This document shows positions 1 to 64,000 of a stretch of 64,000 nucleotides of DNA, one piece after another; position 1 is the first letter of the stretch, and the number at the start of each line of letters is the position of its first letter. This stretch comes from Chondrosia reniformis. Lineage: Eukaryota; Porifera; Demospongiae; Chondrillida; Chondrillidae. A model generated the notes under the pieces. It worked only from the letters and a program-made list of their open reading frames with translations. It was not told where the DNA came from and did no database searches. The DNA lies in assembly GCA_947172415.1 (NCBI GenBank), contig OX359194.1, positions 186,001 to 250,000 on the forward strand, written 5' to 3'. The position numbers and the translations under genes were made by a program.

Positions 1-400
1 AAAAGGAATCTTACAAATATTCAGGGAAATCAGAAAGGATATTTCAAAAATGTTAGCTATTCCACACAGGTTCACACCCTAATGATATGTGGGACGGTAA
101 CACTCCTAGCTATGACAACACCATGGCGACAGGAACTGTATCGTGGAGACAGAGATTGAGATTCCAAGAAACAAGTATATAATGATAAGAATGGTAACTT
201 TATCTGAAATGGTTCTACTATGAAGACCACAACTGTTGCAGTAATCACATTCTACTCTTCCATATTCTGCATTCTGTTATTTGATGACAAATGTGTTAAA
301 ATAAGATGTTTGCATAATCAGAGAGATATGGAACATAATCAGAACATGAAAGCAACAATACATTTTATGTAAACTCCTTTGCCACATTAATAGCCCTTAC

Positions 401-1683
401 CTGATCTCCACTCTTTAAACCCGCATTCTACAAAGAAAGAAAGGTTAAACATAAACATTACATACGTAGCTTGGGACACACTAACAACTGACATTACAAT
501 ACAAGACAAATGAATATCTGCCATCCCTTTACATGCAATAGATAGTATGTGATTCAATATAAATTCTCAGAAAACTGTACTGTCCATTGAAGTGGAGCTT
601 ATATTTCCAGTCCAACAGAATATTCGGTATCAGTTTCTTGTATTTTTAAACAAACATTCACCTCAACCCTAAACCAGTTAATAGCTATTTGAAATTGAAG
701 ATTCAAAATAAACTTTATAGCTCAATGCATCAATTCACACAATAAAACTGGAAATCGATTTACATACGTACAACTATGCATGCCAACAATTGGTCCAATT
801 ACTTAGACTAATGTAGAAGGAATTTGCTCTATATTGTTCCATTACATTTCCCACAAGTGCATTATAAAGATATTTTATACAGTAATGAACATGGAATGTA
901 TACTTGAGTGGTTCATAATTACATACATACTTAAAGGAAATTTGAAATTAGTAGGAAAAGATCATTCAAACATAGACTATCTATACTTATACGGTCACGT
1001 AAGTATAGATAGTCTATGATTCAAATATATTTTTAGTCTTCAAAATACAGTTTAAATATAATTCTCTAACATATGAGTATATAGAGGGCTATCTCTGTTG
1101 CTCAAGTGAACACATTTCATTAAGTATAGCTGTGTCAATGAAATATTCCTGATACACACACTGACAACTATGCGATTCACTAGGTCGTACGGAACAATTG
1201 ATGAGTCATATACACACATACGAAATATGTACGTAAGAAGTACATTAACACGACTTGTACATAATGCGTGGAGCGATATGTACGTATTAGCCATAAAGTA
1301 AAGTCACTACAATTATCATCTAAAAAGGACAGTGTCGGCTAACGGTACTCAAAAATTCCCTTTCATCAACACTTTTGAGGATTCATTTTCAGTTCAATAC
1401 AATACAGCCGTCAGATTCGTCGCTCCTATCGCTAATACCACTTCCCAAATATCCGCATATTACAAGGAATGCCGACAAAGAGACTTATCTGCGATATCGT
1501 ACCTACCTCGGCCGGTCCGCCGGGAGTGACGTTATCGATACGGCACGTGTACAATTCCAGTGAAGATCCGTATAGCTTGGTCGTTCCTCTCAGAACCAGT
1601 CCCCATTCCTTTCCTTTCTTTAAAGTGACCTCTTTTGGTCTGACGATTGCAGACAGTTTAGGAGCACCCTCCTCCTCTGCCAT
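401..1683 (-). CDS. PDZ-domain protein, first two coding exons (partial)
   Basis: Exon 1 is 1683-1507. It starts at an ATG and encodes 59 residues, MAEEEGAPKL followed by a PDZ start: a basic strand, the carboxylate-loop-like segment EWGLVLRG, and RIDNVTPGGPAE. It ends at a GTAGGT donor. Exon 2 is a 27-nt microexon (427-401) encoding NAGLKSGDQ between a TTTGTAG acceptor and a GTAAGG donor. The join is in phase 0 and produces the usual PDZ pattern PGGPAE-NAGLKSGDQ. The rest of the gene lies beyond the left edge. PDZ domains bind C-terminal peptides of partner proteins and scaffold complexes. The parent family cannot be named from this much sequence. The 1.1-kb intron between the exons holds only AT-rich sequence and the 971-1018 hairpin. 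Positions 1-400 showed no further exon. Confidence 0.7.
971..1018. repeat. Perfect inverted repeat, 19-bp arms and 10-nt loop
   Basis: Positions 971-989 (CATAGACTATCTATACTTA) are the exact reverse complement of 1000-1018, separated by TACGGTCACG. It lies inside the intron of the PDZ gene. It could be the remnant of a small fold-back element or could form a structured RNA. There is no mature-miRNA evidence. Confidence 0.85.
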
Positions 1684-2016
1684 ATAGAGCTTGGGCAATA
1701 AAGACTGATGTTGCGCAATAATTACTCGGATACCAAATATGGCCGTTCGTCATTGCGTCTCTTTTTCCAAAATTCCGAAATAGCATATAGTATCTCTCAT
1801 ACCACCCAAACTTAGGAATGCTGTCAGAACGAATTATTAGACAGATACCAAGTGTTCCTGAGTTATTCACGTGTTTTCGCCTCTGCAAGTGGCGTGATGC
1901 TGTAAACACGAACAGCGCACTGGTAATTCCAGCACCTTTTCGAAGCAGCTGTGTCCTCTAGCGTTCAGATACAGGTCTGTGCTTATCAGCGCCTGTAACT
2001 GTGTCTGCTCGACGTC
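1684..2016. promoter_or_regulatory. Divergent promoter interval, PDZ gene / fucosyltransferase
   Basis: This 333-bp interval separates the PDZ gene start codon (minus) from the first in-frame ATG of the fucosyltransferase (plus). It is less AT-rich than the flanking introns. No TATA box or other defined element was recognised. The call rests on gene orientation only. Confidence 0.4.
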
Positions 2017-4721
2017 ATGGCAGTACTACCATGCTGGGGTGAGTGGGGTCGTTCCAGAGCTCGAGGTGAGTTAATACGGATCGAAATCATATCGAATAAA
2101 AATAACAGGTGGTTTATAGTATATCCGCAATGTTTATATACGCACATAGCTATGAAATTATTACTTGTGAGTTAGTTTGAAATGTAAGTTACTACATGTG
2201 AAACTGTGAATTAGTAAGCACATATAACTCCAATTTTTCTCTAAGAATGTTTACGTATGTATTTATTAAGCACTTTATATAAGTGTTCCCTTCCCTGTCT
2301 GTAGCTTGCTATAGGATGAGTGGGTTTAAGATAATTACAGTGCTTGCAGTCTGTCTGCTGCTCATTAACATTCATGTCAGAAGTAAGCTTTCAACACTCA
2401 CACTAGAAATGAAGACCGTCTCTCAGGGACACTTGCAAAATTCAAAACATTCCAACCTTCCCCATGGGATTCCTACTGATGAGGAATATGAACTAAAGAA
2501 GAATATAGACAGGTCTCCCTTGGAACATGTTACTGAGAAGGCTAGTATTTCTAAAGAAGTATATAGTAAGGATGCAGACAATGAAGATTTACCTTTGCAT
2601 CGATCTAAGCGATTAGTGGACATCACTAGTGGTCCAATGAGTACCACTGATCATGGGAATGTAATGAACCTAAACAATACCATTGTCCTCTACATCAATC
2701 GGAATCAGGAAATTACCAATCGGCAGACAAAGGAAGCTCTGTGGATGTACAAGAAGGAAGCAGAAAAGTGTGTTCTTCCTGAAGGATACAAGTGCAAGTT
2801 GTCTAGTAGCGAGGAGAGAGCTGTAGAAGCCGATGGTATTCTTCATGTCCCTTCACAAGTGAGTTCTATTGTATACATGTATGTAATTAATCATAGATAA
2901 TATATATGTTGTGGATCCTTACGAGTACTGACACAAAGTAATAGCTTCATATATATACATATGGTTCAAATAAAAAAAGCTTTTGGACTGCACATTAATC
3001 AGAAAATTAAAACAACTATAGAGCAATACTTTGTATATATAATGAAGTCATGGTACGTACATGTATATACAGTAAGAGCATTAGGATGTCTGTGCAGTTT
3101 AGAAGTAAGTGACAACCAAACGCATGGCCGTCACGGGTTGTGTCAGTGTTCATATATTTACACCTATATACACATTATATGGATGAAGGCATATAGAGAG
3201 ATATGTAAGTATTTAATAAGAATGAAATTACATTTTAACAAATTAGAAATTATCATTTAAGTGTGTTTAGTTTTTACATATATTGTCTGACAACAAGCTT
3301 GAGTCATGTGGCAACCATGACAACAAGCTTGAGTCATGTGACAACCATGACAACCATGAGTGGAATACAATACTTTGCATATTTCTAATATACGTAAATC
3401 TTCAGATATACACAACAATACAGTTGAGGTATTTAACAGTACAAATTTCAGATTCACACATGTATAGTGTCAGACTGTGTACAAAACTCATAAATGTACT
3501 TTGTATTTGATTGATAGTATATAGTACATATACCTGATCATGATGTAGAGAGAGAGAGAAAGGAGATATATAATATATATATGCACTATATTATTACATA
3601 TGCATGACATATGTATATAGTATATATCAGAAACACATTATTAAGTTAAAAAATATATAGGATTGGCTCAATGACCCACTGAGTTACAAGAAGGGCCAAA
3701 AGCATATTTGGTTCCAACCGGTTCCTCTAAGGATTTCCAACATGAACAGCCATCTTTTAAACTCATTCTTTGACATCACGATGACTTACAAGGAGAGTAG
3801 TACTATACCATTACTGAACATATGCCACAAGAGGAATATTGACTATTTCATTAAAGAGGGCAAGAATGCTACGGCTCGTAAGGAATTGTTGAGAAATCGC
3901 AATAAAGATATAGCAGTATTTATGGATGGGTGTAAGGCCAGTGGTAATTCACATTATGGAAAAAACACTATATATTTGAGAGCTTTGATGGAGCACATTA
4001 AAATAGATTCCTATGGCACCTGTTTCCATAATAAAGATGTCCCTTATCCAGTATGCAGCTCAAAGTGCTATCAGAATATTGCGCAAGGCTACAAAATGGT
4101 GCTCGCTTTGGATGATCCAACATTTGAAGGGTACATTGGTGAAGACATCTTCTTGGCCCTGAGGAGTGGGTCCGTACCAGTCTATTTGGGAAGTGACAAC
4201 ATATATAATTTCATACCTGGCGCACATACCTTGATATATGCCAGTGAGTCAATGATGAATGGACACTACTATGCTATTATTATATACCCTATAGTCCAAT
4301 ATTATACATGTTTCCATGCATAGCAATATATATAGTTAGTTATACATGTAATTTAAAGAGTATATGTATATATATAAGCACTTCATCTACATATACTCCT
4401 TCATACCAATGCACTTAATTGTAATTTATGTATACATGCGTACAATACAGTGTCTTACTGTATGTGGTTATCATTAAATAGCAATATATATTGTATATAG
4501 TATATAGTTTAGCTTAATTATTTTATTGTTAAGATGACTATAGAGATCCCGAAGAACTTGCCACTTTCCTTGAGGTTGTTCTGAACACGCCAGAGATGCT
4601 TGAGGACTATCAGGAGAGCTGGAATATCCGGAGACTGAAAAAGATATACAAGTCTGTTTGCTTCAATGGAGTCAGCCCTGTATGCCGTCTTTGTGAAATG
4701 TTGTACGAGATGAAAACGTAG
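2017..4721 (+). CDS. GT10-family alpha-1,3-fucosyltransferase (type II Golgi membrane protein)
   Basis: Transfers fucose from GDP-fucose to glycans in the Golgi lumen. Three internal exons close in phase: 2305-2858, 3661-4243 and 4534-4721. An upstream exon (2017-2065, donor GAG|GTGAGT) adds an in-frame ATG. With it the protein is 457 aa; from the ATG at 2316 it is 437 aa. The start at 2316 gives a classical signal anchor (ITVLAVCLLLINI) near the N-terminus. The catalytic C-terminal half carries the GT10 donor-binding signature: YKMVLALDDPTFEGYIGED, then LALRSGSVPVYLGSDNI. The extreme C-terminus has the conserved CRLC cysteine pair. Exon 2 opens with DWLNDPLSYKKGQKHIW, equivalent to the acceptor-side region. 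Which FUT subfamily it belongs to is not resolved. Confidence 0.85.
3289..3358. repeat. Short direct repeat, about 30-bp unit
   Basis: Two copies of ACAACAAGCTTGAGTCATGTG followed by (A/G)CAACCATG, plus a partial third, inside the first large fucosyltransferase intron (2859-3660). The rest of that intron shows only AT-rich and TATATA simple sequence. Confidence 0.8.
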
Positions 4722-5286
4722 GAGTTGAAATGTAGTCTATAGCCGTATTAACGGAATGAAATTTATTTTTAAATTGCATATCAGTGAACAAAATTTTCAA
4801 ACTTATATATAGGCATTGTTAACATATATTATCTGTTACAATCCATTATATATGTACATTAATGTTATGTTCATACATTATATACTGTAATATTATAATA
4901 GATTTTTCATAATGTATGTTTTTCTAATACATCAAATTTTGATATGGTCTCATACCACTAAATATTCTCAATGTCAATGCTGTTTACTATATTGAACTGC
5001 TAAAAATGTATATAGAAGAGAGTACAGTACCTACTATATATAACACTAAATGTACATATTTATATATGTGTACATACATACATACAGTATGTGCATATCT
5101 AAGCTGTTTTAAATAATCTGATAATGATGTCTATATTCAAAAATAAATCCCATAATATCATCAGTTCCTCATTACAGTAGACTGTTAAGCTGCCTTATTC
5201 AATACTTTCACTGTCTGCATTGAAATTTGACACCCTGTAGAGTTCAAAAAGGTAAACACTACACTGAAGGAGAATTTTGCTTAATC
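4722..5286. other. Convergent 3' interval, no gene seen
   Basis: Lies between the stop codons of the fucosyltransferase (plus) and gpcpd1 (minus). It is AT-rich with several AATAAA-like hexamers. Probably holds both 3' UTRs. No open frame or structured element was recognised. Confidence 0.6.
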
Positions 5287-8200
5287 TCACTTGTCACAGC
5301 AAATTCCATTCACTCCTTTCTTCTTCTGCTCTGTCACATTCTTCCTAATATTGTTCATCCAGCCCCACGATACAGTGAGTAGGTTGTCATCCATCAATCT
5401 CTTGATCAAAGATAGGTCGGCTAGTAAACTTTCAGACTCAATTGCTAATCCCTAAACCAGCAATTACAAAGCATCATCAAGTGGGCATTATTAATTACAG
5501 GATCTTACTCTTAGTTTCTTTCCTTTAACAAATGCAATTCCACCTCCCAGAAGCCTCCCCCTCAAGTCAACAGCTTGGGGGTAACAGGACATCTCTGTCT
5601 GGGTGATATAGAGTACAGGGTATCTAAACTGCTTAAGATTCAACCTATCATCCAACACAGAAGAGAAAGAAAACATAACTCACACCCCTTGCCACTCCCC
5701 CTCCCCCTCCCCCACACATCCCTTGCCACTCCCCCTCCCCCTTCCCCACACATCCCTTGCCACTCCCCATACTACACACACCCCTCGTCCCTCCCTGCCC
5801 CTCACACACCTTGTACAGTTACTTCAACTATATAGTTCACTGATGTAGGGAGAATGTCATGTAACGTAATATCATGTAACGTAATGTCATGTAACGTAAT
5901 GTCATGTAACGTAATATCATGTGATGTAATGTCATGTGACGTAATGTCATGTGATGTAATGTCATGTGATGTAATGTCATGTGACGTAATGTCATGTGAT
6001 GTAATGTCATGTGATGTAATGTCATGTGACGTAATATCATGTGACTAGCTGCTTCTCACATGTGACAAAGATCAGCATCAAAACTGCTGAGAACGATATC
6101 CCTCTCCCCCCCAAACTTGAAAACATGTTCTATGACAACATTGGCCATCAGATTCCTCTCAGTAAATTCAAACATTTCCTCACCAGCCTATAAAGACATG
6201 GAATATCATTCAGTAGGAACACATTAGGAAATGCATGGATTTAGACCAGGGATCCACGTCATATATATGCACACACACACTATGTATGTATGCGTATGCA
6301 CCACTCAAACCTTTGTCCACAGCCTCACTTACCATATTTGGGAGTGGGTACTTGACCTCGATGTCAAAGCCAATGTCTTGAGGAGTGTGCTCAAGGATCT
6401 AATAACAATACACAACTATTAAATACATTTTGTTTAATATGTATGTTTCACAAAACATTGAAGCAATAAAAAGTAGTGCAGTATATACGTATATAATAAT
6501 AGAGTTGAAGTGCTAACTAACCTCTTGTAAAGTGGGTAATATCTTTGACTCCAAGTCACCGGATGTGTTCAAAAACATTAGCTCTTTGTCTGAAGGAAAC
6601 GGATAATTACTAGCATGCAATGTAATCCTAATAATACACCAGAACAATAACTGATTAGAGGAACATCACATCACAGCCCTAGAATACAACACAAAATTAT
6701 TGTTCAAATATTTGATAAGTAACTTTTGATAAGTAACTTTAAAGGTAGAAGGTGGAACAATGCATGTAGTTCCTCACCTCGACATTCCTCTTTGAGGACA
6801 TTGGTGTGGTAGATACAGAATTGTGTGAGCTCCTCGTAGGTCAAGTCCTTTATCATAGCAGTGTGATAGCCACATTCCTCACTATCAACCTAACAGGACG
6901 GCACATAAGACACCTTGGGGGTAGTCTAAGTACAAGATAGGGCATGGTGAGGTGATGTGTGGTGTGATTTATACAGTATATAGTGTTCATGTGATTCAAA
7001 CCTTTTTTGAAGCTATGGACACTTCAAAATCATGATATACTACAGGAACATTGTCTGCAGTTAATTGAACATCTAACTCAACAAAATGGCATCCCTAACA
7101 AGACAAAAAGGTCATAAAGTACTCCAGTGTATTTAATAGGGCGGCCATATTTTTCAGCCATCCCTACTTAAAGCTAGGGTACGACTCCAAAGTACTTGTA
7201 CTGTACATAAATATGACTCATTTATTACATTTCTCTTTCCTTCCTTGAAAGCTGCAATTGTGTTCTCCTTGATCTTGCGTCTCCTATATACAGCAGGTAA
7301 AAGATATGCATCATAGAGCGCAAGAAGATTCCAACAACTCCTTCCTCAGTTATACAAGATATCCGAGGAGATAAGACTGACACAGATGGACTATATATAC
7401 AGTATACAGTATATAGTGTTCATGTGACACCCATTTCTACTATAAAAGTATTGGCATATCAAAAACGCCACATTCCTATCTCAAAGACTACAACATACAA
7501 TAGAGCTATCTCCTCCACTGATCACACGACTGCTCATAGCTATAGAGATGAGATAGGAATGTACTCACTCTGTGAGATGTTTGAAGGTAGCACCAGCACC
7601 TCGATGACCAATGTATAGCACCTTGCCTTTGTACGACAAGCTGTCCACTTTAGAGAGGTCATGCACCAGAGAACTTTGTACTGGGTTGGTGCACATATAA
7701 TCCACTGAAGAATGGAAAACATTGAAAGTACATAAATACCACTAGCAATTATACGTATATGAATATGTGCATAATCAAAGTGATATTCAAACCACAAGTA
7801 TTGTATAGGAAAAACATGAAAGAAGCTATTTCTGTGAATCAAACAATTGCCACAGCAATGTTCTGAATACTTCCCTCTTTAGCTATCAACCATCCAGTAA
7901 TGGTCACACTAATTAGTGGCGATCTGCTATTCTACTTTACCATGCAGTATGTCTCTGGGTGAACAATGAATTTGACCACATACAAATACATGCAGGTCAG
8001 TGAGGCCACTTGTGTATATATTCTCTAATAAAGTATTTGTGTTATAAAACATGCTTACTGTACCTCATGTTCACAAGAATAGCATGAATAAGGAACATGA
8101 ATATAACCAGTACTCTCACAGAGAGGTCCTCACATCTGATGGTTCCCACGGGAACAGCCTCCTTGTTAAAGAGGGGCTGGTGTAGTGTCCCATAGAGGTT

Positions 8201-9764
8201 GCCAGCGAGCTGGTCATAGTGAACCAGGCACCTTCCCACCTCCCTGTCTCCCTTTCCTTCCAACACCTCCAGACACACAGACTAGAGGAAGCAAGGATAC
8301 CTATTGTGAGTGTGACTGCATGACATGTGCTGCAGTTGGAATATGTCAAGATAAGTAGACCTTACAGTACAAAATGGCTGACTTACAGAATAGTTTGTTT
8401 TATAAAAGTTCCATGAATATGAAATGATATCTTGCTGTGTATTGAAGGATACAGCATTGTCACTGTATGGTTCACAATCTGTCACAGAACCTAACAAATA
8501 TACACAAACAGCAAGTACAGACAGGAAGTACACAAACAGGAAGTACACAAACAGGAAGTATACAGAAGGGCAAGCACCTTTAATAGTGTTTAGGATCTGC
8601 CATTCAATCAGAGAAGGAAAGGAACTTCCAAGTCTGTGACCATCCTGTGGGAATATGAATCATTACAAACTTTCTACTTTGCTAACTGTATATTTACTTT
8701 AACTAGTGATATCTTTATTCTGAAATCTGATTGGTGGCAATCATCTTGCAACTTTATACAAGTTTCGTTTGAAGAATGGAGACTCAAGTGCATTTGACTG
8801 ACATGTTCAAGCCATCCCACGTGGACACTGCGATGGTCTGCAAGGAACATTAAGAGGATTTGATTGAACAGCAACAAAGTACACTACAATTTTAATCATG
8901 ATGTCATTTTCATCTAAATTATGTTTTCTTGTTATATTGACCAACTCTCCGCCATTCTCTCTTATACAGTGCCACAAAGCACTTGTATATTCCTCACACA
9001 AACAGCACATATAATATGTCTGTACCGTTCTCATCAATTCCAAACTTTCCATCATCAACAGTGAGTGAATCCTGGTTCTTCAAATCAGCTGATCTCACTT
9101 TACCTTCCATCTCCCTCACAACAATTATTTCCTGTTGGGAGAGAACTATGGGATGGCCAATGAAGTAGCGATACTGCACTGATCGGACATCCACCACTTT
9201 CACACTGCACTTCCACAGACTTGCACTATATAAGCAGACAGCAAGTATTGCAGTGGAATTCTCTATTGTCATATAGCTACTGTTCAATAACATACATATA
9301 TATATCTTTTCCTATACTACTATGTTAACAGATGACAACAGAGGAGAGCAAAGCTGCAATAAGTTCTGCGCACTACTGGCAATCAGAAAAGACATTTTCA
9401 TAGAACATGCTAACTTATATTTTAATTCATTAGTCAATGAAACTATTGTCTTAGTGACCCAATTTATCAACATTAGCAAGTGTCAATTAATAAACTTATT
9501 ATATACACTAACTCTCTTGTTGGAGATTACCTAATAATAATAATATTCAGCTTTACAGCTCAGAACAAGTGTCCTCAAATACGATACAAAGAGAAACGCT
9601 ATGATATTGTCATTAAACTATACGAACTTTGGTTGATGACCAATTTGCTCCATTTTACAGCTCGTCCCCGTCCTCCAATTCCCAAGCTCTGTTGTGTTAC
9701 CAGTCACAAAGAGACACTCATGGCGACGAGTGTCCGCTCGGACCCTCAAAGTTAACACAGCCAT
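5287..9764 (-). CDS. gpcpd1: Glycerophosphocholine phosphodiesterase, GPCPD1/GDE5 type (CBM20 + GDPD)
   Basis: Hydrolyses glycerophosphodiesters such as glycerophosphocholine; the family is cytosolic. Exon 1 (9764-9659) starts MAVLTLRVRADTRRH and contains VTGNTTELGNW, a CBM20 starch-binding fold opening. Exon 9225-9026 continues CBM20 with LWKCSVKV, VQYRYF and DDGKFGI. Further phased exons are 8837-8698, 8644-8578, 8478-8387, 8281-8059, 7704-7569, 7283-7229, 7094-7002, 6889-6778, 6589-6522, 6398-6333, 6187-6060, 5644-5509 and 5451-5287. GDPD motifs: IGHRGAG (7704 exon), ENTIAAF, FVELDVQL with the metal-binding Glu and Asp, VYHDF, IVLSSFDADLCHM, YPVLYITQ, and a C-terminal GVNGICCDK. Exon 1 leaves one base and the 9225 exon needs two, so at least one short exon between 9300 and 9658 is unresolved. 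Assignment to the family is firm. Confidence 0.9.
5689..5800. repeat. C-rich imperfect tandem repeat
   Basis: Repeats of CCCTTGCCACTCCCC(CT) separated by CACACAT, in the gpcpd1 intron between exons 6187-6060 and 5644-5509. Strong purine/pyrimidine strand bias. Confidence 0.8.
5851..6045. repeat. 15-bp minisatellite, ATGTCATGTGACGTA family
   Basis: About 13 tandem copies of a 15-bp unit, with AACGTA units on the left grading into GATGTA and GACGTA units on the right. It ends 15 bp before the donor of gpcpd1 exon 6187-6060. Repeat-derived frames on both strands are open but have no coding character. Confidence 0.9.
7138..7181. mobile_element. Fragment of a dispersed element related to the 60.2-kb insertion
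   Basis: The segment AGGGCGGCCATATTTTTCAG followed by CCATCCCTACTTA matches, in reverse complement, the left edge of the inserted DNA near 60170-60215 (GGCCGCCCTAT and TAAGTAGGAATGG). It lies in a gpcpd1 intron. Only about 45 bp align by eye. Confidence 0.45.
8515..8565. repeat. Three copies of a 15-bp repeat
   Basis: AGGAAGTACACAAAC occurs three times in tandem in a gpcpd1 intron just upstream of the 8478 acceptor. Confidence 0.8.
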
Positions 9765-10361
9765 ACAGACCTACTGTGTTGCAGTCCAGTAACCACAGGA
9801 ACTAGGCTAGAGGCTATCTATACTACGTTAACAACTATTAAGCAAATTACAACTTTAAGAACCGGTTACATCATTCATCATTAACCTCTCGAACAGCTGT
9901 AGTATCACTTAGCGGGGGCGTTGTTTCACCTTTATAAAAGGTCATACTGACAATCTAAATTACATTGTATACAGTTTTATAGGGTGCATTAGAAAATGTT
10001 AACACTGCTGCTGCGATTAAACTTCTTTGCCCCAAAATTAATACTTGAGTCTCCCTTTCTCTTTGCTACCTTCAGTTCACTAGAAGTGAAAGAGATTAAA
10101 CTACTTGTAAAACACTGTAATAAAAAACACAATTCTTCTACATACTATGTATATGTACAGTAAAAGGCCTACATATAGGGAACTACGTAAATCTAGTCAG
10201 AGCTTGGATGAGGATACAAGAATCTTCTCTTTATTCTTCTGTTCCACCGGGCCAGACAGTGTATATACGTATAATCCTACCTTTGAAACACTATATGTAA
10301 TACGTACTTACATATATATGACAATGATCATCTTTTAACAAGCTATCTTATATATGTAGTA
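9765..10361. other. Intergenic, gpcpd1 promoter side
   Basis: AT-rich sequence between the gpcpd1 start codon and the retroelement tail at 10362. It should contain the gpcpd1 promoter (minus strand) and the wee1 3' UTR. No specific element was recognised. Confidence 0.5.
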
Positions 10362-10593
10362 GCCAAGGATTCACAGAAGATCAAGATAAAGAACTCCCAG
10401 GATCACTGATGAAGGGTGGAATTCTCAGAAACGGCTGTCTGACCCAGTGGAGAAGAAGATGAAAGAAAGGAAAAGAAGGAAGAAAAGACTACTGTATCTT
10501 CAATCTAAAGCTCTCTTTAGGTTTAGTTCCCCTATAGGCTCTTTTTACAGAATAGGCATATAGCATGTAGGAAAATGGTATCTTAGATTTTTC
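10362..10593 (+). mobile_element. 5'-truncated retroelement tail (copy 1 of 3)
   Basis: Starts GCCAAGGATTCACAGAAG and ends CTTAGATTTTTC, collinear with 30031-30272 and with the last 242 bp of the reverse-transcriptase element at 34091-34332. This copy has a short internal deletion near 10391. TGTAGTA flanks both sides (10355-10361 and 10595-10601), as expected for a target-site duplication. It lies just downstream of wee1. Confidence 0.8.
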
Positions 10594-10660
10594 TTGTAGT
10601 AGGTACATACGTATCTAAGGCATCCATACATATGTCTACTTGTGATGGACAATATTCCAC

Positions 10661-13600
10661 TTACTGCTGAAGTAGACGGAGTTGTTGGTCCTTCTTGTCC
10701 AGTTCTCTCTCCAACTCTGCTATCTTGCCCACTGTGTCACAGGAGCAGGTGGAAGGAGAGAGGAGAGGGTGGGTCAGGAGGTCCTTGGCAGACGGCCTCT
10801 CATTCGGGTCAGGTGATGTGATCAGCTGGGGGAGGGGGTCATATGACATGGTAGATTAGATATGTAGTACATACGTATATATATATATAAAATACCTTTA
10901 AAATGATGTTGAATGCAGTTGAGCAGTGAGAAAGTGGAGGTAACTCTCCGTCCCTTCAAGCAACAGAGAAGTACATATATCGATCACATGTAGACACAGA
11001 CGCATGCATGAGATATACATATGAAATAATGTAAGTAATGCCTATATTCATTACTGTACGTATATTCTCAGATATATGTACGTATATATGTATGTAATGC
11101 TACTACTGCCTACTGTATATTCTCAGATATATGTTGCCCTGGTAACGTGATATATATGTACATGTGTACCTGATGGCATGCCACTGATCACCATTCTTTG
11201 GAAGGTCTTCACTACTCCCCTAGGAGAGTTAGTAAATATACGTACAATAGGTCCCCTACTCACTTAACAGATGTATTATAAATGTATACATACGTACATT
11301 TGAGGGGACAATCTACGTAGTTCAATATATTGTTTTGGGAGCAATATTACCACATACACAGATGTACGTAAGTACGAAGCTACACACTCACAGCCGCATA
11401 TACTGAGAGCCCCAGTGAGAACATGTCTGCTTTGGTCAATTGACTGTAATCCTACAATAAACAATTAAGATTAAAAAATGTAGATTTATTGTAGTACATA
11501 CGTATATATGTATGTATACATTGAGTGCTCATTTGGACATACATATGTAAGTACGTATGCCTATTATTGCTGATGGAGTACACTTACATCATTTAGCAGT
11601 TCTCGTGGGAGAAACCTGCAATCACCATCTTCTACACTGGGATTGCATATTGAGGTCACATGACCCATGTCACCTATGAATATAATTATAAGCAGCTAAC
11701 AGTAATCAGCACATACGTATGTATTAATAACTGACCTATCTTATAGGTTGTAGTGACACTACTGAGTGAAGAGTCCCCACTGGAAGGACCTGGAGTGCAG
11801 TAGATACCGCTATCTGATTGGTCCATTGGAATGTCGTCATGAAAGTTGAGAAATATATTGTCTGGTTTGACATCAAGGTGGACCAGCTGCTTGGAGTGCA
11901 TATACTGAAGTCCCTAAAGGGACCAGAGGAGACTGAATGTTACCTCTGCTAACAAGACACACCTCACAAATGTACCTCTGCTAACTGTCTCAACAGTTCC
12001 TTCAGCTGCTGCTCGCTGTATGTCACTCCTCTTCTCCTGTTCTCTGTGATGGCCCCGGTCAGGTTGCCTCCGTTGCAGTATTCATTCTGAATAATCATAT
12101 GGTTGTCCTCGGACCACGCACTGTAGTACCTCACAATGTGCTCGTGAGCTCCTAGCACTGCGTGAGCATACACCTCCTTCAGCGCTGCCGCTCTACAATG
12201 TAGGACCATTTGCAGCAATACCACAATATACGTACGTATAGACATATATACATATACATACGTATGTACGTACATACAGAACAGAGGCATATATACATAT
12301 GTATATACGTACGTACGTATATGAAAGGGTATATAGGGTCATAAATATTAATTGTGCTACAATGTGTTCTGTGTAGATTATTGACAGCACACTCACTCGG
12401 AAGATGATCCAGCCACTGGTTTTTTGGACTTCTTCAGAGCATATGTATATCCATCTGTATACATGTACGTACGTACGTAGAAAATGGAATAGTGGAAGAT
12501 ACGTACACAAAATATGGTTTACTTACCTAATCGATTGATGCATTTGTAAACTGTTCCAAAATGGCCGCACCCAATCTTACAAATCTCCCGAAATTCTGCA
12601 TTATATCGTGAAATGTTACTCTCTTTCATGTCCAACTTCTATTCAGAGAAATTGAAGTGATAATCAAACCACAAGTATTTATACATTAGAAAAATATAAA
12701 AGTCACAATGATCCATTCATCCTTCCTTCTTATGCTAATAACTACATATATGTAGATTCTATATACGTACGTATCTAACAGCCAGGCTAGTACCATGTAC
12801 GTATTACTCACAGAGGAGAGAGGATTCAGGCAGATACTTATGTAGATGGGTTACCCAGGGTACAAATACATAATATGCATGAGGGCGTGGTTCTGACCTT
12901 GCCACTCCTCCCACTGCTTGGGGCACTTTTCTGTTCACTGTGTACACGTCCTAGAGAGTGAAGCTCCTCTGGAGTAAAAGGATTCCGATTGGCTCCTTTT
13001 GAGAACTGTCTGCTCATCAGATGCTTGTTGGAGCCGCAACTGGCGCTGATTGAGGTCCTCCTCTGCTGTCTTGAGGAGGATGGTGGAAGTGGAGGCTTCT
13101 GGAAAGCCTTGTCCTCCAGCTTGCTCCGAATGTTCTTTATTGCTTTACACTAGAATGTATACAAGTTCAGAACAAGGTGACAAATATAACTCGCGACACT
13201 CTCTCTATACTCAGCTTCATGAAAACCACAATTTACATCAAGCAAATGTAACTGATCATACGTACATTGGGGCTCAGCTGAAAACTTGCTCGTCTGACTA
13301 AAGTCTTTGGCGTTCTTGGACTGTCAAAGAGACAAAGTTGCTTCATTTCGTTGCTGATCAGAGGAGATTGTCCCGGGTCTGGTGAGGAAGGTTCTGGGGA
13401 ATTATGGAGAAGAATTGTCAATAACAGTACAAAAAACAAAAGTGAGTATCAAACCATATTCGGGTGTACGTATATATGTACACATGTGTAGCTTTACTGC
13501 AAGTGGTTAATATTGCATTCTACAATGTACTATACGTATAAGTACAATTAGTATAAAAGAATATGGTACACCTCTCATACGTACCGGAAAACATTGAGCT

Positions 13601-14610
13601 ATCCATCTTCTTTAGCATCTTGAAAGGTGGTGATGAGAGCATACTGTCCTCATCCGAGTACATTCCTCCTGTGGACCTCCTCTGCCCAAATGTGCGTCTC
13701 AACTGCTTTGGAGTGGCAAAGCTGAGGTCCCATTCCATGCTTCCCTCTCTTGATGAATTTGGAGTCAGAATGGGACTTTGGAGTTCTAATGCTGTAGAGT
13801 TTTACATATACACACCAAATGTGGTTAACTGTTGTTACATAGGGACAGGTCGTACTGTAGGCACTTAGGTACATACATATGATATTATTATGGTTACTAT
13901 GGTTACTGATATGATTAGGCAATGGCATGGTAGTTTCTACTCGAGAAACTTTTAGGACAACCTCATCCTAAGCTCTTGCATATGGTTGTGTGTGAATGTA
14001 CTGATCATACAAATATTTCTCAATACATAGGCAGTGTTATCCTGAGTTTTACTGACTTTTGAGTCCCAATGGGGTGCTGGGGATACTAATGTCATCATGT
14101 TTGTTACTTGAAGTTGAGGAAGGCCTGTCCTGCCTCAGGGAAGGGGTGTGGGGGACAGTCAAAGATGGCTCCTCTCCAGTTTGAGTGCTTGTGAGGTTTG
14201 GAGAGCCAAGACCAGCCACTAACAGAAAATATAAACATGTTACCATAGTAACCAAACAATTCTAACTGTATGTGCAAATATTTACAATTTTTGGTAGTTT
14301 ATAAACAATTGAAACTGTACAGGTATATTGTATTACCTTCATCATCATCGTCATCATTAAACAGCTTCAGTTTGGGTTGAAACACTGTGCCAGCCCCTTC
14401 AAGGTCGCCATCTTGCTGTAACCCAGTCTTGCTCCTAACTGATTCTGACAATGGTGTGACTCCAATTGGAGAAAAGCTTTCCTCGTGTTGACGATCTGGT
14501 CTACTGCACCTCACTGAGAGGTTAACCATACGAGTAGATTGGCGCTGGAGGGATGGAATATCTCTCCGGTCTTCATTGAAAATGTCACGTAAAGGCAATC
14601 GAGAAGACAT
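10661..14610 (-). CDS. wee1: Wee1 mitotic-inhibitor kinase
   Basis: Phosphorylates the inhibitory tyrosine of CDK1 and so restrains entry into mitosis; nuclear. Fourteen exons close exactly in phase (2007 nt, 668 aa): 14610-14337, 14218-14057, 13791-13585, 13393-13266, 13149-12898, 12638-12527, 12454-12397, 12192-11976, 11913-11736, 11673-11588, 11451-11392, 11219-11170, 10953-10896, 10825-10661. The N-terminal half is Ser/Pro-rich with LFDSPRTPK and NPFTPE motifs typical of Wee1. Kinase landmarks: glycine loop [12 protein letters not shown], catalytic lysine in YALKKSK, the Wee1 hallmark [32 protein letters not shown], catalytic loop [16 protein letters not shown] replacing [11 protein letters not shown], and [10 protein letters not shown]. 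The protein ends in a short predicted coiled coil. The stop TAA overlaps a perfect GTAAGT, so a longer splice form is conceivable. Confidence 0.95.
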
Positions 14611-14936
14611 TCTGTTCTAACGAAACTGACGGAGAACAGACAATTAATGTAGAGCAGCTACACCGTATACTGACAATCGCTTAGATATTTCTCATTTCAA
14701 CCTTTACGCATACAGACTCACATTAAATGTTCAAATCGCAATCTTGAATGGGATAAACCTTCTTTGAATATCTTGAATCCTGCCGCGTTCAAATGCTAAT
14801 TTGTGACGCTTTGCACGTGATCACTATGCACGTGATAACTTACACGTGCACTGTTTGCTCGCCACGTGGTTTGGCTCACCGCTGTTCAACAAGGAGAGGT
14901 TGATTAAGTCGGCCAAACGCAAAAGAAAAGATAGCA
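14611..14936. promoter_or_regulatory. Bidirectional wee1/rps20 promoter with four CACGTG boxes
   Basis: Separates the wee1 start (minus) from the rps20 start (plus). CACGTG palindromes sit at 14814-14819, 14829-14834, 14843-14848 and 14863-14868, four within 55 bp. The second reads CACGTGATAA, the same extended form found in the NLR promoters. CACGTG is the E-box core bound by bHLH-zip factors such as Myc/Max and USF. Which factor acts here is unknown. Confidence 0.65.
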
Positions 14937-16713
14937 ATGGTTAGTCACACTTCTTAATATATATTTTACATTCTCCTATCTAATGAAAGAGTTTGAAAAT
15001 GGCCGACTTGAGTACAATTACACTCTTAAAGTTCTTTATGAAGGCTACTCTATAATATTCAGTGTACGATGTAGGAAGTAGATTTTATGTCAAATGAACA
15101 TAGTTTCACCTCAAATTTCCATAACTGTTGATCACACATCAAGTCTGTATTTGGTGGATATAAGGCAGAGTAGTTTGGAACGGGGGGTAGCTTAGAACCA
15201 GGAAGGCAAGCACAATTTTAACAGGCAAACTAGTGTTCTTTTTAAAGTGTGCTACCTCTAACGTCAGCTAAACAAGTTTGTTCCAAGGCCCCTAATAGTG
15301 TTGTGTATCGTGTGGTACTGTACTGGACATCAGATATGAGCTGGTTCACTTGTGAGGAGGGGGGGATGGGCGTGGGGAGGGGAGGGGCACTTGAGTGATG
15401 ACCTATTTGTTTGGTGTAGGCTAGTTTGAAGGACAAGGGGTACCCGCAAGAGGAACACGCCATTCACAAGATAAGGATCACTTTGACAAGCAAAAATGTC
15501 CGTTCTCTGGAGAAAGGTGAACAGTTAGTTTTAGTATAAACAAGTCAATAGAGAGCAGACATGTAGTTAAACACTGTGTGTAGTCTACTGACTGACTGTA
15601 TCAGACCGCCCGCCTGTGCCATAGGTCATTAGAACATTTCACTGCTCACTTGATTGAGTTTGTTGTTTTATGGGATTTCAGTGCCAACATGTTGTCATGG
15701 CAATAGCAACGAGGCATTATGTCTCAAGTTGATCAAGTAACATGAGTGTAAATCTTGTGTGAATGATCGTAACCAATGTATGTGTGTGTATGCATGTAAG
15801 TTTAGGTGCATATATATGTTTCTGTTAGTGTGTGGAGACTTGATTAAGAGTGCGAAAGAGGAACACTTGAGAGTGAAGGGACCAGTTAGAATGCCAACAA
15901 AGATCCTCAAGATTACCTGCAGGTAGGACCTCCCATCTCTCCCCCGGGCACCCCATCTCTACCCTGGGCACCCCATCTCTACCCCGGGCACCCCATCTCT
16001 ACCCCGGGCACCCCATCTCTACCCTGGGCACCCCATCTCTACCCCGGGCACCCCATCTCTACCCTGGGCACCCCATCTCTACCCTGGGTACCCCATCTCT
16101 CCCCTGGGCACCCCATCTCTCCCCCAGGCACCTCATCTCTCCCCCGGGCACCCCATCTCTCCCCTGGGCACCCCATCTCTCCCTCAGGGTGTACGCTATA
16201 TTTAACCTTAATGTCCAACATGTCCATATATAGAAATGAGAGATGAGATTATTGTCGGTTCTATTCCTCTGCTCCCTCCAGGAAGACGCCGTGCGGTGAA
16301 GGGTCAAAGACTTGGGACAAGTACGAGATGAGGATTCACAAGAGAGTAATAGACTTGCACAGTCCGGCAGAGACAGTCAAGAAGATTGTATCCATTTTAA
16401 ATTTCTCTTTGGACATCGATTGTCTGTCAAATAGGTAGTCCATTGTCTGTAATTGCATGGTGCATGACAGATTTAGGTTTAGTTTAACCTAAATAGGCTT
16501 TTGAATGGATGTAGCATGGAGTATGTAGATCAATAGAGAAATGCTGGTTTTAGATTTAGCTAGTGTAATTATTTAAGTAGCTCAATTGTATGACCCTCTT
16601 GTCCTGTGCAATTGGCTCTTTTTGTGTTAGTGTGTGTTCCTTGACGGTTCTACCAGACTTCCATTAGCATTGAACCAGGCGTGGAGGTGGAGGTTACCAT
16701 TGCTAATGCTTAG
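14937..16713 (+). CDS. rps20: 40S ribosomal protein S20 (uS10)
   Basis: Small-subunit ribosomal protein. Five exons close in phase to 118 aa: 14937-14939 (the ATG alone), 15420-15516, 15829-15922, 16282-16387, 16657-16713. The protein starts [13 protein letters not shown] and continues with [51 protein letters not shown] and the C-terminus [15 protein letters not shown]. Length and motifs match animal S20 almost residue for residue. The start exon contributes only the initiator codon before GTTAGT, a common ribosomal-protein gene architecture. The gene is divergent from wee1. Confidence 0.97.
15928..16192. repeat. 20-bp GC-rich minisatellite in rps20 intron 3
   Basis: About 13 tandem copies of CACCCCATCTCTACCCCGGG with CCTGGG, CTCCCC and CCAGG variants. 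It is much more GC-rich than anything around it and fills most of the intron between exons 15829-15922 and 16282-16387. Confidence 0.92.
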
Positions 16714-16984
16714 CCAGACATCATGTGACAGTCACCTGATCTTGTGATAGTCTTTCACTTTATATATTATTGAGTTTAAAAATGCAAATTGTCATTTAAC
16801 TAGCGTGGACTTGGCTCAGTACATTTGGAAGCAGGCGTGTACGTACAGGGCGAACAGTTGACAATGAATATCCACAGACATTAATGAATACGATTTCCGT
16901 CTGCTGATCCACTATATGAATATAATTAACTGGGAAGGGTTCTCATGAATATCATTATTTGTAAATATATTCATAGTCGCTACC

Positions 16985-17098
16985 ACAAATCTAACGCTCG
17001 GAGGCTCGTTCCTGTAGCACTGTCGCCAGTCGCTGTTGCGAGAAGACTAGGATCAGCAAAGGACCTGTGTTAAAGGGATCCTCTCCACACTCCAGCAA
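16985..17098 (+). other. Probable non-coding first exon of four-jointed
   Basis: A relatively GC-rich block ends at AGCAA|GTGAGT and is followed by a long AT-rich stretch up to the four-jointed coding start at 19472. It is placed correctly for a 5' UTR exon, but no transcript evidence is available. Positions 17099-19288 hold AT-rich sequence with no gene recognised. Confidence 0.4.
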
Positions 17099-19288
17099 GT
17101 GAGTCTCGGATGCGATAAGATGATCGTTAGCTATATAGCAGATTTATTATAATTAATTAGCGCCTCGAATGCGACTGTTTATTTTAGGTCGTTACTTGTC
17201 CGCAGCTATTCACCGTCACTTTGCATATCTGACCATCATTACAAATCGGGCCTCTTGTATGCAGTCGATGTTTTTTTTTCTATGCTAAAAAATAAATACA
17301 ATTCTTTGGGCTGGCGAAATTGATTATATTTTAAATCGTCGGTCGAATATAAGGTTTTGTAGTAACAATTAGTTGCGTACCGAGTTTCCTAGCACGTAGG
17401 TAATTAATAGTGACAATCCTTCTCCACAGCATAGAGACCTCTTCTTTAAGAACCAACTCTAAATTAAATGTGATAATAATAACGATTCATCATAGATTGA
17501 TCCTTTGATGTAATAAACTGAAAAAACTATTCAGTTACCCACATGAACATGTTAGTGATCCACTACGAGTAACAGTATATAGAGGTTAATCAGTTTGAAA
17601 TATATATTGAATGCTTCTGTTTAACTATCTAACTATGTATAACTAGTGGGAGAGCATGCTAGCATCATGTTGTATCCACTGTATGGACAGAAGTGATGTA
17701 TAGTTGCCCTAATGGCTCACAGTCAGAGGGAATGGCCTATATACGTATGTACACACACATATATACTGTATTAAATGTATATACGTACATAGCTGCGTAT
17801 GTATATAGACTGCTCATTCTGTGTATATATACACACATACTCTACTACTCTACTACTCTACTCTGTCTGAGAGACGCTATCAGAAACCTTATATGCTATG
17901 CCAATCAGCATTAAATAGTCATTGTCCTTCCTATATCAAATACCTCCTGACCAATACACATATAACCTATGCATATATGATACTGTATATATATACACAT
18001 TGTGCTTGCTCCTAACATGAAATGTGAAATATGAGTTGCTATCTTGCAGTGCACCCTTTAGCAAGTGAGCTTACACAGCTAATTGCACTGTAGTATTGAA
18101 ATTGGAGGAGGGTGATTTGAATATGAATAAGATATTGATGTCGCTTAGTGTATGTTAGAAATAGCTCGATATGACCACAAGGCAGTCTGTAAATGTACTG
18201 TATGTAACAGAACACGTAGTTTTATTACTGACTGCATGAAAACTGTATATACTGTAATACAGTCTGTATCTCATGTCTACTGATATAATAATATAAATGA
18301 GGTGTGCCTCAAAACAGTTCTGTATAAGTCGATCTACTGCATAGTCTGTTAAAATGTATTATATTTTATGTAAGGTAGATCATTGTAGAATTAAGACAAT
18401 AGAGTTTCAATAACAAGGATTTCTCTGTTTGAACTAATAACTATGTATTTTGTAGTACAGTAGTTGTACCTTTACAGTAAATATGTATACGCAGTTGTTG
18501 TATATGACATACAGTATGTAGCTGACCCAAAGTGCGAGACAGACATTATGTGTGTGTGGGTCCTGAACACTTACTTGTACTGTATCTGTAGGAGCAGGTG
18601 TCATTGGCTACTGGTAGTCTGTGCTCATTGGCCCTTGAGATCGACCAATAGGATCACAGTGTTGACACACAATTGAGTGGTAATGGCTTCCATTGTCTCC
18701 AGTATCTTTTAAAAGAGTTTAAAATTGAGTGAATGAAAAAGAATTTGTACTCCAAAGCAAACAATTTGTCTTTCTTCAAACGGCAAATTAAACTGTACTA
18801 AGCACTTGAGTATACATTCCTTGGAAGTGTATCATTTGCCTATAGCAGACATCAAACTGCCTAGGCTTGGGAAATGTGCACAGACGTTGTAGTGTGTACT
18901 TTAGATAAGCACACAGACATTGCATGTATACTTGGGAAACGTGAACACGTGTGTACATATTTATCCCTTATATTATATATATATATATTGTCTGTCAGCA
19001 AGGAATTTCTCTCAATTTTGGCAAGTGTAAATAATTAGAGTAGATTGTCAAGTACATATTCACCATATTATATTTATACATATACTTATGTGAGTGTAAC
19101 CCTATATTGCTGAGGTAACTTTATAACTATATGTTATTTGCATTTACGTAGATTGTTCAAGTTAATCTGTGACATTCATATCGAAGAAACTGAACTCATA
19201 TCTCTGGTGTTGCTAGTACGCCTACATACCAGGTCCTGCCTCTTTTAATCAGATTTGGAAGGTAGAGGTAGTGCAGTGTGTAAACTAG

Positions 19289-19439
19289 CCAATCACTTAG
19301 CGTGTCCTTATTTGGAAGAACAAGTAGCCAATCACTAAGCGTGTCCTTATTTGGAAGAACAAGTAACCATCACTGAGAGTGTCCTTATTTGGAAGAACAA
19401 GTAACCATCACTGAGAGTGTCCTTATTTGGAAGAACAAG
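19289..19439. repeat. Four tandem copies of a 37-41-bp repeat
   Basis: Each unit ends in GTGTCCTTATTTGGAAGAAC followed by AAG. The copies lie directly upstream of the four-jointed coding start; the last one runs into the exon that carries the first ATG. Confidence 0.9.
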
Positions 19440-19471
19440 CTGCTATCATTGTGTTAGTCTTAACGTTTGTG

Positions 19472-22323
19472 ATGGAAATGTCGCAAAGAGCAACAGTTAG
19501 TTCAGGATGGATCATATCCATATTTATATTATTAACTGTCCATACATTATCCACCTCATCTGCGGCAGAGGAGGTGTCTAACAATATTTATTCAAAATTA
19601 AAAATAAAACCAATTTCAATATCAAACTCAGATTCATCAGAACACACACACTCAACAGATGGGAGATTAGAAGTCTCACAAATCAAATCCGCTCAACTTG
19701 AGAATCCTCATACTTCAGAAACTGAACCAAACACACTCAATGATAACAGTGATCATTCCAGTAGTCAGTTAGATTTAAGAGAGATAGAATCCTTAAATTC
19801 ACTATTACCAAACTTGACATTGTTGATGAATGAAGTTGCAGAAATGTATTCCTCAAAAATGATCAAATTTCAAACTGGAATGTGTGGAATGTCAACAAGC
19901 AGTAGGTTGGTAACCCTTGATTCAGGGAAACAACTTTGTTGTGCACTGAGACAGAATGCTCATGCACTCCAAGGGGAGCTGTACTCATTCTATTTGGGTC
20001 AACTGTTGGGACTCTCCAACCACCTCTCTCCCACTGTACCCCTTCAGGTATAGTCCAACTGCACACATACGTACATCTATAAACACATATATCTACTGGT
20101 GTGTGAAGGAGCTTCAAATATTGATTGACCTTTCATCAAACTTTAGTTACATTTTACAAGAAACTCTATGATTTTAAATATACATTCTGTCTCTATAATG
20201 CACTTTAGTAAATGTGGCTAGGTAATTCTTTAACACATGTATCTACCTGAACACTGCTATATATTATAGCTGTAATTACGTACACTATTCTTATGTGAGG
20301 TTTACTCAGTGACACTTTATTGCACTTTCCTCTAATGTCTGTATACATAAGATTACAAAGTCAAGGCTCATTAACATGTAACACTGTACTTTAAGGGACT
20401 TCATGTAGCAAGTGCTAATTTGTGTAACCCAACACTGAATTAAGTACAAGGCAGTGCTGTCAGTCCCAAACATAGTGCAACTAGAACTGTGTTATGAATA
20501 GCCAGTGTAAACCAAAAGTGGGAGTACCTGCCACTCCCACTGCCTGGGTACAGCACCTGATAACAAAACAAATGCCTTTATGATAATGAAATATAATGTT
20601 TTGAAATGTTTGTAGCAAGTTAAAAGTTGCAAATATATAAGGATCTCAACTGAGGAGACCATAGTTTATTGGGACACTATTCCAGCTGTATATAGATAGC
20701 TATCCCTTGCATAATCTCTCCTATCCACTATATAATAGTACATGCACTACTGTACTTTAAGGGACTTCATCAAAGAAATCAACTTTTTACTCTTTATTTG
20801 TTATATCCTTATGTGGATAGTTCTTCTATACTGTATTCCCATGTATGTACCAATGTATGATAGGTGCTGTATCATGAGGATCGATTCCAAGATGTCCTCA
20901 GTGAGCTAGTGAGGGCTAAATGGACCCATGGTCAGACAATTGTGTGCAGTCACTACATTAAAAACTTACAAGTACGTAAATAAGAGAGATTGCATACACA
21001 TTTGTGTTGGAGACTCAGACTTGTGGAGCTCTAGGAAAAAAAGATGAGAATTTTGAATGTACTGAACTGTCTAGAATGTAATTTATTGTTTTATGTTTAA
21101 AAAGTCATCAATCAGACTGAGAATTCTGTATTTATTGCTATATACAATACACATTCATATACAGTATAGTATAGGGTGTATATGTATGGGTTGACTAGAG
21201 CAATGTAAAGTTGAATTTCAATACCTGTTCTATTGTCTCATTTCTTTCACTTGAAGGATGTCGTTCTACCTCAACACCTTCAACACTTGATAGAGTGGAG
21301 GATTAATGAAGAGAATGGAACAGTAGACACTTACTGGATTGAACAAGACTACACAAAACGGTAAGTGTACGTACATATATCTTGTCCATATAACTACCAC
21401 ATACTACAGCCGTACATGGGTTTGGTCAGATATGGGACATGAGTGGTGTCTCTCATAGCTTGATGGATTGATGCTTCACTATCTTGTCCTATACAGGCTC
21501 AACCAACTACATATACTATAACTATTATTAGTGATATATAGTACATACACATATATAGCAGTTTCAGTATATTCTAGGATACTTGCTCAGTATACCCATT
21601 TCTCTCTTCAGTGACCAGTGGTCAGAGTTGATAGCCTTTGACTATTTAACTGGAAATACAGATCGACTGGTCAACTTGCTGACAAATTACCAATATAATA
21701 GAGACATTGTTTCCAGTCCAGTTCACAATCTGGCTCAAAATGGGAATGGAGATCTGATATTCCTAGACCATGAGACCTCATTTCTAGTCGGATACAAGTT
21801 TTCAAAAGATCACAAAGAAAGCAAAGCATTTCAGGTATATCCTTATATGGTAATGTGAATCTTACCTCCACTAACTACAAATGGAATCCATTTAATTGTT
21901 ACAGTGACTGTTATATATTTAAATTGGCAGTCTTTACAATCTATAGTATATAGTATAGAGTATATAATTTCTTCACTTACTACAGAACAAATGTACATAT
22001 GATTATGTTTCATTCTCAATACCCTGTACATACATGTTAGCCAATCAATTTGTGTTTCATCATTTCTCTATTTTCTAAACTTTTAGGAGTTCTTTATGAG
22101 AAACATTTGTCCCTACTCTCCAGCACTCATCAGGAAGGTGTCGCCATTTTGTTGCCATCCATCTACAGTTGGATTGGCTGTCTCACAGCTATTCAAATCT
22201 GTAGATCCTAAAGGCTGGAGGACAGTGACTGACCTGCCTCCAACACTACTGGAGGAGCTCTCCCTCAGAACAGAGAAATTCTGTGGTCATCTGGTGACAG
22301 AGTGTAGAACTAGTTTAACTTGA
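19472..22323 (+). CDS. fj: Four-jointed-type Golgi kinase (FJX1 family), complete
   Basis: Four-jointed phosphorylates Ser/Thr in extracellular cadherin domains of Fat and Dachsous inside the Golgi. Five exons close in phase to 415 aa: 19472-20047, 20864-20971, 21257-21360, 21612-21834, 22087-22323. The N-terminus has a hydrophobic segment (WIISIFILLTVHTL) that acts as signal or anchor, then a Ser/Thr-rich stem. The kinase region begins GMCGMSTSSRLV and contains GELYSFYLGQLLGL, then FDYLTGNTDRLVNLL with the catalytic Asp near residue 280, and IFLDHE with the metal-binding Asp near 315. The same spacing occurs in FJX1 and in the FAM20 kinases. A second ATG two codons downstream is an equally possible start. 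Exons 2-5 recur at 32310-35271 and 49951-51453 as headless copies. Confidence 0.9.
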
Positions 22324-22499
22324 CACACATCATTCCTCTTCATGTTATATTTCATATATAGCACTTCATCAATAATGTCAATTGTATTTTCAATCTGTAT
22401 TTTTTAAATCTTATAAAATCTTATACAATTGTAATATATAAAGTTACAGTAGCCATGAATGTATTACTCTGTTTTGATATAATATGACATACTCCCGTA

Positions 22500-22725
22500 A
22501 ATACGTAGTTGTACGTTTGGGCACGTGATAATTGCCATATTTAGAATGGAGAAGAAATCGACCACGTGTTGGGCGTCTCCGTATTTTTGCGATCTATCAT
22601 AAGAAAGAGTTAAAGAACCTTGAGATAGACAACTTGTAATAGTCTCGGTGGCTAAAGTAGATCTTACGAAAGAGTAACTCTTTATCCCTTCTGAAAATAG
22701 AAGCCGTACAACTAGTTGCAGAACG
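22500..22725 (+). promoter_or_regulatory. NLR-A promoter block
   Basis: About 200 bp ending at GTTGCAGAA, nearly identical to 35400-35614 and 51575-51790. It contains CACGTG at 22522-22527 (as CACGTGATAA) and 22563-22568, then GCGATCTATCATAAGAAAG and CTTACGAAAGAGTAACTC. Homology to the sister promoters stops a few bases before the effector start codon. Confidence 0.7.
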
Positions 22726-25700
22726 ATGACGATGGATGAAAGAAAGCGTAAAGCTCTAAACGCCCTTCTTCCTGAAATGGAAAAAAACATTCCTGTAGAT
22801 GCATTCTTATCGTCATTACACAGTGATACAAAGGACGGCTTTTTGAGTGACTACGAAATGGAAGAAGTACGGGGAGCACACAATAGAATTGAGCAATTCC
22901 GTTCTTTGATAGGCTTTTTGCGATCTAAAGGAAACGAAGACTTTTATAAATTCTGCCGTCTCTTAGAAGCATTCGAATATAAAGGATGGGCTAATAGGCT
23001 GAAGAAAAAGGGTAAGTTGGATACTCCAAGTTTTGTAACCGTTGATCTGGGCTACGCGAGGCTATACATAGCTAGTTCTGTAATCCGTAAACTGTGCATG
23101 GTGTTCAACCACCCAGAAGCCAGGCGTGTGTACAGGAGTGCATTTTTATGGCATTTACTATTTAAATTGGTTGCAGCTAGCTAGTTATCTCAGGAGTCTG
23201 AGTATTTTGTAACTGGCACTGTTATACCCTCAATTACTGGTTGTTTCGTTTTTGCGAAATCCCGAAATAGGCTGAAAATCGCCGAAACAAGACCGTGTAA
23301 TGTTAAATGTAGAACAGCAACGCTATAAACTGGCCTTGAAGGCAAGTGACTGTGTTCCGCTTTGTAATGATGCTTCAATATTTTTCCATTTTAAAGCACC
23401 AAAACCATTTGGTAGAGTGCCCCTTTCATTTCACTAATGAGAATGAAAAACTGGTATACGTATAAGTTGCCTGCCACAACTATGTATCTTAATTCAGCTA
23501 GCAATATAAAATCTCTTGAGTATTACAATCTCAAAATCTATCACAATTGAATATGAATATATATAACACCTGGTTTCAATATAAATTTCCTATAGGTTTT
23601 CTATAGTCCTATGGCATTTTATATGCAGACTTTGTTCGCTGTTTTCTAACAAACGGAGGCCTAAATGTAAAATCCCTTAATTTAAAATGAGTTTTATAAC
23701 CCTAAACTTTATGATGATATGCCCATTTTGTTTCTAGGTCCTTTCTTGGAGCCATATGAATTATTTAATTATATTATATTATATTATATATTCGTATATA
23801 TATTGTAACTTGTACTGTATATATATATATATATGAATGTCTAAGTATATAGTGCTGGCTAATTACACTCAAGTACACTACACAGTGAAAGTTACTGGCA
23901 AATATATAAAGTATTGAAATTACAATCAAGTAGTACACAGTACAAGTTACAAATTTATGAGGTCCAAGTGACTATATAATATTAAAATTACAATCAAGTA
24001 CTAGCTACACATGTACATGCAGTGCAAGTTAAGGACATAAAAGGCCAAGACCTTTATATATGTATGTCATATGATGTCCCTTGTGTACAAGTTACAAAAT
24101 AAGAAGAATACTGTAGTAACGTCCATTTTATAGTAATTGTATAACTTTATACTTAAAGGCTGATGGACAAAAGAATGATCATTTGAATGTTACTCATCAG
24201 ATTACATAGAGTATATATGTATGCAATCACTTATATAAACATATTTTTCTTAGTTTCACCTGACTCTAATGGAAAAAACGTATCTCCTCCGGTAGATCCT
24301 AACCAGTCCACTCCAGTAAGTGTACTTTCTGTAGCTACGTATGTATATATAGAGTGTACATACAGGTTTATGAAGTGTGTCATATGTCATGTGCCTAGTT
24401 ATGTATGCTAAAAAAATTCAGTTAAAGGAACAACGATCTCTACATTTGTATACTGAATAATATTTATTATATATATAATATGTAGTAATTCTCATGTAAA
24501 TATGCTATATATGTCTCATTCTGTAGGATCCTCTATTAAAGCTACAAGAAAATGCATTTGGTGAATACAAGTCGTATAAGCTGGGTGAAGGAGACAGTGA
24601 AGTAAGGTTTGTCAGACTAGCCATTGTGAAGAACAAGCCATCAGTCTTAGAGACAGAGGGAGATCAATTAGAAACATTAAAACGATTAAGGGAGTTCGGT
24701 CCTAAAAGTGACATTGAGGGATACATAGATGTTAAAGATTTAGCAAAGCAATGTAAAGATAGGATACGAATCGTATATGGTCAACCGGGAGCAGGAAAGA
24801 CAACTGCCATGAAGCACATCTGTCAGCAAGTAGCTCTCTCTCAGATCAAGAGTGATTATGCGCTCATTTTCTTCTTTCCCTTGAGAGAGGAGAGTGTTTC
24901 TAGGTATACCGACCTCCCCAGTCTACTCGAATACTATGGGGAGGGGCCCTCTGTAGACATCGCCATGGCAACCAAAATGCTAGAGGATGGAAAGGGTCGA
25001 GACACATTGCTGATATTTGATGGTGCTGATGAAGCTAGAGAGCTTCTACAGGAGGGATCCAATTCTGTCCTTTTGAAGCTGTTAAAAGGGAAGTTGCTAC
25101 CGGAGGCCTCAATCATACTTTCCAGTCGACCTGGTGTATGTCCTGAACTACAGAAATATGCCAATCAGTTCTATGAAGTGCAGGGATTTGATGAGGTTGC
25201 TATTGAGGCTTACGTGAAGGAGTTCTTCAAAGATGATCCAAGTTCTGCTGAGAGAATGTTACAGACCATCAAAGATCGTCCTGATTTGGAGGGTGGAGCC
25301 TACATTCCAGTGAATCTGTTTATTTTCTGTTCCACTTTCAAAGCCAATGAATATTCACTTCCTGCCACCATCACAGAATGTTTCCAAGGTCATGTTAGTG
25401 ACCTGTGTTCTAGGGAATGTGAAAAAGAGGGAAGAGATGTCTACATTGACCCAACTCTTTCTGAGCTCCCAGAAGACCTACAGGACCTCCTTCGACGTCT
25501 AGGAGAACTTGCCTTTAAAGGTTTGACAGCTAAACCATCCAACTACATTTTCACTGAGCAAGCCATTCGGAATGCCTTCCCTGAAATTAAGGGAAAGCTC
25601 CATGACTCCCTTTTCAAAGGACTCCTTCACCTACACATTGGAAAAATATGTAGGCAAACATTTTCAGGCAACTTCTCCCATGCAACTCTCCAAGAGTTCT

Positions 25701-28700
25701 TTTCTGCCCGTCACCTGAGTCGGCTCTCCGAAAAGGATCAAGTGATATTTTGGAAGGAGCACATTTCCAATCCATCCTTTGCTGTGGTCTTGCGATTTTA
25801 TGCTGGACTGACGAAATTATCTTGCAAAGATTTCATCCCATCATGTCTTGTCACGCCTCATTCCACTCCCACAACAGCTGCTCCTCCCAATGTAGCTGGT
25901 GCTACTCTGCAGCTGCCAGATAAATCTGATCAGCAGAATCCTCAGCTCCTCTTTCTGTTGCATGCGCTTCATGAGTCTCAAAATGAGACTATTATCTGTG
26001 AAACATTGAAGCACTTGAATAGTCCACTTAGGTTTTTTGATCTAGGTTCATTTGATGTGATGGTTGTACTAAATTGTTTAGCACGCTGTACTCATTTGGT
26101 TGAGTTGTTTATGCATGGACACAGAAATCCATTTCCTGTTGAGAGTGTTAAGCGTTTACTACACAACAATCAAAAGTTGCAAAAGCTGCAAGGATGTGTC
26201 CTTGATCACTTGACTGAAGATGGTAAGACATTACTTTACATGTTATTATTGTTTCATACTAAAAACAAATTAAATAAGTAGATATTTCTGTCTATATGAC
26301 CACAAAGAGTGAGTCTTTAGTCTATTTCTAATTTATTGTTAAGCATACATTTGTTATTGATAAGCTTAATGAGTGTTGACTATGTTAATAATGATAAAGT
26401 GTGTGTTTGTGTTTGTATTAGATGCAGTGACTATGTTCACAAGAACATGTTCAGTGAAGGAGCTGGATCTGAACATTACCAAGTCCACTTCAGTATCTGC
26501 CATAATGAGAGTGTTTTCATTGAAGGAATTGGAGACACTGAGATTGAGCCTTAGTGGCTGTACAATAACAGTGAGTCACTATGCATCATTTTTCTAATGT
26601 CTATGTCACTATTTTGAAGCAGGTAACTGTATATTAGCTGTAACCTCATGTATATTACCAAATAGTTAATAGGTGCACTATAAGTTCTTAATGATTCTCC
26701 TAACCTGTGAACTTACAGGCTAATATATATGCAAACAGATTATAAGTCGACTTAGTTTTTAACTTTAGCCATGCAACATTGGATAACTTGTTTGTCATTT
26801 AATGTAAGTCATTCTGTGTTGTATTTTTAAAATTTATTTATGCATGCAGGAATCTGAAGGTAGCTCATTAGAGGAACTTGTTCATAGTAATCTCTCTCTG
26901 AAGGAGTTTCGTTTGTATTGTTCACATGCCAAGATACTGTCACACAGCCAATTCTTTGATTGTCTCTCCATTGTTACTAATCTTTCAAGTCTTGAGAAAT
27001 GTAATGTTCAGCTATCAGAATTATCAGAAGGAGGTATGCTATTATGTGGTTTTGAATGAGATTATAATGTATGTAGTTGATAGTGTTTGTTATTGATAAG
27101 CTTAATGAGTGTTGACTATGTTAATAATGATAAAGTGTATGTTTGTGTTTGTATTAGATGCAGTGACTATGTTCACAAGAACATGTTCAGTGAAGGAGCT
27201 GGATCTGAACATTGACGAGTCCACTTCAGTATCTGCCCTAATAGAAGTGTTTTCATTGAAGGAATTGGAGACACTGAGTTTGTACCTTCGTGGCTGTACA
27301 AAAACAGTGAGTCACTATGCATCATTTTTCTAATGTCTATGTCACTATTTTGAAGCAGGTAACTGTATATTAGCTGTAACCTCATGTATATTTCCAAATA
27401 GTTAATAGTTGCACAATAAGTTCTTAATGATTCTCCTAATTTGTGTACTTACGGTCAAATATATGCAAACAAATTACAAGTTGATTTAGTTTTTAAATGT
27501 AGCCATGCAACGTTGGATAAATTGTTTGTCATTTAATATAAGTCATTCTGTGTTGTATTTTTAAAATTTATGCATGCATGCAGGAATCTGAAGGTAGCTC
27601 ATTAGAGGAACTTATTCGTAGTAATCTCTCTCTTTTGACTTGTTTGTAACTTGTAATTATATTAATTCTTTCTTCTATCTCTTGTTATATTCTTTATACT
27701 TATATATAAGGGTTCAATATACAATATTTCTTTAAATGTACAGTATTTGTTCCACCAGTTTCAAATCAAATTCTATTGAACATAATAATGTGAATACATG
27801 TATATTTAAAAATTTAAATGTATATAGGGATGTGAGGAAAAATTTGAATCATTAAAATCAACTATCAACAATAACAGTCACTTGAACAAGTTAGCATTTC
27901 GAATTCATTGTAATCAGATGAAGAGACCATCCCATTTAAAGTGTATTGAATGTATATCTCAGAGCAGATCAATTAATTACTTGGAGGTTGAATCAAGTAA
28001 GTTCCTTATTATCAAGTCTGTGTTTAGCATTGAAATTTGTACATTTTATTGTATCATTCATACGTACTGTATACATTTGTTTGACACACTTATTGTTAGT
28101 CTTTTTACACGTTTGTTCTCTTTATGTATGTGATGCCAGCTACATGACTGTACAGTGAATGTATTCTATAAAACGAACAGTGCTGATATATTTCATTGTT
28201 CTTTCCACAGCCGATGGACATGACCTGGTTCCTGTGCTGGAAATGGTACAGTTGAGGAAACTCATAGTGAGGAACACAGATCCAGTACCTCTACTACACT
28301 CATTAAAGAACAGAAGAGATGTATTAGAAGAATTAATATTTGTTATCGATTGGTATTTTGAATCATGGGTCAGTTTTAAGTGTGTTTGCTATCTTTAGCT
28401 GTTTGACTGACATTGTTTAGAATGATCTTTTTAATTGTTAAATATTCTGTAAGTATATTAAAGCTAGGACATTGTAAAGGAATATCACATTCTGTAATAC
28501 CTACCATTCCACTGACATTCTGTGTTAGAGGAGTCATGTTTGTATTTACATTTGTATTCATCTGACGGTCACTTTGTTTAATATACGTATATACGTATAT
28601 ACACTATAGATTGTGTAGCTAAGCTAAAATGTCTTTATACATACATTTCTATTAGTATACATTCTCATAAGAGATATTCTAAGATGAATATGTAAGGTAT

Positions 28701-29027
28701 ATGGTAGTTACATCAAATGAGTCCTTTAGCCTATTTTGTATGATGTAAATGTGCTATGTATATTACATTTGCTGATGTACGTAGGCTGAGACTGTTGACC
28801 TGAATGAGATTGAAGTAGCATACTCAGCAGCTAAAGTCAGAACACTTGGTGTTGTTGGGATATCACAGGTTACTGACTTAAAGAAAATGGCAAAAGCAAT
28901 CAGTGCTGGTATCTCAAGGAATGAACATGTACAAACTGTAAAGTCACTTGAGGAGTGTCCAGTACAGAGCTCAAATGAGAAACATAAAAACATTACAGCT
29001 ACATGGGGAGAGCTTCGTTCTCTTTAA
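22726..29027 (+). CDS. NLR-A: CARD-NACHT-LRR receptor
   Basis: Predicted cytosolic pattern-recognition receptor. Exons in phase: 22726-23011, 24254-24315, 24527-26222, 26422-26570, 26850-27033, 27158-27306, 27828-27996, 28211-28368, 28785-29027 (1031 aa, skipping the broken exon at 27584). Residues about 8-93 form a helical CARD (LNALLPEMEKNIP ... DFYKFCRLLEAF). A short Pro/Ser linker follows. The NACHT ATPase occupies the large third exon: Walker A GQPGAGKTT at about 201-209, Walker B LLIFDGADEA at about 278-287, sensor-like SIILSSRPG. Leucine-rich-repeat-like units follow in 149- and 184-nt exons and three terminal exons ending ELRSL. NLRs oligomerise on ligand binding and recruit death-fold adaptors. 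The ligand here is unknown. Confidence 0.85.
27584..27649 (+). pseudogene. Truncated LRR exon in NLR-A
   Basis: Opens after an intact GCATGCAG acceptor with ESEGSSLEEL like the 184-nt LRR exons. After SNLSL it runs into unrelated intron sequence and a TAA. In units 2 and 3 the exon is complete and followed by another 149-nt exon, so a deletion removed the rest here. Confidence 0.75.
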
Positions 29028-29147
29028 ATATTAGCAAATATAAGAAAAACTACTAATGTACTGTACATTGTATTGGTTTTGTAAATATTTGTACACAACA
29101 CTAGATATAATAACAATATAATACACTAGTACTGCGTGACGGTATCA

Positions 29148-29947
29148 CTACAAGTAGCACTGGTACATCTTGTCAGAGATGACATTGTTTATTTCACAGA
29201 GTGTGTCGTGTCTGCACACATCTCCACACTTCTTATATTTGTCCTTTGACCTCCCATAACGATTGTAATGATACATATCAACCAGAGAAGTGTTGGACCT
29301 CATTCTGCAGGAAGAGGAGGAAATTGTATAATATACAGTGGACTCTCCATCCAAGGGACGGGCTGGGACGATAGCATTTGTCCTTTGTATGGAAATGTCC
29401 TTAACTCAGAAAGTATTAGAAAACCATATTATAAGCAAATTAACACACCACTATCCATTAATGAAAGTGCTACAATCACAAAAGCACCAATTGCAATCGA
29501 CACCTTTTGAGGGGCAGGTAAGGGCAGGAGGGGGAAATTGTATATACAAGCACCTTGTAGTATGCTGTAAAGATTTAAAATGATCACGAGTGATACATAC
29601 GTATTTGGAATTACAAGGCAGGACTGGGATACTGCTTTAGAAGATTTCTGGTACATAATGTTAACAAAGTACATGTGTGTTGTTCAAAGGTAAAAGTATA
29701 CAGTTTGAGACAACCTTATTACCTGACTACGTACATACATGCATGCGTACGTAGGTCATTTCAGTACAACACACAACACAATACAAGATATTGGATGTGT
29801 ACACATGTCATTACATGCAGTGTCATGCGACCTCTGACCTTTCAGCAAGGTTGTTCCATGATTTGGGAGACATGTCAGTCAGTGAGTACATCTCTTTGGC
29901 ACTGTAGGACAAACCCCTAACTGGTCTCTCTCCCTTCTCATGTAACT
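29148..29947 (-). pseudogene. Acid-sphingomyelinase-like C-terminus, orphan exons (copy A)
   Basis: Two exons, 29947-29839 and 29304-29148, splice in phase through GAAAG|GTCAGA and CAG|AATGAGG. They encode KEMYSLTDMSPKSWNNLAER-MRSNTSL, then YHYNRYGRSKDKYKKCGDVC and RHDTLCEINNVIS, ending MYQCYL. The pattern DLSP-x-SW-xx-L-xxRM, followed by paired cysteines and LC, is that of the C-terminal part of acid sphingomyelinase and SMPDL3 phosphodiesterases. No upstream exons with the catalytic metallophosphatase domain exist in the unit; minisatellites and a plus-strand gene occupy that space. Frames are intact in all three copies, so an unrecognised function or recent duplication is possible. Confidence 0.6.
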
Positions 29948-29961
29948 CTACACAGACAAGT

Positions 29962-30028
29962 GAGGAATACATATATAGCACTGTATATACGTATAGTGAG
30001 GAATACAGCACTGTGTATGTATATACAT
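29962..30028. repeat. GTGAGGAATACATATATAGC minisatellite, short copy
   Basis: One full unit and one shortened unit of the roughly 36-bp repeat that is expanded at 46862-47150 in unit 2. Confidence 0.8.
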
Positions 30029-30030
30029 AC

Positions 30031-30272
30031 GCCAAGGATTCACAGAAGATCAAGATAAAGAAAGAGACAAAGACTCCCAGGATCACTGATGAAGGGTGGA
30101 ATTCCCAGAAACGGCTGTCTGACCCAGTGGAGAAGAAGATGAAAGAAGGGAAAAGAAGGAAGAAAAGACTCCTGTATCTTCATCTAAAGCTCTCTTTAGG
30201 TTTAGTTCCCCTATAGGCTCTTTTTACAGAATAGGCATATAGCATGTAGGAAAATGGTATCTTAGATTTTTC
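30031..30272 (+). mobile_element. 5'-truncated retroelement tail (copy 2 of 3)
   Basis: 242 bp from GCCAAGGATTCACAG to CTTAGATTTTTC, nearly identical to 34091-34332. The sister loci at 47160-47200 and 61538-61575 lack it and read TACATACATAATTGGATGTG then CATTAGCTAA. This insertion replaced about 14 bp of target. Confidence 0.85.
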
Positions 30273-30479
30273 ATTAGCTAATATGTCACTGAGGTGATGC
30301 AACTATTACGAGTGGAAGAGTTACTAGAACAAAACTACTGTACAATATATACATAGAAATGAATACGCTTACAATCAGTCAAACATATATATTTAGTTAC
30401 AAAATATTAATGCTATAAACATGTCCACAGATAAAGTTTATAGTTGTAGAGTACACACTTCTATACCAATATTACATAT

Positions 30480-30598
30480 AAACAACCACATGATCGTATA
30501 TGCAACCACATGATCATATATGCAACCACATGTTCGTATATACAACCACATGATCGTATATATACAACCACATGTTCGTATATACAACCACATGATAT
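30480..30598. repeat. CAACCACATGATCGTATATA minisatellite, 6 copies
   Basis: Six units of the 18-22-bp repeat that is expanded to several dozen units in units 2 and 3. Ends next to the conserved GAGAAGTGGAATGACAAGC sequence upstream of the PLA2-like gene. Confidence 0.9.
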
Positions 30599-31073
30599 TG
30601 CTTACTCTAGAGAAGTGGAATGACAAGCAGAACATTGAGATGGTTGTGGTTGGGTCACATGACTGATAAGCACAACTCCTGCACTACTACGTATATAAGT
30701 CACTACTTTGTATTCCTAATTCTACATTACCTCAAACACTATTCAAGTATCAATAGATTCCTACTGATTACGTGCAGTGGGAAAATATTCAATACTAAAT
30801 TACACTGTCAGATGCAATGTGTTATACGTACATGTATTCTTCAATACTGAACTGACACATCTCATATGTAGGACATTCATTGTAAAGCATATACAATATA
30901 AGGATGTATAGAATAAGGTCTATATAGTGTATAAATGGGTTAATATATATTATTTCAGTACAGGAACCTACACACAGCTTAGTGTACTGGTTCTGCATAC
31001 AAGTGGCCCACAATATGAGTCTATACAGTGAAGGCAGATCTCCTCAGAAGTGAATATCCACTACTACTAGACT

Positions 31074-32021
31074 ATGTATGTGAGAAGGCTGGCAGTAGAG
31101 TTCTACTTTCTATTCCTTCTGACCTCCATATCCCCTCCAGCCACACTTGCAGGTGATGGGTACTCTGTGGAGTTTGAAATGGAGGACACTGGCAGAGGTA
31201 TCTACGGGAGGTACTCTATGGTGAAGGAGGGAGGCAGGAGAGTTGGACTGCTGTTTGGAGCCAACAGGCATAGTGCTGCTCTAAAGACACTGAACGGAGA
31301 GGTGCTCATTGCCCCGCTGAGGAACCTGAGGGGAGGAGCTTGTCATGTTGTGCAGGTAGCCTCTGAGAGGTTTGTGGATTGCTGGAGGAAGTGGGGGGGG
31401 CGGGGCGGTTCCGTGCAGTCAAAGGACAGGACTATGGACATATCAGAAAGGTCAAAAACATTGACCACCTGCTGGAAGATGAAGAAGAGAGTAGAGATGC
31501 ATTTAATGAGGCGATGGGGAAGGTTCTGGAGAGTGAGGAGGTCCAGCTCCTTCCCGGTCTGGTCAGGAGGATGGTCCGGTTTGGATACAGAGGACCTCAC
31601 CATCAGCCCTCACTTCAAATACTTCTACTTGCTCACAGACTAACTAATCTGCTGAAAGAGAAGGCAATGGAATCAGAATCACAGATAACTGATGAAAATC
31701 AGTTACGTATTTGAAGACAACGATGATGAAATACTAGTGCAATCAGATAACCCATACAGTAGCTTTGAGACTGTTGTTGCGCAATATTCTGAAGCTGAGA
31801 TGGCAAAATGCAAGTCGGACAAATCCTGTCCACCATGTAAGCACTTGGAGTGTACTGGTCTGTGCGGTCCAGGATGCACTTGCTGGCAGTTCCTGTGTGG
31901 AGACTGCTGCGTACATATTGGGTGCCTGGGTCACGACATCTGCTGTGCCAAATATGGACCCAGCTCTTGGCAGTGCATTATGATAGTGAACTTTCAGTGT
32001 AACAAGAACTTTCCTTGTTAA
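31074..32021 (+). pseudogene. PLA2-like secreted cysteine-rich protein, frameshifted copy
   Basis: Collinear with the intact gene at 48721-49662. One extra G in a run of eight near 31393 shifts the frame after FVDCWRK. A 4-bp insertion near 31705 shifts it again after ENQL. The signal peptide and the cysteine-rich C-terminus are otherwise preserved. No single reading frame spans the gene. Confidence 0.85.
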
Positions 32022-32309
32022 TTTTCATGTCTCCCCCCATAACATATGTATCTACCTGAACAATGCTATATATTATAGCTGTAATTACATACACTATATA
32101 TTCTTATGTGAGGTTTACTCAGTGACACTTTATTGCACTTTCCTCTAATGTCTGTATACATAAGATTACAAAGTCAAGGTCCTTAACATGTAACATTGTA
32201 CTTTAAGGGACATCATCAAAGAAATCAACATTTTACTCTTTAATTGTTTTATCCTTGTATGGATAGTTCTTCTATACTGTATTCCCATTTATGTACCAAT
32301 GTATGATAG

Positions 32310-35271
32310 GTGCTGTATTACGAGGAACGATTCCAAGATGTCCTCAGTGAGCTAGTGAGGGCTAAATGGACCCATGGTCAGACAATTGTTTGCAGTCACT
32401 ACATTAAAAACTTACAAGTATGTAAATAAGAGAGGTTGCATACACATTTGTGTTGGAGACTCAGACTTGTGGAGCTCTAGGATTAAAAGATGAGAATTTT
32501 GAATGTACTGAACTGTATAAAATGTTTAAAAAGTCTTCAATCAGACTGAGAATCCTGTATTTATTGCTATATACAATACACATTCATATACAGTATAGTT
32601 TAGGGTGTATATGTATGCGTTGACTAGAGCAATGTAAAGTTGAATTTCAATACCTGTTCAATTGTCTCATTTCTTTCACTTGAAGGATGTCGTTCTACCT
32701 CAACACCTTCAACACTTGATAGAGTGGAGGATTAATGAAAAGAATGAAGAGAATGGAACAGTAGACACTTACTGGATTGAACAAGACTACACAAAACGGT
32801 AAGTGTACATACATTCTAGATTTCTAAATTCGGCACTCAGACTAATTCTCAAACATTTTAGAGAATACTGCCTAGGTATATATAGGAATACTGGTGTTAA
32901 TGCCTTTTGGATAGTAGAAAACTCACTAGAAGTCTTAGATAGTCTTAGGTCTATACCCACTAGAAAAGCCCAGCTAGCTAGTTTTGATTTTTCTACATTA
33001 TATACAGCGATCCCCCATAACCTACTTAAAGATAAGATTACTAACTTTATTCATAGTGCCTATACCTGTAGGAAGTCCCAATATATAGAAGTCTGTCAGG
33101 ATAAAGCCTTTTGGTCTAACAATGTCTCCAATAAAGCAGTCACAGCTGTTCATTTAGTAGAGCTCTTTAATTACCTTATTGACAACATTTATGTATGTGT
33201 AGACGGTTCTGTATTTAAGCAATGTGTAGGTATCCCTATGGGTACTGACTGTGCCCCTGTAGTTGCTAATCTTTTTCTGTTTGCCTATGAGTATGAGTTT
33301 ATGAAAGGACTACTTAAGGATAACATTATACCTTAGCTATTAAATTTTCCAATACTTATAGGTATATTGATGACCTTTTATGTATTAACAACAAGGATTT
33401 TGAACTGTCAATTAGTGACATTTACCCCAAAGAACTTATTCTTAAAAAGACAAATACCAGCCCCAGGAAATCCCCTTTTTAGACTTAGATATAACCATTA
33501 CTAATAATCAATTTATCACTAAAGTATATGATAAGCGAGAGGACTTTAACTTTGATATAGTAAATTTCCCCCATTTAGATAGTAATATTCCTAATACCCC
33601 AGCCTATGGTGTCTTTATTTCACAACTAATTAGGTATTCCAGAATATGTAGTGACTTCTCCAGTTTTCAGGCTAAAAGTTTGCAGTTATGCAATAGGCTT
33701 ATTAAGCAGGGTTACAAATATTTTAAGCTAAAATCAACCTTTAAAACCTTCCTATCCCGGCAGCCTCTAGTTAGAATCAAGTATAAGCAAAAAGTAGCTA
33801 GTATGCTTAAGGACTGTCTTGTGTTACCCCATATTGTGTTACCCCACCTCCAAAGAAATGTTACTACTAGAAGACCTAAGGGTAGACTTACGTAATATGT
33901 CCTACTTTTGTCTATAGTTATGCTGAGTCTGTTTTACCTGTACAAGCAAGTTTACTAATAGATTTATAATTAATTCATAAAAGTTAATTGGACCTACATT
34001 CCTTTCATAAAATTAAATTTCATCATGTGTCTTAGTTAATACCTTATTTAACTTTTGGCGCCAAAATAGTGTAGTGATTTAGCATAGAGAGCCAAGGATT
34101 CACAGAAGATCAAGATAAAGAAAAAGACAAAGACTCCCAGGATCACTGATGAAGGGTGGAATTCCCAGAAACGGCTGTCTGACCCAGTGGAGAAGAAGAT
34201 GAAAGAAGGGAAAAGAAGGAAGAAAAGACTCCTGTATCTTCATCTAAAGCTCTCTTTAGGTTTAGTTCCCCTATAGGCTCTTTTTACAGAATAGGCATAT
34301 AGCATGTAGGAAAATGGTATCTTAGATTTTTCATACGTATATCTTGTCCATACAACTACCACATACTACAGCCGTACATGGGTTTGTCAGATATGGGACA
34401 TGAGTGGCGTCTCTCATAACTTGATGGATTGATGCTTCACTATCTCGTCCTATACAGGCTCAACCAACTACATATACTATAACTATTACTAGTGATATAT
34501 AGTACATGCATATACATGTATATATAGCAGTTATATAGTATATATATTCTAGGATACTTGCTGCAGTATACCCATTTCTCTCTTCAGTGACCAGTGGTCA
34601 GAGTTGATAGCCTTTGACTATTTAACTGGAAATACAGATCGACTGGTCAACTTGCTGACAAATTACCAATATAATAGAGACATTGTTTCCAGTCCAGTTC
34701 ACAATCTGGCTCAAAATGGGAATGGAGATCTGATATTTCTAGACCACGAGACCTCATTTCTAGTTGGATATAAGTTTTCAAAAGATCACAAAGAAAGCAA
34801 AGCATTTCAGGTATATCCTTATATGGTAATGTGAATCTTACCTCCTATGTTAAAAATGGAATCCATTAAATTGTCACAGTGACTGTTGGCAGCCTTAACA
34901 ATCTATAATATATAGTTTCTTCATTTACTACAGAACAAATGTTAATATGATTATGTTTCATTCTCAATACCCTCTACATACATGTTAGCTAATCAATTTG
35001 TGTTTCATCATTTCTCTATTTTCTAAACTTTTAGGAATTCTTTATGAGAAACATTTGTCCCTACTCTCCAGCATTCATCAGGAAGGTGTCACCATTTTGT
35101 TTCCATCCATCTACAGTTGGATTGGCTGTCTCACAGCTGTTCAAATCTGTAGATCCTAAAGGCTGGAGGATAGTGACTGACCTGCCTCCAACACTACTGG
35201 AGGAGCTCTCCCTCAGAACAGAGATATTCTGTGGTCATCTGGTGACAGAGTGTAGAACTAGTTTAATTTGA
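32310..35271 (+). pseudogene. Four-jointed exons 2-5, headless copy B
   Basis: Exons 32310-32417, 32686-32798, 34588-34810 and 35035-35271 remain open and in phase. Exon 3 has an in-frame 9-nt gain. The catalytic motifs GNTDR and LDHE are present. Exon 1, with the membrane anchor and the conserved start of the kinase region, is missing; the PLA2-like pseudogene lies in its place. The retroelement at 32815-34332 sits in its third intron. Confidence 0.8.
32815..34332 (+). mobile_element. Degenerate reverse-transcriptase element, Penelope-like type
   Basis: Absent from the matching intron at 21361-21611 and 50457-50706, so the boundaries come from an empty-site comparison. It encodes RT fragments: FSTLYTAIP, then GIPMGTDCAPVVANLF near 33235, then YIDDLL near 33362 after a frame break, and a C-terminal piece near 33680-33895. 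The Ile-Pro-Met-Gly-Thr and Tyr-Ile-Asp-Asp boxes are RT motifs B and C. The motif style resembles Penelope-like or related non-LTR elements. Clade assignment is an inference. The 3' 242 bp (34091-34332) are the tail shared with 10362 and 30031. Confidence 0.8.
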
Positions 35272-35399
35272 CACACACCAGTACACTTCATGTTCTATTT
35301 TATATATAGCACATCATCAAAAATGTCAATTTTATTTTCAATCTGTATTTTTATAATCTTATATAATGTTACAGTAGCCATGAAAGTATTACATACGTA

Positions 35400-35656
35400 G
35401 TCGTACGTTTGGGCACGTGATAATTCCCATATTTAGAATGGAGAAGAAATCGACCACGTGTTGGGCGTCTTCCGTATTTTTGCGATCTATCATAAGAAAG
35501 AGTTAAAGAACCTTGAGATAGACAACTTGTAATAGTCTCAGTAGCTAAAGTAGATCTTACGAAAGAGTAATTCTTCATCCCTTCTAAAAATAGAAGCCGT
35601 AGCTACTAGTTGCAGAAGCGCTCTGCTCTCGCTATAGTGACTTAAAAAGGTGATCG
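35400..35656 (+). promoter_or_regulatory. NLR-B promoter block
   Basis: Same block as at 22500. CACGTG at 35414-35419 and 35455-35460. Shares GAAGCGCTCTGCTCTCGCTA with unit 3 after GTTGCA, then diverges before the caspase start codon at 35657. Confidence 0.7.
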
Positions 35657-38600
35657 ATGGCAGTGGCAAATACAAGCAGCTTCTTTCTTGTAGTAAACAG
35701 CTACTATAATACCCAACTTGATCCAGTACCGAATACTGATGAAGGATTGCAGTTGTATGCGGAAACTTTCTATAAGTATCTTTCATTTTCACAGTATGGA
35801 ATCCATTCCGATTGCAGCAAGGAAGATTTCGTTCGTGTTTTTATCAATTTTCTGAAACAAATAGGTCCACACACTACCAAGTATTTCGCCTTTATATTCT
35901 TGGGTCATGGGAGTGAAGGACACCTCTTTATGAACGATGGACAATCGGTCAGTATCCAGGATATCGTAGACGAGATTAACAAATTTGTTCCAGAACAAGT
36001 CTCCAAACTGTTTATAATCAACGCCTGCCGTGAAAATGAGAAATTGGTGCTTCCGAACACCCCGAACTCAATCTATATTTACTCGACCCTTCCCGGGAGA
36101 AAGGCTATCCCCGAATGGTCTAAGTACTTTAATGATCAAATGCGAACAAACGCAGGCGATTTGGCTGATGTATGTTTCTCAGCACGTGGAAAAATGAAGG
36201 AATACCTTAAGAGTAATGTTGAGCCAAGCCAGTATATCAGCAATGGTCTGTCTGCTCCAAAGCTGCTACAGGATGAACCTTTTAGATTAAAAATTCCTGA
36301 AGCTATTTCACAGCATCTTAAAGCATATTCCCAATTAATGGAACAATACCGAGGTATGTATGGTTTTAATTTGTATGCATGGGTATTCCATATCATGTAC
36401 ATTTTACATTTGATCTCATCAATGGCAACCTATATAGTGTTATTGTCTTTTATTTTATATCAGCAGGGGATCTTTCATTCGGAAATGTAGGGCAACAACC
36501 TCTTTTGACTCCAGAGGACACACCACTTCAAATACTCTTAGATTCTCAGCACTCTAATGGAGGAATAACACCTCCTCAGAATGTACCTCTTCAGAATGTA
36601 CCTCCTCAGAATGTACCTCCTCAGAACGTACCTCCTCAGAACGTACCTCCTCAGAACGTACCTCCTCAGAACGTACCTCCTCAGAACGTACCTCCTCAGA
36701 ACGTACCTCCTCAGAACGTACCTCCTCAGAACGTACCTCCTCAGAACGTACCTCCTCAGAACGTACCTCCTCAGAACGTACCTCATCAGAATGTACCTCC
36801 TCAGAACGTACCTCATCAGAACGTACCTCCTCAGAACGTACCTCCTCAGAACGTACCTGAACAGAGTCACCTTAAAGATGTCAGTCAATCACCTGACACT
36901 GGTAAGACATTTGTAATAAATCAAACATACAACTACAGTGCTTCCTCAATTAGCCAGACCCTCAATAGTATTAATTAGTATGCTCACAGGTTGCTTCACT
37001 TGTCCGGACTTTTTCTCTTATTCAAACACCTTTTTACTGACCATGTGTATTCATGTGTAAGTGTAACACTCTTGCAAACATATTCATAGCTTTGGCTTTC
37101 CATATAAGAATACTGTAGTAAAGTCCATTTTAAAGTAATTGTATAACTTTATACTTAAATACTAAGATTATGGACAAAAGAATGATCATTTGAATGTTAC
37201 TCATCAGATTACATAGAGTATATGTATGCAACCACACCACTTATATAAACATATTTTTCTTAGTTTCTCCTGACTCTAATGGATCCCGGAGAAAACGTAC
37301 CTTCTCAGAACGTACCTCCTCAGAACGTACCTCCTCAGAATGTACCTCCTCAGAACGTACCTCCTCAGAACGTACCTCCTCAGAATGTACTTCCTCAGAA
37401 CGTACCTCTTCAGAATGTACCTCCTCAGAACGTACCTCCTCAGAATGTACCTCCTCAGAACGTACCTCCTCAGAACGTGCCTCCTCAGAACGTACCTCCT
37501 CAGAATGAACCTCCTCAGAATGTACCTCCTCAGAACTTACCTCCTCAGAATTTTGATCTTAACCAGTCCCCAGTAAGTGTATATACGTACATTCTGTAGC
37601 TACGTACGTATATATAGAGTGTACTATACAGTGAAGTGTGTCATATGTCATGTGCCTAGTTATGTATGCTAACAAAATTCAGTTAAAGGAACAAAAGATT
37701 TGTATACTGTTTAATATTTATTATATAATATGTAGTAATTCTCATATAAATACGTTTTGTGTCTCATTCTGTAGGGCCCTCTATTAAAGCTACAAGAAAA
37801 TGCATTTGGTGAATACGAGTCATATAAGCTGGCTGAAGGAGACAGTGAAGTAAGGTTTGTCAGGCTGGCCATAGTGAAGAACAAGCCATCAGTCTTAGAG
37901 ACAAAGGGAGATCAATTAGAAACATTAAAACGATTAAGGGAGTGCGGTCCTAGAAGTGACATTGAGGGATACATAGATGTTAAAGATTTAGCTAAGCAAT
38001 GTAAAGATAGGATACGAATCGTATATGGTCAACCGGGAGCAGGAAAGACAACTGCCATGAAGCACATCTGTCAACAAGTAGCACTCTCTCAGATCAAGAG
38101 TGATTTTGCGCTCATTCTCTTCTTTCCCTTGAGAGAGGAGAGTGTTTCTAGGTGTACCAACCTCCCCAGTCTACTCGAATACTATGGGGAGGGGTCCTCT
38201 GAAGACATCCCCATGGCAACCAAAATGCTGAAGGAAGGAAAGGGCCGAGACACATTGCTGATATTTGATGGTGCTGATGAAGCTAGAGAGCTTCTACAGG
38301 AGGGATCCAATTCTGTCCTTTTGAAGCTGTTAAAAGGGAAGTTGCTACCGGAAGCCTCAATCATACTTTCCAGTCGACCTGGTGTTTGTCCTGAACTACA
38401 GAAATATGCCAATCAGTTCTATGAAGTGCAGGGATTTGATGAGGATGCTATTGAGGCTTATGTGAATGAATTCTTCAAAGATGATCCAGGTTCTGCTGAG
38501 AGAATGTTGCAGACCATCAGAGATCGTCCTGATTTGAAGGGTGGAGCCTACATTCCAATGAATCTGTTTATTTTCTGTTCCACTTTCAAAGCCAATAAAT

Positions 38601-41600
38601 ATTCACTTCCTGCCACCATCACAGAATGTTACCAAGGTCATGTTAGTGAGCTGTGTTCTAGGGAATGTGAAAAAGATAGAAGAGATGTCTACATTGACCC
38701 AACTCTTTCTGAGCTTCCTAAAGACCTACAGGACCTCCTTCGGCGTCTAGGAGAACTTGCCTTTAAAGGTTTGACAGCTAAACCATCCAACTACATTTTC
38801 ACTGAGCAAGCCATTCGGAAAGCCTTCCCTGAAATTAAGGTAAAGCCCCACGATTCCCTTTTCAAAGGACTCCTTCATTTACACATTGGAAAACAAGGAG
38901 GATATAGGCCAACATTCTCTGGCAACTTCTCCCATGCAACTCTCCAAGAGTTCTTTTCTGCCCTTCACCTGAGTCGGCTCTCCGAAAAGGATCAGGTGAT
39001 GTTTTGGAAGGAGCACATTTCCAATCCATCCTTTGCTGTGGTCTTGCGATTTTATGCTGGGCTGACCAATTTATCTTGCAAAGATTTCATCCCATCATGT
39101 CTTGTCACGCCTCCTGCCACTCCCACAACAGCTGCTCCTCCCAATGTAGCTGGTGCTACTCTGCAGCTGCCAGCTACATCTGATCAGTGGAATCCTCAGC
39201 TCCTCTTTCTGTTGCATGCGCTTCATGAGTCTCAAAATGAGACTATTATCTGTGACACATTGAAGCACTTGAATAGTTCACTTAGGTTTCATGATCTAGG
39301 TTCATTTGATGTGATGGTTGTACTAAATTGTTTAGCACGCTGTACTCATTTGATTGAGTTGAATATGTATGGAAACAGAAATCCATTTCCTGTTGAGAGT
39401 GTTAAGCGTTTACTACACAGCAACCAAAACTTGCAAAAGCTGGGATATATTGTCCTTGATCACTTGACTGAAGATGGTAAGATATTACTTTACATGTTAT
39501 AACACTGTTTTCATATAAATCTATTGTAACAAATAAGTAGATATTTCTGTCTATATGACCACAAGGAGTAGTATTTATTATTATTAAAAGTATTTAGTCT
39601 ATTTCTTAATCTATTGTTAAGCATACCTTTGTTATTGATAATGAGTGTAATGTTATTAATGAATTAATGACCACTGATAAGTGTTAGATATTTCTTTCTT
39701 TAATTCATAGTTAAGCATTTGTTATCACTTAATTAATGTTGACTACGTATGATAATATATAACTGATAAAGTGTGTGTTTGTGTTTGTATTAGATGTAGT
39801 GACTATGTTCACAAGAACATGTTCAGTGAAGGAGCTGGAGCTGAGGATTACCAAGTCCACTTCAGTATCTGCCCTAATGAGATTGTTTTCATGGAAGGGA
39901 TTGGAGACACTGAATTTGGACCTTGATGGCTGTACAATAACAGTGAGTCACTATGCATCATTTTCTAATGTCTATGTCATTATTACATAACACATAACTG
40001 TATATTAGCTGTAACCTCACGTATATTTCCAAATAGTTAATATCTACTTCTCTCGGTAGGTTTGTAACCATTGCTTACCATTACTGCTGTATATAAAAAT
40101 TACTCCTTTTCTCCAACCTAAGTCACAAGTACACTAGAGTGTTTGTAATAGCTTGTGTACTTACTGGCTAATATTATAACATTTATTTCAATTATACGTA
40201 TGTTTTTAAATGTAGCCATGCAATGGTGGATAACTTGTTTGTCATTTAATGTAAGTCATTCTGTGTTGTATTTTTAAAATTTATTTATGCATGCAGGAAT
40301 CTGAACGTAGCTCATTAGAGGAACTTGTTCCCAGTAATCTCTCTCTGAAGGAGTTCAGTTTGCATTGTTCATTTGCCAAGATACTGTCACACAGACAATT
40401 CATTGATTGTCTCTCCATTGTTACTAATCTTTCAAGTCTTGAGAAATGTGATGTTGTACTGTCAGAATTATCAGAAGGAGGTATGCTATTATGTGGTTTT
40501 GAATGAGGTTATAAAGTATGTAGTTGATTGTGTTTGTTATTGATAAGCTCAATGAGTGTTGACTATGTTAATAATGATAAAGTGTGTGTTTGTGTTTGTA
40601 TTAGATGCAGTGACTATGTTCACAAGAACATGTTCAGTGAAGAAGCTGGATCTGAACATTACCGAGTCCACTTCAGTATCTGCCCTAATGAGATTGTTTT
40701 CATTGAAGGAATTGGAGACACTGAATTTGGACCTTAATGAATGTACAATAACAGTGAGTCACTATGCATCATTTTCTAATGCACAAACTGTAATTGTATA
40801 TTAGCTGTAACCTCATGTATATTTCCAAATAGTTAATATCTACTTCTCTCGGTAGGTTTGTAACCATTGCTTACCATTACTGCTGTATATAAAAATTACT
40901 CCTTTTCTCCAACCCAAGTCACAAGTACACTAGAGTGTTTGTAATAGCTTGTGTACTTACTGGCTAATATTATAACATTTATTTCAATTATACGTATGTT
41001 TTTAAATGTAGCCATGCAATGGTGGATAACTTGTTTGTCATTTAATGTAAGTCATTCTGTGTTGTATTTTTAAAATTTATTTATGCATGCAGGAATCTGA
41101 ACGTAGCTCATTAGAGGAACTTGTTCCCAGTAATCTCTCTCTGAAGGAGTTCAGTTTGCATTGTTCATTTGCCAAGATACTGTCACACAGACAATTCATT
41201 GATTGTCTCTCCATTGTTACTAATCTTTCAAGTCTTGAGAAATGTGATGTTGTACTGTCAGAATTATCAGAAGGAGGTATGCTATTATGTGGTTTTGAAT
41301 GAGGTTATAAAGTATGTAGTTGATTGTGTTTGTTATTGATAAGCTCAATGAGTGTTGACTATGTTAATAATGATAAAGTGTGTGTTTGTGTTTGTATTAG
41401 ATGCAGTGACTATGTTCACAAGAACATGTTCAGTGAAGAAGCTGGATCTGAACATTACTGAGTCCACTTCAGTATCTGCCCTAATGAGATTGTTTTCATT
41501 GAAGGAATTGGAGACACTGAATTTGGACCTTAATGAATGTACAATAACAGTGAGTCACTATGCATCATTTTCTAATGCACAAACTGTAATTGTATATTAG

Positions 41601-44600
41601 CTGTAACCTCATGTATATTTCCAAATAGTTAATAGTTGCACAATAAGTTCTTAATGATTCTCCTAACTTGTGAACTTACAGGCTAATACAGTAGCGATTA
41701 AAAATTTCTAGCCGCGTAACACGGAGTTAGCACGCATTAAGTGCACGATGCTCGAACGATACTCGCACGGACATAAAGAAAATCGTCACCATAATATGTA
41801 ATTATCAGTAATATTAGTTACGGTACAGGTCAAAAGAAACTTGGCGATTTCCGCAAGGGTTTGTACGGGAATCCGCAAATTTTCTGCGTACTGCTGTACA
41901 GCCATTTGCGGTTTGCCATATCAGCATCTGCGGGTATCGTCAGCGATGTTTGTAAACAAACGAACAATACGTATGTACGTAGGGTGTCGATAGGGAAGCC
42001 ATGCAATCTATGAAGAAAATGATACGTACGTATGTTGAGCATTTCGATCTTTACCTACGTATAAGTATCGTCAGAATTAATAATACGAAAGTATGTAGAC
42101 AACAATAAAATAATAGAGTATTCAAAACAGTTTGTTGTATAGATTCTTTCAATTGCTATAATTTTTAAAATATTGGATGCTGACCCTTTATTTTGGAGAT
42201 GGAGAGACACAATTCTTTCTCTTTGATACTTAGTTAATGGCATAGTATATTACTGGAAACTCATATGTATTATTCATTATCATTATTATTCATATTATTT
42301 ATGTACGTACGTAAATCGCCAATCAAAACTCTACGATAAAACACTGAGGTCCGCCGAAAGAATCTGTGAAAATCCTCGGAATTTGTATAGATTCGCAAAT
42401 TAACACCTATATTCTGAGGATTTTCACAGATTCCTTCGGCGGACCTCAGTGTTTTATTGTAGAGTTTTGATTGGCAAATTAAATAATATGAGTATCCTGT
42501 AATATCCTACATGCATTTGGACGTTATGAATCATTGCGATTAGAAGAAGCGATTAGGAATGAGATGGCAAGCAAAATTATGGTAGAATGGATCGAAGGAA
42601 GGGCAGCTGGCAAAAGATTGTATGTAACAAGAAACAGTATCAAAGAAGGAACTGTAGCTCCTGGAAAAACTGCTAGCGTGATTTGGGGAAAGTCAAGACT
42701 ACGAATTGTAATCGTCATTATATACCATGTACGCATACGTATACGTACGTACGTATACGCAAATTTCCGCACTTGCAGCTTTCCTCAGTTGCTCTCTCAA
42801 AAACCCTCAGACAGCTGCGTGGCCAACTGCAGACGGTGGCATTGTCCAACAGCGGAAAAATGCAAAAATCGCCAAGTTTCTTTTGACCTGTACCGTACAT
42901 TTTACACATTATCTAACACCTGGCCGCTATCATAGAAGCAAAGTTTAAAGCGCTATCGAGTTGGCAATGTCTACGTTATCCTCCTTTATTTCAGAGAGCA
43001 AATCTTTCATTTGTGGATCAATGGAGAAAATGTATCATCTATCGTCAAGATATTAAGGGCGGAAGGAAAAGAAACAAAATGGGATACGGTAAGAAAATGG
43101 ATATATCGTTGACCTTTCCACGATATCGTCGAGTATTGAGTTTTACGACGATCTCGGCTCCTTCTTGAATATCCTCACGCTTTCCTACAATATGCTTAAC
43201 ATTTACTCGATGTGTCTTCCCAGCATCCTTCAATTCTAGCCATTCCACGGCAATTTCGTTCGGTTTTCGAGGCATTTTAGAGATAACTTCTCACTATATA
43301 GTAGACTATGATTCTCAGGTGCGATGTTAGGCATATAGAATGTGTAAAATTAGGTGTAAATTAGTGATGTCTGCATGGTGCTCGTACGACGTCCGCAAGA
43401 GTGCTGCGCATCGTCTGCAGTCTAAATGCGATTTAGTGGCTAGAAATCTTTAATCAGTACAGTATATATGCAAAACAAATTATAAGTTGACTTAGTTTTT
43501 AAATGTAGCCATGCAACATTGGATAACTTGTTTGTCATTTAATGTAAGTCATCCTGTGTTGTATTTTTAAAATTTATTTATGCATGCAGGAATCTGAAGG
43601 TAGCTCATTAGAGGAACTTGTTCCTAGTAATCTCTCTCTGAAGGAGTTCCATTTGTATTGTTCAGATGCCGAGATACTGTCACACAGACAATTCTTTGAT
43701 TGTCTCTCCATTGTTACTAATCTTTCAAGTCTTGAGAAATATGATGTTGAACTGTCAGAATTATCAGAAGGAGGTATGCTATTATGTGGTTTTGAATGAG
43801 GTTATAAAGTATGTAGTTGATATTGATAAGCTTCATGAGTGTTGACTATGTTAATAATGATAAAGTGTGTGTTTGTGTTTGTATTAGATGCAGTGACTAT
43901 GTTCACAAGAACATGTTCAGTGAAGGAGCTGGGACTGTGGATTACCAAGTCCACTTCAGTATCTGCCCTAATGAGATTGTTTTCATGGAAGGGATTGAAG
44001 ACACTGAGATTGAACCTTAGTGACTGTACAATAACAGTGAGTCACTATGCATCATTTTTCTAATGTCTATGTCATTATTATATAGCACATACTGTAACTG
44101 TATATTAGCTGTAACCTCACGTATATTTCCAAATAGTTAATATCTACTTCTCTCAATTGGTTCGTATGTAGGAACATTAAATTGAAGAATATGTCATTAT
44201 TATTTAACATTAGAAGTAATTGACCTATATTAATTCTTTCTTGGTTGATATATTCTTTATAATTATATACGTATACCCTATCACTTCAAGGATTCAATAT
44301 TTCTTGGATATCTCAGAACAGATCAATTAATTACGTTGAAGGTGCTAATTTCAACGAAATTCGTCTGCCTGTTAATTCTTATATTTTTGAAAGCAATTCA
44401 AATCGCTTGTCACGGTATTTGAGCTCTTCCTTCGCAAAACGCAAAATCGTCACAATATATTGTTCCTATATATTGTATTGTTGTTGTACACTCAATTCTC
44501 ATATATATATCACTGACCTATATTAATTACTTCAGGGTGTTATACTCTATTTACACTCAATTCTCCGTTATCCGGACGCCCCACAGATATGGGGAGCATG

Positions 44601-45903
44601 TTCCGGGCATATCTGATATTGAGGGTATATACTTAGGCATCCAGAATCATTACGTTTACATAAGTTTCAACTCAAATGTTTGTTATTCTTATGTATATAT
44701 CAATAGTAGTATATAGTAGTATATAGAAGACTCCCTACCATTTTATTATTATATAATTAGTTTATTAGTTAGGATAGTTTAGCTATTGAACATATTGAAC
44801 AATGTAAATACACTTATAAATTTTAAATGTAGGGATGTGAAGAAGAATTTGAATCATTAAAATCAGCTATCACCAATAACAGTCACTTGAACAAGTTAAC
44901 ATTTTATTGTAATCAGATGGAGGGACTGTACCCTTCCAAATGTATTGAATGTATATCTCAGAACAGATCAATTAATTACTTGGATGTTGGATCAAGTAAG
45001 TTCCTTATTATCAAGTCTGTGTTTTGCATTGTAATTTTGTACATTTTATTGTATCAATCATACTTACTGTATACATTTGTTTAACACACTTATTGTTAGT
45101 CTTTTTACACATTTGTTCTCTTTATGTATGTGATGCCAGCTACATGACTGTACAGTGAATGTATTCTATAAAACGAACAGTGCTGATATATTTCATTGTT
45201 CTTTCCACAGCCGATGGACATGACCTGGTTCCTGTGCTGGAAATGGTACAGTTGAGGAGACTCATAGTGTTGGAGACAGATCCCGTACCTCTACTACACT
45301 CATTAAAGAACAGAAGAGATGTATTAGAAGAATTAATATTTTTTGCTGACAATATTTATTCATGGGTAATTTAATTGCTACATATATAATGTAATACTTA
45401 CCTACCATTCCACTGACATTCTGTGTTAGAGGAGTCATGTTTGTATTTACATTTGTATTCATCTGACAGTCACTTTGTTTTATATGCGTACATATATACA
45501 CTATAGATTGTAGCTAAGCTAAAATGTCTTTATACATACATTTCTATTAGTATTCTAAGATGAATATGTAAGGTATATGGTAGTTACATCAAATGAGTCC
45601 TTTAGCCTATTTTGTATGATGTAAATGTGCTATATATGTATATTACATTTGCTGATGTAGGTTGAGACTGTTGACCTGAATGAGATGGAAGTAGCATTCT
45701 CAGCAGCTAAAGTCAGAACACTTGGTGTTGGGATACCACAAGTTACTGACGGATCAAAGAAAATGACAAAAGCAATCAGTGCTGGTATCTCAAGAAATGA
45801 ACATGTTCAAACTGTAAAGTCTCTTGAGGAGTGTCCAGTACAGAGCTCAAATGAGAAACATACAAACATTACAGTTAAACGGAAAGAGCTTCTTTCTCTT
45901 TAA
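35657..45903 (+). CDS. NLR-B: caspase-NACHT-LRR receptor
   Basis: Exon 1 (35657-36353) encodes a caspase fold: LGHGSEG with the catalytic His near residue 84, INACREN with Cys near 124, and a small-subunit-like IYIYSTLPG. Exon 2 (36464-36901) carries the PPQNV repeats. Exon 3 would start at 37264 as in its sisters, but a 7-bp insertion breaks the frame; an acceptor at 37292 would restore it (end 37572). The NACHT exon is 37775-39476 with GQPGAGKTT and LLIFDGADEA. LRR exons: 39794-39942, 40297-40480, 40605-40753, 41093-41276, 41401-41549, 43590-43773, 43888-44036. Terminal exons: 44833-44995, 45211-45365, 45661-45903. With the shifted acceptor the protein is 1608 aa; without it, caspase and NACHT are uncoupled. 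Confidence 0.7.
36568..36858. repeat. 15-bp coding minisatellite, PPQNV linker (NLR-B exon 2)
   Basis: About 19 copies of CCTCAGAACGTACCT encoding Pro-Pro-Gln-Asn-Val with PLQNV and PHQNV variants, near-identical at the DNA level. The array is open in several frames, which makes frame-changing slippage tolerable. Confidence 0.95.
37303..37553. repeat. Second 15-bp minisatellite array (NLR-B exon 3)
   Basis: About 17 copies of the same unit in the next exon, with more variants. Because of the insertion at about 37281, the default splice would read it as Ser-Ser-Glu-Arg-Thr until a TGA near 37508, whereas the acceptor at 37292 reads PPQNV. Confidence 0.9.
40010..41601. repeat. Recent 796-bp tandem duplication of an LRR cassette
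   Basis: 40010-40805 and 40806-41601 differ at only a few positions by eye. Each copy holds an intron, a 184-nt LRR exon and a 149-nt LRR exon. The repeat adds 111 codons to NLR-B without disturbing phase. Confidence 0.9.
41821..42895. mobile_element. Nested transposon with 30-bp perfect TIRs and Tc1-like HTH remnant
   Basis: 41821-41850 (CGGTACAGGTCAAAAGAAAC...) is the exact reverse complement of 42866-42895, with TA on both sides. A minus-strand fragment near 42243-42155 (LTKYQRERIVSLHLQNKG) resembles the N-terminal helix-turn-helix of Tc1-like transposases. A plus-strand segment at 42561-42700 (IMVEWIEGRAAGKRLYV) resembles the 43275 fragment of the outer element. Confidence 0.8.
42318..42475. 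mobile_element. Innermost fold-back (MITE-like) hairpin
   Basis: Arms of about 62 bp, GCCAATCAAAACTCTAC ... and its reverse complement ending GTAGAGTTTTGATTGGC, with a loop of about 35 nt. AAAT flanks both sides. It sits inside the 41821-42895 element. Confidence 0.85.
44554..44626. mobile_element. Decayed copy of the TTATCCGG MITE
   Basis: CACTCAATTCTCCGTTATCCGG and GCCCCACAGATATGGGGAGC match the complete element at 57448, but the right inverted repeat is gone. Occupies the equivalent intron of NLR-B. Confidence 0.75.
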
Positions 45904-46023
45904 ATATTAGCAAATATAAGATAAAGAACTAATGTACTGTACATTGTAATGGTTTTGCAAATATTTGTACACAACACTAGATATAATAACAATATAATAC
46001 ACTAGTACTGTGTAACAGTATCA

Positions 46024-46849
46024 CTACAAGTAGCACTGGTACATCTTGTCAGAGATGACATTGTTTATTTCACAGAGTGTGTCGTGTCTGCACACATCTC
46101 CACACTTCTTATATTTGTCCTTTGACCTCCCATAACGATTGTAATGATATATATCAACCAGAGAAGTATTGGACCTCATTCTGTAGGAGGAGGAGGAGGA
46201 AATTATATATACACGTACATGTTCCTTGCATACTGTAAAGTAGATGGCATTTAAAACAATATTAATATAATCGAGTGATATACTGTACGTACGTACATAT
46301 ACAGTAGTAGGTACATAATTATAACACTTGAAATTACAAGGCTGATGAGACATGCAGGAAAATGATACTTGGGATACTTATAAGAACAGAGAAATATGTT
46401 ACAGAGCGCATCTCACACTTGCAGCACTTTAATAAGGTCAGACCATATCAATCCCTTCACTATATAGTTTAAAGGTCAAAGGTCAAAGAACAGCTTGAAA
46501 CAAATATAACTGTATAGGTACTCATTATGTCAGTTACGTGTAATTCCAACCCACGCCCCCTTTTTCTCAAAGCATTACATAATTGGTTCCCCCCCTTTGC
46601 TGACTATATGTACATACATGCATATGTAGATCATTTCAGTACAACACACAGTGCAGAACACTAATATAATAATATAATACAACATATTGGATGTGTACAC
46701 ATGTTACTATACGTGCATGCAGTGTCATGCGACCTCTGACCTTTCAGCAAGGTTGTCCCATGATTTGGGAGACATGTCAGTCAGTGAGTACATCTCTTTG
46801 GCACTGTAGGACAGACCCCAAACTGGTCTCTCTCCCTTCTCATGCAACT
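46024..46849 (-). pseudogene. Acid-sphingomyelinase-like C-terminus, orphan exons (copy B)
   Basis: Exons 46849-46741 and 46180-46024, same phases and splice sites as copy A, with only minor substitutions such as VWGLSYSAKEM. No upstream exons in the remaining space to 48720. Confidence 0.6.
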
Positions 46850-46861
46850 CTACACAGACAA

Positions 46862-47150
46862 GTGAGGAATACATATATAGCACTGTATATACGTATAGTG
46901 AGGAATACATATATAGCACTGTATATATATACGTATAGTGAGGAATACATATATAGCACTGTATATACGTATAGTGAGGAATACATATATATATAGCACT
47001 GTATATATATACGTATAGTGAGGAATACATATATAGCACTGTATATACGTATAGTGAGGAATACATATATAGCACTGTATATATATACGTATAGTGAGGA
47101 ATACATATATAGCACTGTATATACGTATATATAGTGAGGAGTACAGCACT
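46862..47150. repeat. GTGAGGAATACATATATAGC minisatellite, expanded copy
   Basis: About seven units of 36-44 bp differing in the length of the TATATA run, ending in a shortened GTGAGGAGTACAGCACTGTG unit. Confidence 0.92.
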
Positions 47151-47434
47151 GTGTGTGTATATACATACATAATTGGATGTGCATTAGCTAAATATGTCAC
47201 TGAGGTGATGTAACTATTACGAGTGGAAGAGTTACTAGAGCAAAACTACTGTACAATATATATATACATAGAAATGAATACGCTTACAATCAGTCAAACA
47301 TATATATACGTATATTTAGTTACAAAATATATATTAATGCTATAAACACGTCCACATATAAAGTTTATAGTTGTAGAGTGTACACTTCTATACCAATATT
47401 ACATATAAAAGTGACTGATATATCTACTTCATGA

Positions 47435-48243
47435 TCGTACGTATATACAATCACATGTTCGTATATATGCAACCACATGATCGTATATATGCAACCACAT
47501 GATCGTATATATGCAACCACATGTTCGTATATATGCAACCACATGATCGTATATATGCAACCACATGATCGTATATGCAACCACATGATCGTATATATGC
47601 AACCACATGATCGTATATATGCAACCACATGATCATATATATACAACCACATGATCATATATATACAACCACATGATCATATATATACAACCACATGATC
47701 ATATATATGCAACCACATGATCGTATATATGCAACCACATGTTCGTATATATGCAACCACATGATCGTATATGCAACCACATGTTCGTATATACAATCAC
47801 ATGATCATATATGCAACCACATGTTCGTATATATGCAACCACATGATCGTATATGCAACCACATGATCGTATATACAACCACATGATCGTATATATGCAA
47901 CCACATGATCATATATATGCAACCACATGTTCGTATATACAATCACATGATCATATATGCAACCACACGATCGTATATATACAACCACATGATCGTATAT
48001 ACAACCACATGATCGTATATACAACCACATGATCGTATATACAACCACATGATCGTATATACAACCACATGATCGTATATATACAACCACATGATCGTAT
48101 ATATGCAACCACATGATCGTATATATGCAACCACATGTTCGTATATACAACCACATGATCGTATATATGCAACCACATGTTCGTATATACAACCACATGA
48201 TCGTATATATGCAACCACATGTTCGTATATACAACCACATGAT
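47435..48243. repeat. CAACCACATGATCGTATATA minisatellite, expanded (unit 2)
   Basis: Roughly 40 units of 18-22 bp, alternating GATC/GTTC cores and TATATG/TATAC spacers. All long frames across it on both strands are repeat artefacts. Confidence 0.95.
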
Positions 48244-48720
48244 TGTTCTTGAGAAGTGGAATGACAAGCAGAACATTGAGATGGTTGTGGTTGGGTCACA
48301 TGACTGATAAGCACAACTCCTGCAGTACTACGTATATAAGTCACTACTTTAAAATTTGTATTCCTATTTCTACATTACCTCAAACACTATTCAAGTATCA
48401 ATAGATTCCTACTGATTATGTGCAGTGGGAAAATATTCAATACTAAATTACACTGTCAGATGCAATGTGTTATACGTAAATGTATTCTTCAATACTGAAC
48501 TGACACATCTCATATGTAGGACATTCATTGTAAAGCACATACATTATAAGGATGTATAGAATAAGGTCTATATAGTGTAAAATGGGTTAATTTATATTAT
48601 TTCAGTACAGGAACCTACACACAGCTTAGTGTACTGGTTCTGCATACAAGTGGCCCACAATATGAGTCTATACAGTGAAGGCAGATCTCCTCAGAAGTGA
48701 ATATCCACTACTACTAGACT

Positions 48721-49662
48721 ATGGATGTGAGAAGGCTGGCAGTAGAGTTCTACTTTCTATTCCTTCTGACCTTCCTGTCCCCTCCAGCCACACTTGCGGG
48801 AGATGGGTACTCTGTGGAGTTTGAAATGGAGGACACTGGCAGAGGTATCTATGGGAGGTACTCTGTGGTGAAGGAGGGAGGTAGGAGAGTTGGACTGCTG
48901 TTTGGAGCCAACAGGCACAGTGCTGCTCTAAAGACATTGAATGGAGAGGTGCTCATTGCCCCGCTGAGGAACCTGAGGGGAGGAGCTTGTCGTGTTGTGC
49001 AGGTAGCCTCTGAGAGGTTTGTGGATTGCTGGAGGAAGAGGGGGGAGGGGCGGTTCCGTGCAGTCAAAGGACAGGACTATGGACATATCAGAAAGGTCAA
49101 AAACATTGACCACCTGCTGGAAGATGAAGAAGAGAGTAGAGATGCATTTAATGAGGCGATGGGGAAGGTTCTGGAGAGTGAGGAGGTCCAGCTCCTTCCC
49201 GGTCTGGTCAGGAGGATGGTCCGGTCTGGATACAGAGGACCTCACCATCAGCCCTCACTTCAAATACTTCTATTTGCTCACAGACTAACTAATCTGTTGA
49301 AAGAGAAGACAATGGAATCAGATTCACAGATAACTGATGAAAATCAGCTATTTGATGACAATGATGATGAAATACTAGTGCAATCAGATAACCCATACAG
49401 TAGTTTTGAGACTGTTGTTATGCAATACTCTGAAGCTGAGATGGCAAAATGCAAGTCGGACAAGTCCTGTCCACCATGTAAGCACTTGGAGTGTACTGGT
49501 CTGTGCGGTCCAGGATGCACTTGCTGGCAGTTCCTGTGTGGAGACTGCTGCGTACATATTGGGTGCCTGGGTCACGACATCTGCTGTGCCAAATATGGAC
49601 CCAGCTCTTGGCAGTGCATTATGATAGTGAACTTTCAGTGTAACAAGAACTTTCCTTGTTAA
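48721..49662 (+). CDS. Secreted PLA2-like cysteine-rich protein, intact copy
   Basis: Single-exon 313-aa protein. It has a basic N-terminus and hydrophobic signal peptide (FYFLFLLTFLSPPATLA), a middle region of about 200 residues with no family recognised by eye, an acidic stretch (FDDNDDEI), and a C-terminal domain with 16 cysteines. Core motif: GLCGPGCTCW, then CGDCCVHIGCLGHDICC. The glycine-rich loop followed by Cys-Cys and a His-Asp pair before Cys-Cys resembles the calcium loop and catalytic HD of secreted phospholipase A2. Catalysis is an inference, since overall length and spacing differ from classical PLA2. Frameshifted copies lie at 31074 and 63050. Confidence 0.75.
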   Translation: MDVRRLAVEFYFLFLLTFLSPPATLAGDGYSVEFEMEDTGRGIYGRYSVVKEGGRRVGLLFGANRHSAALKTLNGEVLIAPLRNLRGGACRVVQVASERFVDCWRKRGEGRFRAVKGQDYGHIRKVKNIDHLLEDEEESRDAFNEAMGKVLESEEVQLLPGLVRRMVRSGYRGPHHQPSLQILLFAHRLTNLLKEKTMESDSQITDENQLFDDNDDEILVQSDNPYSSFETVVMQYSEAEMAKCKSDKSCPPCKHLECTGLCGPGCTCWQFLCGDCCVHIGCLGHDICCAKYGPSSWQCIMIVNFQCNKNFPC

Positions 49663-49950
49663 TTTTCATGTCTCCCCCCTTCAAAACACATGTATCTACC
49701 TGAACACTGCTATATATTGTAGCTTTAATTACATACACTATTCTTATGTGAGGTTTACTCAGTGACACTTTATTGCACTTTCCTCTAATGTCTGTATACA
49801 TAAGATTACAAAGTCAAGGCCCATTAACATGTAACAATGTACTTTAAGGGACTTCATCAAAGAAATCAACTTTTTACTCTTTATTTGTTATATCCTTATG
49901 TGGATAGTTCTTCTATACTGTATTCCCATGTATGTACCAATGTATGATAG

Positions 49951-51453
49951 GTGCTGTATCATGAGGATCGATTCCAAGATGTCCTCAGTGAGCTAGTGAG
50001 GGCTAAATGGACCCATGGACAGACAATTGTTTGCAGTCACTACATTAAAAACTTACAAGTACGTAAATAAGAGAGATTGCATGCTCATTTGTGTTGGAGA
50101 CTCAGACTTGTGGAGCTCTAGGATTAAAAGATGAGAATTTTGAATGTACTGAACTGTCTAGAATGTAATTTATTGTTTTATGTTTAAAAAGTCTTCAATC
50201 AGACTGAGAATCCTATATTTATTGCTATATACAATACACATTCATATACAGTATAGTATAGGGTGTATATGTATGGGTTGACTAGAGCAATGTAAAGTTG
50301 AATTTCAATACCTGTTCGATTGTCTCATTTCTTTCACTTGAAGGATGTCGTTCTACCTCAACACCTTCAACACTTGATAGAGTGGAGGATTAATGAAGAG
50401 AATGAAGAGAATGGAACAGTAGACACTTACTGGATTGAACAAGACTATACAAAACGGTAAGTGTACGTACATATATCTTGACCATATAACTACCACATAC
50501 TACAGCCATACATGGTTTGGTCAGATGTGGGACATGAGTGGTGTCTCTCATAACTTGATGGATTGATACTTCACTATCTTGTCCTATACAGGCTCAACCA
50601 ACTACATATACTAAAACTATTATTAGTGATATATAGTACATACACATATATAGCAGTTACAGTATATTCTAGGATACTTGCTCAGTATACCCATTTCTCT
50701 CTTCAGTGACCAGTGGTCAGAGTTGATAGCCTTTGATTATTTAACAGGAAATACAGATCGACTGGTCAACTTGCTGACAAATTACCAATATAATAGAGAC
50801 ATTGTTTCCAGTCCAGTTCACAATCTGGCTCAAAATGGGAATGGGGATCTGATATTCCTAGACCATGAGACCTCATTTCTAGTCGGATACAAGTTTTCAA
50901 AAGATCACAAAAAAGCAAAGCATTTCAGGTATATCCTTATATGGTAATGTGAATCTTACCTCCTATGTTAAAAATGGAATCCATTAAATTGTCACAGTGA
51001 CTGTTATATATTTAAATTGACAGCCTTAACAATCTATAATATATAGTTTCGTCACTTACTGCAGAACAAATGTAAATATGATTATGTTTCATTCTCAATA
51101 CCCTCTACATACATGTTAGCCAATCAATTTGTGTTTCATCATTTCTCTATTTTCTAAACTTTTAGGAGTTCTTTATGAGAAACATTTGTCCCTACTCTCC
51201 AGCACTCATCAGGAAGGTGTCACCATTCTGTTCCCATTCATCTACAGTTGGATTGGCTGTCTCACAACTATTCAAATCTGCTGATCCTAAAGGCTGGAGG
51301 ACAGTGACTGACCTGTCTCCAACACTACTGGAGGAGCTCTCCCTCAGAACAGAGATATTCTGTGGTCAACTGGTGACAGAGTGTAGAATTAGTTTAACTT
51401 GTACACACCATTCCTCTTCATGTTCTATTTTATATATAACACTTCATCAATAA
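49951..51453 (+). pseudogene. Four-jointed exons 2-5, headless copy C
   Basis: Exons 49951-50058, 50344-50456, 50707-50928 and from 51166. The fourth is 222 nt instead of 223: one base is lost in the A-rich CACAAAGAAAGC stretch, which shifts the frame after KDHK. The original stop is also lost (TTGACAC became TTGTACAC), so the frame runs on to about 51453. No exon 1. Confidence 0.85.
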
Positions 51454-51574
51454 TGTCAATTGTATTTTCAATCTGTATTTTTAAATCTTATAAAATCTTA
51501 TACAGTTGTAATATATAAAGTAGCCATGAATGTATTACTCTGTTCTGATATAATATGACATAATCCTTACATAC

Positions 51575-51850
51575 GTAGTTGTACGTTCGGGCACGTGATA
51601 ATTGCCATATTTAGAATGGAGAAGAAATCGACCATGTGTTGGGCGTCACCGTATTTTTGCGATCTATCATAAGAAAGAGTTAAAGAAACTTGAGATAGAC
51701 AACTCGTAATAGTCTCGGTAGCTAAAGTAGATCTTACGAAAGAGTAACTCTTTTAGCCCTTCTGAAAATAGAAGCCATACCAGTTGCAGAAGCGCTCTGC
51801 TCTCGCTAGTGGCAAACAGAAGAGAAATCTCTGCGAAAGGCGGATATAGG
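51575..51850 (+). promoter_or_regulatory. NLR-C promoter block and probable 5' UTR exon
   Basis: Same block as in units 1 and 2. CACGTGATAA is kept at 51592, but the second box is mutated to CATGTG near 51633. After GCTCTGCTCTCGCTAG it continues into a likely untranslated exon ending GAGAG|GTGAGT near 51860. Confidence 0.6.
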
Positions 51851-52159
51851 TATCCGAGAGGTGAGTTTGAAGGGAAATTTATTTTTATTAAATTCGTCAC
51901 TTTGCTTAATGTAGATTTCTAATTCGTTATTTGCTAACACATCTAAAAATATCTATCTATCTATCTATATGACCAACTACAAGCATACCACTAATGATAT
52001 GATATGGCATAAGGTTAGGTTATGTTGATAAGGTTTTTTAATATCTTTCATTTCCCTTATATTATATTATATTCATCTGTCACTCTATCAGTAATATCAA
52101 TTGTATTTTTTGAAGCCATACTTGGTGCAGTTGCAGGGTACAGCTCTTAGAAGTAGATA

Positions 52160-55100
52160 ATGGGAAAGAAGTTATCAACTTGTAAGTGACATATAACTTA
52201 TCATGAATACTTTATAATGGCTCAACCAAACACAGCTATAAATAGGTTCCTGGTAATGAAGATTATTTAACAAATATATAGTACTAGCAAGATTAACATT
52301 TTACATCAAATTCTCATTCCCTGAATAGTGTTTCAAAGAGCTAGAGGTGCTACTCCAAATGAACCTACTCAGAATATAGCTTCTCCAACAACACATTTAA
52401 GGAATAACAATTCTATTCAGCCCCAATTACCCTCACATCCCAATGTTGGAGAGCAGTTACCACGACAACCAATCCAATCTAGAGGTAAGCATCCTTAGAG
52501 TCAATGAATACCATTATACCTACTTGGCCACACCCACTCATAATAACCTGTCTACAGATTCATGTTGTAACTGATCTCTGAGTCTTTTTGGTTACAATTT
52601 GATTCTGTAATTAGCAAAGTTATCATAATACAGACTAGAAACAATTACATAATAAATGTTTTAAAGTATGATGTTGTATATTTGTGTTTTAGCAATGGAA
52701 AAGCAACCAAATGAGGTCATTGCATTCCTTGACCAACACAGGGAAAGCCAAATAAAGCACTGCGATGCTCAAACAATACGTTTTGATCTTGAACGTCACC
52801 ATGCCATATCTCAAGGACAGAGACATCAGTTAGACTCTGCTTTGAGTGTACCTGATGCAAATAGTCTGTTCTACCAGTTCCTTCGCAATGACCCAGCTCC
52901 AGAGACACTTGAAGCAGCTGCTAAAGTACTAAAGGAAGCTCCTAATACTACAAACATGAATAAGAGTTTTGCAAAGGTTATTGAGGGTTTCTTATCTCTC
53001 AATGCTATCTCATCAGGTGGGTAAGTATGTGTAACTATGTGCGTAACACTCTTGCAAACATATTCAAAGCTTTGGGTTTCCATATAAGAATACTGTAGTA
53101 AAGTCCATTTTAAAGTAATTGTATAACTTTATACTTAAATGCTAAGATTATGGACAAAAGAATGATCATTTGAATGTTACTCATCAGATTACATGGAGTG
53201 TATGTATGCAACCACACCACTTATACAAACATATTTTTCTTAGTTTCTCCTGACTCTAATGGAGAAAACGCATCTCCTCCGGTAGATCCTAACCAGTCCA
53301 CTCTACCAGTAAGTGTACTTTCTGTAGCTACGTATGTATATATAGAGTGTACTATACAGGTTTACGAAGTGTGTCATATGTCATGTGCCTAGTTATGTAT
53401 GCTAACAAAACATGTAAATATGCTATATATGTCTCATTCTGTAGGAGAATGTACCTCATCAGAATTTACCTCCTCAGAATGTACCTCCTCAGAACGTACC
53501 TCTTCAGAATGTTGATCTTAACCAGTCCGCTCTACCAGTAAGTGTACTTTCTGTAGCTACGTATGTATATATAGAGTGTACTATACATACAGGTTTACGA
53601 AGTGTGTCATATGCCATGTGCCTAGTTATGTATGCTAACAAACTTCAGTTAAAGGAACAAAAGATCTCTACATTTGTATACTGAATAATATTTATTATAT
53701 AATATGTAGGAATTCTCATGTAAATATGCTATATATGTCTCATTCTGTAGGACTCTCTATTAAAGCTACAAGAAAATGCATTTGGTGAATACAAGTCATA
53801 TAAGCTGGCTGAAGGTGACAGTGAAGTAACGTTTGTCAGACTAGCCATTGTGAAGAACAAGCCATCAGTCTTAGAGACAAAGGGAGATCAATTAGAAACA
53901 TTAAAACGATTAAGGGAGTGCGGTCCTAAAAGTGAAATTGAGGGCTACATAGATGTTAAAGATTTAGCTAAGCAATGTAAAGATAGAATACGAATCATAT
54001 ATGGTCAAGCGGGAGCAGGAAAGACAACTGCCATGAAGCACATCTGTCAACAAGTAGCTCTCTCTCAGATCAAGAGTGATTTTGCGCTCATTCTCTTCTT
54101 TCCCTTGAGAGAGGAGAGTGTTTCTGGGTGTACCGACCTCCCCAGTCTGCTCGAATACTATGGGGAGGGGTCCTCTGTAGACATCCCCATGGCAACCAAA
54201 ATGCTAGAAGAAAGAAAGGGCCGAGACACATTGCTGATATTTGATGGTGTTGACGAAGCTAGAGAGCTTCTACAGGAGAGATCCAAATCTGTCCTTTTGA
54301 AGCTGTTAAAAGGGAAGTTGCTACCGGAAGCCTCAATCATACTTTCCAGTCGACCTGGTGTATGTCCTGAACTACAGAAATATGCCAATCAGTTCTATGA
54401 AGTGCAGGGATTTGATGAGGTTGCTATTGAGGCTTATGTGAAGGAGTTCTTCAAAGATGATCCACGTTCTGCTGAGAGAATGTTGCAGACCATCAGAGAT
54501 CGTCCTGATTTGAAGGGCGGAGCCTACATTCCAGTGAATCTGTTTATTTTCTGTTCCACTTTCAAAGCCAATGAATATTCACTTCCTGCCACCTTCACAG
54601 AATGTTACCAAGGTCATGTTAGTGGCCTGTGTTCTAGGGAATGTGAAAAAGAGGGAAGAGATGTCTACATTGACCCAACTCTATCTGAGCTTCCAGAAGA
54701 CCTACAGGACCTCCTTCGGTGTCTAGGAGAACTTGCCTTTAAAGGTTTGACAGCTAAGCCATCCAACTACATTTTCACTGAGCAAGCCATTCGGAATGTC
54801 TTTCCTGAAATTAAGGGAAATCCCCACGACTCCCTTTTCAAAGGACTCCTTCATTTACACAGTGGAAAACCTGGATGTAGGCCAACATTCTCTGGCAACT
54901 TCTCCCATGCAACTCTCCAAGAGTTCTTTTCTGCCCTTCACCTGAGTCGGCTCTCCGAAAAGGATCAGGTGATGTTTTGGAAGGAGCACATTTCCAATCC
55001 ATCCTTTGCTGTGGTCTTGCGATTTTATGCCGGACTGACAAAATTATCTTGCAAAGATTTCATCCCATCATGTCTTGTCACGCCTCCTGCCACTCCTACA

Positions 55101-58100
55101 ACAGCTGCTCCTCCCAATGTAGCTGGTGCTACTCTGCAGCTGCCAGCTACATCTGATCTGAGGAATCCTCAGCTCCTCTTTCTGTTGCATGCGCTTCATG
55201 AGTCTCAAAATGAGACTATTATCTGTGAAACATTGAAGCACTTGAATAGTTCACTTATGTTTGATAATCTAGGTTCATTTGATGTGATGGTTGTACTAAA
55301 TTGTTTAGCACAATGTACTCATTTGGTTGGGTTGTTTATGCATGGAAACAGAAATCCATTTCCTGTTGAGAGTGTTAAGCGTTTTCTGCACAGCAACCAA
55401 AACTTGCAAAATCTGGGAGAATGTGTCCTTGATCACTTGACTGAAGATGGTAAGACATTACTTTACATGTTATTATTGTTTCATACTTTAAAACTGTAAC
55501 AAATAAGTAGATATTTCTGTCTATATGACCACAAAGATTAGTTATTAGTGTATATATTTCTTAATTTTATTGTTAAGCATGCCTTTGTTATTGATAATGA
55601 GTGTTGACTATGTTAATAATGATAAAGTGTGTGTTTGTGTTTGTATTAGATGCAGTGACTTTGTTCACAAGAACATGTTCAGTGAAGAAGCTGAAACTGA
55701 GGATTTACAAGTCCACTTCCGTATCTGCCCTAATGAGATTGTTTTCATTGAAGGGATTGGAGACACTGAGTTTGAACCTTCATTCCTGTACAATAACAGT
55801 GAGTCATTTTTCTAATGTAAATGTCATTATTAGGAAGCAGGTAACTGCATATTAGCTGTAACCTCACGTAAAATTTCCAAATAGTTAATAGTTGCACAAT
55901 AACTTCTTATTGATTCTCCTAACTTGTGAACTTACAGGCTAATATATATGCAAACAAATTACAAGTTGATTTAGTTTTTAAATGTAGCCATGCAACGTTG
56001 GATAACTTGTTTGTCATTTAATATAAGTCATTCTGTGTTGTATTTTAAAATTTATTTATGCATGCAGGAATCTGAAGGTAGCTCATTAGAGGAACTTGTT
56101 CCTAGTAATCTCTCTCTGAAGGAGTTCCGTTTGGAATGTTCACGTGCCAAGATACTGTCACACAGACAATTCTTTGATTGTCTCTCCATTGTTACTAGTC
56201 TTTCAAGTCTTGAGAAATGTGATGTTAAGCTATCAGAATTACCAGAAGGAGGTATGCTATTAGTGGTTTTGAATGAGATTATACTGTATGTAGTTGATAG
56301 TGTTTGTTATTGATAAGCTTAATGAGTGTTGACTATATTAATAATGATAAAGTGTATGTTTGTGTTTGTATTAGATGCAGTGACTATGTTCACAAGAACA
56401 TGTTCAGTGAAGGAGCTGGAACTGAGGATTTACGAGTCCACTTCCGTATCTGCCCTAATGAGATTGTTTTCATTGAAGGGATTGGAGACACTGAGTTTGT
56501 ACCTTGATGGCTGTACAATAACAGTGAGTCACTATGCATCATTTTTCTAATGTCTATGTCATTATTAGGAAGCAGGTAACTGTATATTAGCTGTAACCTC
56601 ATGTATATTTCCAAATAGTTAATAGTTGCACAATAAGTTCTTAATGATTCTCCTAACTTGTGAACTTACAGGCTAATATATATGCAAACAAATTATAAGT
56701 CGACTTAGTTTTTAAATGTAGCCCTGCAACGTTGGATAACTTGTTTGTCATTTAATGTAAGTCATTCTGTGTTGTATTTTTAAAATTTATTTATGCATGC
56801 AGGAATTTGAAGGTAGCTCATTAGAGGAACTTGTTTCTAGTAATCTCTCTCTGAAGGAGTTCCGTTTGGATTGTTCACGTGCCAAGATACTGTCACACAG
56901 ACAATTCTTTGATTGTCTCTCCATTGTTACTAATCTTTCAAGTCTTAAGAAATGTTATGTTGAACTGTCAGAATTTTCAGAAGGAGGTATGCTATTATGT
57001 GGTTTTGAATGAGATTATAATGTATGTAGTTGATAGTGTTTGTTATTGATAAGCTTAATGAGTGTTGACTATGTTAATAATGATAAAGTGTGTGTTTGTG
57101 TTTGTATTAGATGCATTGACTATGTTCACAAGAACATGTTCAGTGAAGAAGCTGGAACTGAGGATTACCAAGTCCACTTCAGTATCTGCCCTAATGAGAG
57201 TGTTTTCATTGAAGGGATTGGAGACATTGAGTTTGGACCTTCGTGATGGCTGTACAATAACAGTGAGTCACTATGCATCATTTTCTAATTGTCATTTAAG
57301 ACTGAGTTATGAGTCCTTAGATAGCAAACTTAACTAGTTTCTATAAACATTGTAATTTTTGTAAATACGTATACGTAATTGAATTGAGAAAAACGTATAT
57401 CACTGACCTATATTAATTTCTTACTTCAGGTTGTTATACTCTATTTACACTCAATCCTCCCTTATCCGGACGCCCCACAGATATGGGGAGCATGTTCCGG
57501 GCATATCTGAGTTACGGACAGTCCCAAGGTGCCGGATAAGGGAGGATTGAGTGTACTCATACCTATATACAGGTTCAATATTTAAATGTACACTATTTGT
57601 AAATGGTATCACATTTACTAACTATGGGCATTCCTTATAATAGATTGAGAGTATATACTAAGTTTACGAATCACATAAAGCACTTTCCACCAGTTCCAAC
57701 TCAAATGTTTGTTATTCTTATGTGTATATCAGTAGTATATAGAAGACTCCTACCATTTTAGTATTATATAATTAATGGATAGTTTAGCTATTGAACATAT
57801 TAATGTAAATATACACTTATAAATTTTAAATGTAGGGATGTGAAGAAGAATTCGAATCATTAAAATCAGCTATCACCAATAACAGTCACTTGAACAAGTT
57901 AACATTTCATTGTGATCAGATGAAGGGACTGTCCCCTTTAAAGTGTATTGAATGGATATCTCAGAACAGATCAATTAATTACTTGAGTGTTGGATCAAGT
58001 AAGTTTCTTATTATCAAATCTGTGTTTTGTATTGTAATTTTGTACATTTCATTGTATCAATCATACGTACTGTATACATTTGTTTGACACACTTATTGTT

Positions 58101-59067
58101 AGTCTTTTTACACATTTGTTCTCTTTATGTATGTGATGCCAGCTACATGACTGTACAGTGAATGTATTCTATAAAACGAACAGTGCTGAGATATTTCATT
58201 GTTCTTTCCACAGCCAGTGGACATGACCTGGTTCCTGTGCTGGAAATGGTACAGTTGAGGAGACTCATAGTGTGGGACACAGATCCAGTACCTCTACTAC
58301 ATTCATTAAAGAACAGAGAAGATGTATTAGAAGAATTAATATTTGTTATCCATTGGTATTTTGAATCATGGGTCAGTTTTAAGTGTGTTTGCTATCTTTA
58401 GCTGTTTGACATTGTTTAGAATGATCTTTTTAATTGTTAAATATTCTGTAAGTATATTTTGATGTATTATGTATATACTGTAACTGATTAAAGCTAGGAC
58501 ATTGTAAAGGAATATCAAGCTCTGTAATACCTACCATTCCACTGATATTCTGTGTTAGAGGAGTCATGTTTGTATTTACATTTGTATTCATCTGACAGTC
58601 ACTTTGTTTAATATGCATATGTACGTACGTACGTATGTACACTGTAGCTAGGCTAAATTGTATTGATACATACATTTCTATTAGTATACGCATATTCTTT
58701 AAATATTCTAAGATGAATATGTAAGGTATATAGTAGTTACATCAAATGAGTCCTTTAGCCTATTTTGTATGAAGTAAATGTGCTATGTATATTACATTTG
58801 CTGATGTAGGTTAACACTGTTGACCTGAATGAGATTGAAGTAGCATGCTCAGCAGCTAAAGTCAGAACACTTGGTGTTAGGATACCACGAGTTGGGATGT
58901 TACTACAATTTTACGGAACAGAAAAAGTGGCAAAAGCAATTAGTGCTGGTATCTCAAGGAACAAACATGTTGAAACTGTAAAGTCTCTTGAGGAGTGTCC
59001 AGTACAGAGCTCAAATGTGAAACATACAAACATTACAGTTGAAGAGGAAGAGCTTCTTTCTCTTTAA
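52160..59067 (+). CDS. NLR-C: CARD-like domain-NACHT-LRR receptor
   Basis: Fourteen coding exons close in phase to 1251 aa: 52160-52181, 52329-52484, 52693-53016, 53244-53308, 53445-53537, 53751-55449, 55650-55798, 56068-56251, 56375-56523, 56803-56986, 57111-57262, 57836-57998, 58214-58371, 58810-59067. The N-terminus is a Pro/Asn/Gln-rich segment. It is followed by a helical domain of about 100 residues (EVIAFLDQHRESQIKHCDAQ ... LFYQFLRNDPAPETLEAAAKV) with a CARD-like pattern but unlike the NLR-A CARD. The linker has only five PPQNV-type units. In NACHT, Walker A is GQAGAGKTT and Walker B is FDGVDEA, slightly changed from the sisters. The LRR region has three 149/152-nt and two 184-nt exons. 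The terminal exon is 15 nt longer than in the sisters. Confidence 0.85.
57448..57553. mobile_element. 106-bp MITE with 22-bp perfect TIRs
   Basis: CACTCAATCCTCCCTTATCC GG at 57448-57469 is the exact reverse complement of 57532-57553. TA flanks both sides. The CCTTATCCGG core recalls pogo/Tigger-type MITEs. It lies in the intron before the NLR-C terminal exons. Confidence 0.9.
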
Positions 59068-59187
59068 ATATCAGCAAATATAAGAAAAACTACTAATGTA
59101 CTGTACATTGTAATGGTTTTGTAAATATTTGTACACAACACTAGATATAATAACAATATAATACACTAGTACTGTGTGACAGTATCA

Positions 59188-60002
59188 CTACAAGTAGCAC
59201 TGGTACATCTTGTCAGAGATGACATTGTTTATTTCACAGAGTGTGTCATGTCTGCACACATCTCCACACTTCTTATATTTGTCCTTTGACCTCCCATAAC
59301 GATTGTAATGATACATATCAACCAGAGAAGTATTGGACCTCATTCTGTAGGAAGAGGAGGAAATTGTATATACACGTACATGTTCCTTGCATACTGTAAA
59401 GTAGATGGCATTTAAAACAATATTAATATAATCGAGTGATATACTGTACGTACGTACATATACAGTAGTAGGTACATAATTATAACACTTGAAATTACAA
59501 GGCTGATGAGACATGCAGGAAAATGATACTTGGGATACTTATAAGAACAGAGAAATATGTTACAGAGCGCATCTCACACTTGCAGCACTTTAATAAGGTC
59601 AGACCATATCAATCCCTTCACTATATAGTTTAAAGGTCAAAGGTCAAAGAACAGCTTGAAACAAACATAACTATATAGGTACTCATTATGTCAGTTACGT
59701 GTAATTCCAACCCACGCCCCCTTTTTCTCAAAGCATTACATAATTGGTTCCCCCCTTGCTGACTATATGTACATACATGCATATGTAGATCATTTCAGTA
59801 CAACACACAGTGCAGAACACTAATATAATAATATAATACAACATATTGGATGTGTACACATGTTACTACATGCAGTGTCATGCGACCTCTGACCTTTCAG
59901 CAAGGTTGTCCCATGATTTGGGAGACATGTCAGTCAGTGAGTACATCTCTTTGGCACTGTAGGACAAACCCCAAACTGGTCTCTCTCCCTTCTCATGCAA
60001 CT
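59188..60002 (-). pseudogene. Acid-sphingomyelinase-like C-terminus, orphan exons (copy C)
   Basis: Exons 60002-59894 and 59344-59188, same phases as copies A and B, frames intact. No upstream catalytic exons are seen to 63049. Confidence 0.6.
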
Positions 60003-60014
60003 CTACACAGACAA

Positions 60015-60147
60015 GTGAGGAATACATATATAGCACTGTATATACGTATAGTGAGGAATACATATATAGCACTGTATATACGTATATATAGAGAGGAATA
60101 CATATATAGCACTGTATATACGTATAGTGAGGAATACATATATAGCA
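60015..60147. repeat. GTGAGGAATACATATATAGC minisatellite (unit 3)
   Basis: About four units, interrupted by the inserted DNA at 60148-61494. The array resumes at 61499 with TATACGTATAGTGAGGAATACAGC. Confidence 0.9.
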
Positions 60148-61494
60148 CTGTATCAGAGAGTACGGTAGTACTCTCTAAGTAGGAATGGCCGGAAAAAAAA
60201 ATGGCCGCCCTATCCAATGTATTAGCAATCAACACCTCATAAATCGCCAACGAAGCGATTTTCGGTTATATTCGGTTATTTGCAGCGATTAATGCACGCT
60301 TTCCTAAATGCCAAAACATGTTTCGACGCTCTACACGCTCTATAGCGTTCAAAAAGCGGCTAACTAGGAATAGACCCACTTCCAAAATTCATTTTTTCTT
60401 CTTCTTCTTCTTCTTCTTCTTCTTCTTTTATTGAATAGACTAGCGCTAATATGCGAACTTATGCGGGCACGTACTAGTTATAAATCGTCATAAATATTTC
60501 GGAGCTAGGGAATAGACAGCCCTAAATCTGAATGCGCTCTACAATAAGCATGTTAATTGTGAAGAGCGAAAATTGTGGTCTTCTCGGACGCCATTTTTTA
60601 ATTAAGAGATCATGGTTTTCGGCATATTTCTCTTGTCTAAGACGTTATTTTGAGATCTTCGCCAAGAAAACTTTCAAATCAATTTAAAACTAGTAATATT
60701 AAGAGGAAAAAAGGGGAATACAAGTAAATAAAAAACATTTACAACAAGGAGTTCGAGTTTAAAAAACTCGTGGGGCGCCAGGCGCCCCTAAGTAAACTCG
60801 AATTACTTGGCTGGTTCTCATAGATATACGGTTAACCGATTTCCGATCGACTCTTGTTGGCCGTCAATTTTTCAAGGCCATATCTCGTAGAAAACGTTTT
60901 GCGCAAGCTTTACGTTACATAGTATTAGTAAGGGTGGTTTTTAAGTCCATTTCGTTCGTTCAATGTTCTACGCTAAGGAAGAGAAAGCTAATTTTAAGCT
61001 AGAAAACAAAAGCTAGCCGAACGTCCGCCATTTTTTGACAGAGATATATATATATATATATACAAGACTACGAACAGGAAGCCATACATTAACATAATTT
61101 CTGAAAACAATATAGGGGCGCCTGCGGCGCCCCAAAAATGATGTTAGAAGTAGGAATGGTAGTGTTCACTAATACATCTGCAAAAAGTATCGAAACAAGA
61201 CACTGATTATATGATAAGGCTAATCATACAGAAGTTGCATATATACTAAAATTTAAGTAAATTAACCATACACTTCTGTGTTTGGGCGCACCATTCCTAC
61301 TTAAGGTTAGTGCGCCCAAACACAGAAGTGTATGGTTAATTTACTTAAATTTTAGTATATATGCAACTTCTGTATGATTAGCTATAGCCTTATCATATAA
61401 TCAGTGTCTTGTTTCGATACTTTTTGCAGATGTATTAGTGAACACTACCATTCCTACTTCTAACATCATTTTTGTAAATGTTTTTTATTTACTT
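60148..61494. mobile_element. Composite insertion with 23-bp TIRs and a 160-bp fold-back
   Basis: Interrupts a minisatellite that is continuous in unit 2. Its right part, 60722-61494, is bounded by AAGTAAATAAAAAACATTTACAA and its exact inverse. Inside, 61134-61291 and 61310-61473 form a near-perfect palindrome with arms of about 160 bp. The left part (60148-60721) carries a TTC trinucleotide run at about 60399-60427 and the GGCCGCCCTAT motif also found at 7138. No transposase was recognised. Confidence 0.8.
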
Positions 61495-61799
61495 TATATA
61501 TACGTATAGTGAGGAATACAGCACTGTGTGTGTATATACATACATAATTGGATGTGCATTAGCTAAATATGTCACTGAGGTGATGTAACTATTACGAGTG
61601 GAAGAGTTACTAGAGCAAAACTACTGTACAATATATATATACATAGAAATGAATACGCTTACAATCAGTCAAACATATATATACGTATATTTAGTTACAA
61701 AATATTAATGCTATAAACACGTCCACAGATAAAGTTTATAGTTGTAGAGTGCACACTTCTATACCAATATTACATATAAAAGTGACTGATATATCTACT

Positions 61800-62582
61800 T
61801 CATGATCGTACGTATATACAACCACATGATCGTATATACAACCACATGATCATATATATGCAACCACATGATCGTATATGCAACCACATGATCGTATATA
61901 CAACCACATGTTCGTATATATACAACCACATGATCGTATATGCAACCACATGATCGTATATATGCAACCACATGTTCGTATATACAACCACATGTTCGTA
62001 TATATGCAACCACATGATCGTATATATGCAACCACATGTTCGTATATACAACCACATGTTCGTATATATGCAACCACATGTTCGTATATATGCAACCACA
62101 TGATCATATATATGCAACCACATGATCATATATGCAACCACATGATCATATATATGCAACCACATGATCGTATATACAACCACATGATCATATATATGCA
62201 ACCACATGATCATATATATACAACCACATGATCATATATGCAACCACATGTTCGTATATATACAACCACATGATCGTATATATGCAACCACATGATCATA
62301 TATACAACCACATGATCATATATGCAACCACATGATCATATATACAACCACATGATCATATATACAACCACATGATCATATATACAACCACATGATCATA
62401 TATACAACCACATGATCATATATACAACCACATGATCGTATATACAACCACATGATCATATATACAACCACATGTTCGTATATACAACCACATGATCGTA
62501 TATATGCAACCACATGATCCTATATATACAACCACATGATCATATATACAACCACATGATCGTATATACAACCACATGATTG
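61800..62582. repeat. CAACCACATGATCGTATATA minisatellite, expanded (unit 3)
   Basis: Roughly 38 units, same family as 30480 and 47435, but with a long run of homogeneous CAACCACATGATCATATATA units near 62290-62440 that points to recent local amplification. Confidence 0.95.
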
Positions 62583-63049
62583 TTCTTGAGAAGTGGAATG
62601 ACAAGCTGAACATTGAGATGGTTGTGGTTGGGTCACATGACTGATAAGCACAACTCCTGCAGTACTATATAAGTCACTACTTTGTATTCCTAATTCTACA
62701 TTACCTCAAACACTATTCAAGTATCAATAGATTCCTACTGATTATGTGCAGTGGGAAAATATACAATACTAAATTACACTGTCAGATGCAATGTGTTATA
62801 CGTACACGTATTCTTCAATACTGAACTGACACATCTCATATGTAGGACATTCATTGTAAAGCATACACAATATAAGGATGTATAGAATAAGGTCTATATA
62901 GTGTATAAATGGGTTAATTTATATTATTTCAGTACAGGAACCTACACACAGCTTAGTGTACTGGTTCTGCATACAAGTGGCCCACAATATGAGTCTATAT
63001 ACAGTGAAGGCAGATCTCCTCAGAAGTGAATATCCACTACTACTAGACT

Positions 63050-63990
63050 ATGGATGTGAGAAGGCTGGCAGTAGAGTTCTACTTTCTATTCCTTCTGACC
63101 TTCCTGTCCCCTCCAGCCACACTTGCGGGAGATGGGTACTCTGTGGAGTTTGAAATGGAGGACACTGGCAGAGGTATCTACGGGAGGTACTCTGTGGTGA
63201 AGGAGGCAGGCAGGAGAGTTGGACTGCTGTTTGGAGCCAACAGGCATAGTGCTGCTCTAAAGACACTGAATGGAGAAGTGCTCATTGCCCCGCTGAGGAA
63301 CCTGAGGGGAGGAGCTTGTCGTGTTGTGCAGGTAGCCTCTGAGAGGTTTGTGGATTACTGGAGGAAGAGGGGGGCGGGGCGGTTCCGTGCAGTCAAGGGG
63401 CAGGACGATGGATATATCAGAAAGGTCAAAACATTGACCACCTGCTGGAAGATGAAGAAGAGAGTAGAGATGCATTTAATGAGGCGATGGGGAAGGTACT
63501 GGAGAGTGAGGAGGTCCAGCTCCTTCCCGGTCTGGTGAGGAGGATGGTCCGGTCTGGATACAGAGGACCTCACCATCAGCCCTCACTTCAAACACTTCTA
63601 CTTGCTCACAGACTAACTAATCTGTTGAAAGAGAAGGCAATGGAATCAGAATCACAAATAACTGATGAAAATCAGTTATTTGAAGACAATGATGATGAAA
63701 TACTAGTGCAATCAGATAACCCATACAGTAGCTTTGAGACTGTTGTTGCGCAATACTCTGAAGCTGAGATGGCAAAATGCAAGTCGGACAAGTCCTGTCC
63801 GCCATGTAAGCACTTGGAGTGTACTGGTCTGTGCGGTCCAGGATGCACTTGCTGGCAGTTCCTGTGTGGAGACTGCTGCGTACATATTGGGTGCCTGGGT
63901 CACGACATCTGTTGTGCCAAATATGGACCCAGCTCTTGGCAGTGCATTATATTATGATAGTGAACTTTCAGTGTAACAAGAACTTTCCTT
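63050..63990 (+). pseudogene. PLA2-like secreted cysteine-rich protein, frameshifted copy (unit 3)
   Basis: Collinear with 48721-49662. One A is missing in GTCAAAAACATTG near 63428, which shifts the frame after IRKVK. A 5-bp insertion near 63950 changes the C-terminus after WQCI and creates an early stop. The cysteine-rich core itself is intact. Confidence 0.85.
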
Positions 63991-64000
63991 GTTTGAAAAC

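Follow-up and report, generated by a model that had tools for sequence, protein, structure and literature searches.

In the sponge Chondrosia reniformis the N-terminal effector of the NLR genes studied here is very probably a detachable exon cassette, which has been swapped between near-identical NACHT bodies. As read from the DNA, such bodies carry CARD-A, CARD-B, another CARD-like, Death-like or caspase exons. By our comparison with the literature, effector swapping in fungal NLRs and N-terminal exon shuffling in zebrafish NLRs are already known; what is new here, in our reading, is an animal example seen at exon resolution, with a dated cross-family exchange and the capture of a caspase. 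A preliminary description of this locus had proposed interchangeable effector exons in front of near-identical NLR bodies, and this is now borne out by extra units, dispersed relatives, a source for the caspase, the synonymous divergence (dS) of CARD-B, near-twin genes and relics.

Organization of the array

The window, the whole stretch of 64,000 nucleotides that was analysed, lies on chromosome 6 (C6). The array was mapped by self-comparison of the window and the 50 kb to its right, together with direct reading of the sequence. It consists of five tandem NLR units whose cassettes are, in order, CARD-A, caspase, CARD-B, caspase and CARD-A; units 1 to 3 lie inside the window and units 4 and 5 beyond it (Table 1). 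As first described, the three window units share a near-identical promoter (94-95%), and the self-comparison places three unrelated N-terminal exon sets (CARD, caspase and CARD-like) between their shared parts. The promoter block of unit 1, which ends at the cassette junction in ..GTTGCAGA, has shorter matches on C4 and C10. CARD-A of unit 1 matches that of unit 5 at 96.7% in DNA, the match beginning at 22723.

Near-identity had also been claimed for the NACHT/LRR exons. It holds for the NACHT exons of the window units (94.3-94.8% DNA identity), but no Pfam LRR match was found in the seven C-terminal ORFs scanned. The NACHT domain (PF05729) scores 88.4 bits against a cut-off of 26.7, as expected of a NACHT-type STAND receptor, and the P-loop is intact in the spliced frames (GQPGAGKTT in unit 1, GQAGAGKTT in unit 3). 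Repeated leucine-rich exons can be recognised by eye in the C-terminal part. The co-duplicated neighbouring ORFs that were tested gave nothing significant against Pfam.

Table 1. Features of the tandem NLR array (window positions unless a chromosome is given)
Feature	Position	Strand	Remarks
Promoter/5' leader block, unit 1	22498..22723	+	94-96% to three other C6 units, 85% to C8:1017045
Effector exon CARD-A, unit 1	22726..23011	+	Phase 1 donor G|GTAAGT; open spliced frame
V-S-P-D linker exon, unit 1, phase 1 to 0	24254..24315	+	Sequence reading, spliced frame
NACHT exon, unit 1, phase 0 start	24527..26222	+	NACHT E 6.3e-25; putative donor GAAGATG|GTAAGA
Promoter/5' leader block, unit 2	35390..35617	+	95% to unit 1
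Segment common to caspase-Death gene, unit 2	35643..36505	+	91.8% to C6:1.436 Mb(-), first intron included
Effector exon, caspase, unit 2	35657..36353	+	Phase 1 donor GAG|GTATGT
Second exon, (NVPPQ)n 15-bp minisatellite, unit 2	36464..36901	+	Splice sites inferred
Linker exon, unit 2	37264..37572	+	V-S-P-D frame broken by insertion relative to unit 3
NACHT exon, unit 2	37775..39476	+	Genome comparison, splicing
Promoter/5' leader block, unit 3	51568..51791	+	94% to unit 1
5' UTR exon part past promoter block, unit 3	51792..51860	+	Putative donor CGAGAG|GTGAGT; common to C8, C4 members
Effector exon CARD-B, unit 3	52693..53016	+	Acceptor TTTTAG|CAATGG, phase 1 donor CATCAG|GTGGGT
V-S-P-D linker exon, unit 3	53244..53308	+	Sequence reading, spliced frame
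Second linker exon, PPQN-type repeats, unit 3, phase 0 to 0	53445..53537	+	Sequence reading
NACHT exon, unit 3	53751..55449	+	Genome comparison, spliced frame
Promoter block, unit 4	C6:251856-252083		96% to unit 1 block

Identity of the effector cassettes

CARD-A stays below both Pfam cut-offs (17.2 bits against 28.2 for CARD_2, 16.9 against 23.9 for CARD). Beyond units 1 and 5 its relatives are distant only, at 41% at best (C2:9437265), and some of these distant relatives reach the cut-off (for example, C10:324785). The CARD-B exon matches no Pfam family at E values up to 10; it is called a CARD because of its fold, a predicted six-helix death fold of CARD type, and not because of a Pfam sequence match. 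The second CARD-like exon of the C7 family has no Pfam match and was named partly by eye. So were the Death exons of the C7 family and family B, whose Death matches (14.3 and 18.4 bits, respectively) fall below the cut-off; other family-B genes pass it. The caspase has a C14 domain above the cut-off and a predicted p20/p10 fold. Its residues H84 and C124, which by the caspase motif and the fold are the putative catalytic His and Cys, are invariant in all five caspase copies.

Cassette boundaries and splicing

Homology had been reported to break just after GTTGCAG in the promoter. This is correct for unit 1, where the match ends at 22723 (..TTGCAGA|ACGATG), but units 2, 3 and 4 remain alike for about 20-25 bp more on the 5' side, after which units 2 and 4 enter the caspase copy. 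On the 3' side homology does resume before the V-S-P-D exon, though at points that vary: at 37063 (unit 2) with 53043 (unit 3), at 24104 (unit 1) with 53086 (unit 3), and in unit 4 about 155 bp later than in unit 2 (67296 with 37218), just 5' of the linker exon. The breakpoints are near one another, not identical, and their spread between units, 43 to about 155 bp, falls short of hundreds of bases.

Splice sites were predicted from consensus and conservation. Each of CARD-A, CARD-B and the two caspases ends in phase 1. The V-S-P-D linker exon begins in that phase and ends in phase 0, in which the NACHT exon starts. The rule that all effector cassettes end in phase 1 thus stands for these exons and fails for the Death exon of family B, which ends in phase 0; for the Death-like and second CARD-like exons of the C7 family phase-1 donors are possible but weak. 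The junctions appear phase-compatible, as exon shuffling requires. When spliced in silico, units 1 and 3 give frames that are open through NACHT. Direct splicing of unit 2 is out of frame, the insertion in its linker exon shifting the V-S-P-D frame, and the unit may be broken at this exon; use of a downstream AG as acceptor (exon start 37292) would keep NACHT in frame.

Source of the caspase cassette

A stand-alone caspase-Death gene sits 1.2 Mb from the array on C6. It matches unit 2 over 876 bp at 92% and unit 4 over 1,194 bp at 89%, and caspase dS among the three is 0.08-0.15. The copy in unit 4 retains intron sequence of the stand-alone gene. A retroposed (spliced) copy is excluded by this shared intron sequence: since introns were copied too, what was transferred was genomic DNA, not spliced RNA. 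The caspase of unit 2 may have been copied from the caspase-Death gene, or the reverse.

Relatives elsewhere in the genome

The genome-wide search for copies found four near-identical NLRs outside the array (86-88% amino acid identity in the NACHT exon), three with CARD-B and one with another caspase. The nine such genes in the genome carry CARD-A (two), the caspase (two), CARD-B (four) or the other caspase (one). Leader and layout of unit 3 recur in the dispersed C4 and C8 members. This rules out unit 3 as a third independent swap, as it was originally presented; its layout looks ancestral. The tree of the nine NACHT exons is star-like, with no branch passing both support thresholds, and cassette groups in it are unsupported. 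Its one moderate pair (units 4 and 5, 80/95) joins a caspase gene to a CARD-A gene.

The NACHT survey scored 101 of 139 candidates. Pairing of NACHTs with effectors covered 56 of 150 CARD-B matches, 11 of 13 for the caspase, 5 of 16 for CARD-A, 14 of 150 for Death and 7 of 72 for CARD; the paired CARD-B matches include every one of the 26 that reach 68% across 102 or more of the 108 residues. Among the matches listed, at least 56 of the 101 NACHTs have an effector match within 7 kb. For the other 45 there is none within that distance among the matches listed, and we would not extend the cassette rule to all NLRs in view of these 45. All 16 paired CARD-B copies among the matches listed lie on the NACHT strand, 0.7-2.7 kb upstream. 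NLRs with CARD-B occur on eight chromosomes (C1, C2, C4, C6 to C10). CARD-B is also carried by one ROCO-like gene.

Near-twin genes differ in their effector. NACHT DNA identity is 96.3% between C7:1224859 (another CARD-like exon) and C7:952506 (CARD-B), 94.9% between C7:2435869 (Death-like) and C7:1170910 (CARD-B), and 97.1% between C9:203466 (Death-like) and C1:357604 (CARD-B). Relics also occur: at C1:357k (a gene with a stop in NACHT) CARD-B is followed by the tail of the family-B Death exon, at C7:403k a caspase is followed by the short, truncated start of a CARD-B exon, and at C10:987k there are broken Death pieces. This family-B gene on C10 also has, 1.4 kb upstream of its CARD-B exon, a 99-bp piece (80%) of the family-A promoter block.

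CARD-B across NLR families

The CARD-B exon is found 5' of NACHTs in four families (A, B, C7 and C2). Median CARD-B dS between families is 0.14 (A-B), 0.22 (A-C7), 0.22 (A-C2) and 0.20 (B-C7), with single cross-family pairs at 0.05-0.32; the NACHT pS of the same gene pairs is 0.66-0.91, which is saturated or nearly so. Within families the synonymous divergences of CARD-B and NACHT are alike (0.13 and 0.11 in A, 0.15 and 0.11 in B, 0.10 and 0.18 in C7), so the synonymous sites of CARD-B are not frozen. Amino acids change faster in CARD-B (dN 0.10, against 0.05 for NACHT, within family A). At about 0.5-1.1, dN/dS of the cassettes is high, as diversifying selection or relaxed constraint would make it.

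Upstream flanks of CARD-B were compared over about 95-105 bp for C7, C2 and B genes. Downstream, the sequence shared with unit 3 ends 2-23 bp past the exon in eight of ten copies from C7 and C2, the two most distant families, and two C7 copies share 64 and 89 bp. The introns 30-210 bp after the exon are alike within family A (81-84%); in the C7 family the median drops to 56% and 29% (shuffled 46% and 38%), which may reflect several arrivals or fast intron change.

The NACHT tree holds 68 of the 101 NACHTs, 16 of them with CARD-B. On this tree, whose bootstrap is unsettled (0.977) and in which the C2 row is long, the CARD-B state changes at least 11 times (10-13 in 90% of bootstraps), five changes being forced by well-supported branches. 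CARD-B is nevertheless more clustered than under label shuffling, where the mean is 14.5 changes and 6 of 500 shuffles go as low as the 11 found here, and the C7-family copies form one group in 93% of bootstrap trees. Transfers between families may have been few, with later spread inside families. The same exon appears in genes of different descent with incongruent histories, the pattern expected of exon shuffling.

Mechanism and alternative explanations

In the mechanism we propose, a cassette would be inserted downstream of the 5' leader and upstream of the linker exon by ectopic recombination, template switching or gene conversion among immune genes. The usual junction, a phase-1 intron with a linker exon after it, would make such pasting tolerable, since almost any phase-1 cassette would then yield a readable receptor. 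Of the plug-in mechanism first suggested, the swapping is upheld, but there is no sign of a dedicated mechanism over ordinary ectopic recombination kept by selection. A CARD cassette would recruit a CARD-bearing partner upon NACHT oligomerisation, and with a caspase cassette the receptor would itself carry the protease. One sensor body could in this way be rewired to another output, and one output could be shared by different sensor families. On this basis, signalling output may change with the cassette. A wider reading, put forward tentatively, is that CARD-B may be a genome-wide 'common currency' module, still copied or converted among at least four NLR families and a ROCO-like gene type, which would give unrelated sensors one homotypic CARD output; the phase-1 intron and PPQN-type minisatellite linker would be the docking site for CARD, Death or whole caspase cassettes.

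It is also conceivable, if rather unlikely, that every family had CARD-B from the outset, its copies being kept alike by ectopic gene conversion without new insertion. In most copies, homology between distant families covers just the exon plus a few to roughly 25 bp more, as would result from conversion between neighbours that have diverged, and the B30.2 exons of zebrafish NLRs are described as behaving so (PMC4852459). However, near-twin genes carry a Death-like or another CARD-like exon where CARD-B sits, the relics are those of an exon being displaced, and in units 2 and 4 the caspase replaced CARD-B in a family with CARD-B in three of four dispersed members.

The tandem NACHT exons are alike and could have been homogenised, so that effectors might have differed before the NLR bodies duplicated, conversion having acted only on the NACHT part of unrelated genes; the faster amino acid change of CARD-B within family A agrees with this. 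We consider it improbable: the promoter and downstream exons match too, the dispersed C4 and C8 members retain leader and layout, and cross-family CARD-B identity is above what the family split permits.

Nor does it seem at all likely that the CARD and caspase genes are separate genes, upstream of the NLR genes and not spliced to them. The frame of unit 2 on direct splicing would agree with this, but the reading frames of the CARD-A, CARD-B and caspase exons stay open up to a phase-1 donor, the splice sites show conservation, the spliced frames of units 1 and 3 are open, and the paired CARD-B copies all share strand and position relative to NACHT. Tandem repeats with minisatellites are hard to assemble, yet an assembly or haplotype artefact is barely credible with CARD-B NLRs on eight chromosomes and a HiFi assembly of QV 69.8 with Hi-C scaffolding, as given in the genome note (PMC12181767).

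Relation to known systems and significance

The cassette reading has precedents. Fungal NLR pairs with NOD domains 80-99% alike have quite different N-terminal effectors, read as recent swaps (Dyrka et al. 2014, PMC4986451), and their N-terminal and NOD phylogenies are incongruent (PMC4986451). Those genes combine fungal effectors with WD, ANK or TPR bodies, and the available part of the fungal account gives no intron-exon cassettes, relics or cross-family synonymous dating (PMC4986451). The sponge case is one of an animal in which the exons are CARD, Death and caspase, the junctions are in phase 1 and the caspase has a source at the DNA level. In zebrafish NLR-B30.2 genes the domains have their own exons, and conversion of the B30.2 exon across groups is argued from synonymous divergence (Howe et al. 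2016, PMC4852459). There, N-terminal peptide repeats and a C-terminal recognition exon move (PMC4852459); here it is an N-terminal death-fold or protease effector. CARD, Death, DED and CASc N-termini vary on similar lophotrochozoan RLRs, with an exon-based explanation (PMC8998645), but these are RIG-I-like receptors and the process is described as mainly exonisation, in contrast to copied cassettes with identified sources (PMC8998645). Exon shuffling is also described in a STAND/GTPase receptor family, brown-algal ROCO (PMC11378527), where LRR exons on the ligand side shuffle; in the sponge it is the effector side, including a ROCO-like gene with CARD-B.

Among sponges, Dysidea avara NLRs have N-terminal CARD or DEATH domains and some others, with CASc in the architecture legend, and the NLRs of several sponges group by species and not by N-terminal class (PMC12909245). 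The CARD and DEATH classes of D. avara form separate clusters held to be true paralogues, whereas here effectors interchange on near-identical NACHTs; Chondrosia is unmentioned in the main text of that paper (PMC12909245).

Very old fusions are the usual basis for inferring how sensor-effector pairings in innate immune receptors evolve. In this early-branching animal the exchange is recent enough for its sources, breakpoints, relics and synonymous clock to be visible. The genes are natural constructs in which one sensor body would have different outputs, among them a direct fusion of receptor and caspase. Sponge NLRs sorted by N-terminal domain need not be sorted by descent.

The tandem array on chromosome 6

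The window corresponds to C6:186001-250000 in a genome of 117,379,552 bases and 15 contigs. Self-alignment of the window reveals three units, each of about 13-16 kb, which have in common a neighbouring gene block, a promoter/leader block, the NACHT exons and downstream exons. This bears out the preliminary description, in which adjacent NLR copies were proposed to carry a near-identical promoter and NACHT but different N-terminal exons. Two more units lie in the 50 kb to the right of the window. The effectors of the five units (units 1 to 5) are, in order, CARD-A, caspase, CARD-B, caspase and CARD-A.

Unit 1 is predicted to be composed of the CARD-A, linker (the V-S-P-D exon between effector and NACHT) and NACHT exons, and its spliced frame is open through NACHT. 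The frame is also open in unit 3, which includes a 5' UTR, CARD-B (starting CAATGG), the linker, a second linker and NACHT. In unit 2, the caspase exon is followed by a second exon with an (NVPPQ)n array, the linker and then NACHT. Here the V-S-P-D frame is shifted in the linker: direct splicing leads to a stop, and use of an acceptor located 28 bp deeper in the exon would leave the frame open into NACHT. In family A (the five units together with near-identical NLRs on chromosomes 4, 7, 8 and 9), the linker carries a 15-bp in-frame minisatellite (NVPPQ) whose length is very unequal between members. It is absent from unit 1, reaches dozens of copies and is very long in unit 4 and in the members on chromosomes 4 and 9. 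Recombination between two such arrays could explain the fused linker of unit 4.

The CARD-A, CARD-B and both caspase exons have phase-1 ends; linker exons in family A and in the chromosome-7 family run from phase 1 to 0. For the Death-like and second CARD-like exons of the chromosome-7 family, phase-1 donors are possible (weak). The Death exon of family B ends in phase 0, so the phase-1 ending originally attributed to all cassettes is common but not general.

CARD-B in family A and in other receptor families

A genome-wide search identifies nine NACHT exons (unit 1 included) with at least 86% protein identity to unit 1 and adds four family-A genes outside chromosome 6. Those on chromosomes 9, 4 and 8 carry CARD-B; that at C7:403k carries a divergent caspase and a further CARD-like exon. 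Behind this caspase a putative truncated CARD-B start with its acceptor has been left (a match of only about 85 bp). Because of these three genes and this relic, CARD-B is likely to be the ancestral effector of family A, and the caspase and CARD-A would have arrived later.

With 150 of 302 candidates scored, at least 26 CARD-B matches show an identity of at least 68% over at least 102 of 108 residues. For sixteen of these 26, a listed NACHT lies on the same strand within 7 kb downstream (four in family A, two in family B, nine in the chromosome-7 family and one in a chromosome 2 gene). In NACHT protein sequence, family B is 46-51% and the chromosome-7 family about 29-32% identical to family A; the chromosome 2 gene, which is not in the protein-identity list, has a NACHT dN of 0.73 to family A. 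Between families, NACHT has reached or almost reached saturation at synonymous sites (pS 0.66-0.91), yet the median dS of the CARD-B exon is 0.14-0.22. Since dS is similar for the CARD-B and NACHT exons within families, the CARD-B exon is not simply slow.

Three further CARD-B copies (two on chromosome 3 and one at C6:132k; dS to family A 0.14) are followed by a linker with a KEPPQ repeat, a variant of NVPPQ that occurs after CARD-B at C3:1.056 Mb and C6:132 kb. A 918-aa exon behind the latter is called 'ROCO-like' because its Roc match, 15.6 bits, is below the cut-off of 27; no such exon was found in the 5 kb examined behind CARD-B on chromosome 3. In the surrounding stretch (L085, C6:125000-133000, minus strand) the CARD-B exon, KEPPQ linker, ROCO-like exon and a caspase exon (36.5 bits) lie in one orientation, possibly as one CARD-GTPase-caspase gene. 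More distant CARD-B copies (48-61%) occur in other gene clusters (stretches L090, L091 and L092); by eye, one of these has ankyrin-like sequence downstream and one a second CARD-like ORF.

Limits of the shared sequence

Similarity to unit 3 ends 2-23 bp after the CARD-B exon in seven of the nine chromosome-7 copies and in the chromosome 2 copy. It extends for 64 and 89 bp in the other two chromosome-7 copies and for 140 and 157 bp in the two family-B copies. Upstream, it ends 3-22 bp before the exon or, at C7:99870, just inside it. Within family A, introns 30-210 bp downstream of CARD-B are 81-84% alike. The same stretch is at or near the shuffled level between family A and the chromosome-7 or chromosome 2 genes (60 vs 53, 41 vs 38; 36 vs 51, 48 vs 34) and near it within the chromosome-7 family (56 vs 46, 29 vs 38), where one pair nevertheless reaches 97% over 1.7 kb. 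The chromosome-7 copies therefore occupy several intron contexts, either because the exon arrived several times or because introns change fast.

Many copies are alike over some 25 bp of the intron that follows the CARD-B donor (GTGGGTAT..TAACTATGAGTG; for example, window 52693-53040) and differ in the remaining intron. This could be either the place where transfers usually stop or an element that acts in splicing.

For one family-B NLR, a 99-bp piece of the family-A promoter block (C10:992331-992429, minus strand; 80%, E 7.6e-18) is located 1.4 kb upstream of its CARD-B exon. Leader and CARD-B may have come to this gene together.

Probable exchange within families

On a tree of 68 of the 101 listed NACHTs, CARD-B requires at least 11 changes (10-13 in 90% of bootstraps), five of them forced by well-supported branches. 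Among the chromosome-7 genes it is present in 9 of 42, with six changes. The label is nevertheless clustered beyond chance (11 changes vs a shuffled mean of 14.5; as low in 6 of 500 shuffles). In 93% of bootstrap trees the chromosome-7 CARD-B copies form one group. This counts against constant transfer: exchanges between families may have been few.

Near-twins with 96.3% NACHT DNA identity carry another CARD-like exon and CARD-B, respectively; those with 94.9% and 97.1% carry a Death-like exon and CARD-B. In the CARD-B gene of the last pair (C1:357k), the last part of the Death exon survives together with its intron (94-95%), in a position where it might be used as a phase-1 linker exon. This Death exon is also present, in broken pieces, at C10:987k. 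The relics favour replacement over conversion of the resident exon in at least two cases.

Probable source of the caspase cassette, and CARD-A in units 1 and 5

At C6:1.435-1.437 Mb, on the minus strand, lies a stand-alone gene in which Death domains come after a caspase exon. Its match to unit 4 covers 1,194 bp (89%): it begins 14 bp ahead of the start codon, takes in the first intron and the second exon as well as the greater part of the following intron, and stops just short of the linker exon. Its match to unit 2 covers 876 bp (91.8%). Caspase dS to the stand-alone gene is 0.08 for unit 2 and 0.15 for unit 4, and 0.10 between the two units. We infer that copying proceeded from the stand-alone gene to the NLR.

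Units 1 and 5 have the same CARD-A, with similarity beginning 3 bp ahead of the start codon, and do not have the promoter block in common; in both, the letters CTAGTTG lie within 5 bp of the junction. CARD-A dS is 0.018, and that of their NACHT exons 0.066 (few sites). Since the same CARD-A occurs without the same promoter block, promoters can change while the cassette stays, and cassettes can change while the promoter stays.

Neighbouring sequences

The 'promoter' block forms the last part of a larger stretch that was duplicated as a whole and holds, further upstream, exons of another gene. An upstream ORF contains ..LIAFDYLTGNTDRLVNLL..GDLIFLDHE.., reminiscent of four-jointed/FAM20-type kinases; the ORFs of this block that were tested gave no Pfam match. 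The co-duplicated ORF downstream of the units has no significant Pfam match; its copy at 48718 is open, and those at 31071 and 63047 are split over two frames. A reverse-transcriptase-like ORF pair adjoins a 244-bp direct repeat (99.6%; window 30031-30274 and 34091-34334), found again at 10361-10593 (94%), and together they are probably a retroelement insertion. A second minisatellite is much shorter after unit 1 (window 30465-30596).

Coordinates of features in and near the tandem array
Feature	Position	Remark
Co-duplicated block upstream of NLR units	window 20751-22423, 34334-35371, 50468-51500	exons of another gene
Co-duplicated ORF after NLR units	window 31071-32018, 48718-49659, 63047-63954	signal-peptide-like start, Cys-rich end
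Reverse-transcriptase-like ORF pair	window 32803-33892	between units 1 and 2; RVT_1 weak, 16.5 bits (cut-off 29.6)
Second long minisatellite, about 20-22 bp	window 47418-48243, 61789-62580	downstream of units 2 and 3
NVPPQ 15-bp minisatellite	window 36570-36858, 37294-37550; C6:253369-254316	NLR linker

Proposed mechanism and related systems

We consider cassette exchange as such highly probable. Most likely, DNA-level exchange among immune genes, related or unrelated, pastes an effector cassette between the leader and the linker exon. Many products would be readable, given a phase-1 junction and a tolerant linker, and selection would retain some of them.

Swapping of effectors on NODs that are nearly identical has been reported for fungi (PMC4986451), shuffling of N-terminal exons for zebrafish NLRs (PMC4852459) and grafting at the N terminus for lophotrochozoan RLRs (PMC8998645). 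In Dysidea, the CARD and DEATH classes are reported to cluster separately within that species (PMC12909245). Among the open-licence full texts listed, we found no report of such exchange in Chondrosia reniformis, nor of an animal NLR with an effector exon dated across families. Judging from the known roles of CARDs and caspases, cassette exchange would have consequences for signalling.
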